Shown: piece after piece, positions 1-64,000 of the stretch
Numbering within the stretch: position 1 is the stretch's first letter
Layout of the letters: each line of letters starts with the position of its first letter
DNA from: Echinococcus granulosus
Lineage: Eukaryota; Platyhelminthes; Cestoda; Cyclophyllidea; Taeniidae
DNA: 64,000 bases
Direction: 5' to 3'
Assembly: GCF_000524195.1 (NCBI RefSeq)
Contig: NW_020170393.1
Span: forward strand, 1,461,914 to 1,525,913
Program-made: the position numbers and the translations under genes
The notes under the pieces: generated by a model
The model's input: only the letters and a program-made list of their open reading frames with translations
The model's database searches: none
What the model was told of the DNA's origin: nothing

Positions 1-679
1 AAACTCGGTTTTATATTAATTTCCCAACTCATTAATAGCCACTTTTGAATGAAAATCAACTGCTGTTTCCAGATAAGAAACGACTGTATAAGGCGTAGTG
101 AGGTCGTTGGGAGTAAATGAACACCGAGAAGTCACTAACATAATCACCAATGGATGGACTTTTAAAATGCCACTTTAGTTGGCATAAAGCATTCATTCTT
201 AATCGCATGTGTGTAAACCACTTGTAGATTGAAAAATGGCTAGATGCAGATAAGACGTCAAGGAAACGTCTGATGTGTCATTCTGTACCTAGAAATAAAG
301 TATGAAAACCACGTTAGAAGATGCTTGATTGGGAAATTCCTCGACAAGCAAGTACTTCGGAAAGGCGAACTCAGTTTTACAGCGTTAGACAGGCGACATA
401 CGGTTACAATATATCATACCCTCCCTAACGTCGAAGGTGGCGTTTTAGCGGATAGGTTCAGGATTATCTTATGTAAATCACTTCTAGAGGATCGTGACTG
501 TCACAATGTGATTTTTTTTCTCTTCGTAACAGCTATTCTAGTAAAAAAAATTTAATTTAGAATAGTTCTAACTCACAATTTACTCTCTTACTTCCCTAAG
601 GCAATAGTTTTAAGTTGATGTACTTTCACCGGGACTAGAATGAGACATTTTTAGTTCATCAACCTTACTTTAGCTGCGA
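1..679. other. No supported gene
   Basis: AT-rich sequence without a recognisable gene. One frame on the + strand is open from about 274 to 555, but it has no convincing start, no family resemblance and ends in a low-complexity hydrophobic tail. I do not call it a gene. Confidence 0.5.
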
Positions 680-930
680 AAGAAAAGTGAGCATCATGTT
701 GCAAAGGCTAGGTAGATTCGCCGCCGCTGCCGCAGAGGATTTGGCTGCCAATGTTGCGCTACATTGTGCCAAGACCTGCTTGGCGCATCCTTGGTGCAGT
801 GCACTGATTGGTCGCCTCAAGGTCGTCGCGTGCACACGGTGGGCCAATCAGTCGGCTTTGTCAAGATCGTTCCTTGTGCGTTGTCGAGCGACAACGCCAT
901 CCCCCAATTGTCGAACAACACTTTAGCGCT
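680..930. promoter_or_regulatory. CpG-rich segment with inverted CCAAT boxes and a palindrome
   Basis: This 250-base patch is clearly richer in GC and CpG than its AT-rich surroundings. It carries CTGATTGG at 804-811 and the exact inverted partner CCAATCAG at 844-851, so two CCAAT boxes face each other 32 bases apart. A perfect 9+2+9 palindrome follows at 878-897, and a weaker TTGTCGAACAA lies at about 907-917. CCAAT pairs and CpG enrichment are common in animal promoters, but no transcript start or downstream gene could be tied to it. Short frames are open on both strands, so it could instead be a GC-rich exon or relic. Confidence 0.3.
878..897. repeat. Perfect 20-base palindrome (9-base arms, 2-base centre)
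   Basis: The left arm GCGTTGTCG is followed by AG and then the exact reverse complement CGACAACGC. It lies just downstream of the two inverted CCAAT boxes. It could be a dimeric protein-binding site or a small cruciform. The call as an inverted repeat is certain; the function is unknown. Confidence 0.7.
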
Positions 931-2146
931 CCTTTTTATGAGGAGATTAGAAATAAAAATTTCGTTTTCATAAAAAAGAAAAGAAACAAATATACACTTA
1001 ATTAGTAGTGAGGATATGGGCAGCTTGGGGATTTTGTTCATCAGTCAGTTATGAGTAGTAGGTTAATTTAAAAATTGGAGCAGTTTTCAAATTATATAAG
1101 AAGTAATTTTTTTGCAGAATAATTGACCTTTATTATTATATCGAAGTTAAATGACCAGGTGCTCTACTGGTAATGTGCTAGTAGTATCCAAAACTTTGAG
1201 TAGTGATACGCAGTAACTGCATGTCTTAAGTGGTGTGCAGAGTCAATCCATATAAAATAATTCCTCATTTCTAATAGGAAGTTAACATTTCGCATTTACT
1301 GTCTGGTTGAGAATTCTAAAATCTACACAAACGCAGTTTTCAAGATATTTAAGGTGCTCTTGATACAGATACTTGCACCAAAAAGCCAAATCAAGTTTCC
1401 GTCGTATCTTCCCTCACACTGATGGTATAGAGCTCTGATAAAACCTTACGTATGCTTAACTATAAAGCTACATTCAGGCAGGTGCATCGCATGGAATCTT
1501 CAGGAACAGCTCAAGTACTGGATTAATAGCATTTAGTTATAATAGGTATGGCCCCTTTTGCACATTGTCAGCAATGTAAACTTTCTCTTAGGCTTTTAAG
1601 ATGACCAATGTTTAGGTGGGGAATTCACAAATCAAGTGTACCATCTGTCGCTGACTGTATCTGTGGAGATCCACAACAGAAGAGCTTGTAAACATGTCGA
1701 ATTTTGGCGATTAGTTTGATTAGGTTTTGTTTTGTTGCTAGTAGTAGAGGCAAATCAGAGTGAGATGAGTTAGAATTGTTCAAAAAAAGAGCCTATGGAT
1801 GAAATGTTAGGGCCTTGATGACTTCTTTCAACGTCGGAAAATAGAGAGGACAGGTTGGAGAGTCAATTAACCAGCACTAAAATCGTAACGAAATAATAGA
1901 TTCTCTCATCTGAATGACACGCAGGATCTCCTCTATGTTTATACGAAAGGCCCTCCCTCTCGAGTATCGCCTGTCTCCCCCTACAGGTCTTAATCGTCTA
2001 CTGTGTTCCATATCGACTTTGGAGGTAATTCAAACACCATTTCTCAATTTTCCCAAGACATTGGTAGCAGTCGAGGTGGATTTCAATGGACGAAACAGTA
2101 GCATCCTACGGAAGTATTAAGATTATTTTAAAAAAGCCTTAAAATT
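931..2146. other. No supported gene
   Basis: AT-rich sequence. A 68-codon frame at 1914-2120 (+) has no family resemblance or splice context. I see nothing else. Confidence 0.5.
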
Positions 2147-2474
2147 TCAACGGTTTAACAGCAAGCTCATGTTGCCCTTCCCTCCCTCAAGAGTTCTATC
2201 AACTTGGCTAAAATCAGCCTGGACTGGTTTAGAGGAGTGATCTGATGTAAACAGGCGGTAGTTGCCAAAATATCTCCACAAGGGCAGTGGTGATGATACG
2301 TGTCCCACATGAAGGCTAAACATGCGGTTTCCATCAATCAGGTCAGTTGACCTGGCCACAGTAAACGCCGACAGAGAATAGGTCAACCTATCCAGAATCG
2401 TGTTGTCTGGACGGCTGTTTGTGGTCGCTAAGTCCGAGGAGGTTGGGGCAAATCGTGTGCAAATGTAACAAAGT
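2147..2474 (-). CDS. Candidate terminal exon, unknown protein
   Basis: Read on the - strand, an AAATTTAG acceptor at 2477-2475 is followed by an open frame of 108 codons ending in TGA at 2149-2147. The same frame stays open upstream to 2620 (157 codons in all), which is long for this AT-rich sequence though not beyond chance. The residues look protein-like and mixed in composition, with segments such as PTSSDLATTNSRPD and LPLWRYFGNYRLF. There are no membrane segments or recognised domains. I found no upstream exon and no obvious poly(A) signal, so it may be a chance frame, an exon of a gene lying mostly outside what I can recognise, or a relic. Confidence 0.3.
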
Positions 2475-2620
2475 CTAAATTTTATGGAGTTAAAAGTCGT
2501 TTTCAGAATCAAATGCGAAACACATGAGGAGGAGCTGCTTAACTTCCTTGGACTGTGGTACGTTGTAGTGGGTAGATTTATCAATGGGACAATCTTGCAA
2601 CCAGATATCGCTGTTTCCAA

Positions 2621-5600
2621 GGCAAATTCAACCTTAAAAATCTACAAATTCAGTCTATTTATAAGTTCATTCCTTCCTTAAAAGTGAATCAGTTTGGCTT
2701 ATCGCAATGACCCAGAATGGTTTAGTCTTCTGCAGCTCCAGGAAATTTATGTGGATTTCAAGTTTATCTGTGCGCTCCGTTCAGTCTGGCAAATATTAGA
2801 GCCACCAACCTAATGACACCGTCTACCTTTCATGGGATTTCTATTAGCACCCCACCAGCCCTTCTGAATACGAAGAAAAAAGACCTCTCAAACCTTACAC
2901 ACACCTTACGCCACCCTTCAAAGCGATTTGCCAGTTGTTGAAGATTAACCCCAGCAACTTGGAGCCAATCAAATTCTTTGTCAACAACGAAGTGAATACG
3001 TCTACTACGCCATGCGTGTCAATTTTAAGGGCATAATATAATACTACACGTTAAAGCACTGGTTTCTCGATGACATCATAACGATGTCAAATTTGGCGGG
3101 AGGATGCAATGGGAGTTGGATCACCACACCTCAGTGCTCGTCGGTATTCTAACTTGGGGTACCCGAACCTTCCGGTCGATGTTCATTGTAAACCGGCAGC
3201 TACAAATATCATATTTTTCAAGATCCGAATGAGGAAATAACATGACAACCTAGATGTGATTGTGCCACTGTTGTCATTCTTTCACTCAGTTAACTTAATC
3301 CAGCAAACTGTGACTGAGCTGGACCCACCATTGCCCTACATAACTAATCAAAGAATTACTAAATGAGTGAAATCCACTGCAAAAAACTAAAGTTTGGTTT
3401 CTATGCGAACGTAATCTGGGAACAAGATGCGTATCACAAAAAATATTTAAGGAATTTTTACAGTAAAACATTGCGCTTTGTGATCCAAGAATTGTGGTGA
3501 CGCTAGCCAGGACTGGCAGCCAAATTGTCCATTTCGTGCAGCATATGCCAAGTTCTTTCATTATTTTAAACTCAAATAAACTGGAGGAGGAAGAGGGAGA
3601 GGAGATGTCCGGTGTAAAAAAACTTGGATAGGCGCAAAAGCAAAAATGCGTGTTTGATGCGAGTCAAAATAGTAACCAGTTGTTTGTTGGCACGAATGCT
3701 TCCAACAGACATTCTTTTTTGTATTTAGTCGCAAATCTGTAAACCTCCTAAAGTATAAAGTGGAAAAGTTGTATAAAATTGAAACAGGGCTTACAACGGG
3801 GAATAAAACTGCTCCCTCGAAATTCCGAATAATGGATGATTTTAGAGGGGAAACAAATTCTAGCACAGCGAACTGCTTGCACAGTGAAGGCTCCGGCAAA
3901 AATAGCTCTAATGATAATTTTCATTCCTCCTGGGCGGACGCACGAAATATACTTATCTTTAATTCAAAAATTTTCGGTTGAGGTAAATGGTTTTCGCCAT
4001 AATCACGTTGTCTCCAACATTTCCTCATCTTGTGCAATATCCATCACACTAGGAATGGTTGGGACACAGGATTAGTGCTAGTGTATTTCAACTAATTCAA
4101 ATTATATACATAAGGAAAACTTTTGACTTTTTAACTTAGAAGTGTGAAATTATACCCCCATTCCTGTGGTTAAAGACTCGAATTCATTTTTTTTCGAGTT
4201 ACAGATCAAGTTTTGGCGTGAATTCTCGCATGAAGAACTTTCATACTTTAATCACACAAAAAACAAAACAAATTCCAATAAACCCCTTTATGGAGTGATT
4301 CCAGCACCATTTCAAGTATTAAAAAACTAATTGTTTGAATGAACTATTTACCTTGTGTAGCACACCGGGTAGGGGATTGCAGTGGGCGGTAGTTACGTTT
4401 CATAAGATTAATGTAAACCCAAAAGATTATGGAATCAAAAGATGAGGCTATTGATCAAACCTCTTCAAATGGATCAAGTTAAATCCTCGCTACTGAACAC
4501 CATTCTAAGTAGTATGTTAGGTGTGCAGTTAAGTGTTCTATTTGGTTACAACTTTTACTTATTTTTGACTAGTAAAAAGTAAAAATTAAGGGAAATTCAC
4601 TCTTACAAGCTAACAGGATGTATGGTAGAGGGCAGTTTAAGCTAGACGGCTTAATTTGTGAACTTCCTTTGTTTCACTTTGCTTAAAACAGTATATTTTA
4701 AATTTTACTTTTATCTCCGAGTACCCGAAACATATAATGCAAAAAGAATTCAGCATAGGTACAGGTTTAATTAGCAGGCCAAATTAAGTTCTTCTTAACA
4801 GCCTCTTCAAAGCGGAAATAGGTGATGTAGCTGGTCGTTGCTATAAGCAAAGACCACTAGAGTGTGTATATCCAAAGCAGTACGAAGAAAAGTCGTGACT
4901 CCAGGAGACGTGGGTCACAGTTTTAGTTATTACACCTGCTATGTACTTTACGACAGGTCCTATTCATCAGATACACAGAGAGGGTGGGGCAGGTGAGCAA
5001 GTTTGCTAACTCTAGTATGTATTTACGACCCTTTGTGTTGAGAGGAGGAGGTGGAGGAGGGAGCCTCGTCTTGCGCGTGGTTGAGGGCCTCGCCATAAAT
5101 TACTCTCTGGAGAGGGGGAGTAAATTACACGACTTGCACGTTTCACTGGAGGATGCATTCCTTTAACCGCATGAGGTATCCATAAAGAGTGCAACATTCT
5201 TTTGGAGGCGATACCGGTCCGAATGAAAGTAGTGAATGTAGTAATTGGGAATTAAGATACCTTATTTTACTATCGGGTGTGATGTAGGACAACTCAGAGT
5301 ACTGCCAGTCCACATGCGTGAGTTGGAAGGCAGCTTTGTTGCGACCATTTAGAAGAGCTAAGAGACAGGCAGCTTACGTGGGGTGATCGGGGCTGCTTAC
5401 AAGAAACAAGACTGAGTTGCTTGGGGACAAAAAAGGCCTTTGTAGGTGGCTCAAACACAAAGCTAACTAAGTTGACTTGGGGGCACTAGTAAGGTGGACA
5501 TTTTGCATGCCTGTTTGTTACTCAAAGCATTTCAGCAAGCTTCCCCTCGTAGGTTATGCTTATCATACTGAATCCAGAAATTGCATTTAATTATTGTTTA

Positions 5601-8600
5601 TCTTTCCATATGATTTACAGATGGAAAATCCTCCCAGCATGTTCCTTTTTAACTAGAAGGCCTTCCTACTTACATGAGGTTTGAGAGCAGTCATGACACT
5701 CAAATCACACTACTTACAACCCATTTCAGCCAGTTAGTTTTTATGAATTTCAAAAGAAAGCGGAACATTTCTCGATTTCATCCAGTTCCTTACAAACTAC
5801 CCCAACAGAAAATCATTCCAAGGTTGTAAAGAAGTTGATTTGGTGCAGCTACTCTGCAAGTTGGTTTTTCCTGATAGTTTACAAACCACTCTTGTACTAA
5901 TTTCGCCAACATGGTCACAAATGGTTGGAATAGGCAGATTTCCGCGATTTTTCTCGATATAATTATTATGCTTCCGCTGACAAATTATGCTGACTCTGAT
6001 GTCATTTAGCAGTTGAATTCAGCTGCAGAAAGCCTTTCATTGGGGTGTAGATTTTCCCGAAATATGCTGTCTCTAAAATCTTAATGCCACAAGTTTTCAA
6101 CCTTTGCCAATGATCCCGTTAAAAAAGTTTGTGCCCGTAGCACTTGTTCCTTTGAACTTGAATTACTTCCAAGAATAAGTTATGGAGACTTCGGCTCATA
6201 TTTCATGCAGGTATTACATTCTGAAAGTGCTGGGGGCATAATAATATGCCTTACGTTTCTAGTGCAGTAGGGGATAATTCTCCTTAGTCATTAAGGTTTG
6301 ATGTTCGTTTTGGCTGTTCAGTGCCATTTCCTGCAAGAGTGCGAACACATTCCTCATTTTTCCCCGCATGCTAGAAATACTGCCTCATTCAGCACTTTTC
6401 AGGAACGTGCAAATGTTTGACCATGATTTGTAAGGTGCCGCGCTTTTGCAGCTAAAGGTCGCGCCTTTTCTTTAGTTTCCTTTTTATCCGAAGGAAATAG
6501 AATGACTACAGCGGGAGTAATTGAAGTTTCACGGTTGAATGGTCAAGGCAATGGTTAGTCTAAAACCGAGTCAACGAGCCATTTGAAGCAGTCCTTGTCT
6601 TCCACTTTCAACATAACACGAAAAGCGCAAAAAGAATCTTAATTAAATTTGCTCTTTAAAAAACCATCGTTTCAACTTTGACTAAAAATTATCCCTCATT
6701 TTCATGGATTAAATAGATACCTTAAGTGGGATCAGGAATGTGACAGGAATGAAACACATGCATATATTTTAGCTATTTGAAAGATACGCCTCTCGGATAA
6801 AATTCATTTTAAGTTATCTAGCCCAAAAGGCATTTTTTTTCTGGGGCATATTTAATTGTAAGAGAGGTTAGCATTCTCCCTAAAGCACCTATTTGAAAAA
6901 CCTACCTGAATTAGTCCCTGTTTATGGAGAATTTCACGGCCATCTAACGATGGTACATGTATAACGTTTGTTGACTTAAAGCGTCTAAATTCTTTCCCTT
7001 ATTCTCACAATTTATCCGCCTGGTGAGACAAGAGACACGGATTCTTGCCGAATTGAAGCGTGACCTCATATCCCTGAAGGCGCAGGGGGCGAAACCTGGT
7101 GACACCAGTGCGTCTCTGAGGCTGCAGATAAGCACAAACAACTAGCGGTGCCTTTAAATCTTTGCGGACTGTTGGTAAATTTTTACTCCTATCTGGGAAA
7201 GGGCTGCATATTCACACGCAATTTTTGGTCTCTACAAAGCCGTAAAAATTATCTAATTATATGATTAGTACAAATGGGATGAGGGAAAATCCCAACTTCT
7301 TGTACGACCGAACACCGCCTCCATAATTTGCTAATATTCTAATTGGAAGGACACTATTCTGAGTGAGTGATTAGGTGAAGCATCTATCAGCGTTTTCTGT
7401 GAACGGTCAGTTTCTGCAATCTTCAGTAAAACAAGGTTGAGAGAGTTGGACAGCATGTCATCTGACCAGTTGAATGGATGGATTTAATCAAACGCCTCTA
7501 TCTGCATCAGCACCCAAAAGGGACCCTTCAAAAGACCAATTGAAAAATTTGTTTATTACTTCTTGTATGCAAGTGAAAAGCTACATTTTCTTCTAAATAT
7601 GAAGACTGAGGGAGGTGAAAAGTGATAAAAGTCCTTTGAGAGAATTGAAAAGAATTGTGACCTTTTCAAGCAATGGGAAAACTTCATTTACGCTGATAAC
7701 TGGGTTGGGAGACCCACGTTAAAACTGAAAAATTCCACCAAAAGGCAACAAAATACATTGTTTTGATAAAAAGGAGTGTTGGCTCAAAAAGGGTTACTGC
7801 TTAGCTCTTCCGGTCTTCTTTGAAGTCATAGCAAGCCATACTACTAATTTACAAAAGTAGGGGGGAGACTGCAGACACGGTCAGAAGTTCAATTGGCAGA
7901 CTGGAAAGTTTAACAAAACATCGAGCCGTAAAAGCGATGAGAACGTGTAAACTGCGTCATTTTCATGCGAAATACACATTCCTCATCAAAATATGTCAAG
8001 GCTACTAAAATTATAAGAAAATTGCCTGAAACAACTCAGTTAATTGCGTTCATCAGCAAATCCAATTTCAAAAGGATAAATTGGCTTATGGATATGCTCT
8101 TCTGTGATATCACTTATACTTACTTAGGACGCTGTGTGATGCTTTGATTGGTTATTTAGCCTTTCGTTTTAGTAACGAGAGCGCTGAAGGGCACGGCTCT
8201 TATGAGTCCCCTGGGCTGAATGGCCAGTAGGCAAGGCCAATAGCTACGTATTCTGGCCTAGCCTCGGAAAGCATAGGGTTGAAGAATCCTATCTTCTCAA
8301 CATATTTTACAAGCAAAAGAAAACTTCAGATACAATGGAGTCACCAAGATGGACTGTTGGCGGTTAAATCGGCATTTTATGGGCTGCATGAAAATTTAGT
8401 GTTTCGTGGATCCCGACTGCTTTGTGGTGGCGGAGGCTAAAGGTTGATCGTCAACAACGCTAAAGGAGAGAATGAGTCTTAGTAGTGGTGCCGAATTTTG
8501 CATAGTCTCGATCTCTTCAGCCTCCTCAGAGCGTACTTTTGTCTGAAGGGCTGGCTCTTTAGCCATTCCTAAAGCCGCCCAACCAATTTTGTACGGTAGT

Positions 8601-9000
8601 GTAAAGTCTTATTCTGTGCTGACACAGCTTACAGTGGCTTACCAATACTCAAGGTATCAAATAATTAAGCTTTGACTGAGGGTAGGTAAATTTTACTAGA
8701 CTTTTGTGCAACTAAAATACCTTTGTAAACAAAAAATCGCGGTCTAAACAGTTCAATTAATGCTACAGTTGCTCTTATCTTCTTGAACAATGGAATATCC
8801 GTTTTATAAGTGCATAGGGCTTCTATTCAACTGTACACCTTTAGGGCAGAGGAAAACTTGTATCATCTTAAAGCATTCAATATTTAAGCATATCAACTGC
8901 CAGGACCTCATTTTGATTCAGTTCAAACAATTATTTTCGTTTAAACATAAAATGATTTCTGTGTAAGTAAAATCTGTGCCACAGCATTCCGTTTTTGTTT
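2621..9000. other. Long intergenic stretch without supported genes
   Basis: More than 6 kb of AT-rich DNA upstream of LDH. The short frames here (for example 3561-3899 - and 3760-3981 +) overlap on opposite strands, lack splice context and resemble nothing I know. A purine-rich GGAGG run lies at 5041-5063. No tRNA, rRNA or transposon coding region was recognised. Confidence 0.5.
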
Positions 9001-9007
9001 TTTGTAG
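8991..9007 (+). promoter_or_regulatory. Strong 3' splice acceptor upstream of the LDH start codon
   Basis: A T-rich tract ends in TTTTTTGTAG at 9007, 108 bases before the first ATG of LDH. The LDH frame is open from here to the ATG. This could be the acceptor of an intron in the 5' untranslated region or, since flatworms use spliced-leader trans-splicing, the trans-splice site. The sequence alone cannot separate the two. Confidence 0.35.
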
Positions 9008-9115
9008 CTATTGTCATGCTCGCATGCTCTGTTTAAATGGACAAATTTTAGTACCTTTAACCTTGAAAATCAGACAATATTCGATCTTGTGGTCATTTGG
9101 TATCGGTCCGGCTAC

Positions 9116-11053
<1,938 letters not shown>

Positions 11054-12990
11054 AGACTCGTAGACTCAAGTCTGCTGCTTCTCCAAGGACGCCTACTTCC
11101 AACTGCAACATTGGAATAACACATTGGTCCTAGCAATCTCTTCGCATGTCATTTCGATTGCTAACGCATGTATTCCTCTCGATCGTTTTAGCTTTCTATG
11201 CTCATCTTTGTTTGTTGTTTGTTGGGTACATTGCGCTCTATATTCTGCCATTTCCTTGTTATTTTCACTCCTTAGGGCGGATGCACTTAACGTCAGGCTA
11301 TCTCTTAGGTTGACTTGCATGCCAAAAGGGGTAGCTCGTTTAGCGCCCTTTTGTGCTTGGATTGGACAGAAAAAAAGGGAAGTTGATCGAGTCTACACTA
11401 CAAAAGAGCTAGTCAAATTTTCTGATAGTTACTAGAAGTGGTAGTAGCGGCTTCAATCCTGTAAATTCATTGCTGTGACCTCATCGAAGGAGGCTTGGTG
11501 GAGAGAAAGTTTAATGAGGTAGAGCCACTTTCAGAGTGGTTCTTCGGAATTCCGATTTGGAAATGGGCATTGGTTTAGCACTTATCTCCCCGGATTTTTC
11601 AAGTTTCAACCGATTGTATAGCTGTGGTCTCATTTAACTTAGATGATCTGGATGTCAAATTTCTGGCTCTGATTTATAAACAGTTTTATCGGCTCGTCCC
11701 GTTCACCTCGCTTGATGTGTCGCATTTACTTCCTCGTAGATCGTTCTCATACCTTACAAAGCTGGAAAGTGCCGGTTGCTGCTACTGGCTAACTGATAGG
11801 CAATGCATAGTTCCTGTCAGTATCCGCGTCAGTACGTCACAAATATGTGACACATGTTCTTCATCTGTCTACGATAAATAAAGCGGATTGGTCGAATTTA
11901 AAATGCTAAAATACGTGCTTCAAGGATCTGTTTTATTAATTTTTTTGGGGAGGAATTGACTTAGAAGCAATGTAAAACAGTTAGTGCCGCACTAGAAAAA
12001 TAAAGTGCCGGGACTGTGGGGCCCATGTTGCTCCGAGATCCCGGCATAAGACTAGTCAGAAGTGCTGCACATTCGCATTCCAAATGTGGTTGGCATATTT
12101 ACGAGCAGTGCCTACCCCAAATTCCGGCAATGCTAGTCTGCAGGAGAGAAATCACAGCAGTTATTTGCCATGACGGGCACCTAGAGATGAGGTCTTAAAA
12201 TATTTCATGATTCCCTTCCATTTTCTGCAGGTAAAATATACCCATTTCCTATTCTGAGGAAAGAGTGTGAAAAACTTTTTATCAAATACTTCATCTGGCG
12301 TGACAAAATAAATGTGGATTGGCATAGCATGCAGAGAGGAGGATCTGTTGATACGACTCATTGTATGATCTTTGGCATACCTCAGAAAAGTTTATATCCT
12401 GTCCAATTACCACCAGACAAAGTCAACATCCATCTTTGCAACTTACTTCGCTAAAAAATAATCCAACAATGGGTGTCAGATGGCTCTATGACATTGATGG
12501 GAGAGCATTTAGACCTCAATGGCATTTAATAGGCCAGAAGGTGGAGAAGCTGGGATAAAATAATTAACCTGTCTACTGGGTAATGATCTTTCCTATTCAT
12601 CGAAAGAAACCCATAATTTAACTTCAATTTTTTCCAAATCTTTGCATATTTCCCTCGAATTGACTGAAATTTCCCATCACAATCATCAAGGTCAGCTGTC
12701 CTTAGGGGGTCATCGTTGAAGCAAGCTTAATGTGGTTTACAAATGTAAACGCACCTAGGTCAGTTGTAGAAGTGCAAACCACCCAACACTCGTTAACTTT
12801 CACATCTTAATCTCGGAGGTCTCGATTAACTTGATTAGTGGGCAAAAGGATTCTACTTTCTTGCCCAAAATCTTCCCCAAGCGAAAGGGGTTTGCAATTG
12901 CCCATGCAAATGTTCATGCCTGGTGAATTTCATCATTTATTAAAGTCGAAAACTTGTTAAGTTTTACTCTCCAAAGACGGGTACTAGGTT
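11054..12990. other. LDH 3' flank and intergenic DNA
   Basis: Begins with the LDH 3' untranslated region. The first AATAAA after the stop that I found is at 11877-11882, which would imply a long (about 830-base) 3' untranslated region; the stop itself overlaps an ATTAAA at 11042-11047 that is too early to be used. Several short frames (11093-11435, 11624-11881) overlap on both strands and resemble nothing known. Confidence 0.4.
11877..11882 (+). terminator. Possible LDH poly(A) signal
   Basis: AATAAA, the first canonical poly(A) hexamer I found downstream of the LDH stop codon. Use by LDH is inferred from position only; a non-canonical nearer signal is possible. Confidence 0.25.
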
Positions 12991-13019
12991 ATTTACTGCA
13001 CAGAACACAAACTTGCCCC

Positions 13020-13420
13020 ACCAAGTTTGCTGCCTGCCTACGTGACCAGGATTGCGCGTTTTGTCTGTTTGTCCAGCGCCGTGTCCCAGATCGCACGACC
13101 AATCGGCGCGCGAGTTTACGTTTGCGGTCGTGACCCTTGCCAGTGCCTTGGGGAACTGCAAACCCTTTTTTACAAGAGCATTATCGATTTCTGCAAGCAA
13201 TTACATTTGTAACCAATAAAAGGCCACTTTGTATCAATATTGCATTCACTTTTAACGGTTAGAATAATTGTGCTAACCACAGACAAATTTCTTCCCGATG
13301 GGCAAAAAACTGGAAATCGGCTAAATTTTTCTGGATCTATCGATGCACGTTCGGACAACAGCTGGCCAATAAGAAACACCGACCGCCAATGGCGAATAAC
13401 GGACAGGCAAGGCTCTAGGA
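13020..13420 (+). promoter_or_regulatory. CCAAT-rich, CpG-rich candidate promoter region
   Basis: CpG density rises sharply at 13050-13140. Several CCAAT motifs occur on the + strand (in GACCAATCGG near 13098, AACCAATAAAAGG near 13211, GGCCAATAAG near 13364 and CGCCAATGGC near 13385). AATAAAAGG after the second could act as a TATA-like element. The candidate terminal exon at 13797 lies about 400 bases downstream on the same strand, so this may be the promoter and first exon of a small gene. No transcript start can be fixed. Confidence 0.25.
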
Positions 13421-13796
13421 GCCTCCAAAATCCATATGTTCAAATGTGGGCGAGGGAATAGATACTACTGATGTTTCCTGCGAAAATTAGTAGCATCAAA
13501 TCACGCCCAAAGGTGATATTTTTAGCAAAAATTTGCCTTAAAGTACTTAGAATACAGCAAAATTAAAGGGTATAGAAATAGACTAAGTGGAATAACCAAT
13601 TATTTATTTATAAAGGCAGGGAAGATCTTTGCCGCTCTGCTTTATGGCGATGGTTGATGGAACTCTCTTGATAATCAGGACCCAGTAAGACTTCCCGCAA
13701 TTTACAATATTTAACTTTATGGCAAGATCACTGCCAAAAGTCAATTAAATAGTGACAGGACTATGAAGAGACGAGTTAAAAAGAATTTTTTTTCAG

Positions 13797-13956
13797 AGGC
13801 TTCGGTTGTAACCCCTATATCGAAGGAAAGCCCCACTTTTCAGAATTCTCATCCCCCGTAGTCACCCCATCAAACCATCATCCGGATATCAAGTTAAACA
13901 GTCAACAGAATGGTGACATGGGAAATAACCTCGAGGCCTTCCTCCAGAGGCTGTAG
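13797..13956 (+). CDS. Candidate terminal exon (or retroelement gag-like relic)
   Basis: A very strong acceptor, TTTTTTTTCAG, ends at 13796. One base (completing a split codon) and 52 open codons follow, ending in TAG at 13954-13956. The residues look like a real protein tail, for example EGKPHFSEFSSPVV, SNHHPDIKLNSQQNG and LEAFLQRL. An AATAAA lies at 14093-14098, a normal distance downstream. Against a gene: just past the stop, in a different frame, 13968-14062 reads EEWLLVRKLEGSEAADKA, which resembles the N-terminal part of LTR-retrotransposon Gag proteins, and LEAFLQRL would fit the same reading. So this is either a genuine last exon or a Gag relic with one stop and one frameshift. No upstream exon was identified with confidence. 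Confidence 0.3.
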
Positions 13957-14092
13957 TATGACCCCCTGATGTAGAAGAATGGCTCCTCGTTAGGAAGCTG
14001 GAGGGCTCTGAGGCTGCGGACAAGGCCATAATGGTGAAGGTTCACTTGGGCGTAGTTTTCCCTTAAAGGGTTAGAATTTCCTCTCGTACCTT

Positions 14093-14098
14093 AATAAA
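14093..14098 (+). terminator. Possible poly(A) signal
   Basis: AATAAA 137 bases after the stop of the candidate exon at 13797-13956. Supports that exon if it is transcribed. Confidence 0.25.
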
Positions 14099-14369
14099 AC
14101 ACAGTAGATATTTTAAAAATGTCTTGATTTATGAAGAAACGAGCTACAGCGACCTCATTTTTTACAGGGAGTCTTTAATTACTTTTGCGCTTGTTTCCAT
14201 GAGTTGAGCACTATGCACTCTTTTGTGGAAGTAAAAAGGACTTTATGAGTTCAGTGAAGTTAGGAGTAGTTAAATCAACTCACAAATACTGTCCAAACGA
14301 ACTTTTATGAGTGACTCTAGGAATAAAGTGGATTTTGAGAGAAAAATTAGGTTGGAGCTGCCTTTTTGG

Positions 14370-15010
14370 GGAAATTGCGGGTTACTACTTCCGTGTTTCG
14401 TAAGGCACGGTCGGTTGGTAATCCACCCAATTCACCACCCGTGAGCATCTTGAACTGGAAAAAGCCGCTGTATGCAAGGCGACATCGGTCAAGACTTGAA
14501 TGCCAGACTTCTAGGTGTTCATCCCCAATAAGAGCTTTCAGCAGTTCAGTCGTTCCACATGTCCCTTACCTTGCAGATGTCCAAATGTCGTGCATGGCAA
14601 GGAAACCCAGAGGGTCTTGCATAGTTTAAGAAAGGGTCGACCTTCGAAATTAGTACCTTGGTCGCTATGCGCCGTTCCCAGCACTCTATGTTGACAAGTC
14701 CAACAATTGAAGAAAACCGAAGCAACCGTTTTTGTGTCTTGAATCGTCGCGGGTTCTGCCTAGGCCAGCACCGTGAAGTAGTCCACCACAACCAGAGTGC
14801 ATAGGTTACATCTCTTCGTGGTGGCACTAGATCCATGACACCAGTTTCTACCCTTTCTCCCAGGAACTTTATGGTCACGGTTTGGAGTGGTGCGATCTCT
14901 GTCGGTTGAGGCCTTTTGCAGCCGCCACGGCAACAAAGAGGAAACTGGAATAGCAGTCAGCCTTGACCATTCACGACATTTCCGGCCCCATTTGACACGT
15001 CATGGAACAT
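14370..15010 (-). mobile_element. Ty3/Gypsy retrotransposon integrase relic
   Basis: On the - strand, from about 15000 downward, a broken integrase catalytic core is readable. The motifs in order are MDLV at about 14836-14825 (first catalytic Asp, 14833-14831), VVVDYFTVLA at 14792-14763, HSDQGTNFE at 14669-14643 (second Asp, 14663-14661) and GHVERLN at 14564-14544 (Glu, 14555-14553). The second Asp and the Glu are separated by exactly 35 residues, as in the D,D35E integrase family. Then a segment with W..SLDRCRLAYSG matches the place of the usual AYR(S)S region. The copy is dead: in-frame stops at 14762-14760 and right after GHVERLNC, and frameshifts before VVVDYF and after GHVERLN. Reverse transcriptase, protease and LTRs are not visible nearby, so only the integrase part survives. 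Confidence 0.85.
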
Positions 15011-15284
15011 TAATTGGAATAAAGAACTCATTTGAAGGATTTTCTACACCCTCACTGTTAAATCTATTTTGAGTAAATCCTCCCCCTTTAATGTTGTAGG
15101 TAAATTTGAAAACCACTTTATTTTTGTATAGGTGTGATTTGGGCATTGAAAGAACTTTCAGAACTGGGATTAAAAAAAATGTTGAAAAGCCTACATTTTT
15201 AACACCTACTGCTGAATTCACAACTCACAGTTTCAAGGTGGTATTGCCATAACACTTTTCATACCTGTTTAACGCTTTGTTTTG
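15011..15284. other. No supported gene
   Basis: AT-rich sequence between the integrase relic and the first E repeat. I see nothing in it. Confidence 0.5.
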
Positions 15285-16060
15285 GTTTTAAGGGGACTGA
15301 ATGCTTTACCATTATACCTCCGCCGGGCGGCCTGACCTCTGGATCACGTCAGTAACTCAGAGCCTTTCTCTACATATTCTGCTCAAATATTTTGCCTTCT
15401 TTCGTCTTCAGAGAAGTCTCGAGGCATTGCATTGGTGGAAGTAGAAACGAACCCTATCCCAAAGGGCAAGGACTCTAACTCCAAACCTTAATGTGACTGA
15501 AGATGGGCATCCATTGCGGACGGGCGAATCGGTGACGACTCCCAACAGAGGAGCAGAAAAAGCCGTCTACGTTCGGTAACTACTCCAGTCTTGTGCTCTT
15601 GAGAAATGCTACTAGCAATCGAAGCGGCACTGGCCGTGGACTCCTTGGAATAGTTCGTTACGGAGCTGTCTACGGTACCTACTTTAAGATGTAAACTTTG
15701 TAGACGCGAGGTACCCCCTCTACCTCTCCACTAACTGGATATAACCCAGATACGTAGATATATCTGGGCAGCTTTGAAGTAGCAAGGAGAAATATACGTG
15801 AACTCCTACCTCCACGAAACTATTTTAAGCCTCATCTTTTATTAAATGACTCTACTTTTAGGCCTGTATTCCTACTACCAGAAATAGACGTGCATTTTGG
15901 TCAGCACATTTCCCTCCAAAATTGACAGAAGGGATCTGTGATGTTACAGGTAGACATCTTTTATTTGGCAGTTCTCACGGCACTGACAACGTTGTGATGG
16001 TTGACATGTGAGGTTGACAAGGAAGAGCGCCGAAGACGGCGCTTAAATGGAGAGAGAGAG
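15285..16060 (+). repeat. E-type long unit, copy 1
   Basis: Starts with an E repeat (CCGCCGGGCGGCCTGACC at 15320-15337) and runs to about 16060. It matches 17175-18050 in order: the E head, then a shared exact 19-base block at 15655-15673 (partner 17568-17586), then CTGACAACGTTGTGATGGT near 15987 (partner near 17974). The two copies are about 1.9 kb apart in the same orientation. A G+C hairpin at 16026-16043 sits at its right end. There is no open frame of note. Confidence 0.7.
16026..16043. repeat. Perfect GC hairpin (7-base stem, 4-base loop)
   Basis: AGCGCCG, loop AAGA, then CGGCGCT. A strong little stem in AT-rich DNA, at the right end of the first E-type long unit. It could be a structured RNA end or chance. 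The equivalent site in the second unit (about 18016) keeps ATCGCCGGGGA but not the stem. Confidence 0.6.
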
Positions 16061-16094
16061 GCTACATAATACATTTTTCGTTTAACCCTTCTCT

Positions 16095-16290
16095 TTGGTT
16101 ACACGGCCATTTTAGGCCTGAAAATTACGCCTTCGCCGGGCGTGATGGCCTCCGACACAAGCCAGTAGTCCTGCAGCGACTCTGTATTTCGGGATGACAT
16201 ATTCTGCCCTGGTATTGTGACCTCTCTCAACCTCAGGAAAGACGTAGGGCACTACCTTGCAAAAGCCCCTTATAGACGATTATCTTGAAT
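16095..16290 (+). repeat. E repeat
   Basis: TTCGCCGGGCGTGATGGCC followed by GACATATTCTGCCCTGG and CTCAGGAAAGACGTAGGGC, the same order of blocks as at 15320-15440 and 24430-24550. Non-coding as far as can be seen. Confidence 0.6.
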
Positions 16291-17174
16291 CACATCATTA
16301 GTTAGTACCGGTGGTTCAGAACAGCCTTGGGGGTAAATAGCAATTCTATCTGTTCATTGCAAAATATGTCAAACTAGCCTCCCAAACATGATCCAGTGAT
16401 TAATTAAAAGTTGTGCACCACTTTATTAAAATCCACCCTTATCCAGTAAGTCTTATTTAAAAGAAGTACAGGAATTCCATGTGGAACAAGAACCGAAAAA
16501 AGCAGCTAAATAAATGGTGATGTCGCTTTGATCCATCAAATCAAATGTGCCAGCGAAGAGCCGATGGAAAATATGAGAGGTGGTTGGGTGAATTAACCCT
16601 CCAGAAAGACTGGTTTCGAATCTATTCTCGACACTTTTTAATTTAGATAATCTGCCCGAAATGGAGGAAAAACGGAATAAGGAATACCTAGAGTAATGTC
16701 TACAGTCAGAAAATGCTTAAACAGCTCTCTCAATGTAGGCTTGCATGGAACGAGAGCTTTTTTATGTCCAATTTTTGCCTTTCAAAATGGACTGTAAATA
16801 TAGAATGGCAATAGGTGATTGTACAAGGGTAATAACTGCTAGAAATAACCACCCACCAAACTTTCCAAGCTCTTTTGCAACTATGTGAATGGCACAAAAA
16901 GACAATTCCACAAAGCCTTGGCAGGCAGTAAAAAAAGAGTGGGAGGGGGAGGTGGCATTTGCAGAAAATAAGGCAGGCTACAACTTTTTTTTTTTAAGTC
17001 AACATTTGAAGCAAATTGTGACTTTGAGATAATAAACCCATGTCACATTTTGGTAGACCCCAGGAAATTGGGCCATTTTGGTACTTTGGGTGACCTTATG
17101 TACTGGGAACTGCTACCACCAGAGGTGGTTTGGAAAGTGGTAGAACTAGGCTTTAGCAGCCTACTAGTTCAATA
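16291..17174. other. No supported gene
   Basis: AT-rich spacer between E repeats. No gene or structured repeat recognised; a poly(T) run is near 16987. Confidence 0.5.
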
Positions 17175-18050
17175 GGAAGTAATAAATAATTTTATTTGTC
17201 TAACCTGGGTACTCCAGCCCCCGCGGATTGTACTTGACGCTGCGGCATGACTTTTGGGCCATGCTTGCATTCCTCCAGCCCTTCTGTGCGTCGGTAACTT
17301 ACTTTCTTTTACCCTACTTGGGTTTACTACGAATTCAGTGAAGACGTGGGATGCTTCATTGGTGGAAACGCCAGTTGAACCCAATCTTAAAGTATATCTG
17401 TCCTGATTTCCGCTGTCAAATACTAAACTCTGTTGCCCTGGAAGAAGTACACCTCTCTCGGATGGTCACAAATGACTTATATCTCTCACCATCACTGCAA
17501 CCATGTGTTTTTTAAAGAGGATTATTAATAAATGAAGCGTCTTCAGACATAAACAGTTTGATAAAGCTCGTTACGGAGCTGTCTACTGTACCTCTGCGAC
17601 AAAAAAATTACGTGGGCAGGTGCTGCCTCCTTTAAGTTTCCACTAGCTGAACAGATTCAAGATAGATGGCTCAGACACGATGAAGTGAGAATCTAGTGAC
17701 AGGAAGGAACAGATGCAAAAAAAGGGTCATCGTGAAACTACTTCACATTTTGCATTTTCCAACCGGTTCTTCTGTTGAACCGATTTTCTTAAGGCCAGCG
17801 ATCAGCACACGAGATGCTCTCGTTGTATAGTATCAACCGATCTTAATCAGTATGTGTAGTCCGCAGTATTGTAGAGTTGCTGAGATCCATAAGTGACCTT
17901 GGAAGCTGTTGACGCTTCACACGCAAGGAAATTTAATGACTGGTGTTCCTTCCCTCGAGTGCTTTTGGAGCATTGACTACGTTGTAATGACTGACGCAGG
18001 AGAATGATTAAAAGGATCGCCGGGGATAAAGGTTAAAAGATGGGAGTGGG
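17175..18050 (+). repeat. E-type long unit, copy 2
   Basis: Starts with an E repeat (GCGGCATGACTTTTGGGCC near 17243, CCCTTCTGTGCGTCGGTAAC near 17279). It continues with the exact 19-base block at 17568-17586 shared with 15655-15673, and ATTGACTACGTTGTAATGACTG near 17972. Same orientation and order as 15285-16060. Confidence 0.7.
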
Positions 18051-19079
18051 TTTGTGCTGATTTGATAGCCTGACTGTGTACTTAACAACCTTAGGCTTGT
18101 GGTCAGCAGGGATGGCTTTTGTGTCACTTTCAGTACGTACGTAGTATGCGTTCTGCTATTCAATGAAGACACTACGAGTTTGTGTGGTCTCTAGGCTACT
18201 TAATTTACCTGCTCTCAAAAAATGGGTAAGATACAAGTTGTTTAAGCCCTAAAATAGCACAATATAAAACCAAAGTAATTATTTTTAATACACAACTTTT
18301 AAGGCTAGAAGAAAAGTTAAATCAAACCAAAATGTAAACTGCCTAGTAAATAATCCTTTCCTAAAGCATTGGAAAAATTAATAGGTGGCTCTTTAATTTT
18401 AGTTCAGATTATTATATTATGCTTCAATATTTTTCCTTAAATTTATTTGACCACAAAGGGCGATGCATTTTAACAATGGGTTACAAATATAGATGTGTTG
18501 CTTCAAATTAACGAGTCAGCTTTTCAAGGCCGTCCGCTATTTAAAAGACGATTGCAACTGGCTTAATGGTGCCAATTTAGTGCTCAGTGCCTGGAGGTTA
18601 CTTCAACGGTATAAATAGTAGTGGCGAAAGTAATATACACACGACAAATTGTTTTGAGACCTTAACATTTTGTCAACCCAAAGTGCGGTAAAGCTGGCCA
18701 AAAAATATTCCATTTTTGGCCTTGGAAATCTTGTTGTATGGTAGATTATAATTATTCGAGTCCAAGACCTACTGGAATAAAATCAGTAAGCACTTGCATC
18801 TATCGCGAGTTGAAAGAACTTGTGCAGTCAGTGGTAAAACAAATCTGGTTTAGGGTTAAAGGAAAAGTACAAAAAGTTCCATGTTCTGTATTTATGGGAA
18901 CCAACTGCTAAGGCCAGTTGAAGGTGGACTTATGGTCGTACAAAGTCATGTTTTAGCTACTTGCAAATCTTTGATATAAGGAGTTGTTTTTGCCAACTAC
19001 TCAACACATGGAAGGGTACTACCCTGCTTTACAATTACTCCTTCGGTTTGTATAGATAGTAAAAGCTTATATTTCTTAT
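18051..19079. other. No supported gene
   Basis: AT-rich DNA upstream of repeat R1. It may hold a further, unalignable part of R1. No gene recognised. Confidence 0.4.
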
Positions 19080-22000
19080 CGTCAGCGAGAGATAGCGAGC
19101 AAATACTACTGCCTCTCTGGACGCCATTGTAAAGGCATATTTTTAATTACTGATTAACCGGAAAACAATTATTTTTTTTTTGGAAAAACAGACCATTTGT
19201 TACAATTTTTCAGTGGTTTTCTGGTAAAGAAGTTATTGACCCACCAAATATGCCTATCTTATTAGTAAATAGCTTTATCTGATTGTTACTAAGTTACATT
19301 AGGTGTTTAAAAAAGGACCATGATTTTATGTAACAACACTAACAGCTTGGCTAATAGAAACATTGCTGTTATTACAAAGCTGAAAGTTTTGTCATTTACG
19401 GAACCATTTGTGATGCCCGTGTTTCTCCTAAAACCCCAACAAAGTACAGCAATATAGAAAAGTAGCTTAACATTTGGGTATAAAAAGGTTAATGGGCTAC
19501 GGTCACGAACGCAAGACCATTTTGAAAGGTTGGAAGCACGAGTTGCAGGGGATGACGAGTTTCACGTGTTTAAAGGCATACTTAAACGAGCACAGATGTG
19601 TGGGGAGGTGGATTAGCATTCCTTTCTGCCTCCACCTTGATGTAAGTTTTAATAGTAGCTACACTTTTTCATTTTAAAATATTAATCGAAACCTTTAGCA
19701 AGGAATTCTGATGCACAAACTTAACCGGTCAAACCCGTTGATGGAAGATATTTGTAATCAAAACCAAGCACCTACATCGAGTGTCTGCTTATTTTGTTCA
19801 AAGTGAAATTAAAACAGAATCCTGTGTTACCAGCAATAGAGGTCTAGCCTTAAGGGTGAATGAGGAGACGTCGAGGAAAAAGACCTGTGGAACGGCCATT
19901 CATTCGTAGGTCGGGTGGGAACTTCTTCCCAGCAACCTGAAAAGCATATGTGTAAGATAAATTGCCACCTCCTTTCCGCACCCAACTAAGGTAGCTGAAG
20001 TATCAGTTTATTCCGATCATTAAATGGCTCATTGTTTACTTCAAACAAAAGATTGATTTAAAGTACTCGAACCAGTGGATGGAACATAATGCGTCTTTCC
20101 CAGGCAATATCTTTCATCTACCTCGAGGTTTGAGAAGGATCCATGCTCCAGTGAAAGTGAGATATTTTATTCGTTCCGTTAGAGATATTAGTGTAGCTCT
20201 CCATCATTTTCAAACTTAAGAAGCATCGCCCAAAAATTTGCTTTACCGTAATTTGCGCATTTTTTGAAATCCTCCTCTTGTCATAATTGAGAGGCCGTAT
20301 TGCAAATTCCCTTATTAAGATTCTTGTAAATTCTACTTACTCAAGGGATTCAATGAATGCAACAAAAGTACGAAACTGTCATGCATCAGCTTGAAAGAGG
20401 GCGGAAAGTAGAGTGCGTGCCCCTTCGGGAAACCAAGGCTCGTGTGTCTCATGTCTGTCAAAGATTGTGCGCATTTCCCTCCACTTCCTGCTATCACTCG
20501 GCGCCAGGCCAAGCTGAACGCAATCTTTAAGGAAATTTAAAAAAATACCCTCCACCTTAATTAATATATGTTACATGAAAAACGAATCGCTTTAATGCAT
20601 TAATTATTATGTGGTAAGGTTTTGGACAAATTGGGTTTGATTTCGTGTAAAGATGTCCTCAAAAAAGCTCTTCTTTTTCTTGGAGTGAATGCAGTATTTT
20701 ATATTTGTGTTACTAACACTAAATGAAAGGAAAGTTTGACATCCAGTTCCTAATATTTAATGTCTTAGAATGAGGTGTTAAAAACTGCTGTCTGCTGATA
20801 TTATGCTGTATTTGGATAATAATTTGGAGTGTTTCCAATCCACTACTTTATGTGCCAGCTAAAAGTGAATAGACAACGCTAGAATAGGCATGACTTTAAA
20901 ACCGCTGCAATAATTACGAAAAAAAGTGTATTTTCCTGTCTTAGAAGCTTAAAATAAAGTTTACCTGATCTCTAAGATTTATAATAGGTACGGATTCCTT
21001 AGACTAGTTTAAGTTGAAGTGAACCCAGCGGATTTTAAGGCATGATTTATTTCCAAAGCACAAATTGAGTGGGAGGTCGTAGACATGGCCGAGTGAGTGT
21101 GCCGGAAAGTCAAAGACATAAACCGCTGAGGGTGATGGGTCTGACTGTAGTTAATTGCACCACTGCAGGGATGAGCTAGCGGACTCTCAACAGAACCCTC
21201 CAGGGTAAAACAGTAACACGTAGTTTCTTAGTTACCTACGAGCTACCGACGACAGACAAGTGGGATTCCCAATCAGGCAGTCATTTAGCCAGTATTTCCG
21301 TCCATCCTTGTGGCATTTGGCCTTAAACATCTTTAAAATTGTCTGGTTCTGGAGGTCATTTTAAAGTAATTACTTCGGAGTTGGTTGAAATTGTCTTTTT
21401 AGATCAATTTTCTTTACTTAAGGCACGCGACCAGTTTGTGTTAATTTACAGTTTATAAAAAAGTAATGAATACCGTTGCCTTCCCTCTCATTCTTCACTT
21501 TTCCCACATTTCTATTGTTGCAAGGTGCCAATCTTCCGCAGGTCAACTTCCATATATAAAGTTGCAAGCAAATTGAATTGACTTTTACAATTTATTATGT
21601 CTATCATGAATTGCCATACACGGTATTTATAAATAATATCATATCTGTTTTTCAGGCATTGAAGTAGGAGTAGATGGCAACACTTAGTGAGTTTTGAAAA
21701 ATCCGTAATATCAAAATATTTTTTTTAGTATAATGTGAGATAAACAAGTGATTTTGCTCGACTTTACCTTCGTGTAGATATTTCCAACACTCTACAAACA
21801 ACATTAATTAAGAGGCCTCCTTACTTCTGTTGCAGAGTGAGCAAAGCATCAGATTCTGATGAAATATTGCCCAATTCTTTCGGGTAGCGCCTTCTGTAAC
21901 AATGCATTCACAAACAAAAAACTGGAAAATTAAGGAAAATAAGGAAAGACCTTTTGTGAAATTTACGAGCGGGATTGAAGCCGCTTCACAGTTGATAATT

Positions 22001-23250
22001 CTTAGTCCCTGTGACCATCTAGGTTTAATGGACATTTGAGAGTAAGGAAAGAGGACTGTGTCGGATTCAACAGAGCAGCAATTTGGAGTCACCTATGAGG
22101 AACCAGATCACCTGACCATTCTCATGCACCATCTGCTGGGCTTAAGCGAAATTTTATGCTATGATGTAATCTTTTTTTCAGTCTTTAAGGAAAACTGCAT
22201 GGAACAAATAGTCACAGGTCATAAACTTTGGTCGTTCAACGTGGGAATTGCGAGTTCAGTACCAGTGGCAGTTTATGAACTGCAGTGAAGATTCCCTTGA
22301 TTAAGTTAGAGAGATGCAGGAATGACAATGTTTATTCTTAACGCAAGAAGTGAATTTATTTTGTTACAAGTCAAGTGATGGAGTGATAAAATTAAAATAG
22401 TTTCGGGTGATCCAGGAAATTGTAAATATTTGATATATTTGGGAAGTGAGGTGTGAAAAATCGACTGCCAGTCACCGAACACGTCTCCTACGATGTTATC
22501 AATGTCTAAACTATCATTTATCGTTGGTTTTGCTTAACAAAGCACAATTTATTTAAAAGATCGAATGCGAAATAGCCTATTTTAAATGTGGGAAGTATTT
22601 ATCACTTTAGACAGAAATTTTTCTTTTATATGCTACTTAAAAAAGTGACCTTGGCAACATTGGACTTAGTAAAAAGTGGTGCGCGTGACCTCCCACTTAT
22701 AGCTACTACGCCTATCTGTGGTCAGTTCAGTCCAATCCACTCCAGTCCAAACATGGATTCTTGTGAGACAGGGACCTCCTAGCATCGTCTCTTATTTGCA
22801 GATGATTTTTGACACAGTACAATGCAGTAGGCCTCGTTGATTTCTGATAGATTCAGACTCAGTCAAACACGTTCACGTAAAATTGGGCATTTTTCAGCCT
22901 TGATATTGAGACAGCACAAAGGTGCGCCTGAACGTCAGTGACAGTGTCCATTGTGGAGGCTGGTAGCACTTCTGCATCACGAAGATCATCTTCATAAAGA
23001 ACCATCTAGTCAGTGGAATGTTAAGTCGGGTACGTCCGCAGATCTGTGGTTTGACCTGCTGGTGAGCCTATTTCTCGAGAACGAGATACACTATGGTGAG
23101 ATTAGTTACTTCACGTTGGGTATCATGACAAGCAGGCAAGCAGGCAGGTAGGCAAGCGAGGAAGAGGGGAGACAAGCAGACAGGTAGACAAGCAGCAGGT
23201 AAATGTGTAGGTGAGTAACACGTAAATCTATAAACAGGTGGAGGAATTCC
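19080..23250 (+). repeat. R1: copy of the long dispersed unit
   Basis: Collinear with several other parts of the window. 19080-19700 matches R2 (26330-25740, reversed) and R5 (57150-57300); for example 19590-19603 and 19616-19631 recur exactly at 57219-57232 and 57244-57259. 19770-19860 carries the NRGL block shared with R2, R4, R5 and R6. 20090-20210 matches R4 (49490-49610) and R6 (62930-62815, reversed). 20350-23200 matches R3 (35920-38200) and R6 (61960-59540, reversed); for example CTGAACGTCAGTGAC near 22928 recurs near 37976. All frames in it are short or broken. It ends at a GCAGG-rich tract also found at the same place in R6. Confidence 0.8.
23129..23200 (+). repeat. Degenerate CAGG/AAGC microsatellite
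   Basis: Imperfect repeats of AGGCAAGC, CAGG and ACAAGCAG lie directly after TTGGGTATCATGACA. The same boundary sequence precedes the degenerate counterpart in R6 (59645-59560, - strand) and a weaker one in R3 (about 38160-38200), so the tract belongs to the ancestral repeat unit. Confidence 0.75.
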
Positions 23251-24399
23251 AAGCTTTGCCTGTTTTTGCGCTTATCTATTGCCAAGATGAATAAGATAGT
23301 CTGACACACACAAGTAGTCAGAGAAGATAAGGGGACAAGTAGGTACTGAAAACAGGATTATCTCCAATGACTGGCACGCACTGTGCTTTATTTAAGGAAA
23401 TATTAACTAGTGGAAAGTAGAAAGTGGTTAAAACCTCTATCTTATTAACTAGAGTTATTGCATTTACAATCACTGGAACGGCAGGATAATTTACTTTGAC
23501 AGTGTACTATGTTATTCTTGACCTAGAATTTGGGGTAGGCTTATGATGTTCATGTTCAGAATGTCCAAATAATACAATAATTTTTTTAAAAAAAGCTGAC
23601 ACACAACTTACCGAATGTCTGATAACACCTTTCAAAGCAACTCCACGCACTGTGCGGATTGCATTCATAGGTGCCAAACAAAGGTGAGCTCCTGTTATTG
23701 CGGACAAGTATGCCAATGAACCAGAGAGAAGTAGCATCGCATAGGGGTCAAATTAGAGTAGCCGGTTGGTACTATTCATGGGTAAAAGTTGTCTGCCTGA
23801 AGTGCATAAATTTTTCCTCCCATTATATTCACAGCCTGGCAACTATTTTCAAAGTCGAGAGGAACATAGACTGTCAATTTTTAACCCTTGACCTTTGATA
23901 TACACTTGTGAGAATATATGAGTTGTGTTGCCTATTTTCTGCAATGGTTCCTTCCCGAAATGTTTTTAATTGACTGCTTTTCCAGAAAGTACACAAGAAT
24001 TTTTTCCATGCGTAAAAACTTTGGTTCTCATATCAGTCAGGGCGGTTGTAATTTTATAATGACTGCGATTGGAGACTGGTGTTTCTATTTATTTCACCGT
24101 TTTCATGACGGAGCTCAACCAGATGTTGGGTTAAATAATTAAATCATTTTTTCTTATTTATGTAAATTTTTATTTGCAAAAAATAACTAGGATCAGTATC
24201 TTATTCCTCAGATGGGGGAAGCAGATAGCATATTCTCACACGTAAACTACCGTGCACAGGAGATACTGAGTCTGCTGCCTTTTCCATCCACTGGAGTAAC
24301 CAAAACAAATGAGATTTACTAAGCAATTAATGGTTTTTTATTAATTCAGGTGTAACCTACCTTAATATTCCGACTGTTCGTCTCACAATTCTTTCTGTT
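23251..24399. other. No supported gene
   Basis: AT-rich stretch after R1. Frames at 23671-23898 and 23918-24142 (+) are short, without splice context or family resemblance. Confidence 0.4.
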
Positions 24400-24620
24400 T
24401 TCTTGGGCACTGCCGGTGCAGTCTTTGTACTTCCACTGGTCGGCATGACTTCTGGGCGATGTCAGCAGTCTTCCACCACCTCTGTACTTTCTCAATGCAT
24501 ATTCTGCCCAGGCGCTGCGTCCACTTTTGACGTCAGGATAGACTAGGAATGCTACACTCGCGTCAGCAAGTGAGCCTTCCCCAGATTCTTATCAGAGAGT
24601 ATCAGTTAATGCGCCTTAAC
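24400..24620 (+). repeat. E repeat
   Basis: GGTCGGCATGACTTCTGGGC near 24439, CACCTCTGTACTTTC near 24476, GCATATTCTGCCCAGG near 24497, and a GACGTCAGGATAGACT block near 24530. This is one of the best preserved E copies. Confidence 0.65.
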
Positions 24621-24839
24621 CACATTCCAAAATGTTAAGAGTCTAATAGGCTCAATGTAACTTGCAAGGATGGAACCTAATTATTAAGGTGCTCGCAGCT
24701 GACAGTACTTTGCCTTTATTACTGTGGCCTTATTTATGTTATACTACCTTGGAATATGATCTACTATCACTAGGGAAAAGGGTCCTTTTGGCAATATCAC
24801 TTGACCTACATGGTTAGATAGTTTGTTCCGCAGGGATTA

Positions 24840-24930
24840 ATATCTCAGAAACGCATGTTCTGCCCTAAAATTATGTTTTCTTCCGACTTCAGGAAAGACT
24901 TGAGGCGCTACAAGGCTCTGCAAGAATAGC
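24840..24930 (+). repeat. E repeat, partial
   Basis: GCATGTTCTGCCCTAAAATT followed by TTCCGACTTCAGGAAAGACTTGAGGCGC. Only the right half of the E family is present, about 400 bases after the previous copy. Confidence 0.6.
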
Positions 24931-26442
24931 ATTTCTGGGACTAAAAGATACCCATGCAACCTGTTTTACTCTAAATGGCAAACCACAAAACTAGAAGAAC
25001 AGAACATGTCAAAGACGTAGTTAACTGAACTTTGACAATTTGGGAATCTTCATGGAAAAGAGTATGATATTTTATACTCTTTTGCAACGCTACTTGTAAC
25101 TTCCCCTTGGTTATTTCAAAGAGTCTCGTGTAAGTGGCTTCAGACAGTGGCTTATTGTGTACAGCAAAAGCGTTCGTACAGCTCTTCAAACCAGACGTGA
25201 AGCCTTGGTTGAACCATCTTTTACTAGTTAAGAATCAGGACAATACAACTTCAAAAATCCCTTATCAAAAGCAATTAGAAACAAGAAATTTGTAGCAAAT
25301 AATGCGTCATTTAACGAGTGAGATGAGTTGCTAATTCACTTTTTGCTACCTAGCCGGAAAAATTAATGGCAATCCATCCTAAATGGATTTTGGGCGGAAG
25401 AATCACAAATGATTCTTGAATTGCCGAGAACAAATTTTCTAAATGGCCCAAGAAAGAAAGCTTATTCCATTATGCCTTTTATCTCGATGTTTCTCCACCT
25501 ATCAAAAGCTAGGTGAATGTCGGTTCTTTCTTTTTAAAGCCCGGCCTCTATTGCTGGTAATAGACGCATAATGACCTTTGAACCCGACGAACCGACACTC
25601 AGTGTAGTTGCATTGACCGAATTACAAGTCACTCTCATTGGCAAGCTTGGTTATTTTGTCCATTTTATAAAATCTCTTACCCAAAATTTTAGTTGATATT
25701 TTGGAATAAAATTGATAAGCTGTTAAAAGGTCAGCATAAAAAATGCAGGTGGGAAGAAATGCAAGTCTACCTCCCACACACATCTGCGTCTGTTTATGTG
25801 CGTGGTTAGCCGAGAGGACTTGTTGACCTCTAAAAATAGTGCTCCCATCCGTGTTTGTAACCTCCCAGCCCCTTTGTGCCCCAATGCCAAGCCATTCTCC
25901 CACACTGGCATGCTTTGTTGGGGCTTTAGGAGAGACTCAAGCACCGCAAGTGTCTCCGTAAGGGACAACACTCCAAATTTCATTTCAAAAATTTCTAGAA
26001 GCAAATTAGTTTGCAAACTCAACAAATATTTCGAATTCATAATTTTAAAAATAGCGTTTTTATTATTCATGACGATAATGATATTCCACAAAACCGAGCC
26101 CATATTTTAGTATTTGAGATACTACATTTAAAACCAAACAAGGCCATTTCCCAAAAAGATGGACGCATTTGGTGAAACAGTTATTTTCTTGTCAAAAACA
26201 AATAAAAATTTTCACAAATTTACTGCTTCTACTTTAAAGGCGATTTCTAGGTGATTTTTTAGCAACTTAGAGGCCCGCCTTTATGGTGGTGTCCCGTGAG
26301 ACAGTGGCGATTACTCACTCTCACTTGCTGACAAGAAGGAGGACAAGTTTATAGGGTTTGTACGTTATTACTAAGTTCAAAAGACATTTTCTTAACTCGC
26401 TAACACTTTTGCATGTCCTCCAGATGTGGATGCAGCCTTCGG

Positions 26443-26847
26443 CTACGGTATTGTTGAGGTGCCTATTTTTGGATTGAAGACTTCAAGAAGGCTTATACTG
26501 TGAAGGTGGAGATTACATACTACTAAACGTGGAATGTCTTGAAGGACTTTGGTCATCACACTTACCGTCTCAATCAGGTGACGATAAATTTGTTGACTGA
26601 AAGATTGCAATTTTGACAAGACCGTTATGAAGACATAACTGCCGGATGAGGTCGCATAAAACTCTCCGTTGAAATGCCCACACAGAGCCGTAGAGACCCG
26701 TCGTCCCATCAAATCAAATTGATTTAACCGTTCAAGTTCCACTTGGCTTGATGGAATTGTAGTGTTGAGGGAAATCAATGAACGTATGAAAAGATTCCTC
26801 TGGCAATTGGCAGATGTTGAAGAGGATGGCTTCTCCAGGCCATCCAC
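26443..26847 (-). pseudogene. Open frame with exon-like end inside R2, unknown
   Basis: A 134-codon frame on the - strand. The part up to 26566 reads LSKLQSFSQQIYRHLIET and stops at a consensus splice donor GTAAGT (26565-26560). The matching segment in R5 (about 56535-56588, + strand) reads LSNLQSFGRQIHHHVIET and ends at an identical GTAAGT at 56589-56594. Upstream, however, the two copies share a different frame: EAILFNICQ here and EADLFNICQ in R5, broken by stops. This looks like a decayed exon carried by the repeat unit. No domain is recognised. Confidence 0.35.
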
Positions 26848-27676
26848 TGCGAGCTGAGGGGTCGTACTACCGCAGAATCTCTAATTGCTCCTCACTTATG
26901 GGACTGTAAATGTGTGCTTGCATTGCGGTTTGTGTGGATATTGTTGTGGAGGCTAATACACAAGTGAAATATTAACCAACCGAAGGACCATTTAAAGCAT
27001 GGAAGACTTCCCGGTTTTCCATGGGTCAGCATCCATACCACAGCAAGTGGTAAGAACACGTTCCCTGCTGTAAGTGCATCATCAGCCAGGGTTAGAAACG
27101 AGGCAAGAAGAAGATGTTATGATTTTTTTGCTTGTTTTAAATTTACTACAGCCTAAGCAAAGTTCCAGAGTTCCAAGTTTTATAATGCAAGCCATTTTTT
27201 ATGGGCTGTACTAGATGCGAATATTTACTTGCCAAAATTTGCTGACGGCAAAGTATTTCCCCCTTAAAAATTCCATTGTGTGTCTTCGCATCACAGATTA
27301 GTGGGTTTTGTGTATATGATAGACCAGGTTGGGGATGAATGGTGATGTGCATTCTTACAACACAACAATGCAATTTGCAGAAGAGGCGCGAGAAAGGGAA
27401 TATCCCACCATGCAGCAGGGACATGTCAAAAATCTATGCAAGGAAGAGGCGGATCAAAATACAGGAAGTTAATAGCTATAGACAGTTTGGAGGCACTTTT
27501 AGAACAATTCATCAAAATTAAACCTTTCTTAAATTGTAATTTGATCTTATGCTAATCTCATTAAAAGAGAGGCATCTATAGATTTAGGAGAGTAGTCTTA
27601 GGGATATGTTACTGTAGACTGTATAAACTTAGCCGTGGTTAATAATTTGTAAGCATATTTAGATTGCAAATCAAAA

Positions 27677-27769
27677 AAGGAGGAGTCAAGTTCATACTAA
27701 GTAGGTATATGCCCCTCCTCTTAGTGGTAAATTGAGGAGGGCTTCACTACTAATTAATTACTTAGTAGT
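27677..27769. repeat. Cluster of short inverted repeats
   Basis: CCTCCTC (near 27715) pairs with GAGGAGG (near 27734) across a 13-base loop. An 8-base perfect stem, ACTACTAA at 27746-27753 with TTAGTAGT at 27762-27769, lies just after. GGAGGAG near 27678 could compete for the first arm. They could form alternative hairpins; function unknown. Confidence 0.5.
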
Positions 27770-28843
27770 ATCTCCACATCTACCCAGTTGCATTTTAGCC
27801 ACTTATACATACGTAGGCAGTAGCAAAACTGCATTAAATTTTAAAACGTAGAATCGGATACCTTACACCTTTGTTTAAAAGACGCAGGGATGAGGTGTCA
27901 TTTAAAGCATTGCTTTATTAACCACAGACCATTAAAAAATCACTTCGAATTGTTAGCATAAATGTTTAATTAAATTCTGCTTTTAACTAGATGGGAGTTA
28001 ACTTCAAACCACTCAGTGTTTGACAAAGTAAAAGTTATCGGTTTAAAGCGCTACGTAGACCCCACCACAAATGAAAATTTTTGCTGCAAATTGGAGGATA
28101 TCAACAAATCCGCCGTTTAATTAGCCTCTTGGAGACCGCTAATTATTTTTTTTGGCTGAAGTGTTGCCCGCTCACGAGGTTTGTAAGACCACTTTCGTGC
28201 AAAATGAGCATGAACGCATGGAAAACAGAGAGAGAACTTAAGATTTTACAATAAGGTCCTCTCTGAGATAGCGAAAATTGACTTAAGCCACTCATCTGAA
28301 TGATCATTAAGTATTATAAGTTCATGCGGACGATTCTAAGTAGATGACATCTAAATTATTAACACAAAGCAAAGTAAAGATGGAAAAGTTAAAGAGAAGC
28401 TGGTGAATGATGAAGCCAGTTTCCATTGGGAGTCTAATCACATTAGGTTTTCATATTTTTTATGGTTAAATTTTCTTACTGCTTTGTTACTTTTCTAGGT
28501 ACTTGACATAGCATTTTGTTTTCCCTCACGCAACTCTCCTGTCACCCGGCCAAGTAAAGCTAGCTCATCTTGAGTCAACTACACGAGCGGCGGTGACATT
28601 TTGACAACCTTGGTGCCAACGTATCTCATAGTTAACTATTCTAAGTATTTTGATGTTTTCTTTTGCTAACCTTTGTGAATTTTGGACCACAGAAGAGCTG
28701 GTTCATAAGCACATACAGTTAGAAGGATTTTGTGCCATTTTAAGCTTGTTGGCAAAGTCCAAAGGCAGAATCTAATCAATTTGAATAAATAAAAGATGCG
28801 TTTCGCTCACGAGTGACACCATTTGGGAGGTGGAATTTCGAGC

Positions 28844-29050
28844 TTATAAAAATTTGTCTGGAGTGAAAATTTGGATGCATATAATGGAAGTTTTCTCCAA
28901 AATAAAGCGACTTGGGAAATAAAAAATGCCCCGCGTATTGTTGATTCCAATTAGCGCTGCTACGGATTCCCCACGTGTTTGGTACTTTTCCATGCGGTAG
29001 TCGTCTAGCACATCAGCTATTGCTTTCGTCAATCGAGTTGCTTCATGCAA
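28844..29050 (-). pseudogene. Decayed coding-like segment shared by R2, R4 and R5
   Basis: The frame contains TKAIADVLDDYRMEKYQT and AALIGIN. R5 at 54155-54255 (+) reads RKAIDDVPDDLNKVKYRT and AALSGINK, and goes on to SSIIAQVTLFG before a stop. R4 at about 45940-46055 reads FIAQITLF in the equivalent place with many changes. The first tandem copy in R5 (about 52990-53110) keeps VVDDVLHDF. DNA similarity alone would make all frames look alike, so coding ancestry is only suggested. No family recognised. Confidence 0.3.
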
Positions 29051-29144
29051 GCTTCAGACTGTTCACTCTAATGTGTTAGCATGGTATGCAAAGAGCTTTT
29101 CTTCAATAAAACCAGCCTCCATATTTCAGTAACTACAATTAAAT

Positions 29145-29158
29145 GGGGGGGGGGGGGG
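29145..29158 (+). repeat. Poly(G) tract, 14 bases
   Basis: Fourteen consecutive G, very unusual in this AT-rich context. It lies at the edge of a conserved part of R2 and has no counterpart in R4 or R5, so it arose after the duplication. Confidence 0.9.
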
Positions 29159-32100
29159 AGAAGTGGAGAGGTAATCTTACTTAAGTTGGGAAATTCCATC
29201 CTACTTTGAGGGGGATGAAGATGTTTCGTCAGTGAACCTTCCATGGGTAAAGGATGTGTTTATGGAGAAAAGGTAAATTGCCATGCTCCGCATAAAAGCT
29301 GTGCATGAAAAGTCCCCAAATGTTTTACTGTTCCACCGCTGGAATAACGCACCATCCACCTTCAGCTTCGTAAATGTTTTTCTCTTTCATTTCTTTCTTA
29401 CTAAATTCTGTGATGTAATAGACTTCTAAGACCCATAAATCACATTGGAGGGAAGTTGACATCTCAATTATGGGTCAAAAGTTAACCTCAGGTCTGGACA
29501 AACCTCACAGTGGAGGAAACATTGCGATTTGAACACGCTTTTGCTACTATTGTAGTGAAAGAAGGAGGAAAATAGTTCCTACAGAATACCTATTTGAAAA
29601 AGGTGAATCACTTGGAGTGTATAAATAGTTCGCTCCAAATTCAGATCTGCACTAGCAATTTTGCCTTGAAAAATGTAAAATCGTAGTGCAAGTGATCCAA
29701 AATGAAGGCGCTCCTATTCTTCCTCAACATGAGCACAGTGGCGCAGAATGCGGTCTGTTGGTTCCCGAAAAGGGAACACTTTGCCCCAAATCAGAGTTAG
29801 CCAGACCCATTGGCGGTGGTTTGGAGATTTAGCATTGATGGATGGGCCTTCGCTATGTAATCAGTATCTACTATGGAGTTGTCCCTACTGAAAGAAACAT
29901 AATTACTTTACATGAAACACAATAAATGACACGTGCCCTAATGCAACATTCCAGCTGTCTTGTCACACCTATTCATTGCTGCTGAAGCATGGATACATTT
30001 TGCTTTAGGTTGCAACTTTCTCAAGAAGCTGATCCTGTTATACTGCTGCCTATGCGGCACGTCTCAGGTTCAATCTTTTTACAACAATGCCTGCCCAAAA
30101 GACCCAATTTAAAAGGCGGCATTTTTACTGCTTAAAGTTCACCTTCGCGGTATCTTACTATGCATTACATCTGATGGGTCTGACGTCTTTCCGGCAATGA
30201 AAGCCGCTCTAGGGTTATTTGATGAGTTTGATTGGACCAGTGGCTCTTAATGTAGGTTTGGCCCATTTAGGCGGTTATCATAGAGACGATGAGTTGGTGA
30301 GAGTTGTGAGATGTCATTTATCTGGGCGCTTTTTACATTTGACGTCTATTCAATAGATTTCACCGCTATGAAAAGGCTACAGGTTACAAAAGAATGAAGG
30401 AGTGGAATGAAATAATGGATAAAATCGTTACTTAACTTTGTTAGGTATGGTAACCATTGTTAAAACTGAGCTGTTGCTTACCAACCATGGATTAGCTTGG
30501 CCTTTTACAACAAGACCATGCACTTTAATGACCCTTTTCAGACTACGGCTAAAGGTAAATAAGGGGTTTTATTATTTGACCTTTCCATTTGACCGCGCAC
30601 AAAAGAAGTTCTAACTTCCGTCCTAACTATCTTGAATAGAAGATTTACATAAGTTGAGATTATGCATAGGCAAAATTCCTAGGTCAAAGTGACCATTAAT
30701 GTTTATGCCCTACTATTAGCCGAAGGCGTTAAACAATCAAGTCTTTAAATATCCTTATTTGACTTATTAAAAATACTCGGCAGAAGCTCGCTTTTATTAA
30801 ACCTGACAACATACTGACATTCGAAAAAACCTGTCCACCTTAGATTTGTCAATAGGGCACGAGGTCAGCAGGCCAAAGTTGACTACAAATAGTAGCGGGA
30901 AAGTAAGATTATTTAAATTTTACATTCATGCCTCGAACTTTATTCAACTTATGTGACTTTAAACAGGCTCGAATCTGATTTCCACAGGGAGTAAATAACT
31001 TTGCTTATCGTTATTTAATCAACGTCACATGCTGTTCTAGGTATCGCCACCACCATTGAGACGTTTGAAGTCAACAACCCTCTAAGAGCACAATTGACTG
31101 GAAAAGCAGACCGCATTCCCCATCATTAAGTGCGTCGCACTACCACCATGACTGCGGCAATGTTTATTTTAGCCCATCACTGTAGCAATGTAATTATCTG
31201 GTGGCTGGTTGGCTACTCTCCCACAACCTAAGCAGTAGATCCTTTTGTAAACCCCAGCTCCACCTACACGCTCATTGGCATCGCATTAGACTGTTTGATC
31301 GCCCCGGAAGCAGTCTAGGCAGCAGTGGACGGGTGGCTTTGAAAATACGTCCACTATCGCAAGGTAAATACATTAGTCCAACCTCGCCATTCATTTCTCA
31401 ACCTCTTGACTAACCACCCTGGCCGACAAAGTATTTTTGGACTATGATACACCTGGGAGGATGCAGTCCCTCCATTCCTTCCCTCCTCCCAAAATAGATA
31501 TATTTCAAGCCCGAAGTAGGAGTGATGAGTGCCTGGAGTTCCAGCACTAAAATGAAAATCGGCTAGGCGGTTAGTTGAATTTTATCAGTCGAATTCTTTT
31601 TAATGGAACTGAGAATAAACCAATACAAACAACGGCTTTCGTTCATGCTCTTTCATTATAGGGTATGCATTCTTAATGCTACCAATTTCAACTGCGGGGA
31701 AAAGTAGTTCCCTAACCTAAAATGCTATTTGGGTAATTTTCTACAGAAACGGCCGCCGTTGAGGTGATAGTGATAAGTGCCTTTCGATTAAGTTGACCTC
31801 TGGGGTCTGATGAATAGGACTACTGTGTAATTTTAGGTGGTCGTTTGATAAGGAGTGCCATTCTCTAGGCGTGCACTGAATTTCAGAGTTTGACAAACGA
31901 TTGGGATGCTGTGATATTGTGCAAGCACATTTATTCTAGCATTATGATCCGGAACTTTAGATACACATTTGACATAACAGACTGCGGAGCTCCTGTAGGC
32001 GAAAGTACAACCCGCAACTACCTAACTTGACATGCTTTAACAGGAAGTGCTATTATGTTCGGGAAAAAGTTGTGCAGAAGTAATTTATGATTCCATGTGA

Positions 32101-33060
32101 TTTATGCCCTAGCAACTTTTAAGGTATAAATGTACTTTCTTCCAACTGCCGTCTTGCAGCGTTATGACAATAGAGAAATCTTCCTCACAATAGTGCACTT
32201 TTCAGTGCAAATACCTTCAACTCTCCATGGTTTTAAACATAATCCTCCCCATATAATATATTAAATGGAAATGGAAAAGGAGAATGTAGTTTTCAGAAGC
32301 ATAAGTTGGTTCAAACTGTTGCTGTGCTGCTGCACAGGTAACAGTTTTGGAGTACAGCATAAACAAATAAATCTCTCGGTTGACATTTGGCCTTAGAATA
32401 AGCTAGAGATTTTTGACCACTTGATAGATCGCCTTCCAAAGAACTTAGGTCAGTGCAGACTCGGCAGTATTTTAGTGCACTGATGCAGCTTTCTTTCTTT
32501 TCTCCTTATCATCTTCACAAATCCCTCAATGGATTGAGCGACGTAGACGTTTTGATAGTCCCACTGCATTGAGATTTGGGGGGTACAAACCACAAAAAAC
32601 AGAAACACAAATAAGTATGACCGTTTGATTAGAACGCACGTTTTAAACCTGCCTTGCAACTGGCTTCTTTCGCTTTGGTCTCGACGGACCGGCGCAAAGC
32701 ACATGTGCTTGTTGGGTGGAGCAGAGACAGGTGCCCCACTGGTGGCCCCAGTTCAAGGCTACCCACCATCAAAAGTCCCATAAAATTTTGTGCATTACAC
32801 AAATTGTTTTCTATTTCAAACAGATAATAATGAAACACCTCAAAATACAGCTAGGGCTTGGGGTCCCAATTGACAAGAGATTTTGTGGCAAAATTTTGAA
32901 AGCTTTGAAACTACGTATGAAAAGTTATCCCAGTGAATATCTTAAAGCCATTTTGAGAGAGCTTAAGCTCAAAGAATAAAAAGAAGTATGAATGATTTGG
33001 AGAGGGTAAATAGAAGAGTCTCGTTTGCAAACTGCAGAGCAGTTGCTTAATTCTAACTAC

Positions 33061-33799
33061 GGATGATATCTGGGACAGCCTATGCAAGCAAATCGTCTTC
33101 ATCAATGTTGCCAAAGAATTTTCTGTTGTCTAATTATAAACACACCATTAGCGACGATTTTCTACCATAATTTAACCACAGGCAAACCCCGTAGAAATGA
33201 CCTTTGTTTTACTTTCCCTAAATCAGTATATTCCTGCGGATCCGAATTACAACTTTGAGGGCAGTAGAACCTCAAGGATAGCCCAGGACCTCATAGAGTA
33301 AGTAAACTCTCGAAACTCGCTATACTCATTTGTTGCAAGCAAAATCATGGTACAACTAACCGTTCTGATGCTTTCTTAGGTCTAAAATCCATCTACACCG
33401 ATAAGATAGCATTGCAAGTGAATCACGCCATAAGAAAGCATGTCAATGGTAGATTTTGTAGCATTCCGATCATATAACTTTCCTGTGTCGAAGCTTTCCC
33501 AAGAAGAATTTTAGGTGCAATGAATGGTTGCTATTTCTGAGCGCGCTGTTGAAGTTGTGATTAGTTCCTGCGATAAAGAGACGCAGTTGAGCCATCTCTA
33601 GTCCACTTTGGATTGAAAGTGCAAACCAGGAAACCATTTTCTGAAGATTCGCCTGATTTACCACTTATTATCGCATGCTTGAAAGTTCTTGAATCTCAAT
33701 GCTGGAGAAGCTATCGCCATACCTCACTTTGATTACTAAACATAATTAAATTAAACCATATTCTTTGAAAGCGAAGGAGGAGAAATATTTTGAATGATT
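33061..33799. other. No supported gene
   Basis: AT-rich spacer after R2. No convincing similarity to the sequence just upstream of R4, so the inverted homology appears to stop near 33060. No gene recognised. Confidence 0.4.
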
Positions 33800-33930
33800 T
33801 ACTCTTTATTTTGGTTGCGGGCAGCATAGGGCAAGGCCATTGTCTCTCTTCTAGCCTCATGGACTCTGGACCATGCCACTGACCCCCTTAGTCCTTCTAC
33901 ATATCGGTAATGAGGCCGAACAAAGTCATT
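33800..33930 (+). repeat. E repeat
   Basis: GGACTCTGGACCATGCC followed by CCTTCTACATATCGGTAATG matches the order at 17250-17300. It is in + orientation although it lies next to the reversed unit R2. Confidence 0.5.
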
Positions 33931-35005
33931 CCAATGTGAGTTAGTAGCTCACAAGTTAGTAATGCTTTGACAGGCCATTAGCACTACAACTTAGATGCCT
34001 TATTTCCTCAACCATACAAATTATTTGAAAGTACAATTACCTTTAGACGCAAGTGACATCTCACATCTACCTTAGTGCTTACAAATTGACCTATCCCATT
34101 GTGAGATCCTGATGTAACCAACTGTTGTCCAGTGGCAAAGTGGCTTTATAAAATGCAATAGAAAGCAGATTTCCCAAAGCAGCCTATTCGCCTTCCTCCA
34201 TAATATTTTACCATTTCATTAAGGCAACTTCGTGTAACTCTAAGGACGGACCTATGTGCCCCCACTTTAGCGTCTAGTTGGGTCTAAAAGACGGAAAAAT
34301 AGAACAAAGTTAAAAAGCCTGTTTGAATATGTAGATTGGAATTTAGGAAGCAATGCAGATCCCCACTTCCTTATGATTCATAAATTGGTCGTACCTAAAT
34401 CGTGACTAAAAATTCTCATTTTTATTTAAAAATGATAGAAAAAATAAGTTGCTACTGGTACTAAAAGTTACGATCCTTTCATGAAATACAATTAAACCTC
34501 GCATTCTAGTTCCCCTTTGTTTGCCTCCCTCAATCAACGGATTCAGGAGCCACTGCGGAGATCTAATGCGTGGCATTGTCATAAATCATCAACCATTCCT
34601 GGGAATGGAATTTCCAAGCAGCAATGGCGAAAGAGTAAATTGGCTTTGCAGCAATTAACAAATAAGAGCTTTCGAGCATCACCCAAAGAGTGATCTGCCT
34701 TTAGTTGGCATTGATTGATAACATAAACACAAATTTTTGCCATTTGGGTTTTAAAATAATGCCGTTAAATTACAATCACACGATATTTGGAATTTCCTAG
34801 AGGCCTTCATCGACTAAATTATGTCTGATCCAGGGATGGATACAATGTTTCCTCAAATTCGGTTTACCTTGATTTAGCTCAACACTTTACATAAAGTATT
34901 TGCTAAATGTGGATTTTTAAAGGAACCTAGCGTAATTCTCCATTTCTACACCCCATTAGTAGGCGACTCCTCGAAAGCTAACAACAGGTGGCTGAAATAT
35001 GAATT
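33931..35005. other. No supported gene
   Basis: AT-rich stretch without recognisable genes or repeats. Confidence 0.45.
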
Positions 35006-35212
35006 TCAACTGTTGATAGCTGCATTACGAAACCCCAAATCGGACCATTGTTGGACCTCGAGATCCTCTCTTGTGGATCTTCGCAGGTCAAGCTCTCCAT
35101 CATAATGCCTCTTCCTTGTATGGTTGTAGGGTTGTAGATGGTCTACGAAATCTGGATCGCCGCTGCCATCCATGAAGCTTACGGCAACTCCGTGAGAATA
35201 GAGTAAGGTGTC
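35006..35212 (-). CDS. Candidate terminal exon, unknown protein
   Basis: On the - strand an acceptor ACATCAG (AG at 35214-35213) is followed by 68 open codons and a TGA stop at 35008-35006; the exon starts in phase 0. It begins DTLLYSHGVAVSFMDGSG and continues with DPDFVDHLQPYNHT, charged residues (RKRHYDGELDLRRSTRED) and QQWSDLGFRN. Composition, the acidic/basic mix and locally raised GC look protein-coding and unlike the flanking DNA. It begins without a start codon, so it needs an upstream exon, which I could not locate. It lies outside the repeat copies. No family recognised. A solitary relic exon is the alternative. Confidence 0.4.
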   Translation of the reverse strand, partial: DTLLYSHGVAVSFMDGSGDPDFVDHLQPYNHTRKRHYDGELDLRRSTREDLEVQQWSDLGFRNAAINS

Positions 35213-35899
35213 CTGATGTAAAATAAAATGTCATCAATAAAAAGAGGGACTGAGAGAGCATTAATACGTTACGACAGGGTAATTTGTGATTGTGGGGTCA
35301 AAAAGTGAAGTGAATGTTAGTGAAGCGCCGAAGGAAAGAATAAATGAATGTGATAACCATGCAATGACTGATACATTGTTTAAAAGATATCACTGAGATA
35401 TATAGTTGCGCTAAATTGTCCGCTTTTGGCACGTACTTGCTAAAAGTGTGCAGCAAGAAATAATATTCCCTATTTTATCAAAGTGTAGGGTTAAGTAAAT
35501 TTAGAGAGTCCTTGCGTGATTTACTTGGGTAAGATTTCCTTCTTCAATGGAGGCGTGACATTTAATCTCCTGGCGAAATTAAAACGTCTTACTTCTAACA
35601 ACACTAAAACGTGGCATAATAAGGCGGCTGAAATACATTTAGACACTTCCTAATTAGGCAAAAATTGGCTTGATAATGGATACCCGAGGGTACTAAAGTG
35701 AATTTAATGCGCTGGAGGAGAAACGAATCCGTAGGGAGCATATTCGCTCTGGAAATGAGTTCCAAAACTTAAGTAGCATGCTTCAACAAATCTCATTTTT
35801 TTAACTTGTATGCTTTTCAAAATTTTTAGCTTGTTATAATTAACAGCTCATATTGTAAGCACCTTCCAAAATTTCTCTTAATTTTTTCCACCCAAGGGA
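35213..35899. other. No supported gene
   Basis: AT-rich sequence between the candidate exon and R3. I looked here for an upstream exon on the - strand and found none. Confidence 0.4.
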
Positions 35900-38220
35900 C
35901 TATAAAAATCTAACACGATGTACCAAACTGTCGTGCGTCAGCTAGAAAGAAGATGGAAAATAGTGTGCGACTCCACTCATGGAATCAAGATGCGTGTACT
36001 TCATGTCTGTCAATGGATGTACATTTCCTTCCACCTCCTGCTACCACTTGGGCCCAGGCTGAGCTGAATGTGACTATCGGAGGGGTGGTAAGTGTCCTAT
36101 GCACCAACGAATATGCATTACCCAAAAACCCCCTGAGCTTTACATCATCACTTATTAGGCATTAATGATTTGGAGAAATTTGGTACAATTGCCTGGAAGG
36201 ATGGCTCAAAACCTATCTCTCGGCCAGAGAGACAATGGAATATTTTGCATTTGCTTTACCGACATTATATAAGAGAAAAAACTTTTTACACTATAGACCC
36301 ATAAATGTTTAATTTTGTATTTTCAAAATTTAGAAAGCGGTATCCTATTTTAATATCTTTGCTAACATTAGTCAGTATTTATAGATTATTTGGGGTGTCT
36401 TTGCATTCACCAGTTACATGTGCCAGATGAAGGTGTGTAGAGACTTTAAATTAGGAGAGAGCTTTAAATCGCTACACATAGGAAGTGGAGGGTTTTGTCT
36501 GGCATCAAAGCCTAAATCAATTGCGCTTTATCAGTCAGTTTTATTATCACTATGGAGTCCTTCATAACCCTTAAACTAAAGTATAGCTCCTCGGGTCGTC
36601 TCTGAAGCTGTAATTAGACAAATCATTATGAAATGTGATTATTTCGTAAAATAGAGTTAGAAGCCACAAACATGGCTGATGGACTGCGCCGTCAAGATAA
36701 AAATAGAAACCACTTAGACTGACAAGCCCACCTGCATCAATTCACAGCATTGCGAAGGAGAGCCATCTGACTCTCAATGATTTATTTTAGGTTAAAATAG
36801 TAAATAGCAGTTACACATTTATCCACAAGGCGCCAACGACTGACATGGGATAAGTCTAGCAGGGGCTTCGGCAAAGCAGCATTCTCTTCCATCCTTGTAG
36901 CGTTAAACCTTAAACATCCTCGAAATTGTTGGATCTGGTAGTACTACCGTGTATAATTGCCTCTAGTTAATTAAGGCTTACTTTAGGCAGAAGTTGTAAA
37001 TTAATTTTCCACAATAAAAAGTGAGTCGCTAATTTGATGTGATTTACACTTTTAGAAAAAGGAATATGTACGGTTCCCCTACCTCCATTTTTTTTATTTC
37101 ACTCAGCTTTTAAATTCAGCGATGAATCAACTGCTGGCTCTTACATCACCCGTGACGAAATATTGTATGTAGTTTTCCGAAAATTAACTTCTCCTTCTTG
37201 CAAACACTGATTTTAGACGAGATAGTACCATCACATTTTTATGTGAAGTGGTATCCAAACAAGTAAGTGTGATTAACTATCCATTTGTGCGGAAGGTTTC
37301 ACCACCCTGAGAACAAATTAACCGAGATTCTGCATGACTTCAAATGCAAAGTGGGTGACGTCCTAAATTCTGATACAGGAACAACAAAGACTCACACAAT
37401 GCTTTGCGAAGTACCTTCTTTGACAATGCATTCACAGACGAAACTGACGGAATCAGGGATACTCAATGAGGGCCTTTTTTGATGTTCACGAGTGGGACTA
37501 AATCTGCTTCCTGGTTAATTATTTTTATGGTTGGTATTCCTTAAAGTTTTGTGGAATTGTGACAACGAGAGATAACTGTGTTTTTGATACAAAGCAGTCG
37601 ATGTTTGGGGTCACATGACAGATCAAAGCAACTAGCCATCTGTGTACATCATCTGCTGAGCTTCATTGAAATCCACTGCTAAACCCTTGTAATTCATTCC
37701 CATCATTAAGGAGGTCTGCATGCAAGGAAAGTATTTGCGGTGCTACAGGTCATCCGATAATGCACTAAATTCAAAATGCAAATTTGCCAGATCCGTAAAG
37801 AGATGTGCTCAATCGGCTGATCGCAGTCGGAATTATCTCTTCTCGTATAGTCGATACGGCACGGTCAAATAGGGTAGGTTACTCTGATTGCTGAGGGATG
37901 TGGACTCAGTTACTCAAGTTTACTACGACAGTTAAACGGTGTCAGCGTGTGCAGTGTGACCGCACATCTCTGAATCTGAACGTCAGTGACGGTGTCCACC
38001 GTGGTGGTTCGCGGCACATCCATAACACGACGATCATTTCTGTGAACCTCCATGAAATGTGTAAAACAGTAGATTAAAAGCGTCTGTAGAACTGGCGTGA
38101 GGCCCGTAGGTGATCACACCTATTGAGAACGAAGAGCAATTTGGAGGGGTTGGTTATGTTGCGTAGATAGGCTGACAGGGAGCAGAGGCGGGGGTGGGAG
38201 AGTAGTTTGATTGTCACACC
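35900..38220 (+). repeat. R3: long unit copy (3' part only)
   Basis: Matches R1 20350-23200 and R6 61960-59540 (reversed). Clear blocks are 35920-36080 (AAACTGTCGTGCGTCAGCTAG and on), 36880-36920 (TTCCATCCTTGTAGCGTTAAA, as at R1 21298), 37420-37520 (ACAATGCATTCACA, as at R1 21899), 37600-37760 and 37970-38060. The 5' half of the unit (the NRGL block and what precedes it) is missing. A 70-codon frame at 35953-36165 exists, but the matching frame is interrupted in R1. Confidence 0.75.
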
Positions 38221-39699
38221 AGGGTTCAACCATACCCCATAAATTATTTAACTGGTAAATAAATTTCACGAATCACCTAATTTCGTTGTTGTTGAGCTAC
38301 AAGTGGAATACTGTGAGTTTTCAGACTGGTCACTTTGCCTTGCTCTCGGAATCAGGTAATCCTAAGAGCAAGCATACACATCAGCAGTAACAGCCATTTA
38401 AAAGGCTCGCCTAATTTATGTCAACCAGGCTTAGCGGCAGTGTTGTAGTCACTCAGGCTGTGTTGACAAATTCAAATTTAAAGGACAACCAAGGTTGGTT
38501 GAGAAGGTTTCTTGTGACAAGGAGCAAGAGCTGCTGCCTTAGGCATGTAATGAAATGAGGGTAGGAGAAATTGTAGTTGAAGATGAATTCTGAAAAAGGA
38601 ACATTACCGATGAATAGCTTGCACAGCGGTTTTTCTTAGGAATATTAATTTGGAGAAAGTGGAAAATTGTTAGAAAATATGTCATGTTGACTGGGGTGCT
38701 TATAAACTTAATCACGAAAAAGGTAGAGTTATTTGCTCCAACTTAGCCTGTTGCTATTTCTAACCCAAAACTTGTGTCACTTATACGGTAATTAGGTTTT
38801 GACTACAGCGGTAGAAGATTCAGTGGATTTAGGCACTTATAAATGTCCAATCTAATAGTTTGATCAAACTGTCTTACAGGTTGACTTCCACCTGGAAGCA
38901 CTTTTTTAAATCGACTGCACAAAATATACCGCTGGTCTTCATCAATGCCATACAAAGACGAGGTCCTGCACTTGCAGACAGAAATAGCACTGAAATAGAG
39001 GAAGGTAGCATCTCAAGGAGGTCAAACCCGAGTGTCTGGGGAGGATTGTTTGAGGTTAAATACCAACAAAAGCTATGCAAGTTATTGCGTTGGTTTTAGA
39101 CGAAGAATGGCCTGGCTTTAGCACAAACAACTTCCCTCTCTTTTGATTTAAAATCTGATTACCATCTCCTAAGTCGGGAGAGGCACACAATATCAATAGT
39201 GATCCTTGGAATGTGATGTAGACGGATGAGAAGACATGACTTGTATATCACCGACTTTTATAATACTTGTTCCATCTACAATGAAGTTTACGGGACTCCT
39301 TTCCGAATGCAAAATGTTGGATCAGGTGTCAGATAGGGAGGATGGAATCACAAAATCAGCGTGATCGGCAACTAATGATAGTGGAATGGCAAAACCCTTC
39401 ATCGTCTCTGTCATGTGTAATGATTCCATGTCGGAATTCAAGAAAATATCAAATTAACTATATTATGAATCTATTTATCCACAGTTCGCAATGCATCTAC
39501 TTAATTAAATGGTCAACACCAATGCTGTTTCCCTAAGATATAGGGAGTGTATTGCATATTCCCACCTGATTCAATAAATAAATAAAAATACATTTACTAA
39601 ATATTTAATTGTTTTTTAAACTCTTTGTTTATTTTGGGCAGACAATTATGACTGGGAGGGATTGTTTGTGGCTAAATGCTGGCATAAGCTCGACTCTTT
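38221..39699. other. No supported gene; local duplicate
   Basis: 38860-39099 (+) is open for 79 codons and also open on the other strand. A piece near 39040-39070 (GGGGAGGATTGTTTGAGG) recurs at 39655-39690 (GGGAGGGATTGTTTGTGG), so this is likely another small repeat rather than a gene. Confidence 0.4.
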
Positions 39700-39920
39700 G
39701 TTTTCGTTTTGCAGGCCTTTAAGGCTCCACATAAGTGCATTCGCTGGACGCTATGCTCCCCTCCAAACACTCCAGTAGCCTTTCAACCCTTCTCTGCATC
39801 AGAAATATATATTCTTTTTTGTTTTTTTTTCTCCTTCTTCATTCAACTCCAGAAAAGACTCGAAGAACAGCAGCCACGTCACCAAGTGCGCTTTTACACA
39901 AAATCAAATCACGTTTCAGT
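39700..39920 (+). repeat. E repeat
   Basis: GCAGGCCTTTAAGGCTCC then CCTTTCAACCCTTCTCTGCATC, a T-rich run, and CTCCAGAAAAGACTCGAAGA, the E block order. The left part is diverged. Confidence 0.5.
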
Positions 39921-40566
39921 TGATATAATGTGCCTACATTGCAAGTGGTTATAAGATTAATACACTCCATGTTACTTTCAAGAAGGATACCTGGTTTTTA
40001 AGTTGCTTGTAGCCGAAGGTATTTTTATTCATTCCCGCAAAATTGTCTATTTTATGCAACTTTTAGTGCAGAAGACAGTGCTTTTGGAGGCTTCACGTAT
40101 GTTACTTTTTCAGATAGTCAGAAAGACATTTATTTCTGTCTCGAGTTTTGATGGCAAAAATAGAAATAAAAACGAATTACTTTACCCCTGTCATTCTAAA
40201 ACCTAAAATACTATCAATAAAATACCTGATGGCTTAAAATCAGCTAATCAAATGCATAAATCAGTGAAACAAGTGAAAATTAGCGAAAGTAGGGGTAAAT
40301 CTTTAACATCTAGGGGTGGTTAATAGGAAGACTTGCAAAATTCAAGCTTAATTCCATTCATTGATTATAAGGGTCCCGGTTCTTATCCCACGAACGACAA
40401 AATCCCATCGTGTCCCGAAATATAGCCCTCACATATTCTGAAGTAACATTCCAGCACTCCTCCCTCTCAATGGGGGAGTCGAGGGGTACTGAGAGTTACA
40501 ACAAAGGCTTTAAACGGTTTTTTCTCCTTCGTTTCAAAATAACACCCTTTTTACATCCCAAAACAT
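39921..40566. other. No supported gene
   Basis: AT-rich spacer. Nothing recognised. Confidence 0.4.
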
Positions 40567-40812
40567 TTACCTGTTTAAGCGACTCCCATATATATATGCT
40601 TTATTTTTCCACGCCTTTTGTCCAATCTCGATGAAGAGCTTGAAACGCTTAATTGCGTTTAGAGAGTCACGCAAATTTGCGTTGATGGGGTGTGGAATGT
40701 CGTGGGAGAAAGGGAAATGAGCTATTCTGCGAATTGTGCCCCTAATTGGATTTTCTCTGGCAGCCTGGTGCTCCGTGAGGTAACGAGACCTAGCCCCCTC
40801 TATTCTAGCCAT
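40567..40812 (-). CDS. Small open frame, unknown protein (81 aa)
   Basis: Starts with ATG at 40812 and ends with TAA at 40567. The protein is basic and soluble-looking, with HFPFSHDIPHPINANLRDS and IKRFKLFIEIGQKAWKNKA; there is no signal peptide, membrane segment or known domain. Local GC is higher than the surroundings. An AG (CGCAG) directly precedes the ATG, so it could also be an internal exon. No second copy was seen in the window. The length is within what chance would allow here. Confidence 0.2.
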   Translation of the reverse strand: MARIEGARSRYLTEHQAARENPIRGTIRRIAHFPFSHDIPHPINANLRDSLNAIKRFKLFIEIGQKAWKNKAYIYGSRLNR

Positions 40813-41379
40813 CTGCGTAGTTTGGATTTCAACTTTATCGTAATAAATTCCACCAGAGGAAATATAACATTACATATTTTCAAAGACAAAAAATAATCTC
40901 ACTCAACTAGTCAAGCCTTATTCTTTGCAAACTCTTAATGTCAATTTATGTGGAGCAAATGAGGTCAAAATACACGTATTTACGAATACGTATGCAACGT
41001 TCTAATTCGGTTTGTCGCAGTACGACTTCAAAAACCAAGTGGTATTTGTCCTTTTGTCACTGGATGGCAGTTGTTTATGGCAGAGTGTCAAGAAGAGATT
41101 GGTTGGATTCTAAGCACCAAGTGAGATGCAGACTGCTGTTAAGCTCTGAGGGTGACTGTGCCTTACTGCAATTAATATAATAACAATAATAGCACCTCTG
41201 GGTTGCGGTGGTACCAGGGGTATCGAAACACCACTTTCTTTTGAGTTGCTGCCTTAAGTAGAGCTAACTTTATTATTAAACTTGGTAAGAGATTTGTGCA
41301 AAAGTACTTGAATGAACTTTTGTGCCATCATCATTATTTGTTTAACTTCATGTTTTGGTTGCGTGGAGGTAGACGTCTC
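40813..41379. other. No supported gene
   Basis: AT-rich spacer. A short + frame at 40938-41180 has no support. Confidence 0.4.
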
Positions 41380-41510
41380 CACCACTTTACTACCAATGTG
41401 TGGCATGACTTCTAGGATCCTCAGAGCCCTACTGTACGTCAGCAATATATTTTTCACCTTATCATAATGACTTCTTCCGACTTTAGGAGACATTTCATGT
41501 GCTAAAATTT
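41380..41510 (+). repeat. E repeat
   Basis: GTGGCATGACTTCTAGGATCC, CCCTACTGTACGTCAGCAATA and TTCCGACTTTAGGAGACATTTC, in E order. Confidence 0.6.
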
Positions 41511-42069
41511 AGTACAAGTAGAGGAAATAAGGTATCATCTGAGAATGTTTAAATCCGACTTAGATTAGGAGCGGCAAAGAGTTAAGATTAAATTTGGTTT
41601 GTCACTTCCTTACTAGCATATTGTTCAATTAATTATCTTGAGTAAGGTTAAGTAATCCGCAAAACATGTTTAGAATTGGTCGATTTGTTTTGGTCACTAA
41701 TGGTCACAATGACCTCTTGGTACCAGTGGACGCCGAAATGATGGTGAAGCGATCATGTAAAGTATCAAACGCCAAGCTCCCTTGATACCTTGAATGCCAT
41801 TCCATTGGAAAGGAGGCGAAAAGAGGGGGATTTATTGCCAGCCTTGTAAATAACATGAACCTATAAATTAATGTTAAAGTGGCCAATGTGTAGCAAATAA
41901 GCACCTTGACAAACAACACATAAAGTAATCGAGAAAATAATTGTTTTGGGGGTATACTCACAGACGAAAGAAGGTTACTGTACTGGAGTGGATGGGGAGG
42001 GAAAGTGTCGGAATTCCAGTGAGCATTGATTGTTAATACTTCGGCCATCTGCTCATCTCTTTGTTTAGA

Positions 42070-42190
42070 TTTCGCGGGTACTTAAGGCTCCGTCTTTTTA
42101 CTTCTGCTAGGCGGCATGTCCGCTAAATAATGCTAGTAGCCCTTAGCTCTTCTATCATGCTCAGAGCTGTCTGTAAACCCGCTATAATAA
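42070..42190 (+). repeat. E repeat, partial
   Basis: GGTACTTAAGGCTCC and TTCTGCTAGGCGGCATGTCCG, then CCTTAGCTCTTCTATCATGC. It lies just upstream of R4. Confidence 0.5.
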
Positions 42191-45100
42191 TATCAAGTAA
42201 ATACGTGATACCTCTCTACCACCTGGACAGAATCTAGACTAATCTGGCTGAGCATACAGAAGGGCCGAGTTTTAATAAAAACTAGCTTTCACTAATTTTG
42301 TCAATAGATGTGCTTCATTAGTAATTGTGTCTTTTATGCGTAGATAAATCAAGAACTTGAGGATGCATTAGCATCACTAGCCAAACCACAATCTCCCTCA
42401 GGACAAATGAGGGCAATAAGCTTGAAGAATTTACCTTCTCTGTGATGCCCTATACTGTCTATAAGTTTGAACCTGGAGAACTAAAAGAAAAGCTAAATCA
42501 ATAGAGGTAAGACAGGTGGAAACTAAGTTTGGCAAGATTAAGAGAGGCAATTTGAACAAATAATCTGTTGCAGTTGTCAACTTTATTTAAAATTAAGCAA
42601 CTTCTACCAACTCTCTCCTATTTGCTCTCTCTAAATACATCCATAATTCAATTTTAGAACATAGCTGCTTAAACAGAATTAATCACAGCTAACAACTAAG
42701 ATAGCCCTGAAAATTTGTCGTCCAAATTACTTCCAAAATGCAGTTTCCAAGTTTTCAAAATTTTGTTACCAAATCTCTAGCCAATCCAGGCCCTAGTTGT
42801 ATTTTGAAGCGTATCATCGTTATATAATTAAAATGACAGATAAATGGCATGGTACCTCCAATTGTATGCAACATTTGCTGATGAGCAGTCTTATTATGAG
42901 GCGACCAATGGGGCACCTGCCTCTGCTGCCCCCAACAGGCGCGTGGGCTGTGAGCTGGTCCGTTGAAGCCTGCCGCAAATGGAATCAGTTGCAAAGGGGG
43001 AGGGGACGGTTGTGTAGTGGGCTTAAGACTTGCGTCCTACCTAGGCAATTACATCCATTAAGACTTGAGATTTATGTTTCCTAAATCAAAATATGGTGGG
43101 AGTATGAAAAAGTGTACATCACCAGACAAATCTGGGAAAGTATTCAAATAGGTGAGAGAAACAAAGGAAAGCCGCATCGGTGCACCAAAATACTCCTGAC
43201 TCTGCGATGAGTGACCTGCTTGGAAGATGACCTTTAATTATCAAGGTTTAGAGGATGGGTCCGGGGTCCGAGGTATTTATTTATGTAAACTGTCCTCTAA
43301 TACCTTTACTGGGCTGCTGTACACCTACTGTTTAAACAAATTTAGTGACCTATTTGTTAAACTCTTCAAATGCTTCGTTTCTCTGTACCATTCACATCCA
43401 AATTGTTATGAGGCGAATACTGCACTTTAAAGTATGAAAAACTGAAAATAGTTAGAGCTAAATTGTGGTATCTTGAGAAAGATCTCTGTGTCTTTGCTAC
43501 CTCGTGGATGACATAATGTTCCTAAAACTTTACTACACTTCCTGTTAAAGTAAATCAAGTGAAGTAATAAAAAGTGGAAAATTTGGAGCGGATTGTACGC
43601 TTTTTAACAACGTGCAGTTAGTGCTGCTTAGACTGCCCCTCGGCGCGTGAAGTTGAAACACCTGTTTGCAAATGAAGCTACTGCCTAGGTGGCAGGAGAC
43701 CAGCCTGACAGCCACCAGATAATTACATTGTCACTGTGATGTAATGAAGAAAACGTTGCCGGAGTCATGGTGACAATGCGATATGCTTACTGATGAAGGA
43801 TGCAGTATGTGCTTCCAGCTACTTACTCTATCAGAGGGTTGCTGACTACAAATAACTCAATTGTGGGGGAAATCGCAGGCGATACCCAGAGTAGCATGTA
43901 ACGTTGATAAGGTAAATTTAAGCGGAGTTATTTCGTTCCCGTTGATGTTAGGTCCAGGTTTTCAGGATTACTTAGATTTACGGAGCTACTGCTGAAGAGA
44001 ATTAGATATAGATGATGGATAGAATCACCTTACTTGGCTGTTTAGTTTTACACTCGCTATTCGACTTACCATCCCCATGGTCCGTTAAAGTAAACGTGGA
44101 TGGGATTATTTGAGTTTCTTGGGATATCTCTGGGATTTATTGACTTCTTGCTACCAATGACCAAATGTGAATGTCTGTAAGTTGTTATCTTGACAAAATG
44201 TGAGTAGGGTGTGAATTTTTTAGCAAAGTAATTTGTTATCCATTTCAACTTGTGTTAGATCCCTGCTATGAAAGGTCATTAAAGCTGTTGATTTTTCCTA
44301 TGTATAATTCCAGAGCTTAAAAATCTTTCTCAGTAGATAATTAAGGCAGAATTTAAGATGTCATTTACGTGTGATTGTACAACAGGGCCAAATAATAGGG
44401 TACTTTACTTACTTTTAACGATTGTTTGAAAAAGATTGCAAAACTTCAAAGCCGTGATGTAAAATATTAAGTAAATATAGAGGCTAGTATCTAGCAGATT
44501 TGTATTTAACTGTTGTTACCAGACCTAACGATGTCAAATAACATTTCAATCTACTAATTTATTCCAATCATTCATTCATTTGCAGCTTATAGCCTTTGCA
44601 TGATATAGAAGTTTACCTCATCGACGTCAAATATGAGCCACTCAGGTAATTGTCATCCCGTAACTCACTATAAGCTTCCATTTCGGATGGACGTGATATA
44701 ACTTTCCTAATTATGGATTTAGGGATGTTAAACTTTACTACTTCATGGCTGTGGTAAAAGGCACTACTTATTTGGTGTCTTTACCATAACCATTTTAACA
44801 AGCCAAACCTGCGCTAATGGTCATTGGTTTAATTAAACTTAGAAATACAATCAGAGTGTTCCTCTTTTCCAAAATGATAGCAGGATTATCACATTTTATG
44901 GATGGTAAGATGGCGCAAAGATGGTCTAGAGAGGGAGAATTGTTACCGTCAACATTAAAACTGGCATTAAGGCTTGTAGCACAGGTAGTGGTATCACACG
45001 GTTCCCCTAAATTCGCCAAGGCAGCTAGAGTTTTGTGTCAAGGGACTTATAATGTGTGCTAATTCTCGTGAAGTACTGCAGGTTCCCTTACGAGAGACAG

Positions 45101-48100
45101 CACCTTAGTAAATACTAATTACACAGCAAGAGCTCATCCATCGTTTTTAAGTCCCTAACCTACTGCAAGTGCCCTTAACGCCTTAGTGGGGCCAAATCTA
45201 GGTGAAGTGTTCGTTTTTATGAACCAGTGGACCTCATCTCATGCCTCTATGCCCATGTCACGCGAAAATAAGAGTCCCTTCATATTTGACCACTTATCCC
45301 ACGATTTTATATCCTCCAGGGTTCGGTTACTTACAAGGGTCTGTAGTTTGAAGTGAACTGTTTAGGACTACCCGCTGATTTTCCCATTTTGTACTAATGT
45401 CTAAACTACTTGTACCTGTATAATGAAGCGAAAGCGCGCTCAAAGTGCAACGTCTCTTCGCTTTGCTGTTGGTCTAGACCTAAGGTCATCTCTCGGCCCA
45501 TAATTGCAATGTTAACTTCCCTATGGTGTGATTTATGCGTCGGAGGCGTTTGCTACATCAAAAAATTTGATTAGGAAACAATAAACGAGAAGAAATATTT
45601 GCAAGAATAGAAGGTAGATGGTGCCATATTTTAGTGGTGGAACAGTAGAATATCTGATAATTTTGCATGCACCACTTTTGTGTGGATCGTTGTAATTTAT
45701 CCCCCCATCCGCAAACACTTCCTTCACTTATGGAAGGTTTATTGATGAAGTAATTTCTTAATCCTCTTACCAGTAATAAGTGATGTAACCAAATAAATAA
45801 TGCTGTCACTCTCTTCATCTACCTCTCCATTCCAGTCTTACCGTTAGTAACGTGGGGGTTGATTTTTTTGCAGAAAAGATTTTGCAATTAACACTAATAT
45901 AGGAGGGCGCGCAGTTTGTAACTTGGACAGAGCAACATTCCAGACAAAAGCAGTAGGTAATGCTCCAAAAGACTTTGGTAAGAAAGTTACCACAGAGATA
46001 AAGGGAGGCAATAAGACAGGGTGTAGTTCCTTCATTGCTCAAATTACCCTATTTTGAGGAAACGATTTCCAGTAGGAGCATGCGAAGTTGCAGTTGGCTT
46101 ATCTCACCATTCAAGCACAATTTACTTCGGAGTTAGCCTTATTCCCAATGAAATTCGTTGTAAGTAATGACTCAAAAGTTAAAATTTTAAATGAAGGAGT
46201 GATCATGAGACCAGATGGTTGCAATTTTGCTCATTCAAATCAAGTCGTTAGGCTATCAAGAGTGGTGGTAATAGACATATTTCAGTCCTATGATAACTCA
46301 AAAGGCGACATCACTAATACATTCTGAAGCGTCAGGAGTGGTAATAGTGGTAGTTGACCATTTACCCTCTTGAAATGCATATTCGTAGGAATGAACTCAT
46401 CTTGTGCAAGTCTAAGCTGTGCAGACTACCGAAGCTTGGAATTCACTTGTAAGCGAAGTACAGCTTTTGTTCATTCAAACGGAGTAAGATAAGGCCTTAA
46501 AGCAGGTCTCTTTCTCAATCTCCAGAATTACCTCCAAAATTAATTAAATATGACTGCTGAACTTTGTTAACGAACCAGTAATGAGCACAGAGATCTCCCA
46601 AATACCCAAATTTAAGGATGCTTTGGAAAAGAATTCTGACCAAGTTAAGGGAGTTTCGCGGTAGCATCTGACAAGGAAAGAATAACACAACAGCAAGCTG
46701 CTGTGGACATGGTGACGACAAAATGCTTCAATGACAAAGCAGGTAAACGTTGTTGGGAAAAAATGGAACTGTAGCAAAGATTGTTGACAATCAACCCCCA
46801 TGATTCATAGCCAATTACAGCAGCTTGTCATCAGCTTACCAAGTACTCCTCGTGTGTCAGCATCATGCTTCCCGATCACCACAGTTTCTTGTAATGTAGG
46901 GTAAATTCTCTTCCCTTCTCCTGCCATTTGAACAATTACTAAGAGTAGAGTAGAAAATGCGCAGCACTGTGGCCGTAATGTGCTTGAGAGGGGGCAAAAT
47001 AACTAAATGATCTCCTTCTCCAAAATTCTCTCTTAAATAGCCTCCCATAGCAATTATCTAACCGATGAAGCATAGGAGTTGACCAACAGATGACAATATC
47101 TACTGTGTGGTGGTTTTCCTGCCCCAATGAGAAGGGATCAGGAGATGACATTTAACAGATGGCTTTTGAATGGAAGAAGTAGTGATTATTATTAAACCGT
47201 CTACTTATTGAAAATGGAGGATCTTTGCAGGCAGTAAACACCTCTACAACTGCTAGAGCCAACCAGCGAACCGGTCGACTGTAGGTGGAAATGTCATGAA
47301 AAGGCGTATCGGTGGTCTGAAATCCACAAAGGTAAACACACTATATAACCACAAAATAATCAGAATATTGAAGTAAGTAAAACTGGAGAATGTCGGGCCA
47401 CTGAACCTCAAGAGAAGCACAATCTATCATTTTCGAGCTTTTGTGTAGCCTTTCTGGCTCTGCTTTGCTTTGCATCAATAATTTAAGTGTTAGTTACCCA
47501 AATTAACCCACTGAGCTCAGTGCCTGTTGGCCATTCTGATGAATAGCCCAAGTCGAGTTTGATGCCAGAAGGGCCACTGTGACAAAGCTTAAGGTCATTC
47601 CTTTGTTTCGTGTGCACAAATCATCATTTCGCAAGAAGTTGTTTCCGTAAAGCAAGTGAGGAGCCATCACTATAACAAAAAATAATTTGCTGCCCCCGAG
47701 AGGCAAATTGAATATTGAACATTTGCTGTGGAATCTTCATAACAGCTCAAAGTGGTAACCTCGAAATCCATAAATACTGGGCGATTTAAAAGTTAAAACT
47801 AAAGATAAAGATAAGATTAAGAAGTAAAGTTTATTACATGATTATGCTTACACATCAAAGCAATTTTAATGGTCTGTGGGTAGTAAAAGGAGAATTTGAA
47901 TGACAGCTCGCCCTTGACATTTTCACATGGAAGTGTGAAATGTTCGATTCTGGGTTTTAAAGATGTAATGCAATCTCCCACTGCACGTGAATGTAAAAGA
48001 AGCTGAAATACAGACAAGTGGATTGGCAGATACTACTTATTAATCAGTTAGTAGGGAAGTCTTCCCGCTGCTCACACAAATGCCTCCTTACAATTAGTCA

Positions 48101-48589
48101 GCAAGAGAAGTCGTTTTAAGCAGAGGGGAAAAGTAGCTAATCGATGAAAATAAAATTTGCCATTTTCTACTTTGTAACTGAAAGATGTCTGTAAATTTGT
48201 AATCAAGTCTACGATTGCCCATCTAAGCACCGTAGGTTAATCACTGTTGCTGCATCTCCTCAGGTCGCCGTTTCTGAATCAGTACATCCTCCACTTTTGA
48301 AAACGAAGTAAAATTTAAAAAGGGCGAAAAGTTGATAAAGGTCTCCCAAAGTGTTTCTGAATGACGGTGAGAGTTGTTTTCCTACACTTTGACCCATTCT
48401 TTCGTACAAAGACACAGTGGTTTTTACATGTGCCTACTGCAATGTAGGATACCTCCTTTCCCTCCCATTTTGGGCCAAATTCATAGTGCTACCTTGAGAA
48501 TCAACATTACCTCTCACTCTTAAGCCAGTTTATTATGTCAGGTTTCCCATTGTTTTCTTGCACACGAAAAACCAGTATTTTGCTACACA

Positions 48590-48760
48590 ATGGCATACTG
48601 TCTATTTTACAAAGAGGATGGTATAACCAAACTTGTTGGTAGAAGTCATTCTCCATCGGGACTAGCCACTTACATTATATGTCAGCTTATCAAGGTGAGA
48701 GGACGATTTAGAGGTCGCTATGCTGCTAACAACTGAGGCCTATCCTTAAGAAAGAAATGG
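48590..48760 (+). pseudogene. FYKED...ITKL/NRGL block, copy in R4
   Basis: Reads YCLFYKEDGITKLVG and, after a stretch, RKK near the end, with one in-frame stop where R6 has NNRGL. R6 (63800-63610, -) keeps the whole frame open: YCLFYKEDSITKLAGG, LASYIECRLIKDKGQF and NNRGLTLREKKK. R5 (57330-57480, +) has FYK and ANNRGLVLR, R2 (25690-25510, -) FYKMDKITKLANESD and SNRGRALKRK, and R1 (19780-19860) only SNRGLALR. This is the most widely shared coding-like block of the unit. The product is unknown. Confidence 0.4.
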
Positions 48761-49615
48761 GGATATTCCTTGCTGTTGACGAGTGAAAAGACGCCTAGGA
48801 AAAAGAATTTTGGAATAAGCATTCTTACTTAAGTCAGGTGGAAAATTCCTCCTCAGCAATCCCAGATACATTTGGGATTTTTCATCTCAAAATCCCTGTG
48901 AGGTGAATAGCTGTTAAATGTCCCAGATACCTAGAGCAAGTGAACCACCAATTCATTCTACTCATTAAATGATACAAAATTACTTTACTCTTCATATTTA
49001 TTTGAGCTGTGACGAGAAATTTTTGAAGTTGTACTGTTCTGAATCATTACCCATAACTCTGTATACAATTATGTCTTTCTGTCGGAGCTGAAGAGATATA
49101 CGAAAGCTTTGGACACAAAGCAATACAGAACAGCCACTTTTTGGGTAAAACACATTATATGAATAAAGTCTCTTTGTCGCGATTAATCACTTACTTTAGC
49201 CAGGCGTCACAAATACACGACAGGCATTATTTATAAGTTTATGTTTATGGTAAATTCCATCACAAAATAGTTGATGCAATTTAGAGCTGCAAAGAGGATG
49301 GAGAACGTGCCTGGTCTGAGGGTAATTGTTGCAGTAATCAGCTTTCAGCTAGAATAGGCACTGGTGCTGATCGTGCCCTTGAATGATCTCGACAAAATTG
49401 TCTTTTGTACCTCAGTTCCCTTGCCTACCGTCTCATTTCTTTTTAACTAAGGACATCGAAAGGATCCCGACAGTTGAGCAAGGAATATAGCGTCTTTTCC
49501 AAGTAAAATCATTCCCCTACCTCCTCGGTTCCAAAGGAATCCGTGCTCTAATGAAAGTGGAATATTTTGGTGTGTTGTATTAAAGATAGCGACGTGGCCC
49601 TCTCGAGTACCCAGC

Positions 49616-49810
49616 ATGAAAATGATGGGTATTTCGGTATCGGATAAGACTAATCATCAGTGTCAAGATGGGCTGAAAGTCTGTAGACACGAAAATCCCT
49701 CTACCGTAATGGTAAAGTGGGCCATTATGGAAATGTGGCAAACTCTGTGCTTAACTTTAAGAGTCATCAACTTAGAAGCAATAATGGAAGGAAAATCTGA
49801 GTGCTGCTAA
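49616..49810 (+). pseudogene. CRHEN block, copy in R4
   Basis: A 64-codon frame containing VCRHENPSTVMVKWAIMEM and RVINLEAIMEGKSEC, then a stop followed by EG and PDGITGQ in the same frame. R6 (62740-62560, -) reads VCRHENLFAIVVV, stop, VIKEICQ, KVINSKAIMKVQSECDQEGRSDSITEQ. The shared frame suggests a decayed exon. No domain recognised. Confidence 0.3.
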
Positions 49811-49900
49811 GAGGGCTAACCAGATGGGATAACAGGGCAATGTTTTGCAGGAGTTCTTTTGTACATCAGCGGTGATTTGGGGATTTGGCTGTTCCTTTGG

Positions 49901-52289
49901 TGTTCTGACGGAGAGCGGGAAGAATGCATGATAAGTGAAGCTTACAAATAAGCAAAATTATGTAGGCTGTCCATGATAATCGAACAAGACCTTGATCAAA
50001 ACATGCCGCCGTATTAGCCCCCTCCATTATGCTGCTGTGCATTTGGATTTCATTCATGTTCGACACAGTCTCACTAGTACACTCCATCATCTAACACAAT
50101 TTCTCCTCCGTCTGACAGAACTTCAATAAGACCAGTTGGAGGATTTCCGAGAGGATGATTTGTGTCCAAGTTGTGTGCATATGCCCTCTAGCCACCACTC
50201 CTAATTTATTATGCTTTTGGCCATCATTCCAATGGTGCAGTCTGTCGAACATGTCATTCCTGTTAACCGTCCACCCACAACCCTGTGAACGTGGGACGAA
50301 AAGTTCTACCCATACATTCGCATCCCTTTAAGGGTTCAGAGAGGGACCGGTGGCCATACCCAAAAAGGGTAAATTTAACTTGAGCTATTTGTTTTTTAAG
50401 GCTCTATATTTACAGAACGAAAAACGGCATCGGTTGTAATTTTTGCCTAGGAATGAAACATTCAAAAGATACAGAATAAAGTACAGTCCCAAAGGACTTA
50501 AATAGGTACTTTGCAGCTAGAAAAAAATTTAAAGTAATATTCTTGACGAATAATTGCCTAATCGTCCTTTTTTCATCAAGTTGCTCAGAGTAAAGGTAAA
50601 ATTAAAACTGTTTAAAGAGTTATTTTTGGTAAATTTTGCATCCAAAAATTTTCTAGGCGGCGATCTGACTGTCCCTGTGTTTACGCACTTTTGCAGCAGG
50701 TAGCTTACAGTGGAGCGTTGGAAGCAACTTCACTTGGACCCAATTTGACTGCCTCTTACTAGCTTGAAATATGCCTTGTATTATCCTTAGAGGCCAAGAT
50801 GAATCTAGTGCCATGCAAAAACTTTCAAGTAATGCAGTTCACGTCTCAGTAAAACCTTATCTTTCTACTACACAATAAAAAGTAAAGGAAATGAATTTCA
50901 CACTCCAAAAGAAGGAAAAGAGGTGAATTTTTTAGTGATCTTTATTTAGCTGAATTAAGAAGGGTATTTATGTGAGCGTAACTCTCTTCTGTTAATCCAT
51001 CCTTTAGATGACGTTTCAACGGAACAACAAACTGTCTTATTGCTTCAACCTCCTTCAGTAGGCGAAAACTGGAGCAGTGTGGTGAGAAGGAAGGGCTTAA
51101 ACAGGCCCTCGCATTTCTAAATTTAATCCACTAAGTGCACAAGGAACTGGTATTTAAATGCGCAGTCTTGGAAGACCGATAAAATTGAGGAATCAGCGCA
51201 GTGAAGACCTTAATCCAAGTCGAAAGTTGAGGGTGAGGATTGAAGGTGACAATATGAATAAATTATTTGTAGAGCAATATACGAGAATTAGCAAAGTTTG
51301 TTATTTAGTCGTGTAGTTTCCCAAAAGCAGTAGCGATTAACTATATTAGGGAAATGGCACCATGAAATGCATTTTTAGTGCTACACTTTAATGATCTGTT
51401 TAATTCTTCGTTTACGTTTTTCAGGCTCTACCTTTGCACACTAGTTGAGACAAATTGCCACAGGGAGCAGAGATTCTAAAACATTCCGCTCGCTTGGTCC
51501 ACTGAGGTTAGTTTTTTGCTTGTGGTGATAAAAGGAGCCAAACCCCTGAAGACCACGCAAAAGGGGAAAAGTTACTCTCAAAATCCTTCTAAGATGGTGC
51601 TTTATGCCTTATTGCATGTCACATGAGTGAAATTTAATTATCAAGTACCTGCTCCATTCCGAAGGTTGTCAAACACCACATTCCATCAAAGAAGCACATC
51701 TTGTGTAATAGCCTTCCCAATTATTTGTAAGCATATCGAGCACTTTGCTTGACGGATATGAAACACTCGCACCTTGATCTTCTAAGGGAGACTGTACACT
51801 ATTTATGTAGCTGTTTTAAGTTAATTTTATGAGAGATTATTGTTTTGCGTTAAAATTAGTGAGTCTCCTGGATAAACAGCAGTTGATTGTAATGAGAAGT
51901 CTGAAATAGAATAAGGGACGGAAAAGTAAATTTCTGAACAATACTTCCCAGCTGTTAAAAAAAAAATATTCCTGGGTCATAGATTAGCCAACGTCTCTAC
52001 TGTGAAAGACAGGTAGCCGCAGATAATGGTTGCATTGGGTAGTTCAGTGCCCAACATCATTATCGTGTTGCTGATATGCCAAGGCTCGTCGGTGGTTGGA
52101 GCGAAGCCGACAACGTCCTATACTTCGAGCTTGCTGGACACGGTGGATTGGGAAACCCAAGGCCTCGTGGACATCATGGGCACAGTGGGATTTGTGGACC
52201 ACATGCGTAAAGGGAATAGAGACCATGAGGTAAATGAGGCAAGAAATGATGTCCTGAACAAAAAACTTGCACAGCTAAAGTGGCAAAGT
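49901..52289. other. No supported gene
   Basis: Between R4 and R5. The 89-codon + frame at 52026-52295 is the most protein-like piece (GSSVPNIIIVLLICQGSS resembles a membrane or signal segment), but it overlaps an equally open frame on the other strand and has no recognisable match. 50230-50400 is GC-richer without a clear feature. Confidence 0.35.
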
Positions 52290-52699
52290 CAATGAAAGGC
52301 TAATCGCCTTATGCTTTGATTCCTGTAGCCACGATTTTACAATTTTACGGGTAAAATTACCTACATAGTGGTCAATACAAACAGGAGAAATACCGGTATT
52401 TCTCATATTTCGGTCATTTAGACAAAAAGAGCCTTTATGCCCTTCCCTCATTACCAACTCATTATTCTGCATTAGTATCCAGACAACTTTTTTCGGTTAT
52501 AATGACAAAAGCTTATTCTAGATGCAACGGTTCCTCCTCTGGGAGGTTCGTCCAGACTTGAAATGAAACTCCGATTCTTAATTGAGAAGCTAATTTACCA
52601 CCAATGCAAATTCATGCGTCGCGGGGCTTCAGCACATCTAAAAATTAGGAAAGGAGAAGAAATTTTTACTGATACATGCAGCGTTTAGTGCGACATTTA

Positions 52700-54960
52700 T
52701 AGCAGAGGAATCGTAAAATAATTTCATACACTGCTTTTATGTAAAGCGTGGTGACTTATTCTCTCCCACAAATACTTCACTAATGGGAAGCTCGTCGACG
52801 TGCCATCTTTTACTTCGTCTTAGTAACTTAAAGTGTCCTTAATTAAAATACGTCTCTCTTCATCTCACTCTCCGTGATTGTGTTATTGCTGCAAGGTGGA
52901 GGCTGTTTTTTATTGCAGAAAAGCTTTTTACAAATAATATCATCACAGAAGTTGAGCAGTTTTTCAACTTGCAAAAAGCAAGGTGACTGCTGAAAGTAGT
53001 AGATGATGTACTACACGATTTTAGTTTGGAAAGTGCCAGACACATAGGAGTACTATAACAGTGAGAAGTGGAATCAGAAGGATGCGGCTTTGTTCTTTTA
53101 TTGCCTAAGTTGCCTTATTTGGATGCAAACACTTCTAGTAGACGCACGCGAAGTGGCAATCCATATGAGGATTAAAATTGCCCATTTAGTCTCACCACTA
53201 TCTTTAATCAGGCATAATTTACTCAGGAGTTGGCTCACTTCTAAATGCATCCCGTAATTTAAAATTGCAAGAACAATGAAAAAAAATTTAGATGCAGAAG
53301 TGACATTGACCATGGCGCCTATCCAAAGTAAGTCAACACGGTCATAAAATGTGGTGGCCGGAGTGAGTGGAATCAGTTTGGCGATGACTCATAAGGGGAC
53401 AACATTACTGAGCTCTGAATGGTCCGATGTAGAGATTGCTAATGGGAAAACACATCCTTGCTTGAAATACAAATACGCATTTAGCAGAGGAGCAGGAATA
53501 AACTCATTTTATGGCTAGTCTGGTTGTGTGAACCTCCCAAAACACGTGCCAAAGCTTGGGATTCCGTTCGCTACACTGTTTTGTTGGTAAATAAAACGCA
53601 AATTGCGTTCGCTTAAATGCCATGCAATGAAGTTCTACAACAGGTTAAGGAAGGGCACAGAACACCCTGACTCTCCTCATTAATGTATACTTTGAAAGAA
53701 GATCTGACTGGTTTAAGGTGATTTCTTGAATTGATTTAACAAATAGATGTTGTGGTCATGGTGACAAGAAAATAATGACAAAAGTGGGGAACTTGGGTGC
53801 GAAAAAAGTAAAAAATATGGTTACATCAAGTAGCTTTTGTGTGCCAGCATCATATTTTTTAACTAATTCGTCCATATATTCTCCTTTTTCAGTCTTCTAT
53901 GTATGCAGAATTTATGTGGGGTGTGGTAATTTATCAACTCCCGAACATACTTTCTTCACTGATGGAAGGCACATCGACGTAACATCTTCTTAATCTTACG
54001 AGTAGTCAAAAATGTCTAAGATTCAATAGGGTTGTCTCCTCCTTTCCCCCTTTTCAGTATTTTACTGAGATGTTTAACCTAAAATTCAAAAAAATTGCAT
54101 TTTATTTATTCTCAACACAGGTGAAAGGGCAGTTGGAAAATTGGATGGAAAACCGCAACTGAGGAAAGCAATAGATGACGTGCCGGATGACTTGAATAAG
54201 GTAAAGTACCGGACACTTGGGGATGCCACAGCAGCGCTAAGTGGAATCAACAAGATGCAGCGTAGCTCTATTATTGCCCAAGTTACCTTATTTGGATAAG
54301 AGTCCCAGTAGGTGCAGGCGAATTCGCGGTCCAAAAAAGAATTATTAATACGTGTCTAATCTCACCGCTTCCCCTCCTCAAAACTAATTCACTTTTAAAT
54401 AAATTTCGTAGCTATAAACAGCGAGAATGATTGGAAATTTTTATGCAATTTTGATCGCTCGGCTAGGTGGTGACCATTGTCCCCATTCAAAGCGATTCGG
54501 TGCGCTATTTAAAGGTAAAAGGAAGGGCCTCAACTTGGTGATAGTTTAAATGACAAAATTATCATTGAGATATGAAGCGCCAGAAGTGAAAAACGTTGGC
54601 GAAGAAATATTTTTCTGCTTGATTCGCCTGCATAGGTTAAGTGGAGAAGCAAAAGTAAACCAAGTTCAAGTTGTGCAAACTTCCTAAACCACGCGACTCA
54701 GCTTCTAATTCCGCACTCCGTATAAATTCACTTGTGGGCGAAATGCAACTTTTAATAAGGAAACGCAACACGACGATGCTTTGAAAAAGGACTTCTGCCC
54801 CTGAAAGCGATTGATTACTGTCGTTGAAGCTTGCAAATTACAACTAGGTCCAAGAATGCGAATTCACTTGCTTGGTAGTAATATTCCTGGGATCGCAGTC
54901 AACCGCATTGAACACTCCTTTGTGTGTCAGCGTCATAGGTAATGGCTACTCTGGACATAA
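52700..54960 (+). repeat. Tandem duplication inside R5 (about 1.2-kb unit)
   Basis: Unit 1 is about 52700-53890 and unit 2 about 53890-54960. Each starts with a block like GTGGTAATTTATC...ACTTTCTTCACTGATGGAAGG (53930 in unit 2; ACTTCACTAATGGGAAG near 52775 in unit 1; CTTCCTTCACTTATGGAAGG near 45717 in R4) and ends with GTGTGCCAGCATCATA (53848) or GTGTGTCAGCGTCATA (54923). Both units have diverged strongly from each other, so the duplication is old. Confidence 0.7.
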
Positions 54961-55623
54961 CTTCTCCCTTTCGGTGTTAGCGATTGCCATGGCTTCTTTG
55001 TAATGTAAAGGAAATCTTTCGTTCTCCTGCCATTTGAATAATTGGTGGAACTGGAGTAGAAAGTGGACGACACTACAGTCGTAATGTGGGTGAGCTAAAG
55101 TAAAAACAGTTGAATGACATCAATGTTCAAAAAATACTTTTTTACTAGCCGCTTAACTTAGTAAGCTAAACCACTAAGACACAAATGTTGAAGAGCGGAA
55201 TCCAACATCCTCTATTTAGGTGGTATTCCTACCTCTAAGCGAGACAATTTAAAGGTGATATTTAAGCCGTGGCTTTTGTTGATAAACTTACAACTGTTTG
55301 TTACACTACCCCTTTATGGTTAATTGGAGTGTCTCTGCAAACAGAAGGCCTCGACAAATGCTGCAGATACCAGCGAACCGAACAACCGCCAGCTGAAATT
55401 GTCAAGAAAAAATATTATCGCAATCCTAAATCCGAATAGTTAGCACACTAAAGCAGAGAAACAATAAGACCATTTAATAATGTAAAACTTAAGAATTTTA
55501 GGCTACTGCATTTCCTAGAAAAGCAAGCACTATCATTCTCGTGCTTTTTTACAACTTTTGCAGGTCTAATCTGATTTGCGTCAATAATTTAGGTGTTTGT
55601 TATCTGGAATCATCCACATGAAC

Positions 55624-56295
55624 TCATGCTTCAGAGTGGCTATTGGGGTATTTGTCTCGAGTCCATTTTGGGCCCATTTTGGGAATTAAGAACACTTTCC
55701 ATCCCCAAAGTTGGTCTAGTATGGCAAGAACCTCCGTTATATTACTATGTGCCCAAAAATCAAGCGTCTTTCTACACGAAGGCCCCCAGTTCACTTGACA
55801 GGGAGAAAATTCTTCACCTCTAGTTACTGAGGGCAAAAGAATCTTCGCATTTGGCTGATCCCACAAGCCATAATATCCGTTGCGAAATGCAATTAATTCA
55901 TTTTGGGTAATCCTTTTGAATTTTGGAATGAAATTTTTTGGATAGAAATATTGCTCAGGCAGTAGCAGTCTCAAATTGGGTAAAGAAATTGTGATGCCTT
56001 CTTCCTGCTTCATAAGAAGGTAAAGCTGACAGCGCGCTCTCCTTACAATGTGTCGTGCCTTCAAAAGGAAATATGTTTGTGTGTGTGTGAGTGAGGTGCA
56101 TATGACGAACCTACGTTTGTGAAAACTTGCTACGAAATGGCTTCTGGCCGATAGGAAAAGTGCAAGGTCTCCTTCACCCTCTGAATGACCCCTATACTGG
56201 CAACTTCCCCACTCTTGGATTAACCATCGTAATGCCATCGTCCTCGTGTACATTACACGCACACGTTTAACTCCAACAGCCGAAAGGCAATTCAA
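55624..56295 (-). CDS. 223-codon open frame, unknown
   Basis: The longest open frame of the window. It ends at 55624 on the - strand, in R5. By simple base composition a stop-free run of this length is unlikely by chance in 64 kb, which argues for a real or recently lost coding role. The protein is basic, with segments such as QEWGSCQYRGHSEGEGD, HIVRRARCQLYLLMKQEEG and FIPKFKRITQNELIAFRNG; I see no signal peptide, membrane segment or known domain. Against: the frame runs antisense to the exon-like blocks of R5, and the matching part of R2 (about 27000-26880) does not appear to keep it. No family recognised. Confidence 0.25.
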   Translation of the reverse strand: MNCLSAVGVKRVRVMYTRTMALRWLIQEWGSCQYRGHSEGEGDLALFLSARSHFVASFHKRRFVICTSLTHTQTYFLLKARHIVRRARCQLYLLMKQEEGITISLPNLRLLLPEQYFYPKNFIPKFKRITQNELIAFRNGYYGLWDQPNAKILLPSVTRGEEFSPCQVNWGPSCRKTLDFWAHSNITEVLAILDQLWGWKVFLIPKMGPKWTRDKYPNSHSEA

Positions 56296-57780
56296 AATTC
56301 TTCAGACGTAATACTCCTCTTCTCACAATAAATGTGCTATAGAAGCTGACCTCTTCAATATCTGTCAAGTGCTCGAAGAACAGTCTTATTCACCCCTCGA
56401 TTTCTCCCAGTACCGCAACTCCACTAATTCAAGTGGATTTAGAATGAATAAAATCAAGTTGGTCTGGTAAAAAACAAGTATACATAAGCCAGTGTGGACT
56501 TTTTAATGAGAACAATAGGGATAACACAATGATCCTATCGAATTTGCAATCTTTTGGTCGACAAATCCATCACCATGTAATTGAGACAGTAAGTGTGACG
56601 AATAATGTCTGCAGAGCGAATCCAATTTCTGAGGTCAGTGATTTCTACCCTTAGAGTGCACTCTTTTTGAGAGTCCTCAATCATTAATCGGCATCTTGAC
56701 GGCACCGAACTGGGGAGATGTGTGTGAATCTGGAGGACATATGGAATTGTTTTTGAGTTATGGAAATGTCTCATGACCTTGATAACGTCAAAATTTGTCC
56801 GCCTTGTCAGTAAGTGGGAGGGAGTAAACGCTAGTGTATCGAGGGTCACCGTCATAGAGACGCATTTCTAAATTACTGAAAAATCATAGAAGACATAATT
56901 TTTTAGAGCAACAGTGGCGAATCTATTACATTTTTTTGTAATTATGACGAGGAAATTATTGTTCCACAAGCATGTCCATCTTCTTAGGAAATGGCCTCGT
57001 TTGGTTTTGACTGTGGTATCTTAGATATTAAAATAGGAGCAAAGTCTTGTGTAAAAAAAATTGCTAATCCGGATTAAAAAACGACGGTTTCGTTGAAAAG
57101 ATAACAAAATTGAAATTTTATTTGAAACTACAGATTAATTCATTTAAAGAAATTTTGCCTTATAAAACAATTTGCCGAGGGTAACGAGCTCCTCGCGGTT
57201 TAATACACCGGTAAAGAGGCACAGATGTGTGGTAGGTGAATTCGCATTCCTTTCTGCCTGCACTCTCGATGCAGATCAATCAAGTAGATGTATTACCCCA
57301 CTTTAGAAACTAAAACAAAACCTCTGGTGAGGCATTTTTACAAATTAAATTGGCTAGGCAGTCTGTTTAGTGAAAGCAATTTGCGACCAGAATTAAGCAC
57401 CCATATTAAGTTCTTGCTTACGACGATCAGAGGGGACTTTATGGATTGCGGTGTTGCCAACAATAGGGGCCTGGTCTTAAGATAAATGTAGGAATATTTT
57501 TGACTGTTAATAAATGCGGAAACAGCAAGGAAGAAGGAGGTATGGAATGAGCATTCCTTCTCGGACCCTTGATGTCAAAAAGTAAGAGCAACGAGTATCA
57601 TTTGGTTAACAAATTTGAAACCGGCGTAGTATCTCCGCCATTTGTTATCTCTCACCTGAGCCTGATGTCACAATACATGACAGATATACTTTATCAGTTT
57701 ATGGTTGGACTATATTCCAGCCATGCCAGTAAGTCATAGCCTTTCTATACGCCGGCAAAACATTATGCCCAAGTATTATG

Positions 57781-59539
57781 TCTTCTTTTGTCTTTAGGGG
57801 GCCGTAGTTGATTTAGATAAGCTTCTAGACTAAAAAGTCCTAGAAGGTTTATTTCTTATTATTTGACCTTCAGTATACTGAAATTTCAATTGCTATGTAC
57901 CTACCTATCCAAATATGTGAAGCAGTTGAGGTGTCCGAAAATGTTTTATGTACTAATAATGGTTTATAATCAAGGATAATATGGATAAACTTCAGGAGAG
58001 TAAAGACAAAATACTGTCGACTGCAAATACCATATTAATCAGGTCCCACTTTTGAAGGTTACACGAAAAGCATTTGACTTACGACCTCTGAGGGATCGGA
58101 CACAATACATTCTGTAAGAATCGTGAAAAGCACTCGGTGGCGTAAAAGTGGCACTCCGAGGCTTGTCTGAAGTCCAAAAATGTCATGATACAGAGACAGT
58201 AAATGTACTACCGACGTACTACTGGGCAGGCAGGCTGATGGCATGGCTAAGGGCTTAGGCCGCCAAGCCAAAGCACAACGGTGGAGCCTGGAATTTTAAA
58301 ACATCATTAGTTTTGTAGTAAATGTCATCTATATTGCCTACTAAAATTACAGGAATCTTCGAGTATATTCGGTAAAGGTTGGGATATGTAATACAGTTTC
58401 TACAAGTAGGGGGTAAAGTAAAGTAAATATATTGCAAATTTTTAAATAATTGTTGAATTGTTCAACCTAGGATCAATTTGGGTTCTGCCATGGAAACCTT
58501 GCACTTTAATAGAGGTATTGATTAGGTGGGCCATTCCGCTAACTTCATTTGTCGACTTGGCGATTCTAAGACTGCATCCACCTTCAGATAACACAAGATC
58601 TAACGTCTATACAATCGGAATGTAGTCTTATGCGCTTTATTGAGAGTGTAGTAAAAGAAGGACACATATTGAGGAACAAGCATTGTATGAAATCGGTGAC
58701 TTCCATGTCATGCCCACTCAATCGCCTACATCAAAGTCCGAGAATTAATAACAACAGTATATATTCCGCCTTGACTTTAGCGATGGTTATCAGGCCTCAA
58801 ATTGAAAGGGAGGGGAGTTTTATGTACATTAGTCAGGCCATTCTTCTTCCATAACCTACACAATAGCCTGCTTTGCATTCGTTAGCAGTCAGCCTCAAAA
58901 GATCGCTCTCAGACACTCCGGTTTGACTCTCCTATGATGCTACTTTCCTCTAGTTTACTAATATTTATGTCTAAAATAGCAGGAGCTCAGTTTGTTTAGC
59001 GCTAGCGAAGACCAATCGTACAGTGCGTATTGTGACTTTGAAAGTTGCGTCCAGGCATAAATCTGGTTGTATGGCAGCTTTGTTAAACAGTTGATTTTGA
59101 CAGTCAGACGTGCGTACGTCTGTCTAGCCTTCTCTTACTTTGTACCAAACTTACTAATCATACAACTGATACAATGTTAAAGTTAGGTATAACAAAGTAC
59201 AAAGGTGGAATGAGTTACTGGACCATTTTGATGATTGCAGTTATAACTCCTCTATTCAGCATACTGTAAAATCTAACATTTTTTCATCTTTCCAGTGTAA
59301 ATCTTTCCTTGGAGAAATCTCGGTGAAAGCCATTCATCGGTGATAGTCTATTCTTCAGCTACCATCTATTTATACAACTTCTCAAACCTTTCGTATATAT
59401 ATGTTTCTAACTTTCCGATTCCATGTACAAGGCAAAACGCCTATACTGAGGACCCACACTCCCACGTATTGTTCAATAAGATTTAAAAAGATAAGAAGTG
59501 AAATTTAGGAATTAATTGGTGGTATCATAAGGTAGGGTT
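57781..59539. other. No supported gene
   Basis: AT-rich DNA between R5 and R6. Frames at 58059-58437 (-) and 58630-58854 (+) are short and unsupported. Confidence 0.4.
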
Positions 59540-61680
59540 AGATTATCATGTGTCAGTCTACCCACCCGCCTATCTGATGCCGGTATTTTTGCCTCACCGC
59601 CTGTTCGCTCGCCTGTCTCCATGCCTGTTATGATACCCAACACGCACTGATTAGCCCATAGAAAATACATCTCGATTTTAAGGATTGTAATCACTATGTG
59701 CATCGCACGACTTGTCTCTCCTACAAATTTTGACAGTTTACACGAAACTTCTGCCAGCTTCTAAAATCCGGTGTTCCACAGACTGACTTATTGTTCACAG
59801 AAAGTATCGTCCTGTTATGGAAGCCGCCACTGTTGTTCAAACACAGGGATTTGCAGTCACATTGGACAAGTGACACAGTCTGCATCCATTATCAATCAGC
59901 GGGGCCTACTGTATTGTGCTGTGCCTGAAATCCTATGTGAATAGGAGTAGATACCCTTAAGTATCTAGCTGACAAGAAACCTCCCACCATTGCCTTCCAT
60001 TTTGAGGAGGGGTGCATGAACTGGAGTGGATAGGCCTGCACTGACCCCATATATGAGTAATAAATGCTAGTGAGAGGTCACACCCACTAATTCCTTTAGC
60101 ACGCATTACTGCCAAGGTTGCATTCTTTTAAATTACTTATAAAAGTAAACTGTCACTTTTAACTGGAAAATGCTTCTACCATTTAAAATATACTATTGCA
60201 CATCTAATTTTATAAGTTAAATTTATTTTCTTCAGCGAAATGAATGATTAATAATTTATCAAGTAGCGGTGATCCCAGGGGAAGAAACATCTGATCACTC
60301 TCAGTCGGTTTTGCGCTTTTTTTCACAAATGTAGCAAATTTTTAATTCCCTTGAGATACTTGAAAGCATTTCAATTTTGTAATTTATCAGTTTACCTGAA
60401 ACAAAATTCCCTCCTTGCGTTAATATTGAACTTTATGTTATTCATCCTTCTCCAACATTTTAAATGAATCTTCACTGCAGGTCATAAATTGCCACCATTA
60501 CTCACCGCATAATTTTCACGTCAAATACCAAAATTTTATATCTTCCGACTATTTGCTGCATGTAGTCTTCCTCAAAGACCGGAATATATTAAAAGAGTAT
60601 AGCAGCGGACTTCACGGAAGCTCAGCAGATGGCGTATGTAGACGGCTAGTTGAACTGGTCTCTCATTCATGACCCAAACAGCGACTGCTTTTAATCGGAC
60701 AGAGTTCTCTCTCCCTCCTTTCTCTCATGTCCATAAAGCTTTATAGACTAAGCGTGCATTGAACTGCAGCTGATTTGTTCATTATTGCAATAAATAGATA
60801 GGAAGAATGGAAAGATTAGAAGAAAGTAAACAGTGTGCATTCCTGTTTTACAAAATGGATATCACTGAAACTTGATAGTGTGGCTTCAGTGGAGGAAAAG
60901 TAATTCTGCTTGTAAGCTTTAATCATTTGAAAGCAATTATTTTAGTAGGTCTCTAGAACCCAGCACCTTCTACTATGTTTAACGAAAATCCCAATAAGAA
61001 AAATCTTAATTGTCTCTTGCTGATATCACAAGAAACTGTAATCAATTTGGTAACCCATGGACTATTAATCACCATTTTATTCGGAGCAGTTCTGTTGAAA
61101 GAGTTTTCCAGCTCTGTTCGGCACTGGTGAGACTAGTTGCAGACAGACTCGACAGCCTCTGTAGTTTGCATCTCCCTCTTGCCAAAATTGGCCGTCGGCC
61201 AAGCCTGTGGCTTTTCATTCCATCGGTACTCTAGCAACCAATCATATTTTATAATGGTAGGGCTTATTACAACTTTGGAGAAGGCCCACGGAGCTACACT
61301 TCAATTCAGAACTATTCTCAGGGATTCACACTTATTGTAAAACTTGGAGGGAAAATCTACCGATGCTAAGCTTCAAAGATATGAAAATATTTTCTTCTTT
61401 AGTGCAGTGATATAAAAATCACGTGACAACTTTGACCCATGTATTTACTTATCTAGAGCATATTAGGAGCAACTGAAAAGACACAAGTTTCTTCTTTTCA
61501 AATACTGAATAATAGCAGCCAAAGTTTCAAAGTGGTATCGTCTTTTAAGATTTTGAAAATAAAATAAAAATCCACGAAATTAGCCGTTAAAGAATAATTT
61601 TCCCATTTGGTGTCAGCAATATAAATTTAAAATACCGCAATGCTATGTTGGCAATGAGAGAGTTTTTTTAGGTGATCATT

Positions 61681-62106
61681 CTATAGGATTAAACCGAATA
61701 TGTCCAGTCCCTTTCTACACAATAAATAATGTTGCAAAACATTTTGGGTTTTGAGTAATGCAAATTCGTTAATGCGGAGTGCAATCATTAAGCCTCCGAT
61801 GGTGGCTTTTGCATGGCCAGGCGCTGCGTGACACCGGAAAGTGGAGGCAAAAGTACATTTTTTGACGGGAATTAAGCACACGAACCTTGATTCCGCGGAG
61901 GGAGTCAAACACCATTCTTCACCTTGTTCCAGGTCCGCACACCACGGTTTAGTACTTGGCATTAGACTTACTGAGTCCCTTGGATGAATAGCATTTACAA
62001 GAATTTCAGAAAAACGTTCAAAACTTGACCTCTTGACCATAACAATCTGAAGATTTTTAAAAAGATGCAGAATACGGTGACATATTTTTTGGACAATGCT
62101 CCCCAA
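61681..62106 (-). pseudogene. 141-codon open frame in R6, unknown
   Basis: Contains STKPWCADLEQGEEWCLTPS and VKKCTFASTFRC. R3 (35920-36090) reads CTKLSCVS and CTFPSTSC in the matching frame with stops between; R1 (20350-20520) reads STKLSCISLKEGGK, then a stop. So the frame was probably longer in the ancestor and is open only here, or is open by chance. The length alone is not significant. No domain recognised. Confidence 0.25.
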
Positions 62107-63585
62107 CTATTGAATATGGTGGCTTAAAGAGCTTAAGCGGCTCCATGATGGAAAACAAAATTATTTTATTCCAAAGCAGCACATAAAAACAAATAGAGCT
62201 TAAAAAGCTCGACAGCCCTAAAAAGCGTATTTGACACAAAATTTCGAACTTAGGACAAAATACATTCCAATGTTTTGGTAAGAGGTGCTGTAGAAAACAA
62301 TTTTTCATTAAAATTATGTAAATTGCATAAGTGTATAAGGTACAACTTCTGCACTACTAAAAATTACATTCCTCTGCACAACTCCTTAATCTAATGGCAA
62401 TGGCCTTAATGTTTTGAATGCGCAAAACTGAAACACTGAAATGTTAATAGATCTGAGATCTCAGATGGATACCAGGCTTTGCTATTCATGCAATCTGTCC
62501 AATTTCTGTCCAAACATCAAAGCACCCTTTAAACTTACGCACTACTGCAGGCAGATCAGCGAACTCGTGCTAAGACTTGTTCTGTTATGCTGTCTGATCT
62601 GCCCTCTTGGTCACACTCAGATTGTACTTTCATGATTGCCTTTGAGTTGATAACTTTTGAAGTTAATAATAAAACTTGACAGATTTCCTTAATGACCTAT
62701 ACCACTACTATAGCGAACAGATTTTCGTGTCTACAGACAATCAGCCTATCATGACCTTAATTACTGGTCCTCTTTAATACCGAAATACATATAATTTTTA
62801 TCCTAGATACTCTGAAGAGCTACACCACTATCCTCAACAGAACAAACCTGCATGTTCCACTTTCATTAGAGAATGGATTGATTTGATACCGAGGATGTTG
62901 GTGAATGATATTGCCTAGAAAAGATGCAGTATTCTTTACCCAACAGTCAAAGTACTTTTTGATCCCCTTAGGTTAAAAAAAATGAGACGGTGGGTAAAGG
63001 AAAAACACACTTGTCAACTGAGGTGCAAAAGACAGCTTTGTTGCAAGATTAGAGGAAAATTGATTGCTACAGTAATTGTCCTCAGACCAGACACTTTCAT
63101 CTGCCTGTCTGCCTCCACCAACTTGTTCGCAATGGTGTTTACTATGACCATAAACTTATAGTTAATGCCTGTTCAGGTAAGAGAATTTATCTGACAAAAA
63201 GGCTTCGCTCATATCACATGGTTCACCCATTAAGTAATTGTTTTCTATTTATAGTGTCTAAATGTTTCGTATATTGCTTAGGTTCCTGTAGAAGAGCTTT
63301 GTTAAGTAAAGATTCATGCACAATGAATCAGGATAACAAAACTTCAAAAATCTCTTATGAAAAGTCATAAAAGTATGAAGAGTAAAGTAAATAATAGATC
63401 ACTGAATGAGTGGAATGAATTGATGGTTCACTTGCTTTAGTTTACTGGAACAATTAACAGCCATTCATCTCACCTAGATATCAGAATGGCAACTGGATTT
63501 GCTTAGGAGAAATTTTTCACCTGACCCAAATAGGAATGTCCATTCTATAACTCCTTCTCCTCGGCTTCTCTTAACTCATCAACAG

Positions 63586-63825
63586 CTAGAAAATTTTCTT
63601 TTTCTCTCTTAAGGTCAGACCTCTGTTATTGGCAACATGGTGACCTTTAAATTGTCCTTTATCCTTGATAAGCCGACATTCAATGTAAGAGGCTAATTTC
63701 GATAGAGAATGACTTCCACCAGCAAGTTTGGTTATACTATCCTCTTTGTAAAATAGACAGTATGTCATTGTGTAGCAAAACACTGGAATTTTTTGTGCAT
63801 AACAAAACAATGGGATACTTGACAT
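63586..63825 (-). CDS. Best preserved FYKED/NRGL frame (79 aa), in R6
   Basis: Open on the - strand with SSIPLFCYAQKIPVFCYT, YCLFYKEDSITKLAGG, SKLASYIECRLIKDKGQF and NNRGLTLREKKK. The R4 counterpart (48560-48760) keeps most residues but has a stop in place of the Arg of NNRGL; R5, R2 and R1 keep fragments. Mixed charge, no membrane segment, no known domain. It may be a living exon of the youngest copy or simply the least decayed relic. Confidence 0.3.
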   Translation of the reverse strand: MSSIPLFCYAQKIPVFCYTMTYCLFYKEDSITKLAGGSHSLSKLASYIECRLIKDKGQFKGHHVANNRGLTLREKKKIF

Positions 63826-64000
63826 AATGGACTGGCTTAAGGGTAGGAGGTGGTGTTGATTCTCAAGGTATCGCTATGAAATTGACCCTAGATGGGAGGG
63901 AAAGGACATATTCTACATAGCAACAGGGATATGTCAAAATGAAGGGAAACAATTGCCACAGGCAATCAAAAACACTTTAGCAGCCCTTTATTAATCTTCA

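What the first reader, a model, noticed from the sequence alone, without database searches (positions are those of the whole stretch)
19080..63980. Six partial copies of one long (>11 kb) unknown repeat unit
R1-R6 overlap one another in a consistent order, so they can be laid on a single ancestral unit: the R2/R4 5' part, the tandem part of R5, the FYKED/NRGL block, the CRHEN block, then the R1/R3/R6 3' part ending in a CAGG tract. More than half of 19-64 kb is made of it. I see no reverse transcriptase, transposase, LTR or terminal inverted repeat. It may be a giant non-autonomous transposon, a decayed multi-exon gene family or an old segmental duplication array.
Basis: partly seen in the sequence, partly recalled or inferred. 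Interest (0 to 1): 0.8.

Follow-up and report, generated by a model that had tools for sequence, protein, structure and literature searches.

The report
Old duplication array beside one gene
A stretch of tapeworm DNA beside one conserved gene was copied repeatedly in place, probably tens of millions of years ago; some copies carry a broken front piece of that gene and they look non-functional, so this is an unusually old local duplication rather than a new kind of mobile element.

Summary
The repeats are real. In window 19,080-63,980, 92.7% of bases have another copy within the same 168 kb; five simulated controls gave none. The copies lie on one unit of about 14 kb (my estimate), in both orientations, 61-78% identical in the 30 longest alignments. 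DNA searches with 18,900-62,400 found nothing longer than 107 bases off this contig, while a dispersed family in the flank was found widely. So it is local, not a transposon. Off-window, at the contig end, lies an open frame with a GRIN_C domain, 100% identical over 96% of its length to an Echinococcus granulosus protein. Two window copies hold a decayed front piece of it, cut at the same place. Best reading: the 5' flank and front of this GPRIN-like gene was duplicated, truncated once, then re-duplicated and inverted in place, and decayed. Disjoint copy pairs show no shared constraint in half a and a weak signal in half b. A published intron rate dates the copies to roughly 18-40 Myr. Ordinary in kind, unusual in age and size.

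The parts
18930..19961 (-). left edge of the array: small partial copy, oriented like the right-hand units; matches 56,665-57,591 (+), and 19,050-19,853 of it matches 26,363-25,534 (-)
20140..24900 (+). half a, copy a1
   Evidence: 56-59% identical to the other four a copies in the multiple alignment
25100..34150 (+). half b, copy b1
26467..26868 (-). decayed front piece of the GPRIN-like gene in b1 (residues 91-224 of the 492-residue frame P0001), 52% residue identity
   Evidence: DNA homology to the intact gene ends at about 26,357
35690..40250 (+). half a, copy a2
   Evidence: 73% identical to copy a4 at 73,600-78,480 (-), outside the window
41040..49160 (-). half b, copy b2, inverted relative to b1; no gene piece found in it
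48421..49943 (.). block shared with 63,939-62,474 (holds FYKED and CRHEN)
   Evidence: (73.9% without gaps)
52270..53650 (-). partial extra b copy (b3x)
53890..57620 (-). half b, copy b3
56078..56780 (+). decayed front piece of the GPRIN-like gene in b3 (residues 15-255 of P0001 in two matches in different frames), several stops; DNA homology to the intact gene ends at about 56,782
57800..62190 (-). half a, copy a3
62474..63939 (.). partner of 48,421-49,943 (inverted); an assembly gap starts right after the window
24348..25009 (.). relics of a dispersed TRIM-like repeat at the a1/b1 border; further relics at 39,696-39,849, 41,313-42,158, 57,703-58,294

Best explanation
This is an ancient local duplication array at one end of a contig of Echinococcus granulosus (or a very close relative). 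An ancestral GPRIN-like gene had its 5' flank and first part copied by DNA-level duplication. One copy was truncated inside the coding frame (shown: two decayed copies end at the same point of the gene and continue into the same other sequence). That truncated copy with its surroundings was then duplicated again several times, in both orientations, and a duplication of about 15 kb took along an already built junction between units (shown: 28.3-43.5 kb matches 87.7-69.3 kb across the b1/a2 junction). The copies then decayed (inferred from stops and from the lack of shared constraint). The intact gene remains at the far end. The molecular mechanism of each step, replication-template switching with fold-back or ectopic recombination, is inferred, not shown.
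For: Locality: DNA searches with six pieces together covering window 18,900-62,400 gave no match longer than 107 bases off contig C260, while the same tool found a dispersed family in 12,000-19,000 with 827 first-look candidates. Gene source: intact 492-residue frame with GRIN_C, E 4.3e-14, 100% identical over 96% to E. granulosus ECG_05652; relatives listed from Hydatigera, Taenia asiatica, T. crassiceps, Hymenolepis and others. Decayed pieces: 52% and 43% residue identity. Common truncation: DNA homology ends at 26,357 and 56,782 against 127,640 and 127,626. DNA-level copying: similarity extends into at least 4 kb of the gene's 5' flank. No coding signal: mismatch periodicity at or below null and 1- and 2-base indels dominating without an excess of threes, frame lengths near simulated ones. 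b1 against the intact gene: dN/dS 0.45, about what a dead copy against a constrained gene would give.
Against: In half b two of three tests show a weak per-site correlation between disjoint pairs (r 0.078 and 0.069, null sd 0.024-0.033; the third 0.034), so a little constraint or shared mutability is not excluded. Identity along alignments is mildly over-dispersed (sd 1.18 against 0.98). The longest frame in the array, 225 codons, slightly exceeds all 20 simulated maxima (129-221). The dN/dS value is soft: the same alignment read in the two wrong frames gives 0.61 and 0.73. Three assembly gaps lie in the array, so copy number and order are incomplete. The genome search lists only best candidates; it did not even list the query's own place. 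Window 62,400-64,000 was not searched genome-wide. Half a has no recognised origin. The intact gene sits in a 7.48-kb, 99.99% identical tandem that ends exactly at the contig end and may be an assembly artefact.
Confidence: 0.86

Rival explanations
1. A giant non-autonomous transposon: the unit moved as an element and happened to accumulate here.
For: Long unit, both orientations, no recognised gene of its own in the fragments scanned.
Against: Long matches at one locus only in 103.6 Mb; junctions between units were themselves copied; the unit carries part of a gene with its 5' flank.
Confidence: 0.03
2. A decayed tandem gene family: the units were once whole genes that lost function.
For: Two copies hold a decayed front piece of a GPRIN-like gene.
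Against: The relics lack the C-terminal part with GRIN_C and share one truncation point, so the amplified unit was already truncated. Among 150 array fragments one Pfam family fell under E 0.001, Lysyl_oxidase at 0.00068; a genome search lists that family at five places, all on contig C159, so I judge it chance. A second, unrecognised gene in half a cannot be excluded.
Confidence: 0.08
3. A live non-coding locus: copies act as a regulatory or long non-coding RNA array for the gene.
For: Weak per-site correlation in half b in two of three tests; a few 60-base windows at 90% identity or more in pairs that average 62-74% with gaps.
Against: No correlation in half a over 3,263 columns (r 0.008, null sd 0.017) and 0.035 in a second test over 1,575 columns (null sd about 0.026); window-level correlations range from -0.62 to 0.40 with no consistent sign; no Rfam family at gathering scores in the window.
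Confidence: 0.05

Closest known systems
Segmental duplications / low-copy repeats
   Same: Kilobase-scale, on one contig, both orientations, nested duplication of earlier junctions, partial gene copies.
   Different: The usual definition (recalled) asks for at least 90% identity; these are 61-78% in the 30 longest alignments, so far older.
Macrosatellites (for example D4Z4, DXZ4; recalled)
   Same: Array of multi-kilobase units.
   Different: Not homogenised, not strictly head-to-tail.
ta-TRIM elements of taeniid tapeworms (PMC4558846; passages and section 18 seen)
   Same: Relics of a ~1.1-kb dispersed family, in which 12 of 18 members show direct terminal repeats of 51-227 bases, lie in the array; the paper gives LTRs of about 198 bp.
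   Different: They are small passengers; breakpoints are not enriched near them.
EgRep (Marin et al. 1993, not seen; described in PMC4558846)
   Different: The EgRep sequence was not at hand; identity with this array untested.

Membership tests
Segmental duplication (strict definition, recalled) | Length of at least 1 kb, few copies, not a dispersed repeat | tested here: met
Segmental duplication (strict definition, recalled) | Identity of at least 90% | tested here: not met
   61-78% without gaps in the 30 longest alignments; only the contig-end 7.48-kb pair is 99.99%
Transposable element | Dispersed copies in the genome | tested here: not met
   one locus; off-contig matches are at most 107 bases
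Transposable element | Transposase, integrase or reverse transcriptase | tested here: not met
   none among 150 of 1,174 window fragments and 61 of 167 fragments to the right; the rest was not scanned
Transposable element | Target-site duplications at clean ends | not tested
   no isolated copy was found to examine
Macrosatellite (recalled) | Head-to-tail array of near-identical units | tested here: not met
   both orientations; mean identity 66.8% without gaps over 92 alignments of 400 bases or more
Pseudogene copies of a GPRIN-like gene | Homology to an intact gene and disabled frame | tested here: met
   two window copies; 1 stop in the match at 26.5-26.9 kb and 7 in the match at 56.3-56.8 kb; both lack the GRIN_C part
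Pseudogene copies of a GPRIN-like gene | Gene copy accounts for the whole unit | tested here: not met
   the recognised gene piece is 0.4-0.7 kb of a unit of about 14 kb

The most novel reading that the evidence does not exclude
A locus that kept re-copying and inverting itself beside one conserved gene over some 20 Myr, through the Echinococcus-Taenia split, without selection on its sequence: a long-lived, self-renewing fragile site whose copies form a readable fossil record of duplication steps, possibly serving the neighbouring gene by its bulk or spacing rather than by its letters.
Probability: 0.1. Interest if true: 0.55.

Novelty: new member of a known kind. Interest (0 to 1): 0.33.

Why it matters
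Duplications this old usually fade beyond recognition or are lost (general knowledge); here more than 100 kb of contig is still readable as copies and can be ordered and roughly dated against a known gene. It gives a test case for how partial-gene duplications arise and decay in a compact parasite genome, and it makes a clear prediction about which copies other taeniid tapeworms should share. It also shows how such an array can be mistaken for a new giant repeat family when only a window is read.

Tried and rejected
Giant transposon: rejected by locality. Lysyl oxidase: one fragment of 150 hit Pfam Lysyl_oxidase at 0.00068; a genome search listed that family at five places, all on contig C159, so I took the hit as chance. 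I did not find out which fragment it was (a recalled motif pattern matched no fragment). RNA genes: no Rfam family at gathering scores, no tRNA. Telomere: no run of three or more TTAGGG in the 168 kb and no tandem repeat in the last 3.7 kb of the contig. Centromere: not tested.

Breakpoints caused by the dispersed TRIM-like repeats: of 96 clusters of alignment ends 12 lay within 300 bases of such a relic against 9.9 expected by rotation, P 0.23; with stricter sets P 0.26-0.56. Not supported.

Placing the decayed gene pieces on a protein tree of tapeworm GPRIN: they join near the Echinococcus-Taenia node, but supports around it are 33-77, so before or after the split is undecided. At sites where the three Taenia/Hydatigera proteins agree and differ from Echinococcus, b1 shares 3 with them, 2 with Echinococcus and has another residue at 3; b3 2, 2, 4.

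Protein searches for other gene content: the FYKED/NRGL frame found no candidate; a 141-residue frame of half a had 7 candidates, none at E<=10.

The mismatch-periodicity test has little power when one partner is dead: the known gene piece itself gives only 34, 35 and 47 mismatches by codon position.

Not located: of the 126 fragments, the one with the Sel1 hit (E 2.8e-5) and the second one with Ldh_1_N; neither family appears among the 61 right-hand fragments scanned alone, so both lie left of the array.
Full report
What was checked. The window lies at C260:1,461,914-1,525,913 of a 103.6-Mb assembly of 272 contigs; C260 ends at 1,599,573, that is at window coordinate 137,660. I joined the adjoining stretches into 167,660 bases, window coordinates -29,999 to 137,660, with four runs of N, three of them within the array.

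The repeats are real. Self-comparison of the window gives 38 non-self pairs at E<=1e-6, three of which involve a dispersed repeat left of the array. In the larger stretch 92.7% of 19,080-63,980 is covered by another copy, against 8.4% of window 1-18,899; the 15 bins of 2 kb upstream of the window are at 0-17%. Five Markov controls gave no pair. The array starts at about 18,930 and goes on, with gaps, to near the contig end.

Layout. Pairs chain into long collinear runs. I name two halves: a (20,140-24,900; 35,690-40,250; 57,800-62,190; then outside the window 73,600-78,480 and 110,200-112,800) and b (25,100-34,150; 41,040-49,160; 53,890-57,620 with an extra piece 52,270-53,650; outside 79,860-87,680, 113,000-117,130, 122,570-127,650), slices as given. 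Left of about 40.6 kb the window's large copies point +, right of it -. The longest chain pairs 28,320-44,985 with 87,674-68,901 in inverted order over 14,274 aligned bases at 71%; it contains the b1-to-a2 junction, so a duplication took along an already built junction.

Locality. Six DNA queries together cover 18,900-62,400 (that lies inside that). Off contig C260 two of them give nothing and the others only pieces of 53-107 bases; those fall on TRIM-like relics at 57.7 and 42.0 kb. The same search with 12,000-19,000 found dispersed families across the genome, 827 first-look candidates with 40 scored, and 1-9,000 found only itself. The tool scores only the best candidates, and it did not list the query's own place, so absence is not proof; but long copies at this identity elsewhere should have shown.

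Organism and gene. A partial COX1-like piece with an in-frame TGA looked cestode to me by recall. A TPI exon best matches PDB chain 6oog, 97 of 103 residues by my count of the printed alignment; the species of that chain is not printed there. Decisively, an open frame of 492 codons at window coordinates 126,860-128,335 (+) and again at 134,341-135,816 (+), off-window, has Pfam GRIN_C at E 4.3e-14 and is 100% identical over 96% of its length to a protein named ECG_05652 of Echinococcus granulosus. That search listed 14 proteins; those from Hydatigera, Taenia asiatica, T. crassiceps, Hymenolepis, Anoplocephala and Rodentolepis that I printed are 395-398 residues long and align from an internal methionine of the Echinococcus frame.

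Relics of that gene in the window. tblastn finds residues 91-224 at 26,868-26,467 (-) with 52% identity and residues 81-255 at 56,277-56,780 (+) with 43% and several stops, with a further weak match at 56,078-56,326. A genome search gives the same two regions and, besides the two intact frames, only two weak hits on C36. DNA homology of both relics to the gene ends at the same point (127,640 and 127,626), and past it the two relics remain similar to each other: one truncation, then copying. The copies also share at least 4 kb of the gene's 5' flank, so this was DNA copying and not retroposition. No relic was found in copies b2 and b5; b4 runs into a gap.

No function seen in the copies. Frames fit simulations nearly: 47 of 80 codons or more against a mean of 42 (range 27-54); the longest, 225, lies just above the 20 simulated maxima of 129-221. 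Mismatch periodicity is at or below null and indel lengths show no excess of threes. In half a, disjoint pairs (a2,a4) and (a1,a3) have uncorrelated conserved sites over 3,263 columns (r 0.008, null sd 0.017); the a2,a5 test gives 0.035 (null sd about 0.026). In half b three tests give r 0.078, 0.034 and 0.069 with null sd 0.024-0.033, a weak signal in two of the three; window-level correlations over all five tests range from -0.62 to 0.40. dN/dS of relic b1 against the intact gene is 0.45 with dS 0.65, near what a dead copy against a constrained gene should give, but the two wrong frames of the same alignment give 0.61 and 0.73. Pfam scans: 150 of 1,174 window-array fragments gave one family under 0.001, judged chance; 126 fragments from both sides gave lactate/malate dehydrogenase and Sel1 hits, none of which is among the 61 right-hand ones when scanned alone.

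Age. K2P between copies in 55 alignments of at least 1 kb is 0.26-0.57, mean 0.45 (the contig-end tandem makes some alignments count twice, and that tandem pair itself, at 99.99%, is left out). Koziol et al. (PMC4558846, section 18 seen whole) give an intron rate of 7.1e-9 per site per year, intron divergence of 30.3% between E. multilocularis and T. solium and 3.9% between E. multilocularis and E. granulosus. K/(2r) gives about 18 to 40 Myr, mean about 32 (my arithmetic). The T. hydatigena paper (PMC8384839, passages) used 25-30 Ma for Taenia-Echinococcus. So the steps bracket that split, and all but the contig-end tandem precede the split of the two Echinococcus species. This rests on rough alignments and one calibration.

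Literature. Searches for tapeworm genome with segmental duplication, Taenia/Echinococcus with tandem duplication and related words, Echinococcus granulosus with segmental duplication and GPRIN with Echinococcus (no paper) showed no title or abstract start that describes this array; I did not open most of the listed papers. The chromosome-scale E. granulosus paper (PMC8894454, passages) reports five long gene-poor repeat regions; whether this is one of them is untested. The Hymenolepis paper on terminal centromeres (PMC7653826, passages) describes 179-bp satellite units, unlike this.

Verdict. An old, local, decayed duplication array that began with the front part and 5' flank of a GPRIN-like gene. 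Ordinary in kind; unusual for its size, its age and for how readable it still is.

Noticed in passing
window 15248-16296 and 17176-18083; relics 24348-25009, 39696-39849, 41313-42158, 57703-58294: Dispersed family of about 1.1 kb; 18 of 20 fetched loci (L031-L050) are related, and 12 of those 18 show direct terminal repeats of 51-227 bases. It resembles the published ta-TRIM family; primer-binding site and polypurine tract were not tested.
   Followed up: partly
window 9278-9550 and 9633-9983, + strand: Pieces of a lactate/malate dehydrogenase gene (Ldh_1_N E 4.8e-15, Ldh_1_C E 2.1e-6), the nearest recognised neighbour left of the array.
   Followed up: partly
off-window 122697-130179 and 130178-137660 (window coordinates; contig end): A 7.48-kb tandem, 99.99% identical, holding the whole GPRIN-like frame and ending exactly at the contig end: a recent duplication or an assembly artefact.
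   Followed up: no
L022 (G000:C84:40000-45000): Partial COX1-like stretch on a 106-kb contig with an in-frame TGA, in two separate pieces; perhaps a nuclear copy of mitochondrial DNA.
   Followed up: no
off-window 81147-81695 (window coordinates): A stretch that matches its own reverse complement at 62%, a possible centre of an old inverted duplication, with TRIM-like relics in it.
   Followed up: no
window 14550-14925: A second, smaller dispersed repeat with matches on C239 and C269; the two loci fetched for it (L040, L045) did not join the main family.
   Followed up: no
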